From Candidatus Vecturithrix granuli (lineage in GTDB: Bacteria; Moduliflexota; Moduliflexia; Moduliflexales; Moduliflexaceae), in assembly GCA_000739535.1 (NCBI GenBank), contig DF820466.1, positions 496,754-560,753 of the forward strand: 64,000 nt of DNA. Direction: 5' to 3'. The notes beneath the pieces were generated by a model. The model searched no databases and had not been told where the DNA came from. It saw only the letters and a program-made list of their open reading frames with translations. Of this stretch, positions 1 through 64,000 are shown one piece after another; position 1 is the stretch's first letter, and every line of letters starts with the position of its first letter. The position numbers and the translations under genes were made by a program.

Positions 1-139
1 GGGCGGTAATTCGCCGCCTGCTACGCTCACCTGTACCAAAGCTAAACTATTCGTTTTTTGCGGCATGTCAAGTGAAAAAAGACTATGAGCAATCATAAGC
101 AACGAAATTTTTGAGCAAAAACCATACCCTATTATAGCA

Positions 140-338
140 TTATTCATCAGCATTGAACTTGGTGGAGTCCATCTTCAAGGCGGCCTCCACCTCAGCAGGT
201 GTCAATACCAGTGAATAATCCATGCCATTTCCGGCGCACCTGTTCATCAGCGAGAACGCCTGCACTCTCTTGAAGTAACAGTATTGGAGGAGCTCAGGCG
301 TGTTCGTCACTTCGTCCAGAGCAGGTATCGAGCGGCAT
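140..338 (-). other. Open frame without start, possible gene remnant
   Basis: Reading on the minus strand in a different frame from the protease gene, an open stretch of about 65 codons runs across the end of that gene (it overlaps the LLWTK codons) and stops with TAA. It contains segments such as PELLQYCYFKRVQAF and LTPAEVEAALKMDS that look like real protein. There is no ATG with a ribosome binding site, and I recognise no family. It may be the 3' remnant of a decayed gene, or chance. The remaining bases 1-139 show nothing I can name. Confidence 0.2.
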
Positions 339-1791
339 CGACAAATGCCTTAATGCAGACGTTGGTATTGGCAAAATCAGGGTTAGCCGTCAGGTCTGTC
401 CAGGATGCGCCATCTGGAGACATGTAACTTTCGCCGGCATGCGCGGTCGCTGCTGAAGCATCCCCGACCGGAAATTCCAGTGAGAGAGGCCAGGTATTAG
501 CGGGAGGAGCCGTAAATTTGATCGCAACCGCAAACCCATTCCCGGCATGCAGCGCGACCGGCTGATTCAGTTTGATCGTGTGATAGCCCGCATACGTGAC
601 CGTTCCAGTTTGGGTGGCGCCTAACTGATCGCTAAACGAGGAACTTGTTGAGGAATCAGTCTTTGTATCATAGATCCGAATCTCGTATGCCATATTCGAA
701 GCTCCGACCGAAAGCCCTACTGCCGTCAAGATACCATCTTGTGTGGGCGTAAACCAGTTAGCTCCCCAGACAATATTCGAACCATAGGAGACAGCACCCG
801 TGTTGCCAAGAGGATCGTACATATAGATTTTCTGAAATGCCAGGGAAGCGTCCGCTTTTTCGTCGAACGCCGCCAGTTCCCCAAAGGCAAGTTTGGTATC
901 AGCATACGCTATGTAAAAATAACCGGCCTCGCCCCACCCAGTCCCCCAACTGTTGCGGATGATAAAGGCTCCCGGAGTTGGGGCTACGGTCAGTTTCGTA
1001 TCATCCCAACCCACAATCACTATTGCATGATTGCTACCTTCCGGGCCATTGTAGTAATAGGTGTAATTGCTGGCGTTGTAAGACGCACTCTCCCAATAGA
1101 ACGCCGAAGAGAGTGCCCCATAGGTCAGCAGCGCGGATTTGATATAGGCATTATCAGTTACACTGGATCGGACTGGAAGATACAAGATGTTATCTATGTA
1201 TCGGACCGGAGTACAGGTGGTGCAGAAAGTCGAGGTGGGAGAAGGATCATAGGGATCATCGGACTCGCTGATCGGACCATCAGAACGGGCAAGATACACC
1301 ACGGTCATTTGTGTATAGCCTCCACTACAGGGACCCAGGTCAAAGCCATGCCGGTGCTTCAAATTATCTTCCGAGAAATCGGGATTACTGTCCAGACCGA
1401 ATTTTTTCAAATGACTTTCCAGGCTACCATAGTTCGCAAACGCCCAACATGTCCCACAACTACCCTGATCCCTGATCGGTGAAAGGAGGCTGTCATTCTG
1501 ATTACCATCCCCATTGGGATCGCGCAGGTCATATTTCGGATCAGACGGAGACGCTTGCCTTTTGTCAGGAACATGGATTTCCGGTAATAGCGGAGAAGGG
1601 ATATACCCCAGCGCATGGCCTTCCTCATCCATGATCATTCTGCGTGGAGATTTCAGGTACTCTACAAAAGCGGGGTTCAACGGCGCCAATTGCGGCGTTT
1701 CTTGCGCATATCCAGGCGTGCTCAGTCCCCCGTTTAACAACATTCCCCCACCAATGACGCCCAGCAACACGACTATTTGAGTTCTATTCAT
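307..1791 (-). CDS. Secreted C1A papain-like cysteine protease with LLWTK C-terminal tag
   Basis: Predicted exported papain-family endopeptidase of 494 residues. A signal peptide ends near GYAQ (about residue 30). A short pro-region leads into the catalytic domain at about residue 87. Visible are the oxyanion Gln109 and nucleophile Cys115 in QGSCGTCWAF, His255 in SNHAIVIVGW and Asn280 in RNSWGTGWGEAGYFYIAY. Residues about 310-485 resemble the lectin-like beta domain often attached to bacterial C1 peptidases. The protein ends ARYLLWTK, the tag shared by 16 genes of this island. The ATG follows an AAAGGAG site. It is the last gene of the minus-strand island. Activity is well supported by the intact triad; substrate is unknown. 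Confidence 0.93.
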   Translation of the reverse strand: MNRTQIVVLLGVIGGGMLLNGGLSTPGYAQETPQLAPLNPAFVEYLKSPRRMIMDEEGHALGYIPSPLLPEIHVPDKRQASPSDPKYDLRDPNGDGNQNDSLLSPIRDQGSCGTCWAFANYGSLESHLKKFGLDSNPDFSEDNLKHRHGFDLGPCSGGYTQMTVVYLARSDGPISESDDPYDPSPTSTFCTTCTPVRYIDNILYLPVRSSVTDNAYIKSALLTYGALSSAFYWESASYNASNYTYYYNGPEGSNHAIVIVGWDDTKLTVAPTPGAFIIRNSWGTGWGEAGYFYIAYADTKLAFGELAAFDEKADASLAFQKIYMYDPLGNTGAVSYGSNIVWGANWFTPTQDGILTAVGLSVGASNMAYEIRIYDTKTDSSTSSSFSDQLGATQTGTVTYAGYHTIKLNQPVALHAGNGFAVAIKFTAPPANTWPLSLEFPVGDASAATAHAGESYMSPDGASWTDLTANPDFANTNVCIKAFVDAARYLLWTK

Positions 1792-1867
1792 TATAGTACT
1801 CCTTTTGTTTGCGTATTCTCGGCCAATTAAATCTTCATCAAACGAAACTACAAACAGCGCGGCTTCT

Positions 1868-3244
1868 TCAAGCGGGCTTCCAGGTTTTCAGTTCGTGCAG
1901 CAGATAGGCGGCGGCTTCCGCGCCCTGATAAAACAACTCCTCGGTCAGATGTTCGTTCGGGGCGTGGGCGTTATCGTTTGGCTGCGCCATGCCGACCATG
2001 ATAATGGGAAGGTGAAGAGCTTCGGAAAAGGTGCTCAACACGCCAATCGTACCGCCAGTTCTGGTAAACACCGGTTCCTGGTGATAGGCTTGCTGCAAGG
2101 CTTTCGCGATCAACGGCAGAATCGGGTGCTCGAGAGGTGTCAGATACGCGCTGCCGCCGACGCCGCCGGTCACGCTGACTTTCGCCGCTGCGGGTGCAAG
2201 CTGTTCAAGATAGGCTTTGGCCGCATTGAAAACCTTCTCAGGGTCTTGATATGGAACCAGCCGTATCGTGAATTTAGCCATGGCTTTGGCTGGAATCACG
2301 GTCTTGGTGCCGGTTCCGGTAAAGCCGCCCAGAATGCCGTTCACGTCCAGGGCCGGACGCGCCCAGCGTTTTTCCAGCGTCGAAAACCCGGTTTCCCCGA
2401 TAAACTCCTCCATTCCGATTTCGCGCTTCAAGGCCTCTTCATCATAAGGCAGGGCCGCAAACTGGGCTTGTTCTTTGGGTGTGAGTTCAGCGACATCCTC
2501 GTAAAAATCGGGAATGGTGATGCGTCCGTCTTTATCCTTTAACGCGGCAATCATCTCAGCCAAAATATGAATCGGATTGGGCGCAAACCCTCCAAAGGCC
2601 CCGGAGTGCAAATCCGTCGCAGCAGTTTCAAGATCAATTTGACAGTGAACCAGTCCGCGGGTGCCGTAGCAAATCGTCGGCAAGCCCGGCGCGAACATGG
2701 AAGTATCGGATAACAGGATGGCGTCGGCGTTGAGCAGCGCGCGATGTTCCTGCACAAAGGCATGCAGATTCTCACTGCCGATTTCTTCCTCACCTTCAAT
2801 CAGGAGCTTGACATTGATCGGCAGCGCACCCTTTTCCGTGAAATACGCTTCCATCGCCTTGACATAGGCAAAAAACTGCCCTTTATCGTCTGCGATGCCC
2901 CGGGCGTAGATTTCACCTTCCCGGATTTGCGGTTCAAAGGGCGGACTGTTCCACAGTTCCAGCGGTTCCGGCGGTTGCACGTCATAATGACCATAAATCA
3001 AAATCGTCGGCGCGTTTGAGGCTTCAAGCCACTCAGCATAGACGATCGGATGCCCTGGGGTCGGCATTACCTCAACGCGGGTCAGGCCGAGGGATTGTAA
3101 ATGATCCGCCAGAAAGCGAGCGCACCGGGCGACATCCTCAACATGTTCAGCCGCCGTGCTTACGCTCGGAAAACGAGTCAGTTCAAACAATTGCGCCAGA
3201 TGCTGCCGGCGATGGGTACGCAGATAGTTCAGAATGTGTTCCAT
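1868..3244 (-). CDS. M20 family dipeptidase (cytoplasmic)
   Basis: Zinc-dependent peptidase of the M20/M25/M40 family, 458 residues, the usual length for M20 dipeptidases. Metal-site motifs are intact: GHYDVQ (His86, Asp88), RGIADDKGQ (Asp119), EGEEEIGS (Glu152-Glu154 region), and a late SDTSMFAPGLP segment typical of the dimerisation/lid subdomain. No signal peptide and no transmembrane segment, so it should act in the cytosol on short peptides, perhaps those released by the neighbouring secreted proteases (inference). It is the only intact protein in the island without the LLWTK ending, ending ELKTWKPA instead, so it works as an internal control. Start ATG has an AGGAGGG site seven bases upstream. 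Confidence 0.93.
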   Translation of the reverse strand: MEHILNYLRTHRRQHLAQLFELTRFPSVSTAAEHVEDVARCARFLADHLQSLGLTRVEVMPTPGHPIVYAEWLEASNAPTILIYGHYDVQPPEPLELWNSPPFEPQIREGEIYARGIADDKGQFFAYVKAMEAYFTEKGALPINVKLLIEGEEEIGSENLHAFVQEHRALLNADAILLSDTSMFAPGLPTICYGTRGLVHCQIDLETAATDLHSGAFGGFAPNPIHILAEMIAALKDKDGRITIPDFYEDVAELTPKEQAQFAALPYDEEALKREIGMEEFIGETGFSTLEKRWARPALDVNGILGGFTGTGTKTVIPAKAMAKFTIRLVPYQDPEKVFNAAKAYLEQLAPAAAKVSVTGGVGGSAYLTPLEHPILPLIAKALQQAYHQEPVFTRTGGTIGVLSTFSEALHLPIIMVGMAQPNDNAHAPNEHLTEELFYQGAEAAAYLLHELKTWKPA

Positions 3245-3603
3245 ATTCCCTCCTAAAAGTAACTACAAGGATTTCACATAAGAAGCAGGATTGCTCGAAA
3301 ATTTCCGATGTGCGGAAACTTGTCAATAGAAAAAACGGAAGAGGGGTGAAATAATAAGCGGCGCCGTTTCCTGAGGTTTTGGAAAACCTCTCCCTGGATG
3401 TGGGTTCTAAGGGCTTGAAGGCGAACGAACACCGGCGCGGGCTGCCACACCTCGCGCCCAGGGCTGTTAAGTTCTCGCGGGGAGAAGTTGTGACCCCCCT
3501 TTTGTTCCCCCCGCAAGCGGGGGGAAACGGATCGACCTCCCCCGCTTGCGGGGGACTGAGGGGGGAGAACTTAACAGCCCTGCACCTCACGCCAGTGTGA
3601 TTG
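3245..3603. other. Intergenic spacer holding a MITE
   Basis: This 359-bp gap contains a solo copy of the ACTACAAGGAT motif (about 3263) also found in the hairpin elements near 9.6 and 17.7 kb. It also contains a 124-bp inverted-repeat element listed separately. No credible gene was seen. Confidence 0.6.
3459..3582. repeat. MITE, family A copy 1
   Basis: A 124-bp element with perfect 18-bp terminal inverted repeats CAGGGCTGTTAAGTTCTC. The interior is a GC-rich palindrome built on CCCCCGCAAGCGGGGG. It is flanked by imperfect 11-bp direct repeats (CACCTCGCGCC on the left, CACCTCACGCC on the right), as expected of a target duplication. No transposase inside, so it is non-autonomous. A second copy lies near 23.1 kb. 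Confidence 0.8.
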
Positions 3604-4407
3604 TCACCTGGTCCAGAGAAGGTAAGCGTTTGATTGGCCGAGGGAGGAGGTAGCCTGAAGCATATCATACGCGCCCGAACTTCCTGCCGGAAGATAGTCC
3701 GCCAACACGATCCACTGGAGATTCGTCCACACAACGCCGCTGAGGGTTGGCGTAGTGATGGTAAATGTTCTGGTCGCTCCATTGGCTAAATCTGACGTGA
3801 TGGCTTGCGAAACGGCAGCCCGAACGTACCGCTTCGTCAATCGTTCTGTTGCGCCGGGCGCGGTGGTAAACATTTCATATACAATCGCCCACACCGTTGC
3901 CGAGTTACTGGTACCAAGGGTCACGCCGCTCTGGTTAGTCAGTTGTACGCTAAACTGGAGTGTATCGCCAATCCGCTGGCTGCTGGCAGTGAGCGTGGCC
4001 TGCGCCGGCCGCGCTAAGGAAGCGTCAACCATCGCACTATATTTTGTGGCAAAATCTTCATACCCGTTACTGATAGCATTCCCGCTGTCGATCATGACCA
4101 AAGGTAAGGAGACCACACCTCCTGTAGAAGCTGCCCACCACCGACTCTGGCGACTGCTAAAGAGACTACTATCCACATCATACTCTATAAACACAACAGG
4201 TTGGTTCGCATATTTAGCGACTAATGTATCTTCGATGGCCAAACTGGCCTGCTGGCTATTCCATCAGGTGTATCGCAAAAAGGCTTCAAACACGACGAAG
4301 CGCTACCCCTGCGCGAATGAGGACTCCACAGCTACGCCAAACAACAGCACGATGATCACACATAAGCCAGCAATCATGCTCATCCACCACTGGATGCGAG
4401 TCATCAT
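3604..4407 (-). pseudogene. Thioredoxin-like secreted LLWTK-tagged protein, interrupted by UAG and UGA
   Basis: Read from the ATGATG at 4407 (AGGAGG nearby), the frame encodes a clean signal peptide (MMTRIQWWMSMIAGL..., ending SSFAQG). It then meets TAG at 4303-4305, continues RFVVFEAFLRYT, meets TGA at 4264-4266, and stays open for 219 codons to NAYLLWTR. The part after the signal peptide resembles thioredoxin-like proteins in which a strand (VVFEAF) precedes TCxxC and then a helix and a second strand (VVFIEYDVD). The UGA falls where the first Cys of CxxC is expected, giving T-[UGA]-W-N-S. The downstream half is a beta-rich domain. Simplest reading is a pseudogene with two nonsense changes. 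Selenocysteine at the UGA is an alternative, but it does not explain the UAG, since UAG is an ordinary stop elsewhere in the window. Confidence 0.75.
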
Positions 4408-4545
4408 TATTTCCTCCTCTACAATCCCATGAATGTCAGACCTTGCACTTTTGAACTCCATCGAAACATGGCGACTGGTCACATTGATGCCGAGCGCGGA
4501 TTTCTTAAATCAAGGTAATTTTCTATCAGATCACTATAGCCACCC

Positions 4546-4738
4546 AATAAAGAACGGAATGATTCTTGCAAGAAAAGCATGTATGCCCGCGAAACACGCA
4601 AAACACGCGAAAAATCTCTTGGCTCTGCTGTAGCGTTTTTTGAGAAACAACGAACGTTTCATCGCCTCATGTTCGCGTATTTCGCGTGTTTCGCGGGCTA
4701 TGTCACTGTCCATACAAGAACCGTTCCGTTCTTCATTG
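4546..4738. repeat. Long inverted repeat
   Basis: Two arms of about 70 bases face each other across about 50 bases. They share AAGAACGGAA, TTCTTG and CCCGCGAAACACGC in matching order on opposite strands, with scattered mismatches. Probably a decayed MITE or a large intergenic hairpin. No coding content recognised. Confidence 0.65.
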
Positions 4739-5049
4739 ATAGCCACCCTAAACCACTTGTGTCATTAGCGAGGAATCTTCGATGAAGCAATCTCGGCGGG
4801 ATTGTTTCGCAAAGCCTCGCAATGACAGTTTACATTTGATTTAGGACTGTAATTTTGCTTTAGAAATGGGCAGGATGTCAAGACAAAAAATAGCGATTCT
4901 TCAGGGCCCCTGTTGACTACCAGAAAGGAAGTTGAGAGGAGGGAGCACATCTTGACAGGAAATTGAAAACCTTCCAGACCGCCATATTTTGTCAGAGCGC
5001 CGGACTTCTGGTCTTCACAAGCATCTTCACTGTTGTTCGTATTTCCCAG

Positions 5050-5086
5050 GCGCGGGCGCGGGTTTGCACCCGTCCCGCGCCCGCGC
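5050..5086 (-). terminator. GC-rich hairpin after the M28 peptidase stop
   Basis: Almost perfect inverted repeat GCGCGGGCGCGGG ... CCCGCGCCCGCGC with a short loop, six bases past the stop codon on the minus strand. It has no clear U-run, so it may be an mRNA 3'-end stabiliser or a weak terminator. Similar hairpins follow two other tagged genes. Confidence 0.5.
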
Positions 5087-5091
5087 GGTTG

Positions 5092-6522
5092 TCATTTCGT
5101 CCAGAGGATGTAAGAATTGCCAGACTGTTCGATTGGTACGGCCTGATGCGCAATTGATCCGAGTGAAGCCTTCACCACCGCGGTGAAATACGACATGTTC
5201 AGATATTGCAATTTGTCGTTCTTGGTATGGTAGTAGGGGTTAAAATCATCGTCATCCTCAATCGCCCACAGGGCGGCATACCCAAACCCCCAAAACGAAG
5301 CATGATCACTGAAATCATATCCATTGCTGATGATGAGCGGCGTCAGGCTGCTGCTCAACCCATAAGTGTTAATCACCTGAACCAAAAGCTGAGCCAGGGC
5401 CAGATCGCCGGCATAGCCAGGGTTGGAAGGCAGGCGCGTATAGAGCCGAAAATCCGGTCCACCTTTGTTATCCCAGGCGATCATATCCAGGTTATACACG
5501 GCCACAATGTTTTGATTTGCATTATATACCGACTCGGCATACGCGTAGCTGCCAAGAAAATCTATCTCCTCGCCCGTAAAGAAAACAAAGCGCACAGTAC
5601 GTTCGAAGGTGTACGCACTCATCACATCGGCGGCGACCATCACTCCGGCCGCGCCGCTGGCATTGTCATCTGCTCCGGGCGCTAACCCGCTGGCAGGCAT
5701 ATCATCCAGGTGGGCAGTGATCAAGACAATTTCGCCGGGTCGGGTCGTTCCTCGCAGTTCCCCGATCACATTACGCCCCGAACTCTCATAATCATCATTA
5801 TTCCAGTTCTGGTACCTCACTGCCAGTCCCAACGCTTGCAGATGCTCATAGACATACTGGGTGGCCTTTTGGATCGGCGTGCCTGAATCTGTGTGGCGCG
5901 TCGTGATTGTATAAGACGCGCCGCCAATGATGGCTGGCGTTACGCCGCTTAGACGGCTGGTGTAAGCACTCAGCGTACTTTGCGTCACCTGATCAATCAG
6001 GTTTTGAATCAATGGGAGCGGGGTAATGGCTTTAGTGCGGAGTCTTTCAGACACTCGCAGGATCATTGGCCGCTTCCGCAGCCACGCAATTTCGAACCCC
6101 AGATTGGCAAGCCGTTCCGCCTGAGATGGGGTGGCGCGGACAAGGAGGTACTTGCCATCATCGTACAAGACTGTCATAATCGTAACGGCTTGTTGCCGCG
6201 CCCCTTGCCGCCGTTCATAGGCCAGCAGATACCATTCATCCGGCTTCAATGCCGCTACAGCATCCACAATGCGATAGGATAACTGCCGTTGCTGCAACGC
6301 CTGTTCCGAGACAAGCGTTAAGACATACTCCTGACCGGCGGCATCCAGCAGATGTGCATGGATCGGAATCCCAAGCTCCGCAATCGCCCCTGTGACATCC
6401 ACCTGCGCCAACATGCGAGTCTCTTCCGTCGGCTCGTCTGCCGCAGCCCAGGAGGTCAGGAGCAGAAGAGCAAGCATTCCAAACAAGACTCTCGAGCGCG
6501 TCCATCTTATGAATTGCACCAT
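5092..6522 (-). CDS. Secreted M28 family zinc aminopeptidase with LLWTK-type tag
   Basis: Predicted exported co-catalytic zinc peptidase of 476 residues. The chosen ATG (MVQFIRWT...) has an AGAAAGGAGAG site and begins a good signal peptide ending at SWAAADEP; the longer upstream frame is not plausible coding. Residues about 35-180 form an N-terminal pro/beta domain. The M28 domain follows, with zinc ligands His271 (ITAHLDD), Asp285 (PGADDNASG), Glu318-Glu319 (FTGEEIDFLGS), Asp346 (YNLDMIAWD) and His407 (SDHASFWGFG). It ends NSYILWTK. It sits between the trypsin gene and the disrupted thioredoxin-like gene, all on one strand. Zinc site complete, so active enzyme likely. Confidence 0.93.
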   Translation of the reverse strand: MVQFIRWTRSRVLFGMLALLLLTSWAAADEPTEETRMLAQVDVTGAIAELGIPIHAHLLDAAGQEYVLTLVSEQALQQRQLSYRIVDAVAALKPDEWYLLAYERRQGARQQAVTIMTVLYDDGKYLLVRATPSQAERLANLGFEIAWLRKRPMILRVSERLRTKAITPLPLIQNLIDQVTQSTLSAYTSRLSGVTPAIIGGASYTITTRHTDSGTPIQKATQYVYEHLQALGLAVRYQNWNNDDYESSGRNVIGELRGTTRPGEIVLITAHLDDMPASGLAPGADDNASGAAGVMVAADVMSAYTFERTVRFVFFTGEEIDFLGSYAYAESVYNANQNIVAVYNLDMIAWDNKGGPDFRLYTRLPSNPGYAGDLALAQLLVQVINTYGLSSSLTPLIISNGYDFSDHASFWGFGYAALWAIEDDDDFNPYYHTKNDKLQYLNMSYFTAVVKASLGSIAHQAVPIEQSGNSYILWTK

Positions 6523-6613
6523 ACAATCTCTCCTTTCTGTTGTTGAGACCCCCAGAGCAGGCCAATGTACTTGCATGAAAACGTGAACGTTCCCGGCAGC
6601 CGCACTGCTTGTA

Positions 6614-7450
6614 TTACTTCGTCCAGAGGAAATATGAATTGGTAGAAGTTGCAGGCACATAGGAGGAAATCCAGGCAGCATAGTTCGAAACTCTGGTATA
6701 AACGCCGTAATATCCTGCCAGAGCGCACCCATCGCCCCAACTGACCACCCCTACCTGCACGTAACTTCCAGAACCAGTTGACACCATTAACGGCCCGCCG
6801 CTGTCTCCCTCGCAGGAATCTTTGCCGCCTGCCGCATACCCGGCGCAAAACATACTGCTTGTAATCTCTCCAGGGTATGCGGCGCTGCACGCGGCGTCGG
6901 AGACGATGGGCACATCTACCTGCATGAGCAGATCAGGATAACTCTCTCCGGGATACTCCGTATTCCCCCAGCCGATGACCGTCGAATTGGTGCCGGCCGC
7001 ATTATACGCGCTGCTGGTATTCCAGGCAATCGGAGTCTGCGCTGAGGCCTGCGCTAATTCCAACAGCGCAATATCATTATCAATCGTGGAACTATTATAA
7101 CTGGGATGCGCAATCTGTTGGATCACCGCAATGCGTTCATAGGTTGATGCGGAAGCCGTAAGGTCGTTCGTGCCAAGCACCACATCAATGTTCCCACCGA
7201 GACAATGGGCGGCCGTCAGCACCCAATTCGCATGAATGAGCGCGCCCCCGCAGAATTGCCCGTAGGGACGCGGATCCTCGTAGCGATCTACTAGTGCGGC
7301 CATCCAGGGCCAGGCACCGTCAGCCGCCACCACCCCTCCGATAATCCGAGTCTGGGCCAACGCCCTCTCCGGCATCCCTCCTGTCCACATCCCAACAGCA
7401 CTCATCAGGATTATCGTCACGACTACCTTACAAAACCACCTTATAGTCAT
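6614..7450 (-). CDS. Secreted S1 trypsin-like serine protease with LLWTK-type tag
   Basis: Chymotrypsin-fold protease of 278 residues. Start at MTIRWFCK, directly after TCAGGAGAAT. Signal peptide to about residue 33 (ALAQ), then the activation site TR|IIGG at residue 35/36. Catalytic triad His82 (TAAHCLGG), Asp126 (DNDIALLEL) and Ser217 (CEGDSGGP). Cysteine pairs around the His and Ser loops are present, which suggests disulphides formed outside the cytoplasm. The Asp six residues before the nucleophile (DSCEGDSGG) points to trypsin-like Lys/Arg specificity. The catalytic domain ends at its usual C-terminal helix (YAAWISSYV), and the tag TNSYFLWTK is simply appended. This makes the tag boundary especially clear. 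Confidence 0.95.
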   Translation of the reverse strand: MTIRWFCKVVVTIILMSAVGMWTGGMPERALAQTRIIGGVVAADGAWPWMAALVDRYEDPRPYGQFCGGALIHANWVLTAAHCLGGNIDVVLGTNDLTASASTYERIAVIQQIAHPSYNSSTIDNDIALLELAQASAQTPIAWNTSSAYNAAGTNSTVIGWGNTEYPGESYPDLLMQVDVPIVSDAACSAAYPGEITSSMFCAGYAAGGKDSCEGDSGGPLMVSTGSGSYVQVGVVSWGDGCALAGYYGVYTRVSNYAAWISSYVPATSTNSYFLWTK

Positions 7451-7675
7451 ATTCTCCTGACGCAATAACAGAGTGAAAAAGGCAACAGAACGCAGCCATT
7501 GTTCTACCTGTCACCCTTCTCGCCTCGGTTGCACCTACTTGTTTTAAAGGTTTGTTTTTTATATCACTGTGTCAGATCGTGCTGTATGATCCTTTCTTGA
7601 CGATGGGATGGATTGTCAAGACAAAAATAACGATCAAAAGGGGGGCAGTTCCTTTTGCCAATGATCCTGGAGAGG

Positions 7676-7712
7676 GGCGCCAGCGCGGAGCTGTAGTCCG
7701 CACTGGCGCGTT
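7676..7712 (-). terminator. GC-rich hairpin after beta-helix gene
   Basis: Inverted repeat GCGCCAGCGCGGA ... TCCGCACTGGCGC immediately downstream (minus strand) of the beta-helix gene stop. No long U-run. It is comparable to the hairpins after the M28 and repeat-protein genes and is probably an mRNA 3'-end structure. Confidence 0.45.
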
Positions 7713-7714
7713 GG

Positions 7715-9451
7715 TCACTTTGTCCACAATAGATAACTTATTGGGGAACGGGGACCGTAGAGCGGCAACGGCTGGCCGTACTCAAAGGCACCCAGATCGG
7801 GTGCGCCGGAAAGGGAAAAGGCATCATTGAGATTGGAGATCGCCGCGCCGGCGTTAATCTCCGGCGCGCCCGCAACCAGCCGCAAGTCCCGGCTGCCTGG
7901 CGCAACCGGCTGGTTCCACGCGGCTGGCAGGGCGGCGTTCACTACATGACCAAACGCCGCCGCGACGCCATGCTCCTCGACTCCATCGGGCAAATCCAGC
8001 AGAGTATTGTACTGGGTACCATTCCACTTGAAATAGGGCAGGCTGGCGCGGGTGGTGCCCCAGGCGTTGTAATCAAAATCGCGGAATCCTTCGTCAGGGG
8101 CCGTGATAAACTCAAAGGCATAGTCAGTGCCTAAAAAAAGGTTGTTCCGAAAAACCGCATTGCGCCACATTGAGCCATCATCGCCGTGACCGTCGTCAAG
8201 CTTGGCGCTCGTGTTGTGAATAACGTAGAAGCCTGTCGTCTGGTTGTGCATCTTGATCGGCGTGCTTTCCAGATTGAACAACTCATTGCGGAAGATGTAG
8301 GCCGGACCGCCACGAATAGGCTGGACGCTCACGCCCATCCGCGCATTCATCACCCGGTTACGCCAGACCCGCACGTTGGCCTGATTGTAGTCTATCTCGA
8401 TGCCGTCATCTACACAATAGGCAATGTCATTGCCGTAAATATCGTTGCCGAAAGATGACCCGGTAAAAGGCTGGACCGAGACCCCGTCGCCAAAGTTTTG
8501 TACCGTGTTGTGGCAGACCACATTGCCGTAGCCGCGCAGATCAATGCCTCGTTCCTCTGGAATATCGCTGCCGGGCCAGGTTGTGCGTCCCGTGATCACA
8601 TTATCGCATACGGTCTGGTTGCCTTCCAGAGCGCCATCACGCCGGTTGTAGATGCCAAAACCGATGTTCTGGATGACATTTCGGCGGATCACGATATCGT
8701 GGCTGTTTTGGGCATCTACGCCCCAATATCCGTTCTGAATGGTCAGCCCTGCGAGAATCACATAGGCAATGCTCTGGCCGTACTCGCCTAACGTGACGAC
8801 GCCTCGATCCGTGTCGTTCCCATCTATGATCGCTGAACCGATGGCTGGTCCCTGGAACACAATTGGGTGTCCGGCAGTACCGCTCGTGAGCAGTTGAAAC
8901 GAGCTATATGTACCGGCCGCGACGTGGAAAATATCTCCAGGCTGCGCATTGTTCGCGGCCGTCTGTAATCCTCGAAAGGGATTGCCGCTGCTGCCGTCGC
9001 CGCCGCTGCTGCCAGGGATGATGTAACGATGAGTGCCAGCAGGATCAGGCTGGGGTTCAGTACGCGTGGCAGCCGTGACGATTTGGGTTGCGCTCCCCCC
9101 GTCAGGATCGCTCAAGGTCAGGCGGAGTTGGTAGATTGTCCCGCTTGCAAGGAACAACGCACTGGCGGCCCAGTAATTCAAACCGAGCGCCGAACCGTTC
9201 ACAATAATCGTCGGATACGCCCGCATGGCCGGTGCGCCAGACTTCCAGACACTTTCGCCCTGCTTGCGGAATTCGACGGTCATGGAACTATCTAAGTCAT
9301 CATCGCCTGTAATCCACCACAGCACGCCAATATGGTTGAAGGTTGCATCAGTGCGAATTGTACCGGGAACAACGGCTGTCGCTGCAAAACTCACAGCACT
9401 GGTCAGCATGAATATGATGAGTCCGATCATATAGGTCAACAATGTTTTCAT
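7715..9451 (-). CDS. Secreted right-handed beta-helix protein with LLWTK tag
   Basis: 578 residues from MKTLLTYMIG (GGGGAGAATAGT upstream). Signal peptide to about SFAAT. Residues about 30-150 look like a fibronectin-type/beta-sandwich domain ending ATRTEPQPDPAGTHRY. This is followed by a pectate-lyase-like parallel beta-helix (GDIFHVAAGTYSS, then repeating coils such as DIVIRRNVIQNIGFGIYN and NDIYGNDIAYCVDDGIEIDYN). Such folds are polysaccharide lyases, epimerases or binding proteins; I cannot point to catalytic residues. It ends ISYLLWTK. The same reading frame is open for 39 more codons upstream through a repeated mini-ORF module starting MRGHSPGIMK behind its own AGGAG, so an N-terminally extended or coupled product is possible. 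Confidence 0.85.
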   Translation of the reverse strand: MKTLLTYMIGLIIFMLTSAVSFAATAVVPGTIRTDATFNHIGVLWWITGDDDLDSSMTVEFRKQGESVWKSGAPAMRAYPTIIVNGSALGLNYWAASALFLASGTIYQLRLTLSDPDGGSATQIVTAATRTEPQPDPAGTHRYIIPGSSGGDGSSGNPFRGLQTAANNAQPGDIFHVAAGTYSSFQLLTSGTAGHPIVFQGPAIGSAIIDGNDTDRGVVTLGEYGQSIAYVILAGLTIQNGYWGVDAQNSHDIVIRRNVIQNIGFGIYNRRDGALEGNQTVCDNVITGRTTWPGSDIPEERGIDLRGYGNVVCHNTVQNFGDGVSVQPFTGSSFGNDIYGNDIAYCVDDGIEIDYNQANVRVWRNRVMNARMGVSVQPIRGGPAYIFRNELFNLESTPIKMHNQTTGFYVIHNTSAKLDDGHGDDGSMWRNAVFRNNLFLGTDYAFEFITAPDEGFRDFDYNAWGTTRASLPYFKWNGTQYNTLLDLPDGVEEHGVAAAFGHVVNAALPAAWNQPVAPGSRDLRLVAGAPEINAGAAISNLNDAFSLSGAPDLGAFEYGQPLPLYGPRSPISYLLWTK

Positions 9452-9479
9452 ACTATTCTCCCCTGAAAATGTAGCGCGA

Positions 9480-9540
9480 AACTCCAGTTTCGCGCATCGT
9501 TGACAGCCGCAAAACTGGAGTTTCGCGGTACATCTGATTT
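9480..9540. repeat. Inverted repeat (GCGAAACTCCAGTTTCGCG hairpin)
   Basis: Two copies of a GCGAAACTCCAGTTTCGCG-like sequence flank a short spacer in the leader of the beta-helix gene. A relative lies at 15985-16010 ahead of the GH8 gene and a degenerate one near 41.52 kb. Apparently a small dispersed repeat. Confidence 0.55.
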
Positions 9541-9725
9541 TCATGATGCCGGGTGAGTGCCCGCGCATGACAACTCCTGTGAAACTACAAGGATGTTGTG
9601 TAGGAAGGATTCCTACCGGTGAATTGGTCGGTGCGACGCCAAATCCTGCCTCTGAGAATCCTTCCTACACGAACTCCTTGTAGTTTCATTGCGGCGGGTG
9701 AGCACAAGCTCATGATATCTCCTTT
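9535..9725. repeat. Hairpin element family C copy 1 with flanking SD-ATG modules and a 38-42 codon frame
   Basis: The core (9580-9688) has about 33-bp inverted arms (TGAAACTACAAGGA ... GTGTAGGAAGGATTC). Both strands are open. On the plus strand 9567-9683 encodes MTTPVKLQGCCVGRIPTGEL... ending NPSYTNSL. On the minus strand 9585-9713 encodes a 42-residue frame behind AAAGGAGATATC. The middle of the plus-strand peptide matches the minus-strand peptide of copy 2 (IPxGELVGxxPxxASENPSYT), with several synonymous differences. The outer flanks carry the module AGGAG-ATG-AGC-TTG-CGC-TCA-CCC, which recurs in other spacers of the island. Confidence 0.6.
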
Positions 9726-9739
9726 AATAAACATTACCG

Positions 9740-10717
9740 TCATTTTGTCCAGAGCAGATACACATTTGCCGCAATCTGGCCGGAGTTCGGGTTTATCATC
9801 AGTGAAGAAACGTCCACCGCTTCAAAATCTGAACCGTGGATATTGCTTAATTTAGCCAGATCATCATTGTTCCAGCGTTCATCCGGCGCGCCGGAGAGAT
9901 ACCACGCCGCACCATTATCTGCGATGATCATGCCATATTTCTTCAAGGCGCGTAAGATCACCTGCACTTCAGACGAAAAGCTTGAAATATTCACATTCGC
10001 CTTCAGCCGAAATCGTTGTCCCATCGGGGGATATTGCGTCCCAGTCAGTTCGAATGCAAAGTGGCGGGCCGGCCACACATACGCGCGCCGCGTTTGCGGC
10101 ACCGTAAAGCGCAGCGCATGTCGAATTTCTCCGGCCGCGGCTTCATCATACCGCACTAATCCAGGAAAGATCGGCAAACCAGCCGCATCCGCCGATGTCC
10201 AGCCATCCGGGCGCAAAGCATTGGAAGTCAGCGGAAAGATCGCGCCTGAATCGGCATTCCAACTGCCATCAGGTTGATAGGCTGCCCGGTATAATTCGTA
10301 CAACACACAGTTCCCGGTCTCCACCACCAACACATGATGGTCGCTCCCCCATTCGATTGGCGCATCAGGCGGAATGGGGTACGGCCCCGGATCGCTTTCC
10401 TTCGGATAGGCGACGAAGTGGATGGGGACTTTTGGCTGTGTGCCCGGCACATTCACAAAGGGAATCCCAATCGGACCGCCATCCCAGGTGTCGGAGCCAA
10501 AATCGGCGTGCATTCCCGTTGAGGCTCCAATTGTGGCAATATACGCGGCCGAGTTCGCGTCAACAGGTAAGGCGTCAATCGGCGTGTTCCAAATATTATC
10601 CGCCGGAAACACCGAGCATCCGCTGGCGCGCCCGGCATTCCAAATCAACGCCGCCGCAATCATCAGCAAAATCATATATGTCTTCGATGGATGTAAAAAA
10701 TGGTCGTCGCTCGCCAT
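9740..10717 (-). CDS. Secreted LLWTK-tagged protein of unknown function
   Basis: 325 residues from MASDDHFLHP (GGAGG about ten bases upstream). A signal-anchor-like hydrophobic stretch is followed by CSVFPADNIWNTPIDALPVD, a start seen in a family of exported proteins that I recognise but cannot name. The domain is rich in Trp, Pro and Tyr (GIPFVNVPGT, WGSDHHVLVVETGNCVLYELY, YVWPARHFAF) and reads like a beta-sandwich or a carbohydrate-active fold. No catalytic motif can be assigned. It ends IAANVYLLWTK. It lies between a terminator-like hairpin and the family C repeat. Export and tag membership are firm; the biochemical role is unknown. Confidence 0.85.
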   Translation of the reverse strand: MASDDHFLHPSKTYMILLMIAAALIWNAGRASGCSVFPADNIWNTPIDALPVDANSAAYIATIGASTGMHADFGSDTWDGGPIGIPFVNVPGTQPKVPIHFVAYPKESDPGPYPIPPDAPIEWGSDHHVLVVETGNCVLYELYRAAYQPDGSWNADSGAIFPLTSNALRPDGWTSADAAGLPIFPGLVRYDEAAAGEIRHALRFTVPQTRRAYVWPARHFAFELTGTQYPPMGQRFRLKANVNISSFSSEVQVILRALKKYGMIIADNGAAWYLSGAPDERWNNDDLAKLSNIHGSDFEAVDVSSLMINPNSGQIAANVYLLWTK

Positions 10718-10743
10718 GATTGTTTTACCTCCATGAATTGTCG

Positions 10744-10821
10744 TTACAGCATTATGCAAAACTGTTGACCTGATACCTGTCACAAAAATCAGGTTTCTTG
10801 AAGAAACCTGGTTTTTAACGG
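10744..10821. terminator. Bidirectional hairpin terminator inside a dispersed repeat (family G copy 1)
   Basis: ACCAGGTTTCTT / AAGAAACCTGGT stem with T-runs on both sides, just downstream of the SGNH-like gene on the minus strand. The surrounding 75 bases (TTACAGCATTATGCA through CCTGATACCTGTCAC) recur almost unchanged at 40.95 kb, so the terminator travels with a repeat. Confidence 0.75.
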
Positions 10822-10839
10822 TAATAGCCGGCCCGGCCG

Positions 10840-11745
10840 TTATTTCGTCCAGAGCAGGTGAGCCTGGTTTTCGGTAATCACCTGTACCACAAACTGAGAA
10901 AAAATCGGGCCAATGGTTTGATTGGCCGGCAGATTGGGGTGAGAATCCGAATCGTCATGGCCACGTTCATAGATATAACGCAGCGTATTGACCTGTCCTT
11001 GTGGCGGGGTCGGATTGCTCTCGGCCGCGTAGCCCCAAAAATCGAAAATCGAAATATTACTGTGATTATGTCCGCATTCGGTGAGCCAGGTATGTTTAAC
11101 CCAGTCCACAAATTGTTTGGCTCTCGCAGCCGTGGTGGTATCTGTTGCCAATCTATGGAGAGGGACAAGCGTCCAGACAATAAATTTGGTATTCGGATAG
11201 GTGGCGAATTTTTCGCGTAATGCGCGATACTGAAGTTTATAGTTTTCAAGCGACTTGATGCTGGAAGCGACGTCAGGATAGCCTGTATCGGGCGAGATAT
11301 CAGCCCCCGGAAAACAGTGTTTGAAAATGATCACATCATAACGTGGATGCTCTCCGGTCGTCTGGGTAAGATAATCCAGCGACTCCTGTCCCGGCTCAGT
11401 CTGGGTATTGTAGCTCGGATCAACCCACAGGTGCCAATAGTCATACGGATAGTTTTCTGAATCTGAATAATAGGGATAATTCGGATACCAGCGTTCCGTG
11501 ATCTGATAATTGGTGCCATGGGTGCTATTATAGTTAGCAAACCAGGCTTCCACTCCGCCCTCGTTATACAGATTGTCGCCAGTGGAATGGTGCAGCAAGA
11601 TGATATTGACATCAGTCTGGCCGAATACAGGCGTCATTATCCCAAAGCCTGCGAAAATCACCAGGGTGATGAAGAAGAGGATGAGCATTCTCAAGCTATG
11701 TTGACGTTGATGCTTCAAAAACACACAAGACATAAGTTTTTTCAT
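10840..11745 (-). CDS. Secreted LLWTK-tagged protein, possible SGNH-like hydrolase
   Basis: 301 residues starting MKKLMSCVFL behind CAAAGGAGCAC. A signal peptide ends near PVFGQ. The mature protein opens with VNIILLHHSTGDNLYNEGG, and later has DVIIFKHCFPGADI and a YRALREKFATYPNTKFIVWTLVPLHR segment. This order (strand, HHSTG turn, second strand, acidic C-terminal HDDSDSHPN) is reminiscent of SGNH/GDSL-like folds, but the classical GDSL serine is not evident, so the call is tentative. It ends NQAHLLWTK, the only His variant of the tag. A riboswitch leader of the GEMM-I type precedes it. Confidence 0.82.
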   Translation of the reverse strand: MKKLMSCVFLKHQRQHSLRMLILFFITLVIFAGFGIMTPVFGQTDVNIILLHHSTGDNLYNEGGVEAWFANYNSTHGTNYQITERWYPNYPYYSDSENYPYDYWHLWVDPSYNTQTEPGQESLDYLTQTTGEHPRYDVIIFKHCFPGADISPDTGYPDVASSIKSLENYKLQYRALREKFATYPNTKFIVWTLVPLHRLATDTTTAARAKQFVDWVKHTWLTECGHNHSNISIFDFWGYAAESNPTPPQGQVNTLRYIYERGHDDSDSHPNLPANQTIGPIFSQFVVQVITENQAHLLWTK

Positions 11746-11770
11746 AGGTGTGCTCCTTTGTCTCAAACAC

Positions 11771-11920
11771 AAAAGCCGGGCTACCATTCCTGGCAACCCG
11801 GCTGTCTTGGGATTGAATAATGAAGATTGGAGAGAAAAGGGTTCTCAATGCTCAATCTTTAATTCCAAGGCCCGTGGCTTTCCGCCCCCACCTCACGATG
11901 GGTTTGGTTTTCTCAGGCTC
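11771..11920 (-). promoter_or_regulatory. GEMM-I-type cyclic-dinucleotide riboswitch (cGAMP-like, copy 1) with terminator
   Basis: On the minus strand: P1 strand AGCCU, then GAGAAAACCAAACC, the P2 hairpin CCAUC-GUGA-GGUGG, GGGCGGAAAGCC, an extended P3 and GACAGCCGGGUUGCC. The base matching position 20 of the Vibrio Vc2 aptamer is A, as in Geobacter GEMM-Ib RNAs that bind 3',3'-cGAMP. The closing GGGUU of P1 also forms a 13-bp terminator stem (AGCCGGGUUGCCA / UGGUAGCCCGGCU) followed by U's, so ligand binding should antiterminate (ON switch). Ligand identity is inferred. Confidence 0.85.
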
Positions 11921-11940
11921 ACAACAGCAGTGATAGAAAT

Positions 11941-11970
11941 AAGATGGGTTCTGCACAAATGATTTGTCAA
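11941..11970 (-). promoter_or_regulatory. Promoter of riboswitch copy 1
   Basis: TTGACA and CATCTT separated by 18 bases, ending about 20 bases before the aptamer. Almost identical promoters precede riboswitch copies 2 and 3. Confidence 0.7.
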
Positions 11971-12096
11971 CAGGAATTTCTTATCAATCGAAAAATTATT
12001 GGGCCCTGCGCGTTCTGCTCAGCGAACATTCGCACAAATTCTCTGATAGGAAAATTACCAGCGTGGACCGACATAAGCCCAGCGCTGGTGTATCGT

Positions 12097-14235
12097 TCAC
12101 TTCGTCCAAAGTAGAAAGAAATTGTCCCCTGACAGTTCTCCATCCAATTTCGAGACAAAGGCATCATAGGCGCCGCCATTATAGGTGCGATCATACCCGC
12201 TGCTTGTGACGGGAAAATTGGTAGAGGAGGTATAACCGGTTACATAAATGTTGTTGCTGCTGTCCACCGTCACGTCATTCACCCCTTCACTCCCACTTCC
12301 TGCAAGGAACGTCGAGGCGGAGAGTCCGGTGAGATCACCGGAAAATTTACTTACGAAACCATCCCAATAGGCATCTGGCGTTGTATCAAACGCGCCAGCC
12401 GTGGTGGGAAAATCGCTGGAATATGTCTTCCCAACCACATAGAACATTCCGGCACTATCCTCCCCTATTGCCTGTCCGTAGTCATCGTTGCCGCCGCCAA
12501 GATAGGTGGACACCGATAGTCCCGTTAGGGCATTGTTCAACCTGGCAATAAAAACATCCGAATTACCATTGTGCGTAGGATCATACGCGCCGGTCGTGGT
12601 GGGGAAATTGGTTGAAGTTGTGGACCCGACGACAGCAATGTTATTGCTGCTATCCTTTATCAGATGTTTAACTTCGTCATCGGTGCCGCCGCCGAGGTAC
12701 GTGACGCCATACAATGTAACCAGACTACTACTCAGATTGAGCACAAAACCGTCACTTGTCCCACTGAGCCAGATGTCATACGCGCCGGATTTCCAGGGAA
12801 AATCGGAGGAGAGAGTCTTCCCAGCCACATAAGGCGTTTGGGCAGAATCTAGTGCCAACGCATTACCAGAATCATCGCTGCTGCCGCCGAAGTATGTTCC
12901 CGCTATCAACGTGCTCAGATTATTGCTCAACTTCGCGATAAAACCATCCGCTCCCCCATTGGCTGAGACATCATACGCGCCAGTCGTGGTGGGGAAATCG
13001 GTGGAGTAAGTGGTCCCGGTCACAAAAATGTTATCGCTGCTATCCACTTTCACATCGGTCCCGTATTCAGCACTGCTGCCGCCGAGATATGTGGCGCTCA
13101 GGAGTGAGCTTAAGCCGTTGTTCAGGTTGAGGATAAAAGCATCACACGCCCCGCCTAACCAGATGTCATATCCCCCGCTCTTCCAAGGAAAATCTGAGGA
13201 AGCCGTGTACCCGGTCACATAAACTTCGGCGTAACTGTCGAAAGCCAGCGCCGCCCCCCAATCCTCGCCACTGCCGCCGAAGAACGTGGATGCTACCAGG
13301 GAGGTCATTGTACTGTTAAACTCCGCGACAAAACCATCCTTCGAACTATTGTGCGTCCTATCATACGCTCCGGTTGTAGTGGGGAAGTCAGTGGAGTAGG
13401 TATAGCCTGTGATATAAACATAGCCATACGGGTCGAGCGCCAGGGCATAGGCAGACTCTTCGCCGCTTCCGCCCAGAAACGTCGAGGCCAGCAGCGGGTC
13501 AATGATCAGGGGCGTCTGCGGGTCATACGCGCCGACCGTAAAACGATAGTGTTCCCCTGTCGCCGTATATGCTGCCTCAATCAGATGTTTGGCGCCGGCA
13601 ATCTCCTGATACGCTACCGGTTTACTAAACGTGACCACACCGGCGGCTGTAGCGACGAGCAATTCGCCCGCAGCGTTTACGCTCAGGCCTTGTGCGCCAT
13701 CTACGTGTAAACAAATCTGGTCCGGCGAGGCCCCGGGTTGCACTTCGAAAACTTTCTCGACAGTGTTCCCGTAGGCTCGCAGCGTCACGCCGATCCCTGG
13801 ATAGACCTCTCCCATATTCACCTGGGTGTAGGTCGGGAGATTACTGCGCCACAGGGCTGGATCGCTCCCAATAAACGTACTGACTTGCGTTTCCGCTGCT
13901 GCGCCGCCGGTCACAGTGGTCACTGTCCCGCCAGTAAAGGTCTCGCGCAGCGCCACGCCGGCGATTGCAGTGTCCGTCGTGTGGTTTGGCAGAACATAGA
14001 CGATCTGTCCGTCGTATGTGACAAACACTGTCCCGCTAAAGGTTTTCGCGTACAACGCCACCCGTTGATCTACCTGACCCTCATTCAGAATAAACGGAAC
14101 ATGTAGCATCGCGATCTGCGTTTGCATTTCTGCTCGTTCCATCGCAGCGATTTTCGTTTGTGGCAGCGTCTGTCCAGCCAGGTTTATTATGAAGAATACA
14201 TATACCATAACTGCGATATCCTTGAATGTGTTCAT
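12097..14235 (-). CDS. Secreted SBBP-type beta-propeller protein with LLWTK-type tag
   Basis: 712 residues; ATG after AAGGAGGACGT. Signal peptide to about GQTLPQ. Residues about 45-250 form the N-terminal beta domain that usually precedes SBBP repeats (FILNEGQVDQRVALYAKTF, then AGVALRETFTGGT). From about residue 255 there are roughly seven repeats of about 62 residues with the core ASTFLGGSGEESAYALA and D-YVTGYTYSTDFPTTTGAYD, forming a propeller. Such proteins are extracellular and probably structural or binding. It ends GDNFFLLWTK. Internal repeats make the DNA repetitive here (TCATACGCGCC GGTCGTGGTGGGGAA recurs). A riboswitch leader and promoter lie upstream. Confidence 0.92.
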   Translation of the reverse strand: MNTFKDIAVMVYVFFIINLAGQTLPQTKIAAMERAEMQTQIAMLHVPFILNEGQVDQRVALYAKTFSGTVFVTYDGQIVYVLPNHTTDTAIAGVALRETFTGGTVTTVTGGAAAETQVSTFIGSDPALWRSNLPTYTQVNMGEVYPGIGVTLRAYGNTVEKVFEVQPGASPDQICLHVDGAQGLSVNAAGELLVATAAGVVTFSKPVAYQEIAGAKHLIEAAYTATGEHYRFTVGAYDPQTPLIIDPLLASTFLGGSGEESAYALALDPYGYVYITGYTYSTDFPTTTGAYDRTHNSSKDGFVAEFNSTMTSLVASTFFGGSGEDWGAALAFDSYAEVYVTGYTASSDFPWKSGGYDIWLGGACDAFILNLNNGLSSLLSATYLGGSSAEYGTDVKVDSSDNIFVTGTTYSTDFPTTTGAYDVSANGGADGFIAKLSNNLSTLIAGTYFGGSSDDSGNALALDSAQTPYVAGKTLSSDFPWKSGAYDIWLSGTSDGFVLNLSSSLVTLYGVTYLGGGTDDEVKHLIKDSSNNIAVVGSTTSTNFPTTTGAYDPTHNGNSDVFIARLNNALTGLSVSTYLGGGNDDYGQAIGEDSAGMFYVVGKTYSSDFPTTAGAFDTTPDAYWDGFVSKFSGDLTGLSASTFLAGSGSEGVNDVTVDSSNNIYVTGYTSSTNFPVTSSGYDRTYNGGAYDAFVSKLDGELSGDNFFLLWTK

Positions 14236-14370
14236 ACGTCCTCCTTGTAGGTTGTGCCCATGATTCAGGCAGGGTTGGCCACTCCTGACTCAAATAAACC
14301 GGTTTAGTCCTTATGTTTCATCCTCCTCTCATCAATCCGAAATTTCATATACACTTCATCCCTCCTCCCA

Positions 14371-14475
14371 AAATAAAAAGCCGGGTTCCTCATTTGAGGT
14401 AACCCGGCTGTCTTTATGAAAAGATCCGTAGCTTTCCGTCCCCACCTCACGGTAGGTTTGGTTTTCTCAGGTTCA
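14371..14475 (-). promoter_or_regulatory. GEMM-I-type cyclic-dinucleotide riboswitch (cGAMP-like, copy 2) with terminator
   Basis: The most compact copy. P1 AACCU/GGGUU encloses GAGAAAACCAAACC, hairpin CUACC-GUGA-GGUGG, GGGACGGAAAGCUACGG and GACAGCCGGGUUACC. Position 20 by alignment is A (cGAMP-type GEMM-Ib) rather than G. The terminator is GCCGGGUU-A-CCUC-AAAU-GAGG-AACCCGGC followed by UUUUUAUUU, and shares GGGUU with P1. The two structures are therefore mutually exclusive and ligand should turn expression on. It controls the SBBP propeller gene about 135 bases downstream. Confidence 0.88.
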
Positions 14476-14502
14476 CAACATCACACTATCAGTAATGGAA
14501 AT

Positions 14503-14532
14503 AAGATGGGTTCTGCACAAACGATTTGTCAA
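14503..14532 (-). promoter_or_regulatory. Promoter of riboswitch copy 2
   Basis: TTGACA-18-CATCTT, with the spacer and surroundings nearly identical to the promoter at 11941-11970. This suggests that promoter and riboswitch duplicated together. Confidence 0.7.
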
Positions 14533-14639
14533 CAGAAATTTTCGATCATTCGAAAAATTGTTGAACCATGCTTGCTCTGCTCATAGAACACCTGCCCGCA
14601 TTCTCTCCTCATGGCCGGTGAAAAATACCGGTGCGTTTG

Positions 14640-15956
14640 TCATTTCATCCAGAGCAAATAGGAAGAAGAAGCTGAAGGCGTCCACCAGTTGCCGGACATG
14701 ACAAGCATGGCAAGCAGTTTCAGGGTGTCTTCATAGTAACCTTCAAGTGCCTGGCTGACCACCAGATTCCATAGGCTGTTCAGCCAGGCTTGATTGCTCG
14801 CATCCACCATGGCCCCAACGCCCAGCGGAGCGACAAAGGCCATTGTGGTGTAATCATTGTCGGGAAGGTCGGCGCCGTTCAAGTAATATCCGGCACGAAT
14901 GTTAGCAGGATTGTTCCCGGTTTTGTTCCGAATCCAGGTATTGATGGCATCGGCGGCGGCCTTTGCCCGTGAATCCGCTGACAGGAGATACTCAACCCCG
15001 ATGCGCCACGGGTCACGGCAGGCGTTATAGTAGTAATGTCCATCGTAAGGCCCTTCCAGATATGAGGAAGCGGCTGGTTGAGGAGTGCTATTGAGATTTT
15101 GAATGAAATCGGGCAGCAATCCGGTAGGTGGGCTATACGTGGTTTGCATGGCGTGTATCAGGTTATAGGTTGTCGCCAGCACCTGGCCCCAGCGGGCGTC
15201 GCCGCTCGCAGCCTGGTAGGAGCGGAGGTGGTTGAGCATGAAATCAGAGGTGCGTGTGCCGTAATAATACGTTGGCTCCGTCGCTTCGACCCAGTCACCT
15301 AACATGATAGACCAGGTGTTGGGGTTGATTTCTTGCGCCATGATCGCCTGCATCACATTGAGGGCTTCCTGCCGATAATTGATCGCTCCGGCGCTGCCCC
15401 ACTGGGCATCCGCTAACAGGAGTGCATAGGCAATGTCCATATCGCCATCGGTCGCAGAACCGTTCTCGTCTGCGGGAGTGACGCAGCCTGTCACCTGCTT
15501 CCAGGCCATCAAATAAGGGTGATTCTGACTGGGATGATCCTTATAATACCAATACAATCCGTCAAAGTAGGTCTTTGCATTGGAATCGTACCCGGCCATC
15601 AGGGTGGTGATGATCATGCCATAGCCCTGTCCCTCGGAAACAGCAATGGTTGGGCCGCTCGGTGAGAAGCGCACATAATAGCGTCCCGGTTGACAACCTT
15701 CACTGTCGCCGGTCTTGAGATACTGAGTTTTCCAGGCGATATAAAATGCAGTCACCGCGTTATCCAGTTGCGTCTGCGTGACATGATTGGGTTTGATTGT
15801 GCCAGGCGTATAAGCGACATGCTGGGGAAAAGGCCGCTGAATCCCAGCCCGGGCCGGACACACTGCAAATAACAGCAAACTGAACCCGAAAAAACTTAAT
15901 ACAATCGTAATATATGGCGTTCTCAATCTACTCATGGTAATGACATCAGTTTTCAT
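14640..15956 (-). CDS. Secreted GH8 family glucanase with LLWMK tag
   Basis: 438 residues from MKTDVITMSR (GGAGAAAGC upstream; the longer frame would need a TTG). The signal peptide ends at CPARAG. The (alpha/alpha)6 barrel signatures of glycoside hydrolase family 8 are clear: Glu108 in VSEGQGYGMI (proton donor) and the ATDGDMDIAYALLLADAQWG block at about 168-187 with catalytic Asp. Later come SYLEGPYDGHYYYNACRDPWRIG and DYTTMAFVAPLGVGAM. Family members cut beta-1,4 glucans, xylan or chitosan. Several also belong to cellulose synthesis loci, but none is visible here. It ends SSSYLLWMK, the only Met variant of the tag. Confidence 0.94.
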   Translation of the reverse strand: MKTDVITMSRLRTPYITIVLSFFGFSLLLFAVCPARAGIQRPFPQHVAYTPGTIKPNHVTQTQLDNAVTAFYIAWKTQYLKTGDSEGCQPGRYYVRFSPSGPTIAVSEGQGYGMIITTLMAGYDSNAKTYFDGLYWYYKDHPSQNHPYLMAWKQVTGCVTPADENGSATDGDMDIAYALLLADAQWGSAGAINYRQEALNVMQAIMAQEINPNTWSIMLGDWVEATEPTYYYGTRTSDFMLNHLRSYQAASGDARWGQVLATTYNLIHAMQTTYSPPTGLLPDFIQNLNSTPQPAASSYLEGPYDGHYYYNACRDPWRIGVEYLLSADSRAKAAADAINTWIRNKTGNNPANIRAGYYLNGADLPDNDYTTMAFVAPLGVGAMVDASNQAWLNSLWNLVVSQALEGYYEDTLKLLAMLVMSGNWWTPSASSSYLLWMK

Positions 15957-15984
15957 AACAGCTTTCTCCAATTGACATGGCCGC

Positions 15985-16045
15985 GAAAAGGAATTTCGCG
16001 CTACATCTCATTTTCATGGTGTCGGGTGAACGTCAGTTCATGGCA
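15985..16045 (-). repeat. SD-ATG module and GCGAAA hairpin repeat ahead of the GH8 gene
   Basis: Contains a decayed copy of the intergenic module AGGAG-N5-ATG ... TCACCC ... ATCATGAAAAT. Here the first frame is cut short by TGA after ATGAAC. Part of the GCGAAA repeat also found near 9.5 kb follows. Confidence 0.5.
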
Positions 16046-16083
16046 TCTCCTATGCTGTCAAAGCCGGGCTTTAACACTTCAAG

Positions 16084-17475
16084 TCACTTCGTCCAGAGTA
16101 AATAGGACTCTAAGAAATACCCGGCGTCAAAGTACACATCATAGCTTGCTCCCCCCAAAACCGTCCAGGCGATGCCGGCCTCCTGCGCTGCAGGTTTGGT
16201 TGAATTGATCGTCACGGCCGGTTTTTCGTGCGAGACCCAACTGACTGCATTGATACGCGTCGCTGCGCTCCAGGAGGAGGGCGCAGTTGTTGGCGCCGCC
16301 CGATACATAATATCATTCTCCTGCCAGTAGGCGGCGTGAAAGCTGCCTCCCGACCAACTCCGGTCAAGTTCCACCGCATCTTCGTTTACACTTGATAAAG
16401 TCGCTAACTGATAACTGGTGTTCCAGCTACTCCCGGCATCGGTAGAATACGCATACCAGATATCCCAATCGCCCGAATTATTCCAGTCGCGGGTGTATGC
16501 GATCAGTACTGAATTATTGCCGATAGCGGCGGACACGCGCGCATGATATTCCGCATCCGTGGAAGTCGTAAGCTGGACCGGATCCCCCCAATTGGCTCCG
16601 AAGTCGGTGCTCTTTCTCACCCAAATCTGATTGGCCCAGGCACTGCCGGTCCACCCTAATTTCTCGAAGGCAATAAACAACAAATAAGATGTTGTTCCGA
16701 ACGCGATATCCGGCTGGGTCTGCCAGCCGGAGTTGCTGCCAATCCCGCCAGTGACGTTCACGGGCGCACTCCAACTGGCTCCGCGATCCAGGCTGCGGCT
16801 AAACATGACCGGATAATAGTCAACAGCCTGAACCGCGTAGGTGACATACAGATAGATACCGCCGCTGATAAATGCCGGATAATCCGCGCATATCTCCGGA
16901 GCAATGTGTTGATCTGCCGGCATGGATATGCCGGAGGCAATAGTAACAGGGCCGGAGGTGCCTGCGCCGGCCACAAGCTTTCGATACAGCATCACATTCC
17001 GTGAATCATCCGCCCACGTTCCCTCATAAACCACATAGAGCCATTTCTCGTTGTTCAGGGTATCTTCAATATAGGTCAGTGAGGGATTGTGAGAGCTCAC
17101 GCCGGTTCTCACGCCAAACCACAAACTCCAGCTTTCGCCGCCATTGATTGAACGATAGATTTTAATATATCCGTCAGTGGTGTCTTGAATGGCAGCATAA
17201 AGCGTTCCATCCGGCGCACTTGCCAGAGATGGACACATCTCGTTATCAGAAGAGGAGGCAATCAGTTTGTCGCCTGCCCATCTCAGTCCTGATGCGTGAG
17301 GCATATCTTCGGCAGCGAGCACCTGAGTTTGTTCATCGTCTTTCATCGGTGCAGGGCTGTTCGAGGGGTCTTGCGCATCGGCAGCATAGGATATGACGAT
17401 CCCCCCAACCATCACGATCAACGTGAGCACCAGATAACCTACAATTTTCACGCTGTTTGTCTTTGTTTTCATCAT
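16084..17475 (-). CDS. Secreted sialidase-fold (BNR/Asp-box) protein with LLWTK tag, paralogue of next gene
   Basis: About 463 residues starting at the ATGATG (MMKTKTNSVKIVG); the ribosome site is weak, and an upstream TTG would extend it by 12 codons. Signal peptide ends near ISYAADA. The rest is a six-bladed beta-propeller with Asp-boxes SINGGESW, SLDRGASW, STDFGANW and STDAGSSW. I cannot see the complete arginine triad and Tyr/Glu pair of true sialidases, so binding or another glycosidase role is possible. It ends YFLESYLLWTK. It is closely related to the next upstream gene, including the final EAGIAWT...YDVYFDAGY block, so the pair arose by duplication. Confidence 0.88.
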   Translation of the reverse strand: MMKTKTNSVKIVGYLVLTLIVMVGGIVISYAADAQDPSNSPAPMKDDEQTQVLAAEDMPHASGLRWAGDKLIASSSDNEMCPSLASAPDGTLYAAIQDTTDGYIKIYRSINGGESWSLWFGVRTGVSSHNPSLTYIEDTLNNEKWLYVVYEGTWADDSRNVMLYRKLVAGAGTSGPVTIASGISMPADQHIAPEICADYPAFISGGIYLYVTYAVQAVDYYPVMFSRSLDRGASWSAPVNVTGGIGSNSGWQTQPDIAFGTTSYLLFIAFEKLGWTGSAWANQIWVRKSTDFGANWGDPVQLTTSTDAEYHARVSAAIGNNSVLIAYTRDWNNSGDWDIWYAYSTDAGSSWNTSYQLATLSSVNEDAVELDRSWSGGSFHAAYWQENDIMYRAAPTTAPSSWSAATRINAVSWVSHEKPAVTINSTKPAAQEAGIAWTVLGGASYDVYFDAGYFLESYLLWTK

Positions 17476-17674
17476 AGCTTCTGCTTGACCTTGGCATGTA
17501 TTCACTATCAATCATAATGGAGTCCTGACGATGATGACACATAGCAAGGTCAAATGCTCCTTTGAAAATACTCGTTCATAGTAAACGCTTCAGCGTTTCT
17601 TCACGCCGCTGAAGCGGCTACTACAAGCCTGATTTTCATGGTGAGGGACAGAGCGCAAGCTCATGACGCCTCCT

Positions 17675-17809
17675 ATGAAACTACAAGGATTTTGTGTAGG
17701 AAGGATTCTCAGAGGCACGGTCCGGTGCCACGCCGACCAGTTCGCCATCAGGAATCCTTCCTACACGAAATCCTTGTAGTTTCATCATACCGGGTGAGCG
17801 CAAGCTCAT
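17675..17809 (-). repeat. Hairpin element family C copy 2 encoding a 42-residue frame
   Basis: Inverted arms of 34 bp (33 matches; ATGAAACTACAAGGATTT ... GGAAGGATTC) around a 43-bp centre, ending 17785. The minus strand carries GAGGAGTTCAC then ATG and the frame MSLRSPGMMKLQGF...GELVGVAPDRASENPSYTKSL, stop TAG at 17681. A second SD-ATG module (MSLRSVPHHENQ..., 24 codons) follows immediately. The centre is inverted relative to copy 1. Either a mobile hairpin or a family of tiny genes. Confidence 0.6.
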
Positions 17810-17904
17810 GTGAACTCCTCTGAAAGCAGAAGTGTCACAGCTTACTTTGATAACGCTGCACAGCAACGTTCATTGTCCGGTTTTGTTACCACTCCGGCGC
17901 ATTA

Positions 17905-19449
17905 TCACTTTGTCCAGAGTAAATAGGAGTCTGAGAGATACCCGGAATCAAAGAACACATCATAATACGTATCACGAAAATCTGTCCAGGCGATGCCAGC
18001 TTCCTGAGCTTCAGGTTTGGTCGGATTGGCGCAAACAGCCGGCCTGGGATACCCCGTGCTGGCAGAAGCCTCTTCATTAACCGTCACAAGAGTCGTCCAA
18101 CCACTTGAGAAGCTCGTCGGTATCTGAGTGTATCGAACGTCATATTCCGGATATCGCGTGAAAGCGGCATGGAAGTTTCCCAGTGAATCACTCCGGCTAA
18201 GCTCCACGCCGTCTTCGTCAGAAGTAGACGATGTTGACAGACCCCAGCCTTTGCTCCAGCTTGTTCCGCCATTGGTTGTATAGGCGTAATTGATGTCCAG
18301 ATCCCCCGAATTCTGAAAATCCCTGGTATAGGCTACAAGCACCGAATTATTGCCAAACGCGGCGGACACGCGCGGATGATATTCCTTCCCCGAACCCCCA
18401 CTGGAAAGCGAGACGGGCGTTCCCCAGCTATTCCCCGAATTGGTACTCTGTGTCACCCAGTTCCGAATCTCCGATAAGGCCGGCTTCTCGAAGACCACAA
18501 ACAAGTCCCCATTGGAAGTGCCATACGTAATATCCGGTCTTGCCTCCCAACTGGAGTTTTCAGATCCGCCCGTGATGTTCGTGGGAGTACTCCAGGTGTT
18601 GCCGAAATCCGTGCTGCGGCTAAAATACACCGGATAGTAATCAACCGACTTTAGAGCGTATGTAACATACACATAGTGAAGTATTGTAAAATCAGGGTAA
18701 TCTGTACATATTTCAGGGTAGATGTCGTTGGTCGTGATAGAGGTGGTGGCAACAGTCTCAGCAATCCATGCCTCGCCAACCGTATTAATCCGGAAAACGT
18801 CAACCCACTTTGAACTACTTGTCGTTCCTTCCATGGCGACATAGACGAATTTTTCAGTGCTGCTTTTTTCAGCATACGCGATTGACGGATGCCTTGAAGT
18901 GGTACCGCCAGTTGTCAGCCAGAACCAGTATGTCCAACTCTGTCCCCCATCCGTAGAGCGATAGATGTACACCTGACCGTTTGTGTTATTTTGAACGGCG
19001 ACATAGAGGACGCCAGCAGGAGTGCTCACCATGGAAGGTTCCCGGACATCAATGCTGGAGCTATTAATCCGGACATCACCGGTTGCCCACTTGCGAAGAT
19101 CCTTCGATTCGACCCTGTCCGTAACAAGACCTGCCTGCTGTTGGTGCTCGTCCTCCTCCGGCAACGAGATTCTGGAAGTCATGCCGTGCAATGCGTCCAA
19201 TGTGACCTGAAGTTCCCTGGCTGTTTCGCTATCGCCAGCCTTGCGGGCCGTTCTCAGATCGTTAAGCAGCGTCTTTTCTTCAGACCTTAACGCGATTGGC
19301 GGGACCTGCACAATACTGGGTTTCTCAACCTTCTGACCAGCCCCTGGCCCCCCGGCCTTTCCAGTACCAAGATCCTTATCCTGGGCGAAGGACATGCCGC
19401 CGCCGACAAACAAACAACACAAACATACATATACAACGAATCGTTTCAT
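17905..19449 (-). CDS. Secreted sialidase-fold (BNR/Asp-box) protein with LLWTK tag
   Basis: 514 residues; ATG behind TAGGAGGAATAAATT. Signal peptide to about MSFAQD. Residues about 30-115 are a charged helical segment (LRSEEKTLLNDLRTARKAGDSETARELQVTLDAL) absent from the paralogue downstream. A propeller follows with Asp-boxes STDGGQSW, STDFGNTW, STNSGNSW and TTNGGTSW. Probably binds or trims extracellular glycans; no full sialidase active site recognised. It ends YLSDSYLLWTK. It has its own promoter and cGAMP-type riboswitch leader, and probably cotranscribes the paralogue through the family C spacer. Confidence 0.88.
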   Translation of the reverse strand: MKRFVVYVCLCCLFVGGGMSFAQDKDLGTGKAGGPGAGQKVEKPSIVQVPPIALRSEEKTLLNDLRTARKAGDSETARELQVTLDALHGMTSRISLPEEDEHQQQAGLVTDRVESKDLRKWATGDVRINSSSIDVREPSMVSTPAGVLYVAVQNNTNGQVYIYRSTDGGQSWTYWFWLTTGGTTSRHPSIAYAEKSSTEKFVYVAMEGTTSSSKWVDVFRINTVGEAWIAETVATTSITTNDIYPEICTDYPDFTILHYVYVTYALKSVDYYPVYFSRSTDFGNTWSTPTNITGGSENSSWEARPDITYGTSNGDLFVVFEKPALSEIRNWVTQSTNSGNSWGTPVSLSSGGSGKEYHPRVSAAFGNNSVLVAYTRDFQNSGDLDINYAYTTNGGTSWSKGWGLSTSSTSDEDGVELSRSDSLGNFHAAFTRYPEYDVRYTQIPTSFSSGWTTLVTVNEEASASTGYPRPAVCANPTKPEAQEAGIAWTDFRDTYYDVFFDSGYLSDSYLLWTK

Positions 19450-19825
19450 AATTTATTCCTCCTATGTATGGGTATCATTAACAGGGATAGTTCACAATCT
19501 CTCTGCATTTACCCTTAACAAGGCGAATTCAGAGAGACAAATACGCTTCCTGCCCCTTCTAATGGTATCCCTCGTTTGACTAAACCTTGAGGATTCTTTC
19601 GTGTTCCTTTTTCTTCTGCTGACTCCTATCACGCCGATCTGCCTCAGTCCTATGAACACATGTATGCCTGTGAACAATGATTAATAACGCCGGTATTTCC
19701 CGATATATCCCGATATATCAATCATGTTCTTGTAACCCATTCCCCCTTTCTTCTCTGCCGTCGCTCTTCGCTATCGAACCATGTATTCGTTAACGCCATG
19801 CTATCTCCGCAGAAACTCAATCAAT

Positions 19826-19984
19826 CAAAAAAGAAAAGCCGGGTTTCCTTTCCAGGCGACCCGGCTGTCTTGGGATTTTAGATTGTAGATTGCGGATGTT
19901 CACAATCTTCAATCTCAAATCGTAAATTATAAGATCCGCGGCTTTCCGTCCCCATCTCACGGTGGGTTTAGCTTTGTCAGGGTT
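19826..19984 (-). promoter_or_regulatory. GEMM-I-type cyclic-dinucleotide riboswitch (cGAMP-like, copy 3) with terminator
   Basis: Minus strand order: ACCC (P1), GACAAAGCUAAACC, hairpin CACC-GUGA-GAUG, GGGACGGAAAGCCGCGG, a long AU-rich P3 extension, then AAGACAGCCGGGUCGCC. GACAAAGCUAAACC is very close to the Geobacter cGAMP aptamer core, with A at position 20. The terminator GCCGGGUC-GCCU-GGAA-AGGA-AACCCGGC is followed by a U-rich run and shares GGGU with P1. Upstream of the sialidase-fold gene. Confidence 0.86.
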
Positions 19985-20013
19985 ATGAACTCACAACATC
20001 AGCTATAAGCAAT

Positions 20014-20043
20014 AAGATAGGGTCTGTATGTACGTTTTGTCAA
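20014..20043 (-). promoter_or_regulatory. Promoter of riboswitch copy 3
   Basis: TTGACA-18-TATCTT, the best -10 match of the three related promoters, about 30 bases before the aptamer. Confidence 0.72.
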
Positions 20044-20174
20044 CAAGGATTTCCAGTTGAACGAAAAATTCTTGCACAAGGCGATCTGCTCATCACAGAT
20101 ACAAACGCACTTGTTCCCCATGACAGGTATGCGAGCGCTAACGCGGACCGGCACAAGTCCCGTACTGATGGCTG

Positions 20175-21527
20175 TCACTTCGTCCAGAGCAGGTAGGCAT
20201 TACCGGATCTGAATTCATACGCCCCAATATCGTACGCGCCCGCTTGCGGTCGCGCTTGCCCGTCAAAATCAACTGTTGGAGCGTCTGTCGCTGCACCCTG
20301 GTTGATGGCCGGTGAAGTAGATTGGAGATAAAAATCAGCGTCCGTAGGATTAATAAATAGCGGGTCTGCTTCTACCACCGCGGTGCCATCATTTTCGGCA
20401 TATCCTTCGACCCCCCAGACAAGATTATGGTCACTCGTTACTGACTCTGGATATTCATGTTGAATTTGAAACTGGGCATTCTCACTGCAAATATTGTTAC
20501 GAATCACGATATTCTCAACATGGGCGACATCCGTATTCTCTAGCGATATTCCGCCGCCCCAACCAGGCTCAGGATTGCCATTCTGGTAACATGTGTTATT
20601 GATCATCGTCACATTCTTAACGGGTTGGGGTAGTTCAGAAGGTTCGTGACTGAGGCAGATGCCGGAATAATAGTTCTGGTACGCCAGATTATTATAGATT
20701 CTGATATTTTCAAGCAGACCGCCCTGTTCAGATGCCAGGGCAAAGCCATTGTTGCCGGTATCATGCACGCGATTTTGATAGAGGTCAAGATGATAGGTGT
20801 GCTGATCATGAGCGTCAACGTAGATCCCGACCCGCGTGACGTCGTGGACATGATTCCGATAGATTTTTCCATCATGGGCTCCCTGCTTGGCACATATACC
20901 CTCTTTATAACCATGATGCACATGATTATTTTTGACCTCAAAAAATCCGGTTTGAGCAATGCTAATACATTCCTGCCATCCGCCGCTGCCCGCCTGATTC
21001 ACCTCATTCCCGTCAATTACAATATTTGTGCTCTCCCATACCCCGATCCCGGAAGACCAGGTATGGGATGTGTAATTCTTTTCGATGGTAATATAGTCAG
21101 AATTTCTGACCATGATACCAGCATTATCATTATAAAAACCGGCATTTATGACCCGTAAGCCAGACACTTTGAGATAGCTTTTATTAGCAATGTGAAACAC
21201 ACCATATAAATCATCGGGTAATGTGATTCCGCTGCCGTCAATCGTGACGGTCTCCCCCGGATACGCCGCATAGACAATATATTGCCCGCTGCGGCCTGAG
21301 TTTTGGGGCGTCACCTGTTCCGAGTACGTTCCGGCCCTGATATACACCGTATCCCCGGCGACTAAGGTTTGCGCTGCTTTTGTGATGGTTCGCCACGGCT
21401 TCGCCAATGTGCCAGGGTTTGAATTATTGCCTCCCGGTGCGACATAATAAGTAGTTCCGAAAGCTGCTATTGGGAGCAGAAGCGACCAGACCAACATGAT
21501 CGCGCTGAAAAAACCTTTACCTTTCAT
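20175..21527 (-). CDS. Secreted right-handed beta-helix protein with LLWTK tag
   Basis: 450 residues. Signal peptide MKGKGFFSAIMLVWSLLLPIAAFG is followed at once by TYYVAPGGNNSNPGTLAKPWRTITKAAQ, the DUF1565-type cap of many parallel beta-helix proteins. Beta-helix coils follow (DTVYIRAGTYSEQ, YITIEKNYTSHTWSSGIGVWES, KIYRNHVHDVTRVGIYV). The terminal INPTDADFYLQSTSPAINQGAA...DIGAYEF block is characteristic of this family. Likely a polysaccharide-active or cell-surface binding protein; no catalytic residues assigned. It ends GNAYLLWTK. The ribosome site (AGCAGGTGT) is weak. Confidence 0.9.
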   Translation of the reverse strand: MKGKGFFSAIMLVWSLLLPIAAFGTTYYVAPGGNNSNPGTLAKPWRTITKAAQTLVAGDTVYIRAGTYSEQVTPQNSGRSGQYIVYAAYPGETVTIDGSGITLPDDLYGVFHIANKSYLKVSGLRVINAGFYNDNAGIMVRNSDYITIEKNYTSHTWSSGIGVWESTNIVIDGNEVNQAGSGGWQECISIAQTGFFEVKNNHVHHGYKEGICAKQGAHDGKIYRNHVHDVTRVGIYVDAHDQHTYHLDLYQNRVHDTGNNGFALASEQGGLLENIRIYNNLAYQNYYSGICLSHEPSELPQPVKNVTMINNTCYQNGNPEPGWGGGISLENTDVAHVENIVIRNNICSENAQFQIQHEYPESVTSDHNLVWGVEGYAENDGTAVVEADPLFINPTDADFYLQSTSPAINQGAATDAPTVDFDGQARPQAGAYDIGAYEFRSGNAYLLWTK

Positions 21528-21895
21528 ACACCTGCTTCCCTATCTGTTCAGGTCTCCCACTTGCGCCTTGTACCGTTCTTAACGACATTCTGACGAGCAA
21601 AGGGGCACCTGAAAGACTTGACAGACAGGATTCTATCTTGTTGTCATTGGACAGGATGTCTTGCTTAATAATCTACCTGCGCAAAGGGTTTAATCAACTC
21701 CCCTGTCATCACATCCCAGATGTGATATAAGTTGCATCAAATAACGCATAGCAAGGTTTTCCCCTCCTTAGAAGCTGTTTTAAAAGTCCATGCAACGGGC
21801 ATTTCGAGAGAGGTGAACAGGAGTGTCAAAGCTCTGCTTTGACAGCGAAAGCAGAGCTTTCGCACTCCTCACCTGTAAACTTTTAAAACAGCTTC
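21528..21895. other. Spacer with IS5-like MITE
   Basis: Between the spherulin-like gene stop and the beta-helix start on the minus strand. The first 240 bases from the beta-helix start show no recognised promoter or structure; the rest is the inverted-repeat element described separately. Confidence 0.5.
21771..21895. repeat. MITE with GAAGCTGTTTTAAAAGT ends and TTA target duplication
   Basis: 125 bp with perfect 17-bp terminal inverted repeats GAAGCTGTTTTAAAAGT, flanked by TTA on both sides. The right TTA is the stop codon (TAA) of the spherulin-like gene, so the element sits exactly behind it. End sequence and 3-bp TNA duplication fit the IS5 family (inference). Inside is a second hairpin (AGGAGTG ... 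CACTCCT) shared with three other sites. Confidence 0.75.
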
Positions 21896-22717
21896 TTAGC
21901 GCGTCCAGAGCAGATAAGAACGTGCGTTGAGCGACGTGAGATAGTCCACAAATTCCGTCCAATAACTTGGCAACGTGTCCCAGGGATTATCCATAATATC
22001 GTTGGTGACGTACACGTAGCCGATATGGCGAGCCATCGCCAGATCCACATGTGATTTCATCGTATTCACGTCCGGGGTCGTATGCACCAGCACGGCAAAA
22101 CGTTCTGCCGGATAGGCGCTGACATAGGAATCGGGCTCATAACCGGGCCATTCAGTGGAATAACTTTCGAAAATGATACTGATATCGCCAGCCGGGCGGC
22201 TGACATATTGCTCGATAATGTTTGTGCCCGGGTTCAACACCACAGTGTTAAAATTCGGCTTTGATCTGATATAATCGTACAATTCCCCATAGTAACTGAG
22301 TTTATCAAGCGTAGTAGCCGTTTCATCCAGGAAGATGCCATGAATATTGAAACATTGAACGTACAGATCAATATCCGCCTTCACATTATTAATCTGGCGA
22401 TCCCCATTCGTGGTAGGCACATAGCCCACAATCGTCACGCCGGCGTTCCGCAGCGTGTTCAGTCCCTGAATATAAGCGGCGTCGGGCGGACACGTTCCCG
22501 GTCCGCTATTGGGGTTAATGACTGCCGTCACCGGCAATTTGGAAGCAGCAGTCGCCACGTCATTCCATCGATTGTCCGGGTAAATGTATAATGGAATGAG
22601 AATCTGAAGTTGCACCTTCGTTTGCGCCCGGGTTGTTATGGGTTGAATTATTGCCATACTCACCACGAATATAGACAGGAAAATCATGTAACGGTACGTG
22701 TGCCTGAGATGAATCAT
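21896..22717 (-). CDS. Secreted spherulin-4-like protein with LLWTR tag
   Basis: 273 residues; ATG after GAAAGGAGCAC. Signal peptide to about TTRAQ. The mature part is a TIM-barrel-like domain of the spherulation-specific family 4 type: LQILIPLYIYPDNRWNDV, AVINPNSGPG, TIVGYVPTTNGDR, IHGIFLDETA, VVLNPGTNI and ERFAVLVHTTP in the usual order. The acidic FLDE pair suggests relation to glycoside hydrolase-like barrels, but activity of this family is uncertain. It ends LNARSYLLWTR directly after the domain. A riboswitch leader lies about 80 bases upstream, and a MITE abuts the stop codon. Confidence 0.92.
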   Translation of the reverse strand: MIHLRHTYRYMIFLSIFVVSMAIIQPITTRAQTKVQLQILIPLYIYPDNRWNDVATAASKLPVTAVINPNSGPGTCPPDAAYIQGLNTLRNAGVTIVGYVPTTNGDRQINNVKADIDLYVQCFNIHGIFLDETATTLDKLSYYGELYDYIRSKPNFNTVVLNPGTNIIEQYVSRPAGDISIIFESYSTEWPGYEPDSYVSAYPAERFAVLVHTTPDVNTMKSHVDLAMARHIGYVYVTNDIMDNPWDTLPSYWTEFVDYLTSLNARSYLLWTR

Positions 22718-22799
22718 AATTATGGTGCTCCTTTCAGATGGAGAACAATGATGGATGTCACTGTGCCGGCGGCAACCAACATTCTTCCACCCAGGCTGT

Positions 22800-22910
22800 A
22801 AAAAAAGACAGCCGGATTCCTGAATTCAGGCAACCCGGCTGTCTTGATAAAAGATCCGCGGCTTTCCGTCCCCATCTCACGGTAGGTTTAGCTTTGCCAG
22901 AAAAGCAGAC
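22800..22910 (-). promoter_or_regulatory. GEMM-I-type cyclic-dinucleotide riboswitch (cGAMP-like, copy 4) with strong terminator
   Basis: GGCAAAGCUAAACC, hairpin CUACC-GUGA-GAUGG, GGGACGGAAAGCCGCGG, short P3, AAGACAGCCGGGUUGCC. Position 20 by alignment is A. The terminator uses the whole 3' side of the aptamer: AAGACAGCCGGGUU pairs with AAUCCGGCUGUCUU over 14 bp, plus CCUGAAUUCAGG, followed by U7. The P1 5' strand is weaker than in copies 1-3. No clear consensus promoter found just upstream. Confidence 0.83.
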
Positions 22911-23074
22911 ACGAATCGAGATGTTCGCAATTGATTGCGGCCATACTCAAAGAACTGTCATGAGGCATTCTGTCGGTCAGAACCTTAGGAGTGGATCAGA
23001 AGAGAAGAAGGAATAATGTCCAGTATATCAGCGCAAACAGAGACATATACCTCGTCACGCCGCCATACTATCGG

Positions 23075-23184
23075 CAGGGCTGTTAAGTTCTACGGAATTT
23101 TGTCATCTCGACTTCGCTCGATGACCGGAACACCGGGCGTCGAGCGAAGTCGAGACGGCATTTCTGACGAGAACTTAACAGCCC
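23075..23184. repeat. MITE, family A copy 2
   Basis: 110 bp with the same ends as copy 1 (CAGGGCTGTTAAGTTCT ... AGAACTTAACAGCCC), between perfect 13-bp direct repeats GCCATACTATCGG (23062-23074 and 23185-23197). The interior is another palindrome, TCTCGACTTCGCTCGA ... TCGAGCGAAGTCGAGA, unlike the interior of copy 1. Confidence 0.8.
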
Positions 23185-23267
23185 GCCATACTATCGGGGC
23201 TGTTCGTTGTCATGACTTCATGATAGAAAATTGATACCCTCCTTCTGGCGCACCGGATGGAACGCAG

Positions 23268-23293
23268 GCGCGGGGCCGAATGTCCCGCGCCCG
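23268..23293 (-). terminator. GC-rich hairpin after repeat-protein gene
   Basis: GGCGCGGGGCC ... CCCGCGCC inverted repeat about ten bases past the stop codon (minus strand), no U-run. Third example of a GC hairpin behind a tagged gene. Confidence 0.4.
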
Positions 23294-23301
23294 TGTGGGG
23301 A

Positions 23302-24411
23302 TCACTTCGTCCAGAGCAAATAGGAATTGTCCTCTGTCCATTTTGCAATAGGGTAGGCTGGCGTGGTGCCGGCCGTATTGAACGTCCCCCCGGCATAGAG
23401 CGAGCCGTCGCTCCCGACCGCCAATGCCCTGACCTCGCCGCTGCCTATGCCATCCCCCAGGGCCTCCCACGTTGTCCCGTTCCAGCGCGCCACTCGGTTC
23501 GCCGCCACGCCGCCGGCCGTGGTGAACTCTCCACCGACGTAAAGCTTGCCATCGCTCCCGGCCGCTAATGCATAAACTGTGCCATTCATGCCGGTTCCCA
23601 GGGCTTGCCAGGCAGTTCCGCTCCAGCGCGCCACTCGATTCACCGTCACACCCCCGGCCGTGATGAACTTTCCACCGGCGTAAAGTAGGCCGTCGCTTCC
23701 GATCGCCAATGCCGTGACTTCGTCGTTCATGCCGCTCCCCATGGCTTGCCATGCACTCCCAGTCCATCGCGCCACTCGGTTCACTGCCACACCGCTAGCT
23801 GTGGTAAAGTACCCTCCGGCGTAGAGCGTCCCGCTTCCGACTGCCAACGCATAGACGTCGCTGTCCATGCCGGTTCCCAGAGCCTGCCACGTACTCGTAC
23901 TCGTATTCCAGCGCGCCACTCGGTTTGCCGCCACGCCTCCAGCCGTGGTAAACGCCCCGCCGGCGTAAAGCGTGCCATCACTCCCGACCGCCAACGCATA
24001 GACCGTGCTGTTCACGCCATTCCCCAGAGTAGCCCAGGCACTCCCATTCCAGTAGGCTACCCTGAGCGCCGCCACGCTTCCAGCCGTGGTGAATGCCCCA
24101 CCAGCATAAAGCGTGCCGCTGCTGCCGGCCGCCAACGCAAAGACTGTGCTGGTCATGCCATTTCCCATGTTAGCCCAGGCACTCCCATTCCAGTAGGCTA
24201 CCCTGAGCGCCGCCACGCCGCCGGCTGTGGTAAAATACCCTCCGGCGTACAGCTTACCGTCGCTCCCAACCACCAACGCCCTGACCTGCTCATTCATGCC
24301 GCTCCCCAGGGCTTGCCAGGCAGCCTGAACCGGCGTCACCGCCAGGCTCCATCCCAAGCAAACCAGTATGATGATTCTATAAATACCCGTCTGATATCGT
24401 TGTGTATTCAT
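23302..24411 (-). CDS. Secreted propeller-repeat protein with LLWTK tag
   Basis: 369 residues; AACAGGAG precedes the ATG. Signal peptide to VQAAWQ. Then about seven repeats of about 46 residues of the form W-ALGSGMN-x-VRALAVGSDGKLYAGGYFTTAGGVAA-RVAYWNGSAW, a kelch-like or delta-60-like propeller. The DNA repeats are strongly conserved, so recent unit duplication or gene conversion is likely. Function is probably binding or structural. The last repeat runs straight into TEDNSYLLWTK. A possible degenerate riboswitch lies about 330 bases upstream. Confidence 0.88.
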   Translation of the reverse strand: MNTQRYQTGIYRIIILVCLGWSLAVTPVQAAWQALGSGMNEQVRALVVGSDGKLYAGGYFTTAGGVAALRVAYWNGSAWANMGNGMTSTVFALAAGSSGTLYAGGAFTTAGSVAALRVAYWNGSAWATLGNGVNSTVYALAVGSDGTLYAGGAFTTAGGVAANRVARWNTSTSTWQALGTGMDSDVYALAVGSGTLYAGGYFTTASGVAVNRVARWTGSAWQAMGSGMNDEVTALAIGSDGLLYAGGKFITAGGVTVNRVARWSGTAWQALGTGMNGTVYALAAGSDGKLYVGGEFTTAGGVAANRVARWNGTTWEALGDGIGSGEVRALAVGSDGSLYAGGTFNTAGTTPAYPIAKWTEDNSYLLWTK

Positions 24412-24930
24412 GTATTTTTTCTCCTGTTACTTTTGCGGTGTGGCGAGACCCCCCTTCCCCCATCACCGATTGTTTGATTGTGACCGGGTTCTCCTGTCCC
24501 CTGTCTGCAAGATCTCGCTATCATTGGGCGGTGTTGAGCACCGCTGTAATGCCTTCAGCGGCGCTGATGAATTAAATAAACGATCTGTTCTGTGATGTGT
24601 AGGCAAGTGTTCTGTCAGAAACAACATGTACATTGCTTAACTCAACTTTCGCACCCCGACTATCCTCAGACGAGTTACGAACAGAAAGTTCAGCGAACAA
24701 TACACTCTGGAAACAAGGATCTTGACGTTTCATCAGATACGGATAACCCGATCGATCCTCCTATAAACTCCGTAGATTTCCGTCCTTGCTTCACATAGAA
24801 TGATGAGATGATAAAAGTCAAGGATATTTCTGATAAATTTTACGTGGGAAGAGTGTTCTCTGCCAGGGGCATTGTATGGAACGCCTCTTTGAAACTGCTA
24901 CGCTTGTTTTCCGGATTCCAGGCGCATGTG
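24412..24930. other. Leader region of the repeat protein
   Basis: 519 bp between the repeat-protein start and the CAP-protein stop. It contains a possible degenerate GEMM-like element (24735-24800). The remainder has no gene I can support. Confidence 0.5.
24735..24800 (-). promoter_or_regulatory. Possible degenerate GEMM-like riboswitch
   Basis: Minus strand shows GGACGGAAAUCUACGG then GGAGGAUCGAUCGGGUUAUCC. These parallel GGGACGGAAAGCUACGG and GACAGCCGGGUUACC of the four good copies in order and spacing. The AAACC entry strand is missing, the second hairpin is imperfect, and no terminator follows. Either a diverged variant or a dead copy. Confidence 0.35.
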
Positions 24931-26013
24931 TCACTTTGTCCAGAGCAGGTAATTATCCATCGAACTAACCGGCTGTGCCGGATCAAAGACAATGACAGTA
25001 TACGTGAAACTTCTGGGACTTCCGCCAATCAGCACATTAGAAACGCTAACCGTATATGTGACTAAATGTTCTGATGGCCATGTGGCATCATCTGCCATAC
25101 CAAGAGGCCTCCAAACCAGTGTATTTTCTCCATAGCCTGTCACATACGTTTCCTGTGTCACCGAAATGGGACTTCCGTTTTGGGTCATTGTCACCGTAGC
25201 GCTTCCAAAATTAGCAGAAGCATAGGCAAATGACCATCGTGGATAGATGACCTGGTATGGGACATACCCAGGCGGGGGCCAGGCAACATACTCCTCTCGA
25301 GTGGTCGGTCGCGGGTCCCACGTATGCGAATCAAACACCCATAAGGCATTGGCTGCCCATTGATATCCGGGAGCGCTCGGAACATCTCCGGTTCCCATCA
25401 GTTGGGTTTGAGGATACAATACCCAACGCCGATGTCCGGCAGCAGAGTTACTGGAACCCTTGTCTTTCATGTAACCTGCGATATTATGGGTGAGGGTCGG
25501 ATAGCCCATCCTGATGTTTGATTTTCCGGCGCCTTCTTTGCCCTCCTCCGTATAACATGTCCATGAAGAGTCAGGGTCATGGCTTAGTTGGCCGTTAACA
25601 CTTATCATCAAAGCGGTTTGTTGATCTTTATTATTGTACTCATTGAAAAATGTCACTCCAGCAGGTATACCGGCCATGGCGCGAAAATAATTCAACTCCA
25701 GGAGCATAACATCCTTAAACGCCTGAGTGGTCGTCCCTGCCGTACATGAAACATGATTTCCCGTCCAGCCCATTGCGACCCCCTCAGAGCCGACATAGTG
25801 ACTGTAATACAGGTCTCTCGACGCTTGCCAGTTCTGAGGATTCACACTCAGGGCTCTAGTAGCGCGAGTGATGGTCCCTATATCTTCTTGCGGGAGTGGT
25901 GTTGCGGGAAATGTGGGGGGAATGCCTAACTGGATAGTCTCCGAAAAAGCTGTCAGAGAAAGCATACATAAACAACCGATCAGACAGAAGAGATGATACA
26001 TCATTTTTTTCAT
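24931..26013 (-). CDS. Secreted CAP (SCP/PR-1) domain protein with LLWTK tag
   Basis: 360 residues; GTCAGGAGG upstream of ATG. Signal peptide to about LTAFSET. The CAP superfamily domain covers about residues 80-215: LLELNYFRAMAGIPAGVTF (helix 1), QQTALMISVNGQLSHDPDSSW (first His), HNIAGYM and AAGHRRWVLYPQTQLMGTGDV (second His and strand). The C-terminal about 130 residues are beta-rich (WSFAYASANFGSATVTMTQNG; VTYTVSVSNVLIGGSPRSFTYTV), like the Ig-like part seen behind bacterial CAP domains. Role outside the cell unknown. It ends SMDNYLLWTK. Confidence 0.9.
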   Translation of the reverse strand: MKKMMYHLFCLIGCLCMLSLTAFSETIQLGIPPTFPATPLPQEDIGTITRATRALSVNPQNWQASRDLYYSHYVGSEGVAMGWTGNHVSCTAGTTTQAFKDVMLLELNYFRAMAGIPAGVTFFNEYNNKDQQTALMISVNGQLSHDPDSSWTCYTEEGKEGAGKSNIRMGYPTLTHNIAGYMKDKGSSNSAAGHRRWVLYPQTQLMGTGDVPSAPGYQWAANALWVFDSHTWDPRPTTREEYVAWPPPGYVPYQVIYPRWSFAYASANFGSATVTMTQNGSPISVTQETYVTGYGENTLVWRPLGMADDATWPSEHLVTYTVSVSNVLIGGSPRSFTYTVIVFDPAQPVSSMDNYLLWTK

Positions 26014-26128
26014 ATTACGAACCTCCTGACTTCGTTTATGTTACTCTTAAAAAAAGCTGATTCAGCTAAAGAAATGTGAAATCCTCCGGTACTGTTGTCA
26101 AGCAAAATTATGGAATTTATATGGGCAT

Positions 26129-28516
26129 TCAGCGCGTCCACAGCAAATAACTGGGCACGGCTTCAATATGCAAGTAATTAATATAGCCGATCTGGTCATA
26201 CTTGCCCATCTGGAGCGAGAGTTTTTTATCTTTCACGGTCACGGTTTTGGTGCGGGTAATCCAACTGTTATTGGTCGTTTCACTATTTATAAAGCTCACG
26301 CCCTCGATCACGATGGTATGGTATCTGGTGCTACTGCGCGACCCGACACAGACAGTCACATTGTACGTACCGTTTGGCAGATCGAATTCGAACACATCTT
26401 CACGGCTATAATCATTAATCACGGCGCTGCCCAACAGTTTTTTGGGCTCCGGATCGACCCATTGATCCCAGGCGGTATAAAAATTGGCCGACGGCACGTC
26501 CGCCGCCCGATACCAGCCATAACCCAGACTCGGACTATACAGAGTGTTGCCAATCTTCATATACGTGCGGCCGTTCACAATCAGCGGATTGTCGGTGGGC
26601 TGGCCGGCCGGATCTTGAAAATTGATGTAATAATTCCCCGGCGCGCCGTTTGATCTGGAATGTACGGACGCCGGCGCAATGTCCGGGATGGTCGCAATTT
26701 CGCCGCTGAGTTTGAGTCCGATCAGCCGCCGCAGGTTATACATGAACTCGCTGTCGCGCGTGTAAGAGGTTGGCATCCCAATCACTTTATTCACCTGCGC
26801 ATCGGCGGCATTGCTGACATCCGGCTGCGGTTGACCACCGTTTAATAAATAGAAATATTCATAATCTTCTAACCCGTCACGGATCATTTCTAAACGGATA
26901 GAAGGGACAAAACGGTGGCCGTTTGAGCCATAAGTAATATTGGTATTTGCCTCTGAAGGGGGATACATCAAGAACATTTCGCCGTTCTGGCCGTTCGGGT
27001 TCGGCGAAGTCCAGGGGTTACTGCTCCAGTCATTAAAGGTATAATAAGCGACGCCACGCACGCGGTATTTCCATAAGAACCAGCCCAGGAATTTGCCTTC
27101 AATGGCCGGATGATCGAGAGTAATCGAATTAAAGCGCGGCAAGTAGGTGCTTTTGAGAAAGTAAATCCAGCTTTCCTCGCTGTTATTTTTCAGGCGCTGC
27201 TGTGAGAGCGCCGGATTGAAATGCAGGCCAAAGTGCGGCAACCAGATGTCAATTTGATGATTATAGAAATAATTGGCGTGGTTGTAGATTTCCGGTTTGG
27301 GTTCCTCTGAAACCATCAATTTGAGATTAGGCGCGTATTGTTTCAGATAACGGGAATACCAGGCTACAGCGTCATAATCCGCCTGATTCTGGGGTTCATT
27401 CGCAAAATAGTAATACGCTCTACTCAGATAACCCTTTGCGTTGAGATAATTCTGCATGGCGGTCATATATTGGAACCATTTTTGATTGTAAGCAGAAGAG
27501 GGATTATTGCCGGTGTACCAGTCGCTCGTCGTGCGGGTCTGGCTGCAGAACGTGGAAGGGCGTTGATCGGCGGACGCATCGTTATTCTGAAAGGTCGCCG
27601 CCATAAACGAGGGAAAACCGACGCCGCCATTAAAAGGCTGAGTAAATGTGCTGCTCATCAGACCAGTCCCATTCAGATAGCGCGCCGCTGGTTGTTCAAA
27701 ACCCCAGATGCCTTCGTTGTCGGTGAAGGTGCCGCTACAGTTGTAGTCAATATACGGCGCGGCGCCATTCGTGGTCAATCCGCCTGACCAGAGTACCGAG
27801 CTGGGCACCAGCCGGTGGTCAATCAGAAATTTCTTCATTTTATCCACATACATCCAGTAGTCCGCACCTGTGCCAGAGACGCTATATTTCGCCAGAATTG
27901 TTTGATGGCTAAAATTCATCTGGGAATTAACGTGTAGTTGCGCCGGAAGTGTAAAATTGAACACGTGCAGGCGCACCGGAATAGCGACGCCGCCAATCGT
28001 TACATTCGTCGTATAATTCCCGGCAGCCGTGGTTGACGGCACATACACATTAATCCAAAAAGCGGTATTTTGACTGGCGGTTACACTGATGGAGGCTCCA
28101 CTCGCGATCGGCCATAAGGGATCGGGATTCGCACCGGTCTTCCCAAGATAATCCGTCGCTGTGGTGACATTGATGTATTTGACCTGGAATAATTCGGTGG
28201 TAATCCCTGTTCCAAAACTTCCCATCGTGACCGTCACATTCCCTGATGATGTTGGCTTCACGATGATTTGAAACGGCTCGAATTCCCTTTTGGCGGCATA
28301 GACTTTGACAATTGAGCCAGTATCGGTGGGCACAGCGTCGGTCTTAAACACGCGCTCACTGGGCGGAGTTGTCCAGAACTGATACGCCGACGTAGATTGC
28401 GTGAGTTTGAAGGTATAATCTTCAGTCTGCGCATTGCCTGCGATTGGCCGCAGCAAGATGACAAGTACGCTCAATATGATAACATTGAACCTGTTGATGA
28501 TCATAGCGTTGTTCAT
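26129..28516 (-). CDS. Secreted DUF4091 glycoside-hydrolase-like protein with LLWTR tag
   Basis: 795 residues from MNNAMIINRFNV; the longer upstream frame lies in repeats. Signal peptide ends near IAGNAQ. About residues 35-200 are beta-sandwich (FEPFQIIVKPTSSGNVTVTM; AAGNYTTNVTIGGVAIPV). A TIM-barrel-like DUF4091-type domain follows (FANEPQNQADYDAVAWYSRYLKQYAPNLKLMVSEEPKPEIY; LGWFLWKYRVRGVAYYTFNDW). The C-terminal about 130 residues resemble a malectin/carbohydrate-binding module (FDLPNGTYNVTVCVGSRSS; HTIVIEGVSF). Likely acts on polysaccharide. It ends AVPSYLLWTR. First and largest gene of the tagged series. Confidence 0.87.
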   Translation of the reverse strand: MNNAMIINRFNVIILSVLVILLRPIAGNAQTEDYTFKLTQSTSAYQFWTTPPSERVFKTDAVPTDTGSIVKVYAAKREFEPFQIIVKPTSSGNVTVTMGSFGTGITTELFQVKYINVTTATDYLGKTGANPDPLWPIASGASISVTASQNTAFWINVYVPSTTAAGNYTTNVTIGGVAIPVRLHVFNFTLPAQLHVNSQMNFSHQTILAKYSVSGTGADYWMYVDKMKKFLIDHRLVPSSVLWSGGLTTNGAAPYIDYNCSGTFTDNEGIWGFEQPAARYLNGTGLMSSTFTQPFNGGVGFPSFMAATFQNNDASADQRPSTFCSQTRTTSDWYTGNNPSSAYNQKWFQYMTAMQNYLNAKGYLSRAYYYFANEPQNQADYDAVAWYSRYLKQYAPNLKLMVSEEPKPEIYNHANYFYNHQIDIWLPHFGLHFNPALSQQRLKNNSEESWIYFLKSTYLPRFNSITLDHPAIEGKFLGWFLWKYRVRGVAYYTFNDWSSNPWTSPNPNGQNGEMFLMYPPSEANTNITYGSNGHRFVPSIRLEMIRDGLEDYEYFYLLNGGQPQPDVSNAADAQVNKVIGMPTSYTRDSEFMYNLRRLIGLKLSGEIATIPDIAPASVHSRSNGAPGNYYINFQDPAGQPTDNPLIVNGRTYMKIGNTLYSPSLGYGWYRAADVPSANFYTAWDQWVDPEPKKLLGSAVINDYSREDVFEFDLPNGTYNVTVCVGSRSSTRYHTIVIEGVSFINSETTNNSWITRTKTVTVKDKKLSLQMGKYDQIGYINYLHIEAVPSYLLWTR

Positions 28517-28715
28517 AATTAATGAAACTCCATATTTAAATATTTTGTTGTTCCGGGAACCTGCCTGTACATATTTCACCTGTCTGTGTGCAATACACAG
28601 GCAGACACAGACAGGTGGGTCTTCTAAACTCTCGAAACAACAGAACAACAAAAATTGGAAACCTGTCAATAAAAAACCATTACTTTTCAGCGATAATTGT
28701 CAGAATCAGCGATAA

Positions 28716-28830
28716 GGTAGTGGTATCCTGTACATGATGCACGTTCCCTGAGCGAAGTCGAAGGGAACGCCTGCGTGCTCGTCTCGACTCCGCTCGACGA
28801 CCGGTCATCATGTACAAGGTAGCCACTACC
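28716..28830. repeat. MITE related to the IS1-like element at the right edge
   Basis: 115 bp with imperfect terminal repeats beginning GGTAGTGG. The right-end repeat matches the left end of the IS1-like element at 63857 at 24 of 25 positions by eye. Flanked by AGCGATAA on both sides (8 bp; 9 if the preceding C is counted), as for IS1-family target duplications. The centre holds a GAGCGAAGTCGA palindrome. The insertion adds one Trp to the VanZ-like protein before supplying a new TAG stop. Confidence 0.85.
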
Positions 28831-29326
28831 AGCGATAATTGTCAGAATTTTTTTCCGAAAACCAATAGGAGATATAAGAGATGGAATGTAAGATCCGAAA
28901 TTTCTTCAAAACCTTTGATCGCCCAGAGGTTCTGGTAAGCAGCCAATAATCTAACATCGCCGCCATATATGCCAGAAACGCGCCAAAAGTATCTGCGGCC
29001 ACATCATGCAAGCTGCAATGCCGGTTGGGAACGAAATATTGATGGAATTCATCTGTAATGCCATAGGCGATTGCGATGAATGTCCCGAGAAGACAGACAA
29101 GATGCCAACGCTGAAAATCTTCGACTTTGCTTTTCAACAGATATTGCGACAGCAAGAGCCGGATCAACAATAATGTCAGTAGAAAATATTCCAGAGCATG
29201 AAGCACGTAATCCGGAATCTCGCCGCTAATCTGAGGGTTCGGCAGCGAAGAAACATAAAAGATCGTAATCATATAGCCCAGCGGCGGCAGCCAGAACCAG
29301 AAAATATGATGGATACACTGTTTCAT
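28826..29326 (-). CDS. VanZ-like family membrane protein
   Basis: 166 residues from MKQCIHHIFWFW; the upstream extension is repeat sequence. Four hydrophobic segments, with FYVSSLPNP after the first and GITDEFHQYFVPNRHCSLHDVAADTFGAFLA near the last. This is the conserved DExHQxF...R...D...D...N/G core of VanZ-like proteins. Family members are small inner-membrane proteins of unclear function, named for a teicoplanin-resistance gene. The C-terminus runs into the target site of the MITE; before insertion it would have ended DNYR. Confidence 0.85.
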   Translation of the reverse strand: MKQCIHHIFWFWLPPLGYMITIFYVSSLPNPQISGEIPDYVLHALEYFLLTLLLIRLLLSQYLLKSKVEDFQRWHLVCLLGTFIAIAYGITDEFHQYFVPNRHCSLHDVAADTFGAFLAYMAAMLDYWLLTRTSGRSKVLKKFRILHSISYISYWFSEKNSDNYRW

Positions 29327-29330
29327 AAGA

Positions 29331-29382
29331 CAGGCTGTCAAAGCTCGACTTTGACAGCCAAAAATGAGCTTTGACACTCCTA
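29331..29382. repeat. Dispersed hairpin, family E
   Basis: AGGCTGTCAAAGCTC ... GAGCTTTGACACTCCT around TTTGACAGCC, just upstream of the VanZ-like start. Related hairpins at 21.82, 45.39 and 54.18 kb. Confidence 0.6.
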
Positions 29383-29386
29383 ATGA

Positions 29387-30691
29387 TCACATCCAGGATC
29401 TCAACAATAAAAAATAGAGAAATGAACCAACTAGCAGCACCAACAGAGGTTTCCACAGTTGACGATAAATTCCTCGAAAATCGGCTTTGAAATACTCCTG
29501 GGTAAAGACCAGGCACACATGCAGCGGTGACGCCATCATTCCGATGAAACCGGCGATAAATCCGAGAATCAAATACGGAATGATGTTCTGCTCGATCTGA
29601 AGCTCGTGAAAGAGGGAGATCAATACCGGAAACGAGGTGCCGACAAACGCAACGGCAATGCCTGAAAGCCCCCCGGCGATCATCGGGATAAGGATAAGCA
29701 CGAGTAAAAACGGAATGTGCTGCGATGCGAGAAATGCACTGAGATCATTGACCGCCTGACTATCTACCAACACCTGCTTAAACATGTAAATGCTACAAAT
29801 CATGTAGATCATCTTGAGCAATCCCTTATCAAACAGAATGTTACGAATCATGTCGCCCGATACCGAGTTCTTATGCCAGATATACAGGATACTGACTATC
29901 AGCGATAGTACTAAAGGCAGTTCGGTTGGAATATTTATAAAAGCCGGAATACGCTGTTGTAAGATCGTCAGTAGTCCGCTTCCGAAGATTGCTCCGATAA
30001 TTACGATGATAATAGGGACCAATTCTTGCAGAAAGCTTTTCAACCGACGCGGAGCGGCATTGCGAGAATTGACCGCCATGTTCACCGGCATGTTCCTGAG
30101 CAAGAATATATACCCTGCGGTAAGAGAAATCAGTGTTAACGGGAACGACCGGCTGACAAAGGCCCAGATACTGACAGACGACATGGAAGCGGCGAGCAGC
30201 AAACCGGGATAAAGCGGCCAGGTAAATTCCCAGACATGCCGAAACCAGTAATTCAATACAGACTTGGTTTCGGGGTCCAGGTTGTGTTCATTGCCCAATT
30301 CATCCACCATTGGCGCGGAGAAGATCGCGCCGCCCGGCATGGGAAGCAAGCCGATTAATGAAGGAAAGACGATCAAATTAAATTTGGGATTTTTCACTAA
30401 GCCCTGAAAAGATGAGAGCAGCCGTTTCATCTGTTCAACTCGCTCTAAAGAGCGACTTAGAATGAGAATAAGGACCACAATCGCGCTCAACATGATCGTT
30501 CTGATTTGCGCCAGACCTGCGCCCATAGAGGCAAGAATTTCCACCGGATTCATGCGACACCAGAATCCTAATAGTATAGAGCCTGCGAGCAAGGCCGTAC
30601 CTAAGTGATATTTACGACGGATCAAAAAGAGTATCAGGCTAAACACTCCGACAATTTTGAGAATAATAGGGATGTTCCAAAAAAATTCCAT
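29387..30691 (-). CDS. DUF401 family integral membrane protein (putative permease)
   Basis: 434 residues with about ten to eleven hydrophobic helices. Matches the DUF401 family in length and in blocks such as FPSLIGLLPMPGGAIFSAPMVDELG, NYWFRHVWEFTWPLYPGL and LGFIAGFIGMMASPLHVCLVFTQEYF. These hairpin-like segments with a PGG motif resemble the ion-transporter superfamily of gluconate and C4-dicarboxylate carriers. Substrate unknown. It precedes the VanZ-like gene on the same strand, separated by a hairpin. The ribosome binding site is weak. Confidence 0.85.
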   Translation of the reverse strand: MEFFWNIPIILKIVGVFSLILFLIRRKYHLGTALLAGSILLGFWCRMNPVEILASMGAGLAQIRTIMLSAIVVLILILSRSLERVEQMKRLLSSFQGLVKNPKFNLIVFPSLIGLLPMPGGAIFSAPMVDELGNEHNLDPETKSVLNYWFRHVWEFTWPLYPGLLLAASMSSVSIWAFVSRSFPLTLISLTAGYIFLLRNMPVNMAVNSRNAAPRRLKSFLQELVPIIIVIIGAIFGSGLLTILQQRIPAFINIPTELPLVLSLIVSILYIWHKNSVSGDMIRNILFDKGLLKMIYMICSIYMFKQVLVDSQAVNDLSAFLASQHIPFLLVLILIPMIAGGLSGIAVAFVGTSFPVLISLFHELQIEQNIIPYLILGFIAGFIGMMASPLHVCLVFTQEYFKADFRGIYRQLWKPLLVLLVGSFLYFLLLRSWM

Positions 30692-31008
30692 AGTTGCCCA
30701 TTGTGATAAAAATGTTCATAATCTTCCCCTCAAAAAGGGGCATTTCCAATTCTATATTCTATTGCTGGCAACATGGCAAGGAAGTCAAGGAGTTTACCAT
30801 TTTTTTTGAAAAACACAAAAAGTTCACGATTTTTCTTGCATTTTCCGCTTGTAGCTATATGTAGAATTTGAAGTTGAGAGTAAAATTTCCGATCCTTCTG
30901 GTTCTTCCGTACCATTTCGCGAACGATCGAGATTTCTTATGAGAAATCCTTGTAGTTCCAAACGGGAGGGGTTTCAGAGAGTTCTATTGACAGGAAGGGA
31001 AAAAGATC
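30692..31008. other. Divergent intergenic region
   Basis: 317 bp between the divergent DUF401 and pyrimidine phosphorylase genes. AT-rich, containing the solo ATCCTTGTAGTT motif also found at the arms of family C hairpins. No confident promoter or structure seen. Confidence 0.4.
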
Positions 31009-32316
31009 ATGCGCGCACAAGATTTGATTAAAAAGAAACGCGATGGGGGAGCGCTGACGCCCACAGAGATTCAATTCCTGATTGAAGGGTACACGAGCGG
31101 ATACATCCCGGATTATCAAATGTCTGCCTTGACAATGGCGGTGTTTTTTCAGGGTATGACCAAAGAAGAAACGGTTGCGCTCACCACGTGCATGCTGCAT
31201 TCTGGACTGGTGGTTGATTTGAGCATGATCCCCGGAAAAAAAGTTGACAAACATTCGACTGGTGGAGTGGGCGATAAAATTTCACTCCCGCTGGCGCCAG
31301 CGGTGGCAGCGGCAGGGGTAACAGTGCCAATGATTTCAGGCCGGGGACTTGGTCATACCGGTGGAACACTCGATAAACTCGAATCAATTCCCGGATTTCA
31401 GGTTGATCTTCCATTAGATCGTTATATTGCTATTCTGCAACAAGCCGGATTATGCTTAATTGGGCAAACCCAGGATATTGCCCCGGCGGATAAGAAACTC
31501 TATGCGCTACGAGATGTGACCGCCACCGTCGAAAGCATTCCATTGATTACAGCCAGTATTTTAAGCAAAAAACTGGCAGAAGGGATTGACGGCATTGTGT
31601 TCGATGTCAAAACCGGCAGCGGCGCGTTTATGAAAAATGATGATGATGCCCTGAAATTGGCGCAAAACCTGGTGAATATTGCTGTGATGATGGGTAAAGA
31701 TGCGGTCGCATTGATCACAGATATGGATCAGCCTCTGGGAAATGCTGTCGGAAATACGCTGGAAATGCTTGAATCAATTGACGTACTGCGCGGAGAAGGG
31801 CCGCAAGATGTAGTCGCTCTCACAATTGAACTTGGCGCGTATATGCTGAAATTCGGTGGTGCAGCGACCGCTATCGAACAGGGACGCGAGACGATCCGAC
31901 GCGTACTTTCTGACGGATCGGCCTTTGAAAAATTTCGACAGCTTGTGAAATTGCAGGGCGGCGACGCAACGGTCATCACTGATCCGTCTCGTTTTCAGCG
32001 AGCCACGTACCACCTGCCTGTTTGCGCTGAAATGGCGGGTTATGTCGAAGCCATTCAGAGTGAACAGATCGGCGTTGCCAGCATGTTGATCGGTGCAGGC
32101 CGCGAACGGCTTGATTCCCCAATTGATCACGCTGTCGGCATCATGCTGCGCAAAAAGATCGGCGACCACGTGGAAGTAGGCGAACCGCTCTGCGTGGTAG
32201 AATATAACGACGACACGAAATTGGAGGATGCCGTTGCCCTGATTCGTCAGGCCTATCGCCTCGGCGAAATTCGGCCTGAAAAGCCGAAGCTTATCAAGGC
32301 GATTATTACAGCATAA
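31009..32316 (+). CDS. pdp: Pyrimidine-nucleoside phosphorylase
   Basis: Cleaves thymidine or uridine with phosphate in nucleoside salvage. 435 residues, standard length. The family signature SGRGLGHTGGTLDKLE is intact, as are the phosphate-binding KHSTGGVGDK and the KTGSGAFM block. C-terminal AVGIMLRKKIGDHVEVGEPL matches the PYNP C-terminal domain. I prefer the broad pyrimidine enzyme to strict thymidine phosphorylase because of length and overall similarity. First gene of a salvage run with purine phosphorylase and cytidine deaminase. ATG after AGGAAGGGAAAAAGATC. Confidence 0.95.
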   Translation: MRAQDLIKKKRDGGALTPTEIQFLIEGYTSGYIPDYQMSALTMAVFFQGMTKEETVALTTCMLHSGLVVDLSMIPGKKVDKHSTGGVGDKISLPLAPAVAAAGVTVPMISGRGLGHTGGTLDKLESIPGFQVDLPLDRYIAILQQAGLCLIGQTQDIAPADKKLYALRDVTATVESIPLITASILSKKLAEGIDGIVFDVKTGSGAFMKNDDDALKLAQNLVNIAVMMGKDAVALITDMDQPLGNAVGNTLEMLESIDVLRGEGPQDVVALTIELGAYMLKFGGAATAIEQGRETIRRVLSDGSAFEKFRQLVKLQGGDATVITDPSRFQRATYHLPVCAEMAGYVEAIQSEQIGVASMLIGAGRERLDSPIDHAVGIMLRKKIGDHVEVGEPLCVVEYNDDTKLEDAVALIRQAYRLGEIRPEKPKLIKAIITA

Positions 32317-32383
32317 AAAAAGATGTGAGATGTTTTCAGTCATTTTGTCAGAGATGAGCTTTTCTTCGTAAAAATTATAAATT

Positions 32384-33088
32384 ATGAAACAGAAAGATAG
32401 TCTCGTTTTGTTATGCGTCATGGGCATATTCATATTTGGTGTGTTTGGAATACGGAACATTCAAGCAGAAGAGAATGACTTTCCGCTTGCGCCGGGAACG
32501 TACTGGGTTTATGAAGGGTTGGTTAAATGGCAGGTTGAATCGGGAGTAAAAGAGCGGCAGATGACATGGAAAATGGAGGTTATCAAGAAGGTTGAGCGCG
32601 GCGAGTTTACCGGTTATTTGATGAAAGGTCATCCGATTGATCTCGTATTTTATGAAGATGGGCGCATATCGAGCGATTACGCGATTATTCGCAACGGTGA
32701 AAAATTTTATGAAACCGACGTCGAGACGTTTCAACGCCTGAAAGACTTGCAAGATAAACTGGAAAATCTTGTTTCCGATGCAGAATTGACTTTAGATCTT
32801 CCGCTGATGCCAGGCAAAAAATTCGGCGAGGCCGAGATGCTCGACCGAGAAGATGATTCCTATTGCTGGATGGTTAAGGAAGCCCGACCGTTTTCTCGCC
32901 AGATCAATGGTGTTGCCCTATCGGACACGCTGACGGAATACCTCCTGACATTTGCAACGCTTCCTGAAGATGTGGTTGTTCATTTCACGCCCGGTATTGG
33001 TATCACACGTTTTGAATACGTGCATCACGGCACGATCTCCGAAGTGGATGTAAGCCTGATTGAGTATCATGCAAGCAGTAGCCAGTAA
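32384..33088 (+). CDS. Exported protein of unknown function
   Basis: 234 residues with a signal peptide ending near NIQAEE, then FPLAPGTYWVYEGLVKWQVE. This opening is shared by small exported or periplasmic beta-rich proteins seen in many genomes (I cannot name the family). A later part has VVHFTPGIGITRFEYVHHGTISEVDVSLIEY. It lies between two salvage genes with no obvious functional link. It is exported but ends HASSSQ, without the LLWTK tag, which helps define the tag as island-specific. The 3' end runs into a CAGT-rich repeat. Confidence 0.75.
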   Translation: MKQKDSLVLLCVMGIFIFGVFGIRNIQAEENDFPLAPGTYWVYEGLVKWQVESGVKERQMTWKMEVIKKVERGEFTGYLMKGHPIDLVFYEDGRISSDYAIIRNGEKFYETDVETFQRLKDLQDKLENLVSDAELTLDLPLMPGKKFGEAEMLDREDDSYCWMVKEARPFSRQINGVALSDTLTEYLLTFATLPEDVVVHFTPGIGITRFEYVHHGTISEVDVSLIEYHASSSQ

Positions 33089-33215
33089 GCAGTCAGCAGT
33101 AGAGCAGTAGCCAGAGTTCAGTGACCAGTCAGCATACTCATCATTGAACTCTGAACACTGACTACTGCTGACTGACTATTGCTTACTAACCACTGCTTAC
33201 TGACTATTGTTTACT
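33071..33215. repeat. CAGT/ACTG-rich inverted repeat
   Basis: The left half is a run of CAGTAGYCAGT-like units, the right half of ACTGACTACTG-like units. Together they form a long imperfect hairpin between the unknown gene and the purine phosphorylase. A similar array lies at 40.89-41.15 kb. Low-complexity mobile or slippage-derived repeat. Confidence 0.7.
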
Positions 33216-33232
33216 GAAAACGAGGTATCTTT

Positions 33233-34063
33233 ATGAATATTGCACAGATTCACGAAACTATTGACGCGATTCGGGCAAAAGTTCCTGTTCGCCCGCAGAT
33301 TGGTATAGTTTTAGGCTCAGGACTCGGTGAATATGCCGACCAATTTCCTTCGCCGACGATCATCCCGTATGAAGACATTCCGCATTTCCCGCAAGTGACT
33401 ATCGTCGGTCATAAGGGGCGGCTTGTCTTTCAGGAAATAGAAGGGCTGCCTGTAGTCGTTATGCAGGGTCGCTTCCATTACTACGAAGGCTATAGCATGG
33501 AACAACTGACGTTTCCGATTCGTGTGATGGGCCAACTCGGCATTCGGCGATTGATTCTGACCAATGCGGCCGGCGGGGCCAATCTCAATTTTTCTCCGGG
33601 CGATCTCATGCTGATTACTGATCATCTGAACTTGATGGGGATGAATCCCCTGCGCGGACCGCATGATGCGGAATTTGGCGAGCGGTTTCCTGATATGACC
33701 TGCGTCTATCATCCGGAAGAAAGGGAGGTGTTCGAAACCGTGGCGCAACGCTTGCAGATTCCCTTGCAAAAGGGGGTCTATGCGGCATTTAGCGGGCCCT
33801 CCTATGAAACCCCGGCGGAAATTCGCATGATCCGAACCCTGGGAGCTGATGCGGTCGGCATGTCCACTGTCCCGGAAGCCATTGTCGCTACACAAATGGG
33901 GATCCGCGTGTCAGGTGTCTCTTGCATTACGAATATGGCGGCCGGAATGCCTGGAGCCAAACTGACTCATGAAGATGTGATGGAAACGGCCAACCGGGTG
34001 AAACACCAGTTTATCGCCTTGCTTAACGGAGTCATTCAGGAATTTGCCAAAGCCAACACGTAG
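33233..34063 (+). CDS. punA: Purine-nucleoside phosphorylase (PNP-I, trimeric type)
   Basis: Phosphorolysis of inosine and guanosine to base and ribose 1-phosphate. 276 residues, typical of the trimeric type. Motifs: phosphate-binding GIVLGSGLGEY, GHKGRLVF, MQGRFHYYEGY, LTNAAGGAN, FSGPSYETPAEIRM with the base-site Glu, GMSTVPE, and the late VSCITNMAAGM. Follows the CAGT-rich repeat; the ATG is preceded by AACGAGG. Works with the pyrimidine phosphorylase and cytidine deaminase in nucleoside salvage. Confidence 0.95.
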   Translation: MNIAQIHETIDAIRAKVPVRPQIGIVLGSGLGEYADQFPSPTIIPYEDIPHFPQVTIVGHKGRLVFQEIEGLPVVVMQGRFHYYEGYSMEQLTFPIRVMGQLGIRRLILTNAAGGANLNFSPGDLMLITDHLNLMGMNPLRGPHDAEFGERFPDMTCVYHPEEREVFETVAQRLQIPLQKGVYAAFSGPSYETPAEIRMIRTLGADAVGMSTVPEAIVATQMGIRVSGVSCITNMAAGMPGAKLTHEDVMETANRVKHQFIALLNGVIQEFAKANT

Positions 34064-34118
34064 AAAGGAAACGAGGAATGTTGTATGAGTTGTTTCTTGT
34101 GCAACAAACTATCTGCTT

Positions 34119-34511
34119 ATGTCCATACGCGACACGCTGATTCAGGAAGCCAAACAGGCGCGTTTAAGCGCCTATACCCCATATTCTCACTTCAAAGTCG
34201 GGGCGGCTGTTTATACCAAATCTGAGAAAATCTTTCGGGGGTGCAACATTGAAAATAGTTCCTATGGAGCTACGGTATGTGCAGAACGGGTGGCCTTATT
34301 TACAGCCTATTCACAAGAAGAACGGGAGATTGATGCGATTGCGATTGTCGCTGATACGGAAACGCCGTGTCCTCCCTGCGGTATCTGCCGACAGGTGATC
34401 ATAGAATTAGCTGGCGATATAGAAATCATTCTGGCAAACCTGCGGGACGATGTGCGTGTTTTGAAAGCCAGTGAATTACTGCCTGACGCCTTTACCTCTG
34501 AGTTTTTATAA
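34119..34511 (+). CDS. cdd: Cytidine deaminase
   Basis: Zinc-dependent deamination of cytidine/deoxycytidine to uridine/deoxyuridine. 130 residues, the short homotetrameric type. Zinc ligands and catalytic Glu in ENSSYGATVCAERVA (Cys and Glu of CAE) and CPPCGICRQV (two Cys). Substrate-binding FKVGAAV and GCNIEN are present. Fifty-five bases behind punA and close to pgsA, so probably cotranscribed. Start ATG lacks a strong Shine-Dalgarno site. Confidence 0.95.
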   Translation: MSIRDTLIQEAKQARLSAYTPYSHFKVGAAVYTKSEKIFRGCNIENSSYGATVCAERVALFTAYSQEEREIDAIAIVADTETPCPPCGICRQVIIELAGDIEIILANLRDDVRVLKASELLPDAFTSEFL

Positions 34512-34544
34512 CATTTTTCGTTTCTCAAGAGAGGGGTGCGAAAA

Positions 34545-35093
34545 ATGAAAAAAGCACACTACATTTTAAATTTGCCAAACAAATTAACGCTTACGCGTGT
34601 GTTAATTTCGCCTGTCCTGGTTGTCGTGTTATTAACAAAGTTAAATCAGTGGCTGGCGGTCGTGATTTTTCTGATTGCAGCAGCAACGGATTTTATTGAT
34701 GGGTATCTGGCGCGTCGTCGCAAGCAAGTGACAGTTCTGGGAAAACTCATGGATCCGATTGCGGATAAATTTCTGATTGCCGCCTCGCTCATTTCACTTG
34801 TGGAAATCGGCCATGCTCCCGCATGGTTAGTGGTTATCATCATTGGCCGGGAATTCGCCGTGAATGGGTTACGGGCGGTAGCGGCTTCCCAGAATGTGAT
34901 CATTCCGGCAGGACCGCTTGGAAAAGCAAAAATGGTGACGCAAGTCATTGCTGTGCCTTTACTCATTCTTAATGCCCATATTTTCGGTTATAACGTGGCG
35001 TTGGGTGTGTTATGGCTGACCATGATCATCACCGTCTGGTCAGGGATCGATTATTTTATAGCAGGACTCCAGCGAATTGACATTTCGCTGTAG
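34545..35093 (+). CDS. pgsA: CDP-diacylglycerol-glycerol-3-phosphate 3-phosphatidyltransferase
   Basis: Makes phosphatidylglycerophosphate, the committed step to phosphatidylglycerol and cardiolipin, in the inner membrane. 182 residues with about five to six membrane helices. The CDP-alcohol phosphotransferase motif D-x2-DG-x2-AR-x8-G-x3-D-x3-D is intact in DFIDGYLARRRKQVTVLGKL followed by MDPIADK. N-terminal LNLPNKLTLTRV is typical. ATG chosen over an upstream GTG because GAGAGGGG is correctly spaced. Next to plsY, so a small phospholipid cluster. Confidence 0.95.
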   Translation: MKKAHYILNLPNKLTLTRVLISPVLVVVLLTKLNQWLAVVIFLIAAATDFIDGYLARRRKQVTVLGKLMDPIADKFLIAASLISLVEIGHAPAWLVVIIIGREFAVNGLRAVAASQNVIIPAGPLGKAKMVTQVIAVPLLILNAHIFGYNVALGVLWLTMIITVWSGIDYFIAGLQRIDISL

Positions 35094-35181
35094 GAGCGTT
35101 GAGAAATATTCAGATAATGGTTGAATGGTAAATGAGGTCGTTTTCTGAGCGGACAATACTTACTATTTGACCACTACTACC

Positions 35182-35784
35182 ATGCATATTGTGTTAGTGA
35201 TATTAGCATATCTGGTCGGGTCAATCCCCTTTGGCTTGCTTATTGGTAAGATGCAGGGGATTGATATTCGCAAGTACGGTAGCGGAAATATTGGCACATC
35301 AAATGTTGCCAGGACGTTGGGAAAAAAAGCTGCAATTCAAACCTTGTTCGGCGATGGTCTGAAAGGATTGCTGATGGTTTTGCTTGCCCGGGCTGTGCTT
35401 GATGATGAACGTTGGATTGTTGCGGCAGCCCTGGCAGCAATTATCGGGCATAATTGGTCAATCTACTTGAAATTCAAAGGCGGGAAAGGCGTGACCACGA
35501 CCTACGGGGCATATCTCGGTCTGGCCTGGCTTCCAGCTTTAGCGACGATTGCCGTCTGGCTGGCGATCACCAAAGCGACGAATAAAGCTTCCATCGCAGC
35601 CCTAACGTCGTCTCTCTGCGCGCCGATTTTTGCGCTGCTCTTCGGAGTTTCGACGCCCATACTTGTTTTTTCCGTGCTCGGTCTGCTGATGATTTACCTC
35701 CGTCACATTGAAAATATCAAGCGCCTCCTGGCTGGCAAAGAAAACACCCTGTCGAGAACCAAAGATGTCGAAAGGGAAGAGTGA
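35182..35784 (+). CDS. plsY: Acyl-phosphate:glycerol-3-phosphate acyltransferase
   Basis: Transfers the acyl group from acyl-phosphate to glycerol 3-phosphate, the first step of phosphatidate synthesis. About 200 residues with multiple helices. Conserved PlsY motifs GSIPFGLLIGK, GSGNIGTSNVARTLGKK and HNWSIYLKFKGGKGVTTTYG are all present. The ATG at MHIVLV is the conventional start; a TTG five codons earlier is possible, and neither has a good ribosome site. Followed by a hairpin terminator. Confidence 0.95.
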   Translation: MHIVLVILAYLVGSIPFGLLIGKMQGIDIRKYGSGNIGTSNVARTLGKKAAIQTLFGDGLKGLLMVLLARAVLDDERWIVAAALAAIIGHNWSIYLKFKGGKGVTTTYGAYLGLAWLPALATIAVWLAITKATNKASIAALTSSLCAPIFALLFGVSTPILVFSVLGLLMIYLRHIENIKRLLAGKENTLSRTKDVEREE

Positions 35785-35800
35785 GCTATTTTACGCGCAT

Positions 35801-35838
35801 AGAAAAACCAGGTTTTTTTGTTAAAACCTGGTTTTTTG
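35801..35838. terminator. Bidirectional terminator between plsY and glyA
   Basis: AACCAGGTTTT / AAAACCTGGTT stem with A- and T-runs on both sides, positioned between convergent genes. Confidence 0.85.
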
Positions 35839-35860
35839 AACTCAGCTCGCTCTCGCAAGC

Positions 35861-37117
35861 TTAACTCGTCGCATCCAATTCTTGATAGAGCGGAAAAGCC
35901 TGGCATAAATCCTGGACTTCTGCCTGAAGCCGCCTGAGCAGATCGTCATTATCTGGCTGGCTGAAGGCTTGATGGACAATGGCGGCAATCCGGTCCATTT
36001 CCGGTTCTTTCAGGCCGCGTGTAGTGAGCGCTGGTGTTCCGAAGCGTAAACCGCTGGTGACCATCGGACTTTCCGGATCGTAGGGCACCACATTCTTATT
36101 GGTCAGGATGCCGATCTTTTCCAGCAGGGCTTCAGCACTATTGCCTTTGAGACCGGTTCCTCGCAAGTCAATAAGTATCAGATGATTATCCGTCCCACCC
36201 GTGACTAAACGATAGCCAGCATTACCTAGCGCCTGAGCAAATCGTTTTGCATTCGCGACAATTTGCGCTTGAATCTGCCGAAATTCCGGTGACATGGCGC
36301 GTTGAAAACAGACCGCTTTCGCTGCAATTGATTGGATGGCCGGCGTCCCCTGAGTACCAGGAAAAATCGCACGGTCGATTTTTGATGCGTAGGCCTTTTT
36401 GCAGAGGATCATGCCGCCGCGTCCGCCCATGAGCGTTTTATAGGTCGTAAACGTCACAAAATCTGCATACGGCACCGGGCTGGGGATGATTCCGGCGGCA
36501 ACCAGACCGGCAATGTGCGCCATATCAATCAACAAGTATGCTCCAACTTCGTCGGTAATCTCGCGCAAAGCAGCAAAGTCGATCAAGCGCGGATAGGAAC
36601 TGGCGCCGCCGACGATCATTTTTGGATGGTGCGCTTTTGCCAATGAGCGAGCCTCCTCATAATCAATCAATTCCGTTTCGCGGTGCACGCCATAATGGGT
36701 AAATTGATAACAATGTCCTGTGAGCGACATCGCAGCGCCGTGCGAAATATGTCCGCCATGATCTAGCTTCATACTCAAAATCGGATCGCCTACTTTCAAC
36801 ATGGCAAAATAGACCGCCATATTCGCATTTACTCCGGAATGAGGTTGAACATTTGCATGTTCGGCCTGAAATAGATCTTTAGCGCGTTGAATAGCAAGCG
36901 TTTCAATGGCATCAGTGTACTGGCAGCCCGCATGAAATCGTCGTCCGGGATAGCCTTCCGCGGCTTTGTTGCTAAATAATGATGATTCCGCCGCCATAAT
37001 CGCTAAAGGCGCACTATTTTCCGACGCAATCATATTTAATGTGGTTTTTTGTCGCTGCACCTCGTGCGCAAGAATTGCCGCAACTTCATGGTCTTCAAAT
37101 CGTAATACATCTATCAT
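35861..37117 (-). CDS. glyA: Serine hydroxymethyltransferase
   Basis: PLP enzyme interconverting serine and glycine with tetrahydrofolate; main source of one-carbon units. 418 residues, standard. N-terminal LNMIASENSAPLAIMAAESS, the NVQPHSGVNAN block, the PLP-lysine region VTFTTYKTLMGGRGGMILC, and the late VTSGLRFGTPALTTRG are all recognisable. Small deviations (IASENSAP, the LMGGRGG loop) are within family variation. Convergent with plsY across a shared terminator. Confidence 0.96.
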   Translation of the reverse strand: MIDVLRFEDHEVAAILAHEVQRQKTTLNMIASENSAPLAIMAAESSLFSNKAAEGYPGRRFHAGCQYTDAIETLAIQRAKDLFQAEHANVQPHSGVNANMAVYFAMLKVGDPILSMKLDHGGHISHGAAMSLTGHCYQFTHYGVHRETELIDYEEARSLAKAHHPKMIVGGASSYPRLIDFAALREITDEVGAYLLIDMAHIAGLVAAGIIPSPVPYADFVTFTTYKTLMGGRGGMILCKKAYASKIDRAIFPGTQGTPAIQSIAAKAVCFQRAMSPEFRQIQAQIVANAKRFAQALGNAGYRLVTGGTDNHLILIDLRGTGLKGNSAEALLEKIGILTNKNVVPYDPESPMVTSGLRFGTPALTTRGLKEPEMDRIAAIVHQAFSQPDNDDLLRRLQAEVQDLCQAFPLYQELDATS

Positions 37118-37887
37118 TCGTTATCTTGCGCATCTCTCTGTGAAATATCAATTCAAACGATAGAGTGCAAGATGTTCACAAAGAGAGCGAACTTTTGAAA
37201 GAGAATGTCTTTGTTTAATAGGCATTATCGGAAATAAGCCTGGAGTACAAAACGTAGGTTTTATTCCTCGTATGTTGGCGCAAAAACGGATTTTTTACAT
37301 TCCAGAGGACTTCGTGTATTTTCACAACAGTTTATTTCCGACAATATTTAATAAAAAGAATAAACAAGAATTTTTGATTTTTTTTGAATCACGACAGTTT
37401 TCAACAGTCAAAAGTGAAAGAGCATTCTTGATAATTATTGAGGTAATGACACATAATTTCTTTGGACTTTCGATCTTGTTATCTCCCTGTCTTCATCCAA
37501 TTTCAAAAAATCCTTGTAATTACCGCTGAGTACAAGTTCTTTTTGAGAAATACGCCTGAAACGTTTTTGTCAAGATTTTATCCATGAATTCATCAATCGA
37601 AAGAAATTTGGCGTTTTATTTCACCAATGAAAAAAAACTATTGACAATTTTTTATCTTTTTTTCATGCTCAAATTGATGGTATGATTAAAAATGTAAAAC
37701 AAAGCATGTTGCACAATTTGTTAAGTGTAGAAGGACAAATCACACGATGTTCGTGTGTTTTGTGAGAGAGTTTTTGTCAGGCGTTTGATTGTTCATATAT
37801 CAACCCCTAAAAAGGTGAAAGTATCTGTAATATGGAATCTGCCCAGGGGAAAGAGCAATTACTTCAATTTATCAGGAGGGTGTTTGA
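37118..37887. other. Long divergent regulatory region
   Basis: 770 bp between divergent glyA and the ABC ATPase gene, AT-rich. It holds the solo motif AATCCTTGTAATTACC near 37.51 kb, TTGACA at 37641-37646 and TATGAT at 37681-37686 (34 bases apart, so not one promoter). A good AGGAGG precedes the ATPase start. No gene or riboswitch recognised, although the length of the leader (at least 200 bases) is unusual. Confidence 0.45.
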
Positions 37888-38991
37888 ATGTCAGAGGTTA
37901 TTTTAAAAGATTTAGTTAAACGGTACCCTAATGGTTTCCAGGCTGTGAATTCGATTAACCTGGAAATTCAGGACAAAGAGTTTGTTGTCCTGGTTGGCCC
38001 GTCAGGTTGTGGGAAATCAACCACGTTGCGTATGGTCGCCGGATTGGAAGAAGTGAGCGAGGGGCAAATTCTGATTGGCGACCGCGTGGTGAACGATGTG
38101 GCCCCAAAAGATCGCAATATTGCGATGGTGTTCCAGAATTACGCGTTGTATCCGCACATGGATGTCTTCACCAACATGGCATTTGGCCTGAAATTGCGAA
38201 AATTTCCAAAAGACGAGATCGATAAACGCGTGAAGGATGCGGCCGAGATTTTGGGCATCACCCAATTATTAGATCGGAAGCCCAAACAACTTTCTGGCGG
38301 ACAGAGACAGCGTGTGGCTGTGGGACGAGCTATTGTGCGCGATCCTGAGGTGTTTTTGTTTGATGAACCCCTCAGCAACCTCGACGCCAAATTACGCGTG
38401 ACTATGCGCGCCGAATTATCGAAATTGCAGCACAGGCTTGAAACCACCATGATTTACGTGACCCACGATCAGGTAGAAGCCATGACTATGGGCGATCGCA
38501 TAGTAATCATGAAAGACGGCTATATTCAACAAGTTGGCGCGCCATTGGAAGTGTATGATTTTCCGCAAAATGAGTTTGTGGCTGGATTTATCGGCAGCCC
38601 ACCAATGAACTTCTTCCGAGCAAAATTGGTCAAAGCCAATGGCAATCTGGCGGTTGATATGGGAAATTTCCAACTTAAAATCCCCTCTCAATATACGTCA
38701 TTCTATGATAAATACCTGAATAAGGACGTGAACTTCGGCTTACGCCCCGAAGATATTTCGGATATTTATCCGGAAGATGAAACCTGGGAAAAATTTAAAG
38801 CTGTTGTGGAAGTGATCGAACCTCTTGGCGCAGAAATTATTCTGGAACTGAGCAAAGCCGACCATTCCTTTGTAGCGCGAGTTGCCCCGCACTCCAAATC
38901 GAAACTGAACGAAGAAGTGACCGTGTATTTTGATATGCGCAAGATGCACCTTTTTGATCCGGAAACCGGAAAAGTTATTGTTCGGAAATAA
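37888..38991 (+). CDS. ABC transporter ATP-binding protein, MalK/UgpC type
   Basis: 367-residue ATPase of the carbohydrate-importer class. Walker A GPSGCGKST, Q-loop VFQNYALYPHMDVFTNMAFGLK, signature LSGGQRQRVAVGRA, Walker B VFLFDEPLSNLDAKLR, H-loop YVTHDQVEAMTM. The C-terminal about 130 residues form the OB/TOBE regulatory domain of MalK-like proteins (NFGLRPEDIS; VVEVIEPLGAEIILEL). No permease or solute-binding gene is next to it, so it may be a shared ATPase serving several sugar importers, as MsmK does in some bacteria (inference). A strong terminator follows. Confidence 0.95.
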   Translation: MSEVILKDLVKRYPNGFQAVNSINLEIQDKEFVVLVGPSGCGKSTTLRMVAGLEEVSEGQILIGDRVVNDVAPKDRNIAMVFQNYALYPHMDVFTNMAFGLKLRKFPKDEIDKRVKDAAEILGITQLLDRKPKQLSGGQRQRVAVGRAIVRDPEVFLFDEPLSNLDAKLRVTMRAELSKLQHRLETTMIYVTHDQVEAMTMGDRIVIMKDGYIQQVGAPLEVYDFPQNEFVAGFIGSPPMNFFRAKLVKANGNLAVDMGNFQLKIPSQYTSFYDKYLNKDVNFGLRPEDISDIYPEDETWEKFKAVVEVIEPLGAEIILELSKADHSFVARVAPHSKSKLNEEVTVYFDMRKMHLFDPETGKVIVRK

Positions 38992-39006
38992 CGAGATCGG
39001 GTTTTT

Positions 39007-39047
39007 AAGGCCGCTTTTGTTCGCCAGAGGAAGAGCGGCCTTTTTTT
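39007..39047 (+). terminator. Intrinsic terminator of the ABC ATPase gene
   Basis: AAGGCCGCT ... AGCGGCCTT stem followed by T7, fifteen bases after the stop codon. Confidence 0.9.
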
Positions 39048-39260
39048 GTTATCCCGGTGTCCCGTTCGGCTCTCCTTTCTTTTCCTGTTTTTTAAAAGGT
39101 CTCTTCCTGAAAAAACCTTGACAAAGCTCTGAAAATTTACTATAAATTCCCACAGTCCAACAACCACGAATTTCTGTTGGGTAAGACCGGATAATGAACC
39201 TGGGCTGCCTGGGATCGAACTATTGTTAGTGCAAAGAACGAAGGAGCGAAAGACGCCATT

Positions 39261-40865
39261 ATGAATTGGGGGTACATACTCTGTATTGACGATGATTTGA
39301 TGGAACTCAACACCCTCGCCAATCAACTTCAGGAAGAGTTTAGCCGCTCGCACATTGTCTATAAAGCCGAAAGCGCCGAAGAAGCGACCCTGATTATGGA
39401 TATGCTTCAGGCCGCTCAGAAACAGATTGAGTTAATTCTCTGCGACCAAACCATGCCCGGAATTCCCGGCTCAACATTTTTAGATACGGTCCATCAAGTG
39501 AATCCGGAGATCATGAAGGTGCTCTTGACTACCCCCCAGGACACTGTTTCCTCGGAGTATCTTTTTTCGCGTGCTACCGTGCATAATGTGCTTGAGAAGC
39601 CCTGGAGTCGAGAGCACCTGATTCTCACTGTCGAATCACTCTTAAAACTCTACTCCTTCTCACAACATATTGAAGAGCTCCAGGAAATCAGCCTCCAATT
39701 CGGTCCCATCTTTGATCTTCCGCAGCTCTTGCGCAAAGCGATTTATTATATTGAGAAAATGACCTCGGCCTGGAAAGTGGCAATCGCGATTACTGATGGG
39801 AAATCCATTACACCGACCCTGTATGTGTCCAATGCCTCTGAGCGCATGGAGAATCAACCCCAGAAGGACCATATTGAACAACTCTTTCGAGAAATTTTTT
39901 TGAAACGCAAAGAACCAATTGTGTTTACGAACGCGTATGAGAATAAGTATCTAAAACAGTTCGACGTCCCTGACTGGTATAAGGCCAACCATGTCGTCTG
40001 TATCCCTCTATGGCGCGATGCTTGCTTTTTTGGGGTCATTTACATGGCGGATAAAATCTCGGGTTTACCCTTTTTCCGTGAAGACATTATGTCGGCCAAA
40101 ATCATTGCCTATCAATTGATCTCCGGGTTGGAAAATATTCGGTTAACCGAAGAAAAACTACGCATGGATCGGCTTTCAACGGTTGGCAACATGGCCAGTG
40201 AAATTATTCATGACCTAAAAGGTCCGATGACTACAATTTTGGGATTTGCCGAATTATTGGAATTAGAAAAAAGCCCCTACCAGGAACAAAAACAATACGC
40301 TCAAATTATTGCCACCGAAGTCGAACGCATGGGTGAAATGGTTGAAGAAATTTTAGAATTCTCACGCGACGATAAAATCAAATTGAATCTTCAGCCGTGT
40401 GAAATTGATCCTTTCATTTCCGAAGTGGTGGAAATGCTAAAACGGATGTTTAATGGACAAAAAATTCACTTGTTGACAAAACTCCATTGTAAAAAACCCA
40501 TCTACGCTGATAAGGAAAAGTTAAAGCGTGTATTCTTCAATATTGCGAGTAACGCCAAAGAAGCGTTACAAGAGGAAGGCAAATTTTCAATTAATACCTA
40601 TAGCCACAATCAGACCCATATCGAGTTCCGTTTGGCTGACAGCGGTGTTGGGATTCCTGCGCATGTGAAAGAGAATATCTTCGAGCCCTTTGTGACTTAT
40701 GGCAAAAAGCGAGGTACCGGCCTGGGCATGTCTATTGCCAGAAAAATTGTCACCGATCATGGCGGAAATATCTGGGTCGAAAGCGAGGAAGGCACTGGCA
40801 CCATCTTTTATTTCACCATTCCCTTTGTTCAGAATATGAACCCGAGCAATGAAAGGAGTCGTTGA
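39261..40865 (+). CDS. Response regulator-GAF-histidine kinase fusion
   Basis: 534 residues, no membrane segments. N-terminal receiver domain (about 1-125) with ILCIDDD, phospho-acceptor Asp in LILCDQTMPG and the Lys of VLEKPWS. The middle (about 135-295) looks like a GAF-type sensor. HisKA helix with the phospho-His in ASEIIHDLKGPMTTILGF, then a HATPase_c domain with N-box FFNIASNAKEAL, DSGVGIP, and KKRGTGLGMSIARKI. A cytoplasmic hybrid with receiver first, which can be controlled by another kinase. Target unknown. The two following small genes may be cotranscribed. Confidence 0.93.
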   Translation: MNWGYILCIDDDLMELNTLANQLQEEFSRSHIVYKAESAEEATLIMDMLQAAQKQIELILCDQTMPGIPGSTFLDTVHQVNPEIMKVLLTTPQDTVSSEYLFSRATVHNVLEKPWSREHLILTVESLLKLYSFSQHIEELQEISLQFGPIFDLPQLLRKAIYYIEKMTSAWKVAIAITDGKSITPTLYVSNASERMENQPQKDHIEQLFREIFLKRKEPIVFTNAYENKYLKQFDVPDWYKANHVVCIPLWRDACFFGVIYMADKISGLPFFREDIMSAKIIAYQLISGLENIRLTEEKLRMDRLSTVGNMASEIIHDLKGPMTTILGFAELLELEKSPYQEQKQYAQIIATEVERMGEMVEEILEFSRDDKIKLNLQPCEIDPFISEVVEMLKRMFNGQKIHLLTKLHCKKPIYADKEKLKRVFFNIASNAKEALQEEGKFSINTYSHNQTHIEFRLADSGVGIPAHVKENIFEPFVTYGKKRGTGLGMSIARKIVTDHGGNIWVESEEGTGTIFYFTIPFVQNMNPSNERSR

Positions 40866-40888
40866 TGACTGAGGCAATATACGTCATG

Positions 40889-41150
40889 AATATTCGGTCG
40901 TCAGTCATCAGTGTTCAGTTGTCCGTGGTCAGTAATCAGTAGTCAGTCATCATTTACAGCATTATGCAGAGCCGTTAACCTGATACCTGTCACAAAAACC
41001 AGGTTTCTTCAAGAAACCTGGTTTTTAGCCATGTCAATCGTTATGAATAATGCTGTATCAGTAGCCAGTGGTTAGCATGTTCACTGACTATTGACCACTG
41101 ACTACTGACCCCTGATTACTGATTACTGATGATTGACTACTGATGACTGA
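40889..41150. repeat. CAGT/ACTG-rich inverted repeat interrupted by family G MITE
   Basis: Second array of CAGTARTCAGT-like units on the left and ACTGATTACTG-like units on the right, forming a large hairpin. A 102-bp element is inserted between the halves. It fills the gap after the kinase gene. Confidence 0.7.
40955..41056. repeat. MITE family G copy 2 carrying a terminator
   Basis: Perfect 11-bp ends TACAGCATTAT / ATAATGCTGTA. The inside is the same 75 bases as at 10.75 kb, including the ACCAGGTTTCTT-AAGAAACCTGGT terminator hairpin with a T-run. Nested within the CAGT array. Confidence 0.75.
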
Positions 41151-41169
41151 TAACTTAGGAGAAGTTCCT

Positions 41170-41481
41170 ATGGTCGATAAAGAATTGTTACGACAACAGT
41201 TAGAAGAATTAGAACATATTCGCGGAGAACTTATCCTGGCCAAATACCGCTATGAAGAAGCTATGGCAGATTTCGACGATTTATTCGGACCGGGATCTGC
41301 AAATAAGGCGATTCGTATTCTACGCTCGCGCGCCTTATTAAAAAAACTCGTGCTCACGCACGAAGCCCTGGATTCCGTCACAGAAGAACTCTATGATGTT
41401 TTGCGAGAAGAAGGTTGGGAACGACCATTCCGAAAAGGTTCTGAAGGTATCTCCCCGAAAGAAATGGGTGAAACCGGGTGA
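41170..41481 (+). CDS. Small coiled-coil protein of unknown function
   Basis: 103 residues from MVDKELLRQQ, chosen because AGGAG sits upstream. Strongly charged and helical (LRQQLEELEHIRGELILAKYRY; LLKKLVLTHEALDSVTEELYDVL), no signal peptide, no membrane segment. Probably a cytosolic helical-bundle protein. I recognise no family. Lies between the receiver-kinase gene and the DUF4404-like gene. Confidence 0.65.
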   Translation: MVDKELLRQQLEELEHIRGELILAKYRYEEAMADFDDLFGPGSANKAIRILRSRALLKKLVLTHEALDSVTEELYDVLREEGWERPFRKGSEGISPKEMGETG

Positions 41482-41585
41482 TGAGCGAAATCACAATTTT
41501 GCATATATATTCATAATGTACTGCGGAACTCCGTTTCGCGGGCGCAAAAAACAATTTTGTGCGACATTTTTATAGGAGAGAGGTT

Positions 41586-41918
41586 ATGCTGAAAAAGACG
41601 ATTGATAAGATTGAGGAAAAAATTCATCATGTTGATTCAATAGCAGATGAGACAAAAACTGAATTGTTAAACCTCTTATCAACTCTGAAAGATGAGATTG
41701 CAGAATTATCAGAAACCCAGGGTGAAAAGGCAGAGAGCATTACTGGCTTTACTCAGATTTCAGCCCATGAAGCTACCAGAGTGGAAAAAAATCCGGATTT
41801 ACTGAATTTGTCGCTGAAAGGATTACAGTCATCAGTGAGTGAATTTGAAACCACCCATCCCAAACTGGCAGAGACTGTGAATTCGATCTGCCATATCCTG
41901 TCGAACATGGGCATTTGA
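41586..41918 (+). CDS. DUF4404-like small protein
   Basis: 110 residues with a TAGGAGAGAGG site. Helical N-half (DKIEEKIHHVDSIADETKTELLNLLSTLKDEIAEL) and the ending SVSEFETTHPKLAETVNSICHILSNMGI match the pattern of the DUF4404 family, whose members end in a similar (L)-x-NMGI. Function unknown; cytosolic. Confidence 0.75.
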   Translation: MLKKTIDKIEEKIHHVDSIADETKTELLNLLSTLKDEIAELSETQGEKAESITGFTQISAHEATRVEKNPDLLNLSLKGLQSSVSEFETTHPKLAETVNSICHILSNMGI

Positions 41919-42088
41919 TGAATACGGTTTAGCTTGCGGGTTTGAGACTTCCGCACTCTGCCAGAGTTCGGAAGTCTATCTTTTGAGTAATATTTCCTTG
42001 ACATCCTCTAAATTTTTCGATTTGCCTGGTTGTAGTGGTTTATCATCATATTTTCAGGAATATCTTATTTTTAAAAGGAGGAAACGTT

Positions 42089-43093
42089 ATGAAAAAATTC
42101 CTGGGTGTATTATTGTGTCTGTTGTTCGCAGTGTTTTTGTGCGCTCCTCGTGCTATCGAGGCCAAAACTGTCTTACTGTCATTTACTACCGGCAGTATTG
42201 GCGGAACATTTTATCCGATTGGCGGAGGAATTGCGAATTTATTAGTCGACGAATTTCCGAAACAGTTTGATCAAAAAATCCGTATCGCTTCAGAAAGCTC
42301 GGCCGGATCCCTCGAAAATGTGCGGCGCGTGCATCTCGGAGAATCGGAGATGGGCATTGTCCATGCCTCTGACATGGCGCAGGGGTATTATGGCAGAGGG
42401 GAATTCGAAGGCGATCCGCAGACAAATTTACGTGTAGTGGCCTTTTTATATGGCACGGTCTGCCATTTTGTGACTCTGGCAGACAGCGGCATTGAAAAAG
42501 TCGAAGACCTCGCCGGAAAAAAAGTCGCAGTTGGGTCGGTCGGCTCAGGGTCAGCGGTCACGGCGGAACGCTTTTTGAGCATGTTTGGGATATGGGAAAA
42601 CGTCAAGAGTGAATACCTGCCCAGCATGGACGCCTCGACCAAATTGAAAGACGGTCATATTGACGCGTATAACTGGTGTGCAGGTCTGCCCGCCGCCGCC
42701 GTGACAGACACCGCCTCAACGCACCAGATCCGCATTCTCGATTACTATACCCCGGCCGAGCAATGTGGATTCATCAAAGAATACCCTTTCTATTCCAAAC
42801 GTATGATACCGCCGGGCACGTATAAAGGCGTGGATGAATCCGTTGCAACGATTCAATCCGCCACGATGTGGGTTGTGAATAAGGATTTTGACGAAGACCT
42901 GTTATACAAAATGCTCTCAATCGTGTATTCTGAGGCAGGCTTGAAATACCTTGTAAGCGTCCACCAGGCCGCCGCAGAAATGAGCGTGGAAAATGCCGTG
43001 ATTGGCGCGTTAATTCCGTTGCACAAAGGGGCCTACAAATTCTGGAAGGAGAAGGGAATTGAGATTCCTGAAACCGCCCAACCGGCAGAATAA
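42089..43093 (+). CDS. TAXI family TRAP transporter solute-binding protein
   Basis: 334 residues from MKKFLGVLLC (AGGAGGAAACG upstream). Signal peptide ends near AIEAK. The mature start VLLSFTTGSIGGTFYPIGGGIANLLV is the hallmark of TAXI receptors. Later blocks are ASSAGSLENVRRVHLGESEMGIVHASDMAQGYYG and GKKVAVGSVGSGSAVTAERFL. Binds the substrate in the periplasm (usually a carboxylate such as glutamate or 2-oxoglutarate) and delivers it to the fused permease encoded next. Confidence 0.94.
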   Translation: MKKFLGVLLCLLFAVFLCAPRAIEAKTVLLSFTTGSIGGTFYPIGGGIANLLVDEFPKQFDQKIRIASESSAGSLENVRRVHLGESEMGIVHASDMAQGYYGRGEFEGDPQTNLRVVAFLYGTVCHFVTLADSGIEKVEDLAGKKVAVGSVGSGSAVTAERFLSMFGIWENVKSEYLPSMDASTKLKDGHIDAYNWCAGLPAAAVTDTASTHQIRILDYYTPAEQCGFIKEYPFYSKRMIPPGTYKGVDESVATIQSATMWVVNKDFDEDLLYKMLSIVYSEAGLKYLVSVHQAAAEMSVENAVIGALIPLHKGAYKFWKEKGIEIPETAQPAE

Positions 43094-43103
43094 TTTTCAG
43101 CCG

Positions 43104-43138
43104 TAAAAAACCGGGTTTCCTGGAGAAACCCGGTTTTT
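43104..43138. terminator. Hairpin terminator between TAXI receptor and permease genes
   Basis: AAAAAACCGGGTTTC / GAAACCCGGTTTTT stem-loop. It may attenuate so that the receptor is made in excess over the permease. Confidence 0.8.
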
Positions 43139-43390
43139 AGCATATTAAAAGATACTCTTAGTTCTACTTTGTCAAGTTCACTTCTTGCATCCTTGTAGTT
43201 CTCCAAACTTGACAAAGTAATATTAGTCAAGCATTGAAATTTTCGATTCATAATTTCTAAATGCAGGCTCGCGACGCTTCTGGAAGCGTCGGTCGCGAGT
43301 TACATCGTCCTGTCAGGATACACTACGCCCAAACAAAAAGCTGGAAGATGGATATTGGGGGTCTTGCATCCTGCCGGTCAATTTTGCATA

Positions 43391-45313
43391 ATGAGTACCT
43401 GGGAAACATTTCAAAAAAAGGTTAGCAAACTGGCTGAGACCGCGCTCCCGACCAAACGGAAATTAAGCGGATTCGAAGTCTGGCTTGTGAATATTGCGGC
43501 TGCCCTGTTTTCAGGATTTTATGTGTATTCGTCCGGTTTTGGCATGGCAGCTCCAGAGGTTCATCGCGGCGTCTATTTTGGCATGACCATGATTCTAGGT
43601 TTCATGCTCTACCGTTTTCGGTCAACTTCTCCGACAACCCGAATTTCTAAAGCTGATTATGTGCTGATCGCGCTGACAATAGGCTGTGTGGGATATTTTA
43701 TGTACGAATACCCCAAAATGGCCTATCGCGCCGGGGCGTACACGCAGGCTGACGTGATTGTCGGTATCATTGCTACAATTCTGGCGTTGGAATTGACCCG
43801 TAGGGTATTGGGAAACATTCTGCCTGTGCTCGCAATTCTGGCGTTGATCTACGTCTATTTCGGGCCCTATATGCCGGAATTTTTACTGCACAAGGGTTTC
43901 AGCATCACCAGAATCAGCGGCTATCTGTTTAGTACGCTCGACGGTTTGTTAGGCGTGGTGGTCAATACTTACGCCACCTATGTGATCATGTTTATTATCT
44001 TCGGCTCATTTATGGAAAAATCCGGCGTGGGCAAATTCCTGATCGACCTGCCCTATTCACTTGCCGGCAGATTGGTTGGCGGGCCAGCAAAGGTTTCTGT
44101 CGTGGCCAGCGCGCTGTTTGGGTCAGTCTCAGGCAGCGCAGTGGCGAATACCGTCGCCACTGGCGCGTTTACTATTCCGCTCATGAAAAAAAGCGGCTAC
44201 GAGCCCCATATTGCCGGAGCGATTGAACCGGCGGCCTCGACCGGCGGGCAATTCCTTCCGCCAGTGATGGGAGCCGGAGCCTTTATCATGGCTGAAATCA
44301 CGGGAGTTTCGTATCTGACAATTGTCAAGCTTGCGGTGATCCCGGCTCTAATTTATTTTTTCAGCGTCTTTGTCATGGTCCACTTTGAGGCCAAGAAGCA
44401 CAATCTCAAAGGGTTGTCTAAAGAAGAATTGCCTGATCCGCTTCAGACGTTAAAATCTGGCTGGTATCTGGCGTTGCCGCTGTTCGTGCTGATTGCGTTT
44501 CTTGTGAAAGGGTATTCGCCGAATATGTGCGCGTTCTGGGCGATTATCTCCTGCATTGCTGTCAGTTGGGTCAAGAAAGAGACGCGCATGGGACCGCAGG
44601 AGATTTATGACGCCTTGAGTCAGGCCGGTAAAAGCTCACTTATTGTCGGCGCGGCCGCCGGAACAGTCGGCATTATTATCAGCGGCGTCACCTTAACCGG
44701 GCTGGGCTTCAGTTTTTCCGATATGATTCTTTCGCTCTCCAGCGAATCTCTGCCCTTTACGATCGTGCTTGCCGGAATCGCCGCTTTTATTCTGGGCTGC
44801 GGGGTACCGGTAACGGCTTCTTACGTGATCCTCGCCGTCCTGGCAGCGCCGGCATTGATCGAATTGCAATTTCCGCTGGTCGGCGCGCACCTGGCATTAC
44901 ACTGGTACAGCCAATTATCCAATGTCACGCCGCCCGTGTGCCTGTGCGCGTATGCGGCGGCCGCGATTGCCAACTCCGATCCCTTCAAAACCGGCATCCA
45001 CTCTCTCAAATTTTCGATTTTCCTGGTGCTGATGCCGTTCTTGTTTGCCTATACGCCAATTTTGCTCGATCCGCGCTGGACCTTCTTGGAAACGTTGCAA
45101 TCCGTGATTTTTGTCTGTCTTGGAGCGATCACTTTTGGCGCATTTTTGCAAGGCTATTATTATGACCACAACAAAATTGCCGATTACTTGCTGCTGGCGA
45201 TTGCGACGTTCTGCCTGTTGATTTTCAATCTACCTGCCAATTTCATCGGAACTATTCTGGCGGTGATTGTCTGGTTTTGGCAGAAGAAACGGGCTGTTCC
45301 GATGGCAGAATAA
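43391..45313 (+). CDS. TRAP transporter fused permease (4TM/12TM)
   Basis: About 640 residues with some 16-18 hydrophobic helices. The small (DctQ-like) subunit is at the N-terminus, and the large (DctM-like) part starts near residue 120. Characteristic blocks: FGSVSGSAVANTVATGAFTIPLMKK, AGAIEPAASTGGQFLPPVMGAGAFIMAE, FILGCGVPVTASYVILAVLAAPAL, YSQLSNVTPPVCLCAYAAAAIA. Sodium- or proton-driven uptake with the TAXI receptor encoded just upstream. The ATG chosen lacks a strong ribosome site. Confidence 0.94.
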   Translation: MSTWETFQKKVSKLAETALPTKRKLSGFEVWLVNIAAALFSGFYVYSSGFGMAAPEVHRGVYFGMTMILGFMLYRFRSTSPTTRISKADYVLIALTIGCVGYFMYEYPKMAYRAGAYTQADVIVGIIATILALELTRRVLGNILPVLAILALIYVYFGPYMPEFLLHKGFSITRISGYLFSTLDGLLGVVVNTYATYVIMFIIFGSFMEKSGVGKFLIDLPYSLAGRLVGGPAKVSVVASALFGSVSGSAVANTVATGAFTIPLMKKSGYEPHIAGAIEPAASTGGQFLPPVMGAGAFIMAEITGVSYLTIVKLAVIPALIYFFSVFVMVHFEAKKHNLKGLSKEELPDPLQTLKSGWYLALPLFVLIAFLVKGYSPNMCAFWAIISCIAVSWVKKETRMGPQEIYDALSQAGKSSLIVGAAAGTVGIIISGVTLTGLGFSFSDMILSLSSESLPFTIVLAGIAAFILGCGVPVTASYVILAVLAAPALIELQFPLVGAHLALHWYSQLSNVTPPVCLCAYAAAAIANSDPFKTGIHSLKFSIFLVLMPFLFAYTPILLDPRWTFLETLQSVIFVCLGAITFGAFLQGYYYDHNKIADYLLLAIATFCLLIFNLPANFIGTILAVIVWFWQKKRAVPMAE

Positions 45314-45367
45314 AACTAATTTATATTACGTTGTCTTGTTCTTTACCGCGTAGCTGTATTGACATAC

Positions 45368-45456
45368 AAGGTTATGGACATTTTTCGGAGTGCCAAAGCT
45401 CTGCTTTGGCCGCGCAAGCAGAGCTTGCGCACTCCGGAGAGCGTGTCCATAACCTT
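45368..45456. repeat. Inverted-repeat element with family E hairpin core
   Basis: 13-bp ends AAGGTTATGGACA / TGTCCATAACCTT around the hairpin CGGAGTGCCAAAGCTC ... GCTTGCGCACTCCG. The core is related to family E hairpins; the ends are different. Confidence 0.65.
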
Positions 45457-45481
45457 CTGTGTCATTACACGTAGCGGTTAG

Positions 45482-45602
45482 AGTATTGTAGAAAAGACAT
45501 CCCGGGTTTCCGAGCCGCTTACCCCGTTGGGGTCGAACAACGCTGTTTCTGCAACTGCTATGCGGTCCAAAATTCCGGAGATGATGCAGATGCTACAATA
45601 CT
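45482..45602. other. Nested inverted repeat, possible structured RNA upstream of corrinoid gene
   Basis: Outer helix AGTATTGTAG / CTACAATACT (10 bp perfect). Second helix CATCCCGGG / TCCGGAGATG (9 pairs with one bulged A). Then CCGC/GCGG and ACCCC-GTT-GGGGT. The nested layout with helices of different origin looks more like folded RNA than like a simple MITE. I do not recognise cobalamin, SAM, SAH or THF riboswitch motifs in it. Confidence 0.4.
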
Positions 45603-45787
45603 TTACCTGCTCAAGAGTTCAAGCTATTTTACGGAAAAATTTAGATTGAGAGGGATAACTTGTAATATGAAGAGTTTTTGAGAAAAAAACTTGATCTTTT
45701 TTGTGAAATACGCAGGGATGTCTCTGATTTGTTAACCTACGGAAAATTTTTAGGCATATACGTCGAAATCCTCAGGAGGGAAACTAT

Positions 45788-46423
45788 ATGGCAGTATTGG
45801 ATGATATTCGTGAAAAGTTAATTGATGGCGATATGAATGGCGTAAAAGAAGGGGTCAATCAAGCTCTGGAACAGGGAGTTGAACCAGCAAAAATTTTGAA
45901 TGACGCTCTGATTTCTGGCATGACTCAGGTAGGGCAATTGTTTGAAGACGGCGAATTTTTTGTACCGGAAATGCTGGTTGCGGCGCGAGCCATGCAGGCG
46001 GGTGTGGCGATTTTAAAACCGCGTTTAGTCGAAGATGATGTGAAACCAATTGGGCGAGTTATTATCGGGACAGTAAAAGGGGATTTGCACGATATTGGCA
46101 AAAATCTGGTTGCCATGATGTTGGAAGGGGTCGGATTTGAAGTGGTTGATCTGGGCACAGATGTGACCCCGGAAAAATTTACGGATGCTCTGACGGAACA
46201 TGAAGCGCAGTTGTTGGGCATGAGCGCGTTGCTCACGACGACCATGCCAGCAATGCGAGCGGTCATTGAGAAATTGAAGGAAGCCGGACTGCGAGAAAAG
46301 GTCAAAGTCATGATTGGCGGCGCGCCGGTCACGCAGAACTACGCCAATGAAATCGGGGCCGATATTTACGCGCCTGACGGTCCCTCAGCGGCGCGTAAGG
46401 CCAAACAAGCCATGGGGGCGTAA
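45788..46423 (+). CDS. Methyltransferase cognate corrinoid protein
   Basis: 211 residues. N-terminal helical cap of the B12-binding-2 type (about 1-85: IREKLIDGDMNGVKEGVNQALEQGVEPAKILND...; FFVPEMLVAARAMQAGV). This is followed by a Rossmann-like B12 domain with the cobalt-ligand motif DLHDIGKNL and GFEVVDLGTDV, MSALLTTTMPAM, IGGAPVTQNYANEIGADIYAPDG. This is the MtmC/MtbC/MttC-like architecture that carries methyl groups between a substrate methyltransferase and a THF or CoM enzyme. No methyltransferase gene is adjacent, which is unusual. Good CAGGAGGG site. Confidence 0.93.
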   Translation: MAVLDDIREKLIDGDMNGVKEGVNQALEQGVEPAKILNDALISGMTQVGQLFEDGEFFVPEMLVAARAMQAGVAILKPRLVEDDVKPIGRVIIGTVKGDLHDIGKNLVAMMLEGVGFEVVDLGTDVTPEKFTDALTEHEAQLLGMSALLTTTMPAMRAVIEKLKEAGLREKVKVMIGGAPVTQNYANEIGADIYAPDGPSAARKAKQAMGA

Positions 46424-46432
46424 ACCATTGCA

Positions 46433-46468
46433 GAAAAAACCCGGGTTTTTTGAAAAAACCCGGTTTTT
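46433..46468. terminator. Bidirectional terminator
   Basis: AAAAAACCCGGGTTTTTT / AAAAAACCCGGTTTTT stem between the convergent corrinoid and beta-propeller genes. Confidence 0.85.
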
Positions 46469-46483
46469 CATAGGTACTCAGCT

Positions 46484-48643
46484 TTACGGCTGCGGCGGTG
46501 CACCGTCAGTCGAAAATTGAATTTTACCCACGCCGATATTGCCAAATTGATCTATAGCTTTGAAGGTCAAAATATGGGAGCCCGGATCAATTTCTGATAG
46601 GGTAATCGTATATTTTTCTTCCCGGAAATCCGTAACCTGATCATCGGGGAAAATTGAAATCCAGTCGCCGGCATCAATGGCATATTGGGCATTTTTCAGC
46701 CGGCTCAGTTCATCCTGCGCTATCACAATCACTTGCAGTTGTTCATTTTCTTGCTTCTGTCCCAAGGCAATCGAAACCTGCGGCGCAGTATTATCAACGG
46801 TAAAACGTTTACTGGTTTTTTCAGCCGTTAATACCCGATCCGGTGGATTATCAGGATGATCGCTCGCGGCGATCCTGGCGTAATATTCTCCGTCGGCCAG
46901 GGTGGTAATATCGAGCAAATAGACGAGAGAGGTCACCTCTTCTTCCAGCACTTTCCAGACTGCATCTTCGGCTCCTCGCAAGGCAATTGTGTAGAACAGT
47001 CCATCCTTATTCGGATCCGCAGCCTCCCAGACCAGCGCTACATAGCCTGGCGGAATGAATTTAGGGGGATTGAGTCCATTGTTTTTGGCAGGCGCGTCGG
47101 CTGCAGGCGTTCTGTTGGATGAAGACGCTGAGGTTGGTACCCGACGTGTTGACTCGCCCTGTTCATCCTGTTCTTGCTGTCCGGCGTAATAGATGACCAC
47201 ATCTTTGATTTCTGGGGCCAGGTTGTACGGCAAATATGCTACTGACACTTCTTCCAACACCGGATTATCGCCTTCTTGCCGTTGCAATGCCGCTTTCCAT
47301 TGAATGAAACGAGCCGGTGGATTGGGGATAACTTCGCCTTCTTTATTTTGCAGTGCTGGCGACCATGAACTCCAGGTATCGTCAGGTGTGGCAGTGTTGC
47401 CTGTTCTGGTGTACAGCGCGATGTTTCGGGTTGTCCCTCGCCAAAAAATTTTCCCCCAGGTAGCAGTTGTCGCAGCGTCATGCACCACTGAAAGATATTG
47501 TCCCTGTTTGACAAAGGTTTCAGGCAAGAGCCGATGGATAGAGCCAGCATCTCCGGTACCGATATACAGGGTTCCATCAGGCTGTTGGCTCAGGCTCAGA
47601 ACCTTGCCGGTTTTCACCTCAACCACCTGCTGAAACTCGCCATCAGGAAATACACGATACATTTTCCCCTGGCGATCAGTGCCTAATATCAGATGATCCT
47701 GCTGATCAACGACCATCGCATAAATCAGGGTATCTGATAATTCCAGGATTTTTGTCACGACGCCCTGGGGGGTGATACGATAAATCGCCGAGACTTTCAA
47801 ACTTTTTTCTTTTGGCCCTGCTTGCTGTTCTTCAGGTGCCGCGACCGGGGGCTGTGGATAAATTTTATTACTCAGCGCGGCAAGATAAAGGTTGCCCTGG
47901 CTGTCGAGCGCCAACGCGTGGATTTCTTCTTCTTTCGCTTGATACAGGGCAAATGCTTTACCATCCAGATCAACTTTATATGTAATGCCCCGCCCTTCAG
48001 TTCCGGCATACAGCCAACCTTGCGGATCGTAGAGCAACGACATCACATGCGTCTGGGGAGAATCATAGAGCACTGTTCCAGCGCCGTCTGGTAAAATCCT
48101 ATAAATTTTGCCAGTTCCTCCGGTACCCGCATACAAAATATCATTCGCTCCGAACACTAAGGACCAGACATAATGATCTTCCGTCATAAAAAAGGTTGTC
48201 TGACCTCCTTCGGCTGTGATTTTATAAATCAGGCCATCAGGTGCGGTTCCGGCATAGAGGCTGTCGGCGCTGTCAACCACTAAACTGAGAATACTGATTT
48301 CCGGGGAATCAAAAAAAACTGACGATTCCCCTTGTGGCGTAATTTTAAAAATGCGTCCTTGATCGCCAGTGCCAACATAGATATTCCCTTTGGAATCTGC
48401 CGCCATTGACCAAACGAGTAAATCATTACCACTCAACTTGAACAGTTCGTCTATTTGAGGCGACAGGGTCAGTTCGCCCGCCCTGGAAAGCGAGAGGGCT
48501 TCTGCTTCTCCCCCATGAAAATCCTCAAACGTTCCTATGGTCCAGATTTCTGTTCGCGTGCATATTGCAGGAGAAGCCCCTAAACAGATTAGCATCCCTA
48601 CGATGATTCCTATCCTCCACTGTCGTTTACTTGTTTTCTTCAT
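46484..48643 (-). CDS. Exported beta-propeller protein
   Basis: 719 residues, signal peptide to about AICTR. Residues about 45-370 consist of about eight blades with the core GNIYVGTGDQGRIFKITPQGE / LYAGTAPDGLIYKITAEG / LYAGTGGTGKIYRILPDG, a two-component-regulator or NHL-like propeller. The C-terminal part is beta-sandwich (IALRGAEDAVWKVLEEEVTS; QYAIDAGDWISIFPDDQVTDF; IDPGSHILTFKAIDQFGNIG). Likely periplasmic. Its ATG overlaps the TGA of the upstream S55-peptidase gene by four bases, so the two are translationally coupled. It ends in TDGAPPQP, without the LLWTK tag. Confidence 0.86.
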   Translation of the reverse strand: MKKTSKRQWRIGIIVGMLICLGASPAICTRTEIWTIGTFEDFHGGEAEALSLSRAGELTLSPQIDELFKLSGNDLLVWSMAADSKGNIYVGTGDQGRIFKITPQGESSVFFDSPEISILSLVVDSADSLYAGTAPDGLIYKITAEGGQTTFFMTEDHYVWSLVFGANDILYAGTGGTGKIYRILPDGAGTVLYDSPQTHVMSLLYDPQGWLYAGTEGRGITYKVDLDGKAFALYQAKEEEIHALALDSQGNLYLAALSNKIYPQPPVAAPEEQQAGPKEKSLKVSAIYRITPQGVVTKILELSDTLIYAMVVDQQDHLILGTDRQGKMYRVFPDGEFQQVVEVKTGKVLSLSQQPDGTLYIGTGDAGSIHRLLPETFVKQGQYLSVVHDAATTATWGKIFWRGTTRNIALYTRTGNTATPDDTWSSWSPALQNKEGEVIPNPPARFIQWKAALQRQEGDNPVLEEVSVAYLPYNLAPEIKDVVIYYAGQQEQDEQGESTRRVPTSASSSNRTPAADAPAKNNGLNPPKFIPPGYVALVWEAADPNKDGLFYTIALRGAEDAVWKVLEEEVTSLVYLLDITTLADGEYYARIAASDHPDNPPDRVLTAEKTSKRFTVDNTAPQVSIALGQKQENEQLQVIVIAQDELSRLKNAQYAIDAGDWISIFPDDQVTDFREEKYTITLSEIDPGSHILTFKAIDQFGNIGVGKIQFSTDGAPPQP

Positions 48644-50490
48644 GGTGTTATTTCTCCTTCTTCCCCTATTGACTCTTGTTCTTTTATATCATAGATATTA
48701 TGCTCGGCGGCGCTATGATCAACGGTTAATTCTAAGGCGGTACAACCTGTGATCACGTACTGTGTCGGCACAGCCACGCGAGCAAGGATTCTCCCTCGCG
48801 TTAAATTATTTTTCCCGGTATAACGTTCTGTTGAGGTGAGGAGCGTCATCATTGAGATCGGCGGTGAAGGTAATTCCTTCCCTTGAACGACCGCTCCGAG
48901 CTGTAATTGTAATAAGGACATCATAATCGTATTCTGACCAGGCTGCTCTTTGAGCAACTCTTTGAATTGCGCCAGATTCTGCGGCTGGAACCGGGCTTGC
49001 GCTCTGGTATTTTCAAAAGCCGTGGTCATATTGGCGTCGCAGACAATCAATTGTAAAACTTCTTGCCGCACATTTTCCGGAATCGTGATCGGTTGAGTAA
49101 TCGTCGTCAATTCACGATTGTAGGGGCGCAAAATCATGGTCACATCAAGGGTTTCCCCTGGACGAACCATGTTATTAGATACTCTAACACCAAAAAGTTC
49201 AGCCCATTGGATCGAATTGTTGACCGATATTTCTACCGCCACCCGTTCCACAGCGACAGGCTCAAATTGATTGTTGATTAAGGCGTCCAGGGGCGCAAAA
49301 CTTTGAAGAATCGCAGGGATCAAGTTTGCCTGGCCGGTCGTTTGATTTTCGAGCACCAGAGGTTCTGCCTCTTTGAGCGCAATAGTCGTCCGGGTATGAA
49401 TGGTGGCATCGCCGATCATCTTTTCAGTAGCAAGCAGCGCATTCAGGCTGGCGATCTTCATGAATAATGAGGTAAACTGAGTATGATCGATGACCTCGAA
49501 CTCATAATGTGTTGCATGTACGGGCTCTCCTCCGGACTGCACGGTCACTTCGAGCGGTACCATGCGCGGCGTCTGTCCGATTACGCCAGCAATCCCGGTG
49601 TACCAGTCCTGGGTAATCGTTCCGACAGTTTTCAGCGGCGAGGCCATTTTAAAGGAATTGATCAAATTTGAGACTATCAAATCAACATAAGCCGAGGTCA
49701 TCGGGAGATTGACCTGTCCAGCCAGGAACATCGGATGACCGAAGGCCAGAATCGTCTGATTATCCCGGTATGTTACCGTGCCGACGGCGCTGATATCCAT
49801 ATCGCCTCGTACCAGTTGAATGGCGACTGCTGCTCCAGGTTCCAGGTCAGGATCAGAAAATTGAGCGGCAGTTTGCGCCGCCCCCCCTCCCTGAAGAGGC
49901 GTCAGATAAAAGTCGCTCAATTCCTGTTCCATAAACGTCAGGACGCGCGCATCGCCCCCGGAGACGATCAGCGGTGTTTGAATCGGGCGTAATTGTAGGC
50001 TTGCTAAAGTCGGTTGTGTCTTCCCAGAAGGCCAGAGAGAATCGATCTGCCTGACTTCAGAGGCTGCCATGCCACGCTCAGCGTCACGCAGCATCTCATG
50101 AATCGGAGTAATCCCGGCAATCATGGGTTCTTTCGCAAAAGCATAGGCATACGCCAGGGCCCCGATCAGTTTGCCGTCAATATAAATTGGGCTGCCACTC
50201 ATCCCGGCCAAAACTCCCGATTGTTCCAGCGGCAGCGGCCCTCCTGACACTTTTGCCATGATCGCATCGCCATGCGGCGTTTGATTTTTTAGTACCCCCA
50301 GAATTTCTACCTCAAATTCCTCAATGGTTACGCCGGAAAACACGGTTTTGCCGATGCCTTTCATGCCCGGCCGGATGTCATCAACCGCCATGAGTGCAGG
50401 AATGTCTGCACAACATGCGGGCAACCCGTTCAACAGCATGATCAGGCTGCTCACAATTATGAGAGCTACTATTTTCATCATTGTTTTCAT
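48640..50490 (-). CDS. SpoIVB-type S55 peptidase domain protein
   Basis: 616 residues; signal peptide or N-terminal anchor (ending near LPACCAD). The S55 domain follows: IRPGMKGIGKTVFSGVTIEEFEVEILGVL, the Ser-containing GVLAGMSGSPIYIDGKLIGALAY and the His-containing ILAFGHPMFLAGQVNLPMTSAYV. These match the nucleophile and base of SpoIVB peptidases. In non-sporulating bacteria such proteins occur with envelope genes, as here, between the coiled-coil OmpA protein and the propeller. The C-terminal about 250 residues are beta-rich and unassigned. Periplasmic proteolysis or processing of an operon partner is plausible (inference). Confidence 0.87.
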   Translation of the reverse strand: MKTMMKIVALIIVSSLIMLLNGLPACCADIPALMAVDDIRPGMKGIGKTVFSGVTIEEFEVEILGVLKNQTPHGDAIMAKVSGGPLPLEQSGVLAGMSGSPIYIDGKLIGALAYAYAFAKEPMIAGITPIHEMLRDAERGMAASEVRQIDSLWPSGKTQPTLASLQLRPIQTPLIVSGGDARVLTFMEQELSDFYLTPLQGGGAAQTAAQFSDPDLEPGAAVAIQLVRGDMDISAVGTVTYRDNQTILAFGHPMFLAGQVNLPMTSAYVDLIVSNLINSFKMASPLKTVGTITQDWYTGIAGVIGQTPRMVPLEVTVQSGGEPVHATHYEFEVIDHTQFTSLFMKIASLNALLATEKMIGDATIHTRTTIALKEAEPLVLENQTTGQANLIPAILQSFAPLDALINNQFEPVAVERVAVEISVNNSIQWAELFGVRVSNNMVRPGETLDVTMILRPYNRELTTITQPITIPENVRQEVLQLIVCDANMTTAFENTRAQARFQPQNLAQFKELLKEQPGQNTIMMSLLQLQLGAVVQGKELPSPPISMMTLLTSTERYTGKNNLTRGRILARVAVPTQYVITGCTALELTVDHSAAEHNIYDIKEQESIGEEGEITP

Positions 50491-50514
50491 GAGTTTCCTA
50501 TTTCTGTTGTAACA

Positions 50515-53500
50515 TTATTGTAACGGACGGTCTTCCAATTCCGGCGTCAACACAATTTCAATCCGTCTGTTCAATGCCCGCCCTTCCTCGGTATCATTAT
50601 CAGCCACGGGACGATACGGACCGTAGCCCACAGCATGCAGCTTTGATGCTGGGATTTTGACCTTTTCTGCCAAATAACGCACGACATTTGTCGCTCTTGC
50701 GATGGAAAGTTCCCAATTAGTCGGATATTTTTGAGCCAGTTCGGGGCCGATTGTACGGCTGTCTGTGTGGCCTTCCACTCGGATTTGCCGTCCATCTAAC
50801 ATTTTCTTCAACGATTCCCCAATCGTGTTCAACACCTGAATTCCGGCCGGATTGACCTCTGCGCTCCCGGTGGGAAATAAAATGCGATCCACGATTTTCA
50901 CGGTTAACCGCTCTTGAATTTGCTCGATGGTGATGGTTTTTTCATCAACTTCCTTCTTTAAATCCTGCACCAGATTTTGATAGTTGGTCGCCAGAGATTT
51001 TAATTCTTGAATTTCTTGTTCTTTTTTCACCGTGAGCGTTTCGAGCCGTTGTTGATATTCCTCATTAGAACGATCAAGCTGTTCTTGTAAACGCTTTTGA
51101 ATCGTCTCTTTTTCAAGATTCTCATTTTCAATCTCAGCTTTCAGATTATTCAGAGCCTGATCATGGGTTTCTTTCAGTTGTAGATACTCGGCTTCACGCT
51201 TCTTCAGATCGTCCTCTAACCACGAGATTCTTACCTGGTACTCATTCGCTTTGGCTTGAGTTTCGCTCAGGGCTTGTTGCAGTTGCCCGATGGATTCGTT
51301 CAGTGCCTGGTTCTGCTTTTCGGCTTGTTCCTTTGCTTGCCTCAATCCATCAATTTGCTGCTGCGATGTGGAAACTTGCGTTTGCAGATTCTCGATGGTT
51401 GCTTTCATCTCGGCTATTTGGGTTTCGTGAGTTTGGGATAAGACTGATTGTTGTTGCTCCTGCGTAGTGATTTTGGCCTCAAAATCCGCAATCTGTTGAG
51501 CTAAAACAGCCTTCTCTTGTTCCAACGTTTGTTGTAAATCTTTTAAGGATTGGTCTTTTTCCGTGAGTTGCTGCTGCACATTTTGAATCTCAGCAGCTTT
51601 TTGCTCTAACTGTTGTTGTAACTGCTTTTCAGATTCTTGCAGGCCGGTCACTTGATCTGTCAGGTTTTGAATCGTTGTTTTTTCGGCAAGCAACCTCTGT
51701 TCCTTGTCTTGCAATTGTTCATGAAGCTCAGTAAGCTGAGACGCCATCTGCTCCTTGTCTTGCAATTGTTTCTGAAGCTCAGCAAGCTGAGTCGCCAGTT
51801 GTTCTTGTTCTTGTACTTTCTCCGTTAACTGGGCGTATTGCTGTTGCTGTGCTTGCAATTCCTCTTGTAGCGACTCAAGCTGCGCGGCTAACTGTTCTCG
51901 ATCAGCGACCTGCTGTGTTAATTGTGCCGATTGCTCTTGCTGTGCTTGCAATTCCTTTTGCAATGTTGCAATCTGCGTGGCTAACTGTTCTCGATCAGCG
52001 ACCTGCTGCGCTAATTGTGCCGATTGCTCTTGCTGGGTTTGTAGTTCCTTTTGCATAAGGGTAAGTTGTTCAGCAAGTCGTTCGCGTTCCTGCGTCAGGT
52101 CGCTGAGTTCAGCGTTCATATTCTGGAGCTGACCTTGCACTTCAGCTTTCTTGAGTTCAGCATCCGACAATTGCGCAGTGAGCTGAGCAATTTGATCCTG
52201 GAAAGACAGTCCGCTTCTTGTTTTCTCCAATTCTTTGGTCAATTCCTGAATTTGCTGCATTAATTGCCCCTGAATTGTTTGATTCAAATCTGCTTCATTC
52301 TTTTGAATCAGAGCGGTCAGATCCCCAATATTTTTTTCCAGAGTGCGATTATCAGCGATCTTTTCCAGCAATGCTTTCATGTCCTGAATGTGCGTTTCCA
52401 GTCCATCAATAATCGCTCTATTTTCGCTAATTTGGCCGATTAATTGCTGAATTCGCGCCTCTTTTTCGGAAACGAGTTGTTCTTTTTCCGCGATCGTTTT
52501 CGTCAGATGTTCTTTGGCGGTTTGTTCGGTTTCGAGCTGGGAATTTTTCTCAGCCAGGGTTCTGGTTAATTCGTCATGGGCGCGTTGAACTTCCTGGAAT
52601 TGCTGCGACGCTACTGCGAGCTGCTCTTGCAATTCCTTCACAAGCTGGGGGCTTTCAACATTGATACTGCGAGTTTGTTCTGTTAAGAGTTCATTCAGAC
52701 GCGACTGTTCTGCTGACAGTTCGGCAATTTTCTGTTCAAATTCATGTTGTTTTGCCTGATATGTCAGGATTTCTGCGTCTTTTTGAGCGACTACGTCTTG
52801 CTCACGTTTTTCCTGTTGCTGAAGTTGACTGGACAATTGAGAAATCTTCCCGTCACGTTGCGTCAACTCTGTCTCCAGAGTGAGGATCTTCTCAGATTGT
52901 GTGGATACCCGCTGGTTCTGTTCCTGAATTGTTTGTTCAAGTGTTTGGAGTTGGTTTTCCAACAGGTGCTTTCGCTGTTGCAGTTGAGCTTGTTCGGTCT
53001 CCCATTGCGCTGAACGCTTCTGCATCTCCTGCTTGCTGACTTGCAATTGATCTGAAAGTTGCGCCATAGTCTTCTGGTATTGGATGACTTCTGAGGTCAG
53101 CGTCTGAATTTTCTCAGCCTGGCTGGTTAATTGTTGCTCTCGCTCTTGAAGTATGCGTTCTTGTAATTGGAGTTGCTGGGCAAGCTCGCGCTTTTCCTGT
53201 TGCAATTGCTTCTGTTCGGCTTCCCATTGAGCTAAACGGTTCTGCATCTCCTGGTTGCTAGCTTGCAGTTGATTTGAAAGTTGAGTAATGGTCTGCTGAT
53301 GTCGAGTGAGTTCTGCGATTCGGGCTTGAAGCGTTTCTGTTTGCGCTGTGAATTGCTGTTTTTGCTCCTGCACCATCTGTTCCAGTTTTTGGAGTTGCTG
53401 TTCGCGATCTTGCAATGTCTGTTCAAGCGTCTGAAGTTGTTGCTCCAGGGCCTGTTTTTCTTGTTGGATTTCCACAGGGATGACTGCTTGTTGGGCGGTC

Positions 53501-53988
53501 AGTTCCTGTATTTTGAGTTGCTGGGCTTGAAGTTCTCTGGTCGCCTGGTCAATGATCTCCTGACGGCGGGCCAATTCACTCTTGAATGTCTGAATCTGAT
53601 CGGTTTGTGCTGTGACCTGTTGCGTTTGCTCTTGGAGCGATTGGTCCAGGCGTTTCAGTTCGGTCTTATATTTGAGTTCAGCATTCCGCAATTCTTGTTC
53701 AAGACTTTCGATTTTTCGTTGGTAGCCGACTTCAAGAGAGGCATCCCGTGAAGTCTGTAATTTTGCCAGATCCTCCAAACGTTTTTTTTCAGTATCAAAT
53801 CTTTTGATTTGCTCCTCAAGTTCTGTCGTTTTTTCGTTATAAGCGTTGGAGAGTCGTTGAATTTCAATTTGCTGCTGGTTCAAACTCTGATTTTTTTGTT
53901 GAACCGTATCAAAATGATAATATCCCCCACCTGCTGTGGCTGAGGCGAGCAGAAACGCTAGCACGCCTATTTTCCCTTTTTTCCCCAT
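50515..53988 (-). CDS. Giant coiled-coil protein with OmpA C-terminal domain
   Basis: 1157 residues. One N-terminal membrane helix (KIGVLAFLLASATAGGGYYHF). From about residue 30 to 1010 it is almost unbroken Gln/Glu-rich coiled coil with near-identical heptad blocks (QIATLQKELQAQQEQSAQL and relatives at about 650-760). Residues about 1025-1145 are an OmpA/MotB-type peptidoglycan-binding domain (ILFPTGSAEVNPAGIQVL; VEGHTDSRTIG; ELSIARATNVVRYLA; GYGPYRPVADNDTEEGRALNRRIEI). The coiled coil could span roughly 140 nm if extended (0.15 nm per residue), far more than a normal periplasm, so it may fold back or lie along the cell. First gene of a three-gene operon. Confidence 0.9.
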   Translation of the reverse strand: MGKKGKIGVLAFLLASATAGGGYYHFDTVQQKNQSLNQQQIEIQRLSNAYNEKTTELEEQIKRFDTEKKRLEDLAKLQTSRDASLEVGYQRKIESLEQELRNAELKYKTELKRLDQSLQEQTQQVTAQTDQIQTFKSELARRQEIIDQATRELQAQQLKIQELTAQQAVIPVEIQQEKQALEQQLQTLEQTLQDREQQLQKLEQMVQEQKQQFTAQTETLQARIAELTRHQQTITQLSNQLQASNQEMQNRLAQWEAEQKQLQQEKRELAQQLQLQERILQEREQQLTSQAEKIQTLTSEVIQYQKTMAQLSDQLQVSKQEMQKRSAQWETEQAQLQQRKHLLENQLQTLEQTIQEQNQRVSTQSEKILTLETELTQRDGKISQLSSQLQQQEKREQDVVAQKDAEILTYQAKQHEFEQKIAELSAEQSRLNELLTEQTRSINVESPQLVKELQEQLAVASQQFQEVQRAHDELTRTLAEKNSQLETEQTAKEHLTKTIAEKEQLVSEKEARIQQLIGQISENRAIIDGLETHIQDMKALLEKIADNRTLEKNIGDLTALIQKNEADLNQTIQGQLMQQIQELTKELEKTRSGLSFQDQIAQLTAQLSDAELKKAEVQGQLQNMNAELSDLTQERERLAEQLTLMQKELQTQQEQSAQLAQQVADREQLATQIATLQKELQAQQEQSAQLTQQVADREQLAAQLESLQEELQAQQQQYAQLTEKVQEQEQLATQLAELQKQLQDKEQMASQLTELHEQLQDKEQRLLAEKTTIQNLTDQVTGLQESEKQLQQQLEQKAAEIQNVQQQLTEKDQSLKDLQQTLEQEKAVLAQQIADFEAKITTQEQQQSVLSQTHETQIAEMKATIENLQTQVSTSQQQIDGLRQAKEQAEKQNQALNESIGQLQQALSETQAKANEYQVRISWLEDDLKKREAEYLQLKETHDQALNNLKAEIENENLEKETIQKRLQEQLDRSNEEYQQRLETLTVKKEQEIQELKSLATNYQNLVQDLKKEVDEKTITIEQIQERLTVKIVDRILFPTGSAEVNPAGIQVLNTIGESLKKMLDGRQIRVEGHTDSRTIGPELAQKYPTNWELSIARATNVVRYLAEKVKIPASKLHAVGYGPYRPVADNDTEEGRALNRRIEIVLTPELEDRPLQ

Positions 53989-54179
53989 ACCACCACCTCA
54001 TGTACTCATAACATTATCAGTTAAACCCATATATACACGGTTACTTTTCTCTATATTTAAGACTCTTCCGTAAAAAAGTTGAAGAAGTCAAGTAAATTCC
54101 ATTAGACTTTTTTCTGTCCGCTGAAAACGGGTATGAATCTGTGATACAACATTATGTAGTGGAGTTGACTATAGAAGCA

Positions 54180-54231
54180 GGAGTAACAGAGCTCGGCTTT
54201 GACAGCCAAAGATGAGCTCTGTTACTCCTTA
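54180..54231. repeat. Dispersed hairpin, family E
   Basis: Perfect 16-bp arms AGGAGTAACAGAGCTC / GAGCTCTGTTACTCCT around GGCTTTGACAGCCAAAGAT. The cleanest copy of the family. Outer bases (CATTATGTAG ... TAATGCTACG) suggest a larger decayed element. Confidence 0.65.
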
Positions 54232-54278
54232 TAAATAATGCTACGCCATCAAAAAATGAATATTTATGTGAAAAATAT

Positions 54279-54307
54279 TTGACAATATATTCGAATATTC
54301 TTATATT
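54279..54307 (+). promoter_or_regulatory. ArsR operon promoter with palindromic operator
   Basis: TTGACA-17-TATATT, near consensus. The spacer contains the perfect 12-bp palindrome ATATTCGAATAT (54287-54298), the type of site ArsR/SmtB dimers bind to block transcription. Autoregulation is inferred. Confidence 0.75.
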
Positions 54308-54337
54308 ATATTTCAATAAACTATTAAGGAAAAACGA

Positions 54338-54658
54338 ATGACTATGTGGTGTAAAGAAAATATTCAAGAGGCTGTTCGATGTCTTAAAGCGCTAGCGCAT
54401 CCTACACGATTGGAGATTCTGTGTGCTTTGCGCGACGGAGAAAAATCTGTTTATGAATTACAAACCTTATTAGGATGCACGCAATCGAATATTTCTCAGC
54501 ATCTTGGAATTATGCGCGAACGCAATGTCTTACATGCTCGTAAGGATGCGAATCAAGTGTATTACGGAGTAAAATATGAAGAGTTGTTTTGTCTGCTTGA
54601 TGTGCTTCAGGAAATGTATTGTCCCTCTTCCGCGGAGCAAAACATCGCTGACGAATAA
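54338..54658 (+). CDS. ArsR family winged-helix repressor
   Basis: 106 residues. CLKALAHPTRLEILCALRDG, then recognition helix YELQTLLGCTQSNISQHLGIMRERNVLHARKDANQVYYGV, the classic ArsR/SmtB DNA-binding fold. Cysteines lie near the N-terminus (MWCKEN), in LGCTQ and at EMYCPSS, but the standard CVC metal motif is absent. Redox or sulphide sensing, as in BigR/SqrR-like members, is therefore more likely than arsenic (inference), and fits the thioredoxin gene downstream. Likely represses its own operon. Confidence 0.92.
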   Translation: MTMWCKENIQEAVRCLKALAHPTRLEILCALRDGEKSVYELQTLLGCTQSNISQHLGIMRERNVLHARKDANQVYYGVKYEELFCLLDVLQEMYCPSSAEQNIADE

Positions 54659-54672
54659 GGAGGCGGAGAGAG

Positions 54673-54762
54673 ATGTTTGAAACATTAGTACCTATTCTGT
54701 TTCTGATTGGATATTTTGTCGTAATGAGATACGTTCTTCCGAAATTTGGGATTCGAACTTGA
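54673..54762 (+). CDS. 29-residue single-pass membrane peptide
   Basis: [29 protein letters not shown], stop TGA (shown in two parts: [17 protein letters not shown] and [12 protein letters not shown]). The ATG lies behind AGGCGGAGAGAG, 14 bases after the ArsR gene, and the frame is a single transmembrane helix with a positively charged C-terminal end. I recall similar tiny MRxVLPKxGI peptides encoded between ArsR regulators and thioredoxins in other anaerobes, which supports a real gene. Function unknown; perhaps a membrane adaptor for the thioredoxin. Confidence 0.6.
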
Positions 54763-54871
54763 ATGTCGGCGGCATGCTCTGTCGAGGATCGACAGAAATC
54801 TGATCAAGACACATCAGAAAAACGACCAAAAGAACTATAAAATCAAAATATATTGCTCTGGAGGAATGATT

Positions 54872-55327
54872 ATGGCTGAGGATTTTATCCTTTCCTGTCC
54901 ATCCTGTCATGCTCGCAACCGGATTCCGGCGTCGAAAATAGGGCAACAGGCTAAATGCGGTAAATGCGGTATGACCTTTACGGCAAAAAACCCCTCGGAT
55001 TCTCAACCTGTCGTCGTGACAGACGCCACCTTTTCTCGGGAAGTGTTGGAATCCTCGATTCCAGTGCTTGTGGATTTTTGGGCACCCTGGTGCGGCCCGT
55101 GCCGGATGGTCGCCCCTATTCTTGATGAATTCGCACAGGAATATGCCGGACGGATCAAGGTCGCAAAAATCAATACGGATGAAAATCAGCGCAGCGCTGC
55201 CCGCTACCATATTCAGGGGATTCCCACCTTGCTTTTTGTAAAAAACGGACAGATTGTCGATCAAGTTGTGGGAGTTGCGCAGAAGCCAGTTATCCATCAG
55301 AAAATTCAACAGATGCTCTCTGTGTAA
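54872..55327 (+). CDS. trxC: Thioredoxin 2 (zinc-ribbon thioredoxin)
   Basis: 151 residues; ATG chosen eight bases after GGAGG. An N-terminal zinc ribbon with two CxxC pairs ([13 protein letters not shown] and [10 protein letters not shown]) precedes a thioredoxin domain with the active site [16 protein letters not shown], the cis-Pro loop [11 protein letters not shown] and a normal C-terminal helix. This is the TrxC architecture, a cytosolic disulphide reductase with zinc- or redox-regulated activity. Third gene of the ArsR operon, followed by a terminator. Confidence 0.95.
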
Positions 55328-55362
55328 CTCACTGCAAGAATATACAAGAACTTTTTTACGCT

Positions 55363-55398
55363 AAAAAAACCGAGTTTTTTGAAAAAACTCGGTTTTTT
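55363..55398. terminator. Bidirectional terminator between trxC and ssb
   Basis: AAAAAAACCGAGTTTTTT / AAAAAACTCGGTTTTTT stem-loop between convergent genes. Confidence 0.88.
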
Positions 55399-55454
55399 CT
55401 GCGAATATCGTTCTGAAAATCCCTCTCTTTTTTCAAACAGACGCATAGCATTCT

Positions 55455-55934
55455 TTAAAACGGAATATCATCACGAGGTTCCTCAACCGGTTCGACATCA
55501 TGGTTATCAGAAACGGTGCCTGTATGCGTCGGGGCCGGAGGCGTGTATGTCTCTGCCGGATGCGGGGGGCGATAACTTGACGATGACGAATCGCCTCGTC
55601 CACCAAGCAAGATCACATCCCAGGCCACAATTTCGGTCGTGTACCGTTTATTGCCGCTCTGATCTTCCCAGGAACGAGTCTGGAGTCGCCCGTCGACGTA
55701 AATCCGTTGTCCTTTGGTCAGATATTCGGCGAGACTCTCGGCAGTTTTGCCCCACACCACGATATTGTGCCATTCCGTTTTATCCTGCCATTCGTCACTA
55801 TCCCCAGGTTTAAAGCGTTCATTGGTTGCCAGGCTGAATGAAGCGACGGCCTTTCCGTTCGGAGTGTAACGCAGATCCGCATCTTTACCTAAGCGACCGA
55901 TTAACTGAACTTTATTTAACGATTTTTCTGCCAT
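55455..55934 (-). CDS. ssb: Single-stranded DNA-binding protein
   Basis: 159 residues from MAEKSLNKVQLIGRLGKDADLRY (GGAGAAAAACT upstream). OB-fold with FSLATNER, WHNIVVWGKTAESLAEYL, GQRIYVDGRLQTRSWEDQSGNKRY. A Pro/Ser-rich flexible linker follows, then the acidic tip EEPRDDIPF, the standard interaction tail for replication and repair proteins. Standalone gene, convergent with the trxC operon. Confidence 0.97.
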   Translation of the reverse strand: MAEKSLNKVQLIGRLGKDADLRYTPNGKAVASFSLATNERFKPGDSDEWQDKTEWHNIVVWGKTAESLAEYLTKGQRIYVDGRLQTRSWEDQSGNKRYTTEIVAWDVILLGGRGDSSSSSYRPPHPAETYTPPAPTHTGTVSDNHDVEPVEEPRDDIPF

Positions 55935-56327
55935 AGTTTTTCTCCTTCGCTGCACATAGATATTGTAAACTTCTTCATGAAATCTTTTTGACAAATGCGA
56001 AAATACTCATATATAAGTTATATAGAAAATATTTTATGATCACGTCAAGTACAATTTGTTTCAGAAGGAAAAAATACGGAATTTCTACGAAGCCATCAGA
56101 AAATTCTGAGGCAGATAATGGAGGATGTTCCGTTTCTCCAAACAACGCAGCGAAATGTGTAAAAAACATTGACAAATATCTGATGAAAATAGTAAATTCT
56201 TTGTTACCAGAAAGGAAAAGTCAGTCGTTGCACGATCTCATCGAACCATACAAGAAGGAAGGGTGGCCAGGTTTGGGTATTTCAAGTGTGATGACAGATT
56301 CAGAAGATAGGATAAAGGGAGGATTGC
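55935..56327. other. Divergent promoter region of ssb and the signalling genes
   Basis: 393 bp, AT-rich. Two plus-strand -35/-10 pairs are visible: TTGACA at 55988 with an ATATAA-like box 17 bases on, and TTGACA at 56169-56174 with a TAAATT-like box 18 bases on. The second probably drives the HD-GYP regulator. A 115-codon open frame across the gap has no ribosome site and unconvincing composition. Confidence 0.5.
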
Positions 56328-57866
56328 GTGAATAAGGGCGACGAGTTGCTTTTTGCCGATGAAACGGCCATAGAAAGCCAGGAAAGTAGAGAACCATGGA
56401 AGGTGGTGATCGCGGATGATGAAGAAGAAGTACATGCGGTCACCCGGATGGTGCTTGATAATTTTACGTTTGAAGGGCGGGGGCTTGAGTTATTAAGCGC
56501 CTATTCCGGGAGTGAAACAAAAACCTTATTGAGTAAACATCCGGATACCGCTGTGTTACTCCTGGATGTCGTCATGGAAGAGGATACCACTGGCCTTGAA
56601 GTCGTCAAATATATTCGCGAAGAGCTTGAGAATCGATTCGTTCGGATCATTTTGCGTACCGGACAGCCCGGTCAGGCCCCTGAACGCCAGGTGACGATGG
56701 AATATGATATTAACGATTACAAAGAAAAGACTGAATTGACGGCCCAGAAATTGTTTACGACAATTATTGGTTTGTTGAGAGCATACCGCGATTTACGCAT
56801 GATCGAAAAAAGCCGTAAAGGCCTGGAACATATCGCGGCCATCTCGTCGAGTTTATTTGAACAACAATCCCTCAAAAGCTTCATGTACGCCCTGCTTGAG
56901 CACCTGTCCCTACTGCTCCATTTCGACCAAACAGGGCTTTCTTCAGAAGACATCAAATTTGCCGTATCTTCTCTGCAAAATCAGGAGTATTATCTCATTG
57001 CAGCGACAGGGTCGTATCGGGAATTTGAAGGAAAGCGCGCTGATGAAATCATTCCTCTGGAAATTTATCACGTTCTCATGCAGGCCATAGTGCAACAACG
57101 AAGCCTTTATTTTCCCTATACCTATGTCGGCTATTTTCCAACGAAACGAAATTCAGAACATCTGATCTATATTCAAAGCCGCTATGAAATGAATGAGCTT
57201 GATCAAGAATTGCTCAGAGTGTTGCAAACTACTATCGCCGTCGCATTTGAAAACATTGAGCTGACGCAAACAGTGATTGAAACGCAAAAAGAAGTGATTT
57301 TTACCCTGGGAGAAATCGTGGAAATTCGTTCGCAGAAAACAAAAGAACATATCAAAAAAGTTGCAGCGTATTCGCACCTTCTTGCGTTGAAAGTTGATCT
57401 TGGAGTCGAAACGGCAGACACATTAAAACTGGCTTCGCCGCTTCACGATGTTGGAAAGCTCGGGATTCCTGACGCCATTTTGCACAAATCGCAGCCATTA
57501 ACGGCTCAGGAATTGCAAATCTTTCAACAACATCCGATCATAGGATATAACATCCTGAAAGACTCGAAACAACCTATTTTACAGATTGCAGCGCAATTAG
57601 CACTTCAACACCACGAACGTTGGGATGGCCAGGGCTATCCTCAGGGGCTTCGCGGCGAGGAAATTCATATCTTAGCCCGCATCACCAGTATTGCCGATAT
57701 GTTTGATGAATTTTGTCGGGGAGAAATCCGGGAAAGGGCAGCCATCCTCTCATTTTTCAGGGAGCAGAAGGGAAAATTTTTTGATCCCGCCCTCGTTAAT
57801 GTCTTTTTAGCACACATTGATGAATTTCTCGCGATTCAAAAGACTCAATATTGGAATGTACTTTGA
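56328..57866 (+). CDS. Response regulator with DUF3369 and HD-GYP domains
   Basis: 512 residues; GTG start behind AAGGGAGGATTGC. Receiver domain with VVIADDEEEVH and phospho-Asp in LLLDVVMEEDTTG, then RTGQPGQAPERQV and the DUF3369 segment to about 310. The HD-GYP domain (about 325-500) has LHDVGKLGIPD and HHERWDGQGYPQGL. HD-GYP proteins hydrolyse cyclic di-GMP, some also 3',3'-cGAMP. Metal residues look intact, but the usual DVFDALTSxRxYK segment is altered to DMFDEFCRGEI, so activity may be changed. Partner of the adjacent kinase and paralogue of the gene at 61.4 kb. Confidence 0.93.
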   Translation: MNKGDELLFADETAIESQESREPWKVVIADDEEEVHAVTRMVLDNFTFEGRGLELLSAYSGSETKTLLSKHPDTAVLLLDVVMEEDTTGLEVVKYIREELENRFVRIILRTGQPGQAPERQVTMEYDINDYKEKTELTAQKLFTTIIGLLRAYRDLRMIEKSRKGLEHIAAISSSLFEQQSLKSFMYALLEHLSLLLHFDQTGLSSEDIKFAVSSLQNQEYYLIAATGSYREFEGKRADEIIPLEIYHVLMQAIVQQRSLYFPYTYVGYFPTKRNSEHLIYIQSRYEMNELDQELLRVLQTTIAVAFENIELTQTVIETQKEVIFTLGEIVEIRSQKTKEHIKKVAAYSHLLALKVDLGVETADTLKLASPLHDVGKLGIPDAILHKSQPLTAQELQIFQQHPIIGYNILKDSKQPILQIAAQLALQHHERWDGQGYPQGLRGEEIHILARITSIADMFDEFCRGEIRERAAILSFFREQKGKFFDPALVNVFLAHIDEFLAIQKTQYWNVL

Positions 57867-57997
57867 GATATTTCTGAAATCCGCAAGCCTTCGGCTTTTG
57901 ATCCGATAGGAGGAGAGCACACCGCGTTTCATCTGCGAACGGCAAGAGAACGACAGTAGTAAGCATGTTTCGATGGGGTTTCAGGGAGGAACGTGGA

Positions 57998-60900
57998 ATG
58001 ATGCAGAAGTTTTTTCACCGTCTTGCTTTCAAAATAGGCATTGTTATCATTTTGATTGAAATCATCACGCTCTCTATGCTGGGTTGGTATTATACCCATC
58101 GCTTTCATGAACAAATTGTGCAGCGAGTTATCGACAAAGTTCAAATCCCTGGAAAACTGATAGCCCAGGGATTGTTACCCTATAGCGCCGCAGCCAATGC
58201 TGAGTTGCTCAATCGTCTGGTCGGAGAAGACGTTGTTGATAGCATGGTCATCTGGGTCAACGGGTTTGTGGTTCACGCCCTTCGGCAGGAACTCGTGGGC
58301 GTATTATTAACTCAGGTTTCGGAATTAAACCCCGAATGGTTTACTCCACAGGCGCGAGACCCTTTTATTAAATTCTTCCCTGATGAACGTCCGCCCTATG
58401 TGATGAGTATTACCCCCATCCCGGGGGTTGATGGTCAAACACCGGTCTTTTTTGTCTATCTGAAAACCAACATTCAACAGGTGGGGCAGGAAAAAACAAA
58501 TGTCCTGGTGCTTTTTTTTGTGGGTGCCTTTGTGACAGTGTGGGTGACTTCACTTGCGCTTCTGGCTCTGTTCCGACAGGTTATTTTAGTCAGGCTCACG
58601 CGGACTCTTCACGTATTACATGCCATCTCAAACGGGCAGATCTCTGCTCGAATTCCTCCCCCTCTGATTTCCGATGAAATCGGGCAGCTCCAATCTGAAA
58701 TCAATACCATGATCGCGGAACTTGAGAGTAAAATTAACTCCTTACATCAGGAGATTATCGAAGGTCATCTGATGGAAGAAGCTTTACGTCAATCGGAAAA
58801 TTTGATTCATTCGCTGCTCGAAAGCTTACCTCAATATATTTATAGTAAAGATCTGGAAGGCCGCTTTACGTATGTCAATCAGAGTTTCTGCCGTCTCTGC
58901 AATCTGACGCCTTCTGAACTGATCGGGAAAAACGATTTCGATCTGCATTCCCCGGAAATTGCTGAAAAATATCTGCGAGACGATGCTCGCGTCATCCAAA
59001 CCGGCCAACCCCTGGAACTCATTGAATATCATGAAATTCCGGGCAAAGAGGGGTTTTATGTGCAGGTCATTAAAATTCCATTGTTCAATTCAAGAGGAGA
59101 GATCAGCGGAACGCTTGGGATTTTCTGGGATATTACCAAAGAAAAGAAGGCGATGGAATCGCTGCGCCAATCGGAACTTCTCTATCGGACAACCATCAAT
59201 GCCTTACACGAAGCCATTTATGTGATTGATCCGCAATTCCGGGTGACGCTCTGCAATTCCGCATTACTGCAATGGGTTCAACAATATTCTGGGGAAACGC
59301 AAATTATTGGTCAGTCCATCTTTGATGTATTTACCTCTTTTCCGCAAGAATTCCATGAGGGGTATAGACAGATATTTCAGACCAGAGAAATGTTGGTGAT
59401 TGAAAATAAAATGACGATCAAGGGCAGGGAAGTTTTTCTTGAAATATGGAAGATTCCGGTTGTTGAGGAAGATCAGGTGCGTCAAATCATCACGGTGATT
59501 CGTGATATTACCGAGAAAAAATTGACCGAAAAGGCGATCAGCGAAAGTCATGCCCGTTATCACAACCTGATCGAGAATGCGCCGTTAGGGATCGCTTCAT
59601 TCAACACAGAAGGGAAGATTTTAGAAGCCAATACCATGTTTATTGCCATCTTCGGCGCTCCCTCGGTCGAGGCGGTTCATCAACTCAATATGTTCACCTC
59701 TTCGACTCTTGTTGAGGCAGGAATTGCCCAGGATGTTCAACAATGCCTGGACACAGGTTTTCCAGTCATTGCAGAAAATTTCTTGACAAGTGAATGGGAT
59801 AAACAAGGGTATGTCCGTTATTACCTGACCCCCATTAAAGACCTGCAGGGTCGTGTGAAAGAGATTCATGTGTTGATGGAAGATTATACCGAGCGAAAAT
59901 CAGTGGAGAATGCGTTAAAAGAAAGCGAAACAGAATATCGTTCCCTTTTTAAAAACATGCTCAGCGGCTTAGCCTATCATAAAGTTGTGGTTGATGACCA
60001 GAACCATCCGATTGATTATATCTTTTTGGAGGTGAATGATGCGTATGAACGCTTGACAGGCTTAGGGAAAGATATCATTGGAAAACGTATGACCGAAATT
60101 ATTCCCGGAATCAGAAATTATGAGCCGGATTTAGTTCAAATTTACGGGAATGTCGCGTTAACAGGAAAAGAAACCTCGTTTGAATTTTTCTTTGAACCTT
60201 TTGGCCTGTGGTTTTCTGTGGCAGCGTATAGTTCTGAAAAAGGATATTTCGTGACCATCTATGATGATATTACCGAACGGAAATGGACGGAAGAATCGCT
60301 CCATAAACTCAATGAAGAACTTGAGCAACGCGTTGAGGTCCGTACAAACGAACTTCAGAAGACCAATAAAGCCCTCCAGGAATCGCTGCTTACCATTGAA
60401 CGTACCCAACAACAGCTTGTTCAATCGGAAAAAATGGCGGCCCTGGGAGGACTAGTGGCCGGAATTGCCCACGAAATCAATACCCCTGTCGGAATCGGAG
60501 TCACGGCCGCCTCGTATTTGCGGCAGCAAACTGAAGATATGAAGCAGATGTATGAAGGCCAGGCCATGAAACGTTCTGATTTTGAAAAATATCTTGAATT
60601 AGCGAACGATTCAACCACCATGATTCTCCTCAATCTTCGACGCGCAGCCGATCTGATCCAGAGTTTCAAGCAGGTTGCCGTGGATCAAACGAGTTGGGAC
60701 ATGCGCACGTTCAGGCTGCGAGAGTATATTGACAATGTGCTCCGGAGTCTGCACCCCAAGTTAAAACGAACCCGACATATCGTTCAGGTGAACTGTTCAC
60801 ACGAGATTGAATTGAGCAGTTATCCAGGGGATTTTTCGCAAATTTTTACCAACTTAATCATCAATAGTCTCGTTCACGGCTTTGAAGAGATTGAACAAGG

Positions 60901-61183
60901 AAAAATCGTCATCGAGGTGTCCATCAAAGAGGATTTGTTGGTCATTGAATATCGTGATAATGGGAAAGGCATCGCTCAGGAACATCTTCCCAAAATTTTT
61001 GATCCCTTTTATACGACAAAACGAGGACAGGGCGGAAGTGGCTTAGGCTTAAATATTGTGTATAGTCTGGTCACACAACGACTGAATGGCCGGATTACAT
61101 GTCGAAGTACCCCGAATATCGGGACAACATTTATTATAGAAGTGCCCTTAATTTCCCCTATCGCGTTGCAACAGATTCATTAA
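57998..61183 (+). CDS. Membrane multi-PAS sensor histidine kinase
   Basis: 1061 residues from MMQKFFHRLA, chosen for the GGGAGG eight bases upstream. Helix 1 at about 10-32, a periplasmic sensor to about 165, helix 2 at about 168-192, HAMP to about 245. Four PAS domains follow (starting near SLLESLPQYIYSKD, TINALHEAIYVID, NLIENAPLGIASF, SLFKNMLSGLAYHK), then a coiled-coil linker. The His-box is GLVAGIAHEINTPVGIGV. The HATPase domain has N-box FTNLIINSLVHGFEE, DNGKGI and RGQGGSGLGLNIV. Typical phosphodonor for the DUF3369/HD-GYP regulators on either side. Confidence 0.93.
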   Translation: MMQKFFHRLAFKIGIVIILIEIITLSMLGWYYTHRFHEQIVQRVIDKVQIPGKLIAQGLLPYSAAANAELLNRLVGEDVVDSMVIWVNGFVVHALRQELVGVLLTQVSELNPEWFTPQARDPFIKFFPDERPPYVMSITPIPGVDGQTPVFFVYLKTNIQQVGQEKTNVLVLFFVGAFVTVWVTSLALLALFRQVILVRLTRTLHVLHAISNGQISARIPPPLISDEIGQLQSEINTMIAELESKINSLHQEIIEGHLMEEALRQSENLIHSLLESLPQYIYSKDLEGRFTYVNQSFCRLCNLTPSELIGKNDFDLHSPEIAEKYLRDDARVIQTGQPLELIEYHEIPGKEGFYVQVIKIPLFNSRGEISGTLGIFWDITKEKKAMESLRQSELLYRTTINALHEAIYVIDPQFRVTLCNSALLQWVQQYSGETQIIGQSIFDVFTSFPQEFHEGYRQIFQTREMLVIENKMTIKGREVFLEIWKIPVVEEDQVRQIITVIRDITEKKLTEKAISESHARYHNLIENAPLGIASFNTEGKILEANTMFIAIFGAPSVEAVHQLNMFTSSTLVEAGIAQDVQQCLDTGFPVIAENFLTSEWDKQGYVRYYLTPIKDLQGRVKEIHVLMEDYTERKSVENALKESETEYRSLFKNMLSGLAYHKVVVDDQNHPIDYIFLEVNDAYERLTGLGKDIIGKRMTEIIPGIRNYEPDLVQIYGNVALTGKETSFEFFFEPFGLWFSVAAYSSEKGYFVTIYDDITERKWTEESLHKLNEELEQRVEVRTNELQKTNKALQESLLTIERTQQQLVQSEKMAALGGLVAGIAHEINTPVGIGVTAASYLRQQTEDMKQMYEGQAMKRSDFEKYLELANDSTTMILLNLRRAADLIQSFKQVAVDQTSWDMRTFRLREYIDNVLRSLHPKLKRTRHIVQVNCSHEIELSSYPGDFSQIFTNLIINSLVHGFEEIEQGKIVIEVSIKEDLLVIEYRDNGKGIAQEHLPKIFDPFYTTKRGQGGSGLGLNIVYSLVTQRLNGRITCRSTPNIGTTFIIEVPLISPIALQQIH

Positions 61184-61404
61184 GGCAGAAGAAAAACTTT
61201 TGAGACCAGATCAACTGACAATATGCCGGAAATATCAACCGAACTATCAGGCTGAAAAAATCTGATCTTGACGAACGTGAAAAAAAGCTTGACCATCAAG
61301 GAAGGAATAAACACGTTGGCAAATCATCACCATTGAAATATACTGTTGCAAAAACACGCAGCAACTATTACCTGGAGCGCTTCCTGGTGGAGTAGAGAGA
61401 ACCC

Positions 61405-62961
61405 ATGATAAAAGAAGAAGAACTGCTTTTTGCTGAAGAGCCTTCACTGACAACGGCAAAAATGCTGAAACCCTGGAAGATTGTCATTGCCGATGATGAT
61501 GAAGAAGTTCATGCCGTAACTCGCATGGTGCTTGATGGATTTGTATTCGAAGGACAAGGGCTGGAATTATTGGGAGCCTATTCAGGAGCGGAAACCAAAC
61601 GGCTGCTCAAAGAACATCCGGATACGGCGTTAGTCCTTCTGGATGTCGTCATGGAAGAAGATACTACCGGACTTGAAGTGGTCAAATATATTCGAGAAGT
61701 CTTGCAAAACCGGTTTGTCCGGATTATTATGCGTACCGGCCAACCAGGGCAGGCTCCGGAAAGGCGTGTCACCATTGAATATGATATTAATGACTATAAA
61801 GAAAAAACCGAGCTGACGGCGCAAAAACTATTTACGGCGGTTATCGCTTCATTGAGGGCCTATCGAGATCTCAAGATTATTGAAAAAAACAGACAGGGAT
61901 TGACCCATATTGTCTCAGCTTCCACGCACCTTTTCGAATTACGTACCTTAAAACAATTTGTGACCAGCGCATTGGCGCAACTGGTATCCCTTTTAGATCT
62001 GAGAGAAAACGGTTATCTGGTTTCCTCATCCGGATTGGCGCTCAAGCGCGACAAGCACTCTTATAAAGTGCTTGCCGGAATTGGCGAGTTCACAAATTAT
62101 GAATCCTGGGCAACCCATCAAGATATTATGAATTCGGAATTGACTCCGTTTTTCAATTATGTGGTCGAAACCAGACAAAGCCTTTTTTCCGAGAATGCGT
62201 ATATCGGATATTTTAAAACTCGCCGTGATGCCGAATATCTCCTTTATTTACAGAATCAACATGGATTCAGTGAAATTGAGGCAGATTTGATAAAAATGTT
62301 TGCAGCCAATATTGCTGTGGCCTTTGATAATCTATCGTTGAATGAGGAGATAGAGGAAACGCAGAAAGAAGCCATTTATACTTTAGGAGAAGCAGTCGAA
62401 AGCCGTTCAGAAGAAGCCGGATTCCATGTCAAACGCGTCGGAGATTTTTGTTATTTGCTTGCCCAAAAATATGGTTTGGATCAAGAGACTGCGAAATTAA
62501 TTCGTATGGCTGCCCCGATGCACGATGTTGGCAAAATCGGTATTCCGGACGCGATCTTAAACAAACCTGGAAAATTAACTCCGGAAGAATTTGAGATCAT
62601 TAAAACACACACAACCATTGGATATGATATTTTAAAAGGATCAAAGCAAAAAATCCTCACAACCGCAGCCATTATTGCCCTTGAACATCACGAACGGTGG
62701 GATGGGTTTGGCTATCCGACAGGCTTAAAAGGCGAACAGATTAATATTTTGGCTCGTATTACCAAAGTTGCGGACGTTTTTGATGCGCTGAGTTGTAAAC
62801 GGGTCTATAAAGACGCCTGGGAATTGAATCAGGTATTGGAATTATTCCGTGAAGATCGCGGTTCTCATTTCGAACCGACTCTTGTCTCTTTGCTCCTAAA
62901 TAATTTGAACGATTTTCTTGAAGTCAGCCATATACATTATAATGAAAAGAATGAAGTCTGA
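61405..62961 (+). CDS. Response regulator with DUF3369 and HD-GYP domains (second copy)
   Basis: 518 residues, paralogous to the regulator before the kinase (receiver and DUF3369 parts nearly identical: DDDEEVHAVTRMVLD, LLDVVMEEDTTGLEVVKYIRE, RTGQPGQAPERRVTIEYDIN). The HD-GYP domain is complete: MHDVGKIGIPDAIL, HHERWDGFGYPTGLKG and the full VADVFDALSCKRVYKDAW that the first copy lacks. Probably the active cyclic-dinucleotide phosphodiesterase of the pair. ATG with GTGGAG upstream. 221 bases separate it from the kinase. Confidence 0.94.
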   Translation: MIKEEELLFAEEPSLTTAKMLKPWKIVIADDDEEVHAVTRMVLDGFVFEGQGLELLGAYSGAETKRLLKEHPDTALVLLDVVMEEDTTGLEVVKYIREVLQNRFVRIIMRTGQPGQAPERRVTIEYDINDYKEKTELTAQKLFTAVIASLRAYRDLKIIEKNRQGLTHIVSASTHLFELRTLKQFVTSALAQLVSLLDLRENGYLVSSSGLALKRDKHSYKVLAGIGEFTNYESWATHQDIMNSELTPFFNYVVETRQSLFSENAYIGYFKTRRDAEYLLYLQNQHGFSEIEADLIKMFAANIAVAFDNLSLNEEIEETQKEAIYTLGEAVESRSEEAGFHVKRVGDFCYLLAQKYGLDQETAKLIRMAAPMHDVGKIGIPDAILNKPGKLTPEEFEIIKTHTTIGYDILKGSKQKILTTAAIIALEHHERWDGFGYPTGLKGEQINILARITKVADVFDALSCKRVYKDAWELNQVLELFREDRGSHFEPTLVSLLLNNLNDFLEVSHIHYNEKNEV

Positions 62962-63001
62962 CAGGATTACTGAAGAACCCTGTCAGATTTGGAGACAGGT
63001 C

Positions 63002-63814
63002 TTACGACCCAACATTCTGCAGCACATATTCATCAAAATCCGAAGCAATCACGCTCTCTCCTGGAAAATGCTGCCGTATTTCATCGAGAATCTGCTGTGG
63101 CTCATCATTCAGAACCGTATCGAGGTGAAGGAGGACTAGTTTTTTGCACTCCGTTTCGCTGGCGACTTTCCCTACCTGCACGGCATTGCTGTGAATCGGA
63201 GGAATCGGTTGATATGAAAGCCCGCCGCATTCGTGCAACAGTAAATCCGCGCCTTTTGCCAGCCGAATTAACCGTTCGGAGTAGGTCGTATCGCTGGAAT
63301 AGACAACAGATTTTCCGCTGATTTTTGACAAAATTTTGACGCCGTACGTCGGCATTGTGGGGGCATGGTTCACCGGAGTCGAAGTAATGATGACATGTAC
63401 ATTTTCCAGCACCAATGCCTGTTCTTCCTCAGGAATGCCATGAATTTCCAGCGGGAACCAACAGTCTTTCCGTAACTCAAAAAAATCCAAAAATCGGCTA
63501 ATCATCTCGCTTGCTCCTTCAGGGCAATAAATCCTGAAAGGGGCGGTACGCTCCACATCACGATACATAATTGAAAAAATTAAGCCCGGCAATCCATACA
63601 GGTGATCAAGGTGGGTGTGGGTAATGATCACATCTTGCAGCATCTCATACCTGATGCCGATTTTGGCTAATTTATGAGCCGCGCTGCCGCCGCATTCCAA
63701 CAGGATGTGAAAATCCGGCAATTGTTCTTGCTGTGAACTGAAGATTAACGACACATTATCGCGTTGGGCGTTTGAAACTGCACCAGACGTGCCAAGTAAG
63801 GTGATTCTTTGCAT
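63002..63814 (-). CDS. Metallo-beta-lactamase-fold hydrolase, RNase Z-like
   Basis: 270 residues; AAGGAGAAC upstream of ATG. MQRITLLGTSGAVSNAQRDNVSLIF start, zinc motif THTHLDHLYGLPGL (HxHxDH), later NHAPTMPTYGVKIL, VVYSSDTTYSERL, LLHECGG and LLHLDT with the expected His/Asp ligands. This is the ElaC/tRNase Z branch, or the related arylsulphatase/phosphodiesterase branch; the short length lacks a clear exosite arm, so the tRNA 3'-processing role is not certain. No signal peptide. Confidence 0.88.
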   Translation of the reverse strand: MQRITLLGTSGAVSNAQRDNVSLIFSSQQEQLPDFHILLECGGSAAHKLAKIGIRYEMLQDVIITHTHLDHLYGLPGLIFSIMYRDVERTAPFRIYCPEGASEMISRFLDFFELRKDCWFPLEIHGIPEEEQALVLENVHVIITSTPVNHAPTMPTYGVKILSKISGKSVVYSSDTTYSERLIRLAKGADLLLHECGGLSYQPIPPIHSNAVQVGKVASETECKKLVLLHLDTVLNDEPQQILDEIRQHFPGESVIASDFDEYVLQNVGS

Positions 63815-63856
63815 AATGCTTTGTTCTCCTTATTTTATGGTGCATGAAACAATTTC

Positions 63857-64000
63857 GGTAGTGGCTACCTTGTAAATGATGCTGTTATTTTCTTGCAAGA
63901 AAAAAGATGGTAAAAAATCATAGCACTATGATCACAACAATAACACAAGATCATTGTAGGACATGTGGCAGTACAAACCTTGTCAAAAACGGGCATTATC
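63857..64000 (+). mobile_element. Left end of an IS1-like insertion sequence
   Basis: Terminal repeat beginning GGTAGTGGCTACCTTGTA starts at 63857, followed about 46 bases later by an IS1-type zinc-ribbon transposase frame. The element continues beyond the window. The same terminal repeat bounds the MITE at 28.7 kb, so this family is, or was, mobile in this genome. Confidence 0.85.
63928..64000 (+). CDS. IS1 family transposase, N-terminal fragment (cut by window edge)
   Basis: Visible residues MITTITQDHCRTCGST then NLVKNGHY. The CxxC zinc-ribbon half followed by a V-K-N-G turn is the standard opening of IS1 InsA-type proteins, which bind the terminal repeats. Only 24 codons are in the window, so integrity is unknown. 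Confidence 0.8.
   Translation, partial: MITTITQDHCRTCGSTNLVKNGHY

What the first reader, a model, noticed from the sequence alone, without database searches (positions are those of the whole stretch)
307..28516. A shared C-terminal peptide (SYLLWTK-type) on sixteen unrelated secreted proteins
Sixteen consecutive signal-peptide-bearing genes of at least ten unrelated folds end exactly at the stop with [YHF]-[LIF]-L-W-[TM]-[KR]: ARYLLWTK, NAYLLWTR, NSYILWTK, NSYFLWTK, ISYLLWTK, NVYLLWTK, QAHLLWTK, NFFLLWTK, SSYLLWMK, ESYLLWTK, DSYLLWTK, NAYLLWTK, RSYLLWTR, NSYLLWTK, DNYLLWTK, PSYLLWTR. The second L and the W are invariant. Leu, Tyr, Thr, Lys and stop codons vary between genes, so selection acts on the peptide, not on a DNA repeat. 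In the trypsin it is plainly appended after the natural domain end. Known sorting signals (LPXTG, PEP-CTERM, GlyGly-CTERM, type IX C-terminal domains) are longer or include a membrane helix, and I know none like this. Inference: a minimal C-terminal address for a dedicated secretion, anchoring or assembly machine.
Basis: partly seen in the sequence, partly recalled or inferred. Interest (0 to 1): 0.95.

Follow-up and report, generated by a model that had tools for sequence, protein, structure and literature searches.

The report
Eight-residue export tag without membrane anchor
Forty-four proteins of unrelated kinds in one bacterial genome, most with a predicted export signal at the front, end in the same eight-residue peptide (consensus NSYLLWTK), which is likely an address label that a still unknown receptor would read to place them on or beyond the outer surface; unlike the known bacterial labels of this sort it has no membrane-spanning segment.

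Summary
All 16 window proteins end exactly in the motif. A profile of the tails finds 44 in the genome (11 of 21 contigs) and no true match in its three nearest held relatives; of 384 other genomes none has more than one match at E<=0.05. Of 26 codon-restricted matches in 84,980 species none was seen to end a frame of 100 aa. Information is confined to the last eight residues; codons vary. The tag follows the natural domain end and is predicted disordered in both models. Eight of eight trypsin orthologs (72-85% identity) keep it while linkers vary. Tagged genes are enriched in signal peptides. Homologs of two carriers bear dockerin, SLH or T9SS-type tails instead. Sortase and T9SS tails were not found; exosortase and secretins are shared with tag-less relatives. 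I read it as a minimal, transmembrane-free C-terminal address on Sec-exported proteins, likely bound by a surface receptor. Receptor and location are inferred; no machine was found. The 16 are not strictly consecutive, and one has a broken frame.

The parts
307..1791 (-). Papain-family peptidase (PF00112) with lectin-like domain (PF18560), signal peptide; tag ARYLLWTK at 307-333 with stop
   Evidence: residues 490-494 of 494 are the only segment of 3 or more residues with pLDDT<50
3604..4242 (-). Broken gene: open frame with tag NAYLLWTR at 3604-3630; signal-peptide-like segment lies upstream behind two in-frame stops
5092..6522 (-). Peptidase M28 (PF04389), signal peptide; tag NSYILWTK at 5092-5118
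6614..7450 (-). Trypsin (PF00089), signal peptide; tag NSYFLWTK at 6614-6640, 17 residues from the domain-model end to the C-terminus
   Evidence: 8 orthologs keep the tag
7715..9451 (-). Beta-helix-like protein (weak NosD match, below cut-off), signal peptide; tag ISYLLWTK at 7715-7741
9740..10783 (-). No Pfam match; signal-peptide-like segment after an internal start (by eye); tag NVYLLWTK at 9740-9766
10840..11733 (-). No Pfam match, signal peptide; tag QAHLLWTK at 10840-10866
12097..14235 (-). DUF7948 plus SBBP beta-propeller repeats; signal-peptide-like N-terminus (by eye; failed the score); tag NFFLLWTK at 12097-12123
14640..15935 (-). Glycoside hydrolase family 8 (PF01270), signal peptide; tag SSYLLWMK at 14640-14666
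16084..17472 (-). BNR-repeat protein, signal peptide; tag ESYLLWTK at 16084-16110
17905..19449 (-). BNR-repeat protein, signal peptide; tag DSYLLWTK at 17905-17931
20175..21527 (-). Protein with choice-of-anchor Q domain (NF041518), signal peptide; tag NAYLLWTK at 20175-20201, right after the domain
21896..22717 (-). Spherulin4-family protein (PF12138), signal peptide; tag RSYLLWTR at 21896-21922
23302..24411 (-). Beta-propeller (DUF5122), signal peptide; tag NSYLLWTK at 23302-23328
24931..26013 (-). CAP-domain protein (PF00188), signal peptide; tag DNYLLWTK at 24931-24957
26129..28504 (-). GH123-like protein (PF13320), signal peptide; tag PSYLLWTR at 26129-26155

Best explanation
The last eight residues, x-[SA]-Y-L-L-W-T-[KR] ending at the free carboxyl end, are likely an uncleaved address tag that a dedicated but unidentified receptor in the outer envelope would bind after Sec export, moving the tagged proteins to, or holding them at, the cell surface. 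Shown: the tag is exactly terminal in 44 of 44 cases, unrelated protein families share nothing else there, in ten carriers it follows the natural domain end closely, it carries no transmembrane helix, it is predicted disordered in the two models made, and it is kept in orthologs from other lineages. Inferred: that a receptor reads it, that the free carboxylate and the invariant Leu-Trp just before the last two residues form the contact (the side chain of the last residue varies among K, R, Q and E, but the spacing does not), and that the destination is the outer surface. The logic would be that of KDEL or the peroxisomal SKL signal (recalled): a short soluble C-terminal peptide read by a receptor, here on bacterial exported enzymes and adhesin-like proteins.
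For: Genome-wide: 44 profile matches in G000 at E<=0.062, 0 in G001 and G003 even at E<=10, and 2 in G002 at E 0.6-0.7 with an internal stop each; all 44 end at a stop. Information content 2.6-4.0 bits at positions -7 to -1, 0.97 at -8, at most 0.61 further upstream, in 43 tails. Signal peptides: 32 of 38 tagged ORFs against 43 of 233 untagged ORFs from 13 sampled stretches, same score and threshold, Fisher p=3e-15; restricted to ORFs of 200 aa or more, to lessen spurious frames, 31 of 34 against 35 of 150, p=1e-13. By eye 38 of 44; the other 6 are frames without a complete N-terminus in view. Appended: domain models end 11-25 residues before the C-terminus in ten carriers; in others the last match ends further upstream. 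pLDDT<50 at 490-494 of 494 in the papain model and at 268-278 of 278 in the weaker trypsin model. Two carriers end in choice-of-anchor D and two in choice-of-anchor Q domains (one near the cut-off), and a fifth contains choice-of-anchor D stretches; NCBI uses these names for domains before varying C-terminal anchors (recalled). Of the 119 listed homologs of the papain carrier, some end in dockerin (P0093, P0096), T9SS-type (P0052, P0059) or SLH (P0094) tails; of the 119 listed for the trypsin carrier, some in SLH (P0206, P0242) or dockerin-type (P0230) tails. Conservation: 8 of 8 trypsin orthologs at 72-85% identity keep LLWT[KRE] with linkers of different length; a relative of another carrier, 74% identical overall, keeps it (P0002). 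The same-family trypsin in G001 is instead lipoprotein-like (LSAC) without tag. The other five trypsin-family hits in G000 are not at tag places.
Against: No receptor or transporter was identified, and no gene family recurs specifically near tag loci. No location or proteomic data exist. Retention, secretion and assembly cannot be told apart from sequence. The tag is known from one genome and a few metagenome relatives, so phylogenetic profiling could not be done. None of the 119 other listed papain homologs (57% identity or less) has the tag, so its conservation is shown for two carriers only. G000 has 10.75% estimated contamination, although the tag lies on 11 contigs, one of which (C15) also carries ribosomal-protein genes by eye. 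Signal peptides were scored with a home-made rule on mechanical ORFs. P0124 ends in E, so a basic last residue is not essential.
Confidence: 0.55

Rival explanations
1. The tag is the targeting element for a general outer-membrane secretion channel (a type II-like secretin) and the proteins are released into the medium rather than held.
For: Carriers are hydrolases and repeat proteins typical of secreted proteins; G000 has two secretins.
Against: The same number of secretins is present in G001-G003, which lack the tag; one of the two G000 loci looks like a type IV pilus locus (pilM-Q-like order, by eye). Known type II substrates carry no shared short linear tag (recalled).
Confidence: 0.15
2. 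The tag is a short cleavable signal processed by the resident exosortase or another intramembrane protease, a stripped-down relative of PEP-CTERM.
For: G000 has one exosortase and ordinary PEP-CTERM proteins over the NCBIfam cut-off, so C-terminal sorting by that enzyme is expected there.
Against: The tag has no transmembrane helix: highest 19-residue hydropathy in the last 40 residues is at most 1.14 in 43 carriers against 1.43-1.58 in three PEP-CTERM controls; no Pro-Glu-Pro; relatives with an exosortase lack the tag.
Confidence: 0.1
3. The tail acts on its own, as a sticky interfacial peptide or as protection against carboxy-terminal proteases, with no receptor.
For: Aromatic and aliphatic core with a mostly basic end, predicted disordered.
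Against: Invariant Leu-Trp at fixed distance from the end in 43 of 43 tails is stricter than physical stickiness needs; seen in one lineage only.
Confidence: 0.12
4. Covalent attachment to peptidoglycan through a C-terminal lysine, as in Braun lipoprotein (recalled).
For: 32 of 43 tails end in lysine.
Against: 10 end in Arg and 1 in Gln and one ortholog ends in Glu; these have no epsilon-amino group.
Confidence: 0.04
5. A mobile or repeated DNA element that happens to encode the tail of genes it sits in.
For: Many copies in one genome and a large cluster.
Against: Codons and stops vary freely, information stops at residue -8, and the strongest shared upstream word occurs in 4 of 32 genes.
Confidence: 0.02

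Closest known systems
PEP-CTERM / exosortase
   Same: C-terminal signal on many otherwise unrelated proteins with signal peptides; present in the same genome
   Different: The new tag has no transmembrane helix and no PEP motif; 8 residues instead of the 24-position model
MYXO-CTERM / myxosortase (PMC11980579, abstract and introduction read)
   Same: Dozens of signal-peptide proteins, mostly predicted surface adhesins or hydrolases, in one lineage (35 in M. xanthus)
   Different: MYXO-CTERM is tripartite with an invariant cysteine and a helix; the new tag has neither
GlyGly-CTERM / rhombosortase (PMC3237569, abstract and one results section read)
   Same: Suffix added after variable spacers; homologs carry other tails; with several targets, these lie far from the enzyme gene
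   Different: Tripartite with helix; no matching tail model in the 10 tails scanned here
Type IX secretion C-terminal domains
   Same: Soluble C-terminal signal on Sec-exported proteins (recalled)
   Different: A domain (75-position model PF18962) rather than 8 residues; no such tail found in G000-G003
LPXTG / sortase
   Same: C-terminal anchoring signal
   Different: No sortase found in G000-G003; no LPXTG, helix or basic cluster
KDEL and SKL C-terminal signals of eukaryotes (recalled)
   Same: Short, soluble, exactly terminal peptide read by a receptor; the working analogy
   Different: Different sequence and cell type; no receptor known here

Membership tests
PEP-CTERM / exosortase | Transmembrane helix followed by basic residues | tested here: not met
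   Max 19-residue hydropathy at most 1.14 in the last 40 residues of 43 carriers; three PEP-CTERM controls 1.43-1.58
PEP-CTERM / exosortase | Match to NCBIfam PEP-CTERM models | tested here: not met
   10 tails (of 44) scanned at E up to 10: no PEP-CTERM match; two resident PEP-CTERM proteins match TIGR02595 above cut-off
PEP-CTERM / exosortase | Cognate exosortase in the genome | tested here: met
   One in G000, but also in the tag-less relatives G001-G003
LPXTG / sortase | Sortase gene | tested here: not met
   0 of 4 genomes; 3 of 14 control genomes positive
Type IX secretion CTD | Por_Secre_tail domain in the genome | tested here: not met
   0 of 4 genomes; 1 of 14 controls rings, below the cut-off
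GlyGly-CTERM / MYXO-CTERM | Tripartite tail with a membrane helix | tested here: not met
   No helix in 43 tails; no model match in 10 tails
GlyGly-CTERM / MYXO-CTERM | Rhombosortase or myxosortase gene | not tested
   No search spent on these enzymes
Braun-type lysine linkage | C-terminal lysine always present | tested here: not met
   Arg 10, Gln 1 of 43; Glu in P0124
C-terminal sorting signals in the wide sense | Shared tail on unrelated signal-peptide proteins | tested here: met
C-terminal sorting signals in the wide sense | Changes location of a passenger protein | not testable with these tools
   Needs cell biology

The most novel reading that the evidence does not exclude
A bacterial counterpart of KDEL/SKL sorting: a soluble eight-residue C-terminal peptide, with no membrane helix and no folded domain, is the sole ticket for a dedicated receptor-based surface or secretion pathway that handles dozens of exported proteins in one little-known lineage, alongside an ordinary PEP-CTERM system.
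Probability: 0.4. Interest if true: 0.92.

Novelty: categorically new. Interest (0 to 1): 0.82.

Why it matters
The bacterial C-terminal sorting signals named in the introduction of PMC11980579 (read) are tripartite, with a membrane helix; the type IX signal (recalled) is a domain. An eight-residue soluble tag on 44 proteins, most with predicted export signals, would mean an unrecognised receptor and a new route or anchor at the outer envelope. The tag is short enough to fuse to a passenger, so it is directly testable and could be a tool for surface display. No NCBIfam or Pfam model recognised it in the 10 tails scanned, so these proteins would not at present be annotated as one system.

Tried and rejected
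Chance or DNA repeat: rejected. Shared promoter or regulon: the strongest shared upstream word is a 12-mer in 4 of 32 upstream regions and 0 of 273 controls; nine carriers with uncertain or chance frames were left out of that count. Machine by neighbourhood: only two families recur within 5 kb of tags, each at 2 tag loci and also in random stretches. A VanZ-like gene abuts the window cluster, but by eye none stood out among the ORFs near other tag loci. A different tag in the same-family genome G001: about 0.59 Mb of 3.4 Mb fetched, 68 signal-peptide proteins without helix listed, no shared tail seen by eye, one PEP-CTERM-like end. Other lineages: 15 of 384 genomes other than G000 have one profile match each at E<=0.05, about what chance gives; in that capped call only 23 of 63 G000 candidates were scored. 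The DNA pattern gave 1 match in G042 and 2 in G012 among 58 other genomes; two of these three end in TGG, not a stop, and the third ends a 54-residue frame. Of the 26 genome contigs matches, 25 end frames of 7-96 residues; the frame of L083 runs 34 residues to the edge of the held stretch and is unresolved. Literature, listings only: 'LLWTK', 'YLLWTK' or 'SYLLWT' occur in 2 papers, whose titles concern norovirus polymerases and a plant; four other searches listed the known CTERM and sortase systems or unrelated work among the rows shown. Organism: unnamed; candidate phylum KSB3 is a guess from genome size and sparse kin (PMC4312070, passages seen), untested.

Rows dropped before counts: two short frames (L047:19704, L057:8061) were dropped from the 41 automatic carriers, giving the 39; the 43 add four from the stretches and leave out the frameshifted C14:547818. 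Searches hold 38 tagged ORFs because the ORF filter lost the others. One search also holds an earlier enrichment count (28 of 44 against 42 of 213, p=2e-8) in which a start-codon bonus was given to the untagged set only; redid it evenly. Other matches to loose patterns (e.g. C12:92734, C16:7185, C20:504779) end frames of 6-37 residues and were left out.


Full report
WHAT IS THERE. Sixteen minus-strand genes between 307 and 28504 end, directly before the stop, in the motif described. They are not strictly consecutive (an untagged M20-type peptidase gene, named by eye, lies at 1868-3244), and the one at 3604 has a broken frame with a signal-peptide-like segment behind two in-frame stops. They belong to at least ten families.

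HOW MANY. The genome (G000, 8.38 Mb, 21 contigs) gave 31 strict DNA matches against 0 reversed controls; looser patterns gave 40 against 2, 56 against 27 and 211 against 189. A profile of 43 tails then found 44 proteins at E<=0.062, on 11 contigs; 0 in G001 (same family), 0 in G003, and 2 matches at E 0.6-0.7 with an internal stop each in G002 (same order). All 44 end at a stop codon. Of 384 other genomes, 15 have a single match at E<=0.05, close to the number expected by chance, and none has two (the G000 count there is capped at 23 scored candidates). A codon-restricted DNA scan of the 84,980-species collection returned 26 stretches; 25 end frames of 7-96 residues, and one (L083) is cut by the edge of the held stretch after 34 residues. 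That scan may leave out the window's own genome and near kin, as its output says.

WHAT IS CONSERVED. In 43 tails, position -4 is always Leu and -3 always Trp; Tyr 38, Thr 41, Lys 32, Arg 10 and Gln 1 at their places. Information is 2.6-4.0 bits from -7 to -1, 0.97 at -8 and at most 0.61 upstream. Codons vary, with all three stops in use, so the peptide is selected, not the DNA. Eight metagenome orthologs of the window trypsin, 72-85% identical, all keep the tag although the linker before it differs in length; one ends in Glu. The remaining 111 of the 120 listed (of 7198 hits), at 57% identity or less, lack it. One other carrier has a relative, 88% identical over the last 40 residues and 74% overall, that keeps it. 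None of the 119 other listed homologs of the papain carrier, at 57% identity or less, has it.

ANATOMY. In ten carriers a domain model ends 11-25 residues before the C-terminus; in others the last match ends further upstream. In the AlphaFold model of the papain carrier (mean pLDDT 90.5) the only stretch of 3 or more residues below 50 is 490-494, inside the tag; in the weaker trypsin model (74.6) residues 268-278 are below 50, together with 21-41 and 169-172. No carrier tail has a helix-like hydropathy (at most 1.14 in 43; three PEP-CTERM controls 1.43-1.58). Signal peptides by a home-made score: 32 of 38 tagged ORFs against 43 of 233 untagged mechanical ORFs, p=3e-15; for ORFs of 200 aa or more 31 of 34 against 35 of 150, p=1e-13. 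By eye 38 of 44 tagged genes start with one; the six others are frames without a complete N-terminus in view.

WHY AN ADDRESS. Carriers are hydrolases, propellers, lectin-like and repeat proteins. Four end in NCBI choice-of-anchor D or Q domains (one near the cut-off) and a fifth contains choice-of-anchor D stretches. Some homologs of two carriers end in dockerin, SLH or T9SS-type tails, and the same-family trypsin in G001 has a lipoprotein-type N-terminus instead. This resembles the tail-swapping reported for GlyGly-CTERM (PMC3237569, section read). The five other trypsin-family hits of G000 are not at tag places; the two whose C-terminus was read reliably (L103, L113) end in PDZ-like sequence by eye.

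WHICH MACHINE. None identified. Sortase and T9SS tails were not found in four genomes. One exosortase and two secretins occur in G000, but the tag-less relatives have them too, and G000 also has real PEP-CTERM proteins. No gene family recurs specifically near tags. NCBIfam and Pfam have no model for the tag in the 10 tails scanned (two weak Pfam matches at E 0.05-0.08 look like chance). Rhombosortase and myxosortase genes were not searched for.

MECHANISM. Committed reading: Sec export, folding, then capture of the disordered tail by a receptor that reads Leu-Trp at a fixed distance from the free carboxyl end and transfers or holds the protein at the outer surface. Export is predicted; receptor and destination are inferred. 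Secretin-dependent release, passive stickiness, cleavage and Braun-type linkage are rivals in that order of weight.

NOVELTY. It works like known C-terminal sorting tags but fails a defining feature of each known family tested, hence 'categorically new' for the tag itself; the pathway remains hypothetical. In the held library the strings LLWTK, YLLWTK and SYLLWT occur only in two papers with unrelated titles (listing).

Noticed in passing
28826-30691 (minus strand): A VanZ-like gene directly follows a membrane transporter-like gene at the upstream edge of the tag cluster; possible relation to the system unknown.
   Followed up: partly
L176:13558-15120 and L190:15601-16242 (G000): Ordinary PEP-CTERM proteins coexist with the new tag in the same genome.
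   Followed up: yes
window 3604-4700, L174:8300-9866, L175:7954-9639: Several tagged genes have interrupted reading frames (stops or frame changes); decay or sequencing error cannot be told apart.
   Followed up: partly
L179:7273-11449 (G000): A large CSLREA/choice-of-anchor Q protein with partial similarity to rhombotarget A (below its cut-off) lacks the tag but is followed by a small tagged gene with the variant ending SFLLWSR.
   Followed up: no
L043:13325-17630; L054:9750-13032: Tagged genes also sit in small convergent pairs elsewhere in the genome.
   Followed up: no
upstream regions of 4 of 32 carriers: A repeated 12-mer AAGACAGCCGGG, absent from 273 control upstream regions; perhaps a dispersed repeat.
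   Followed up: no
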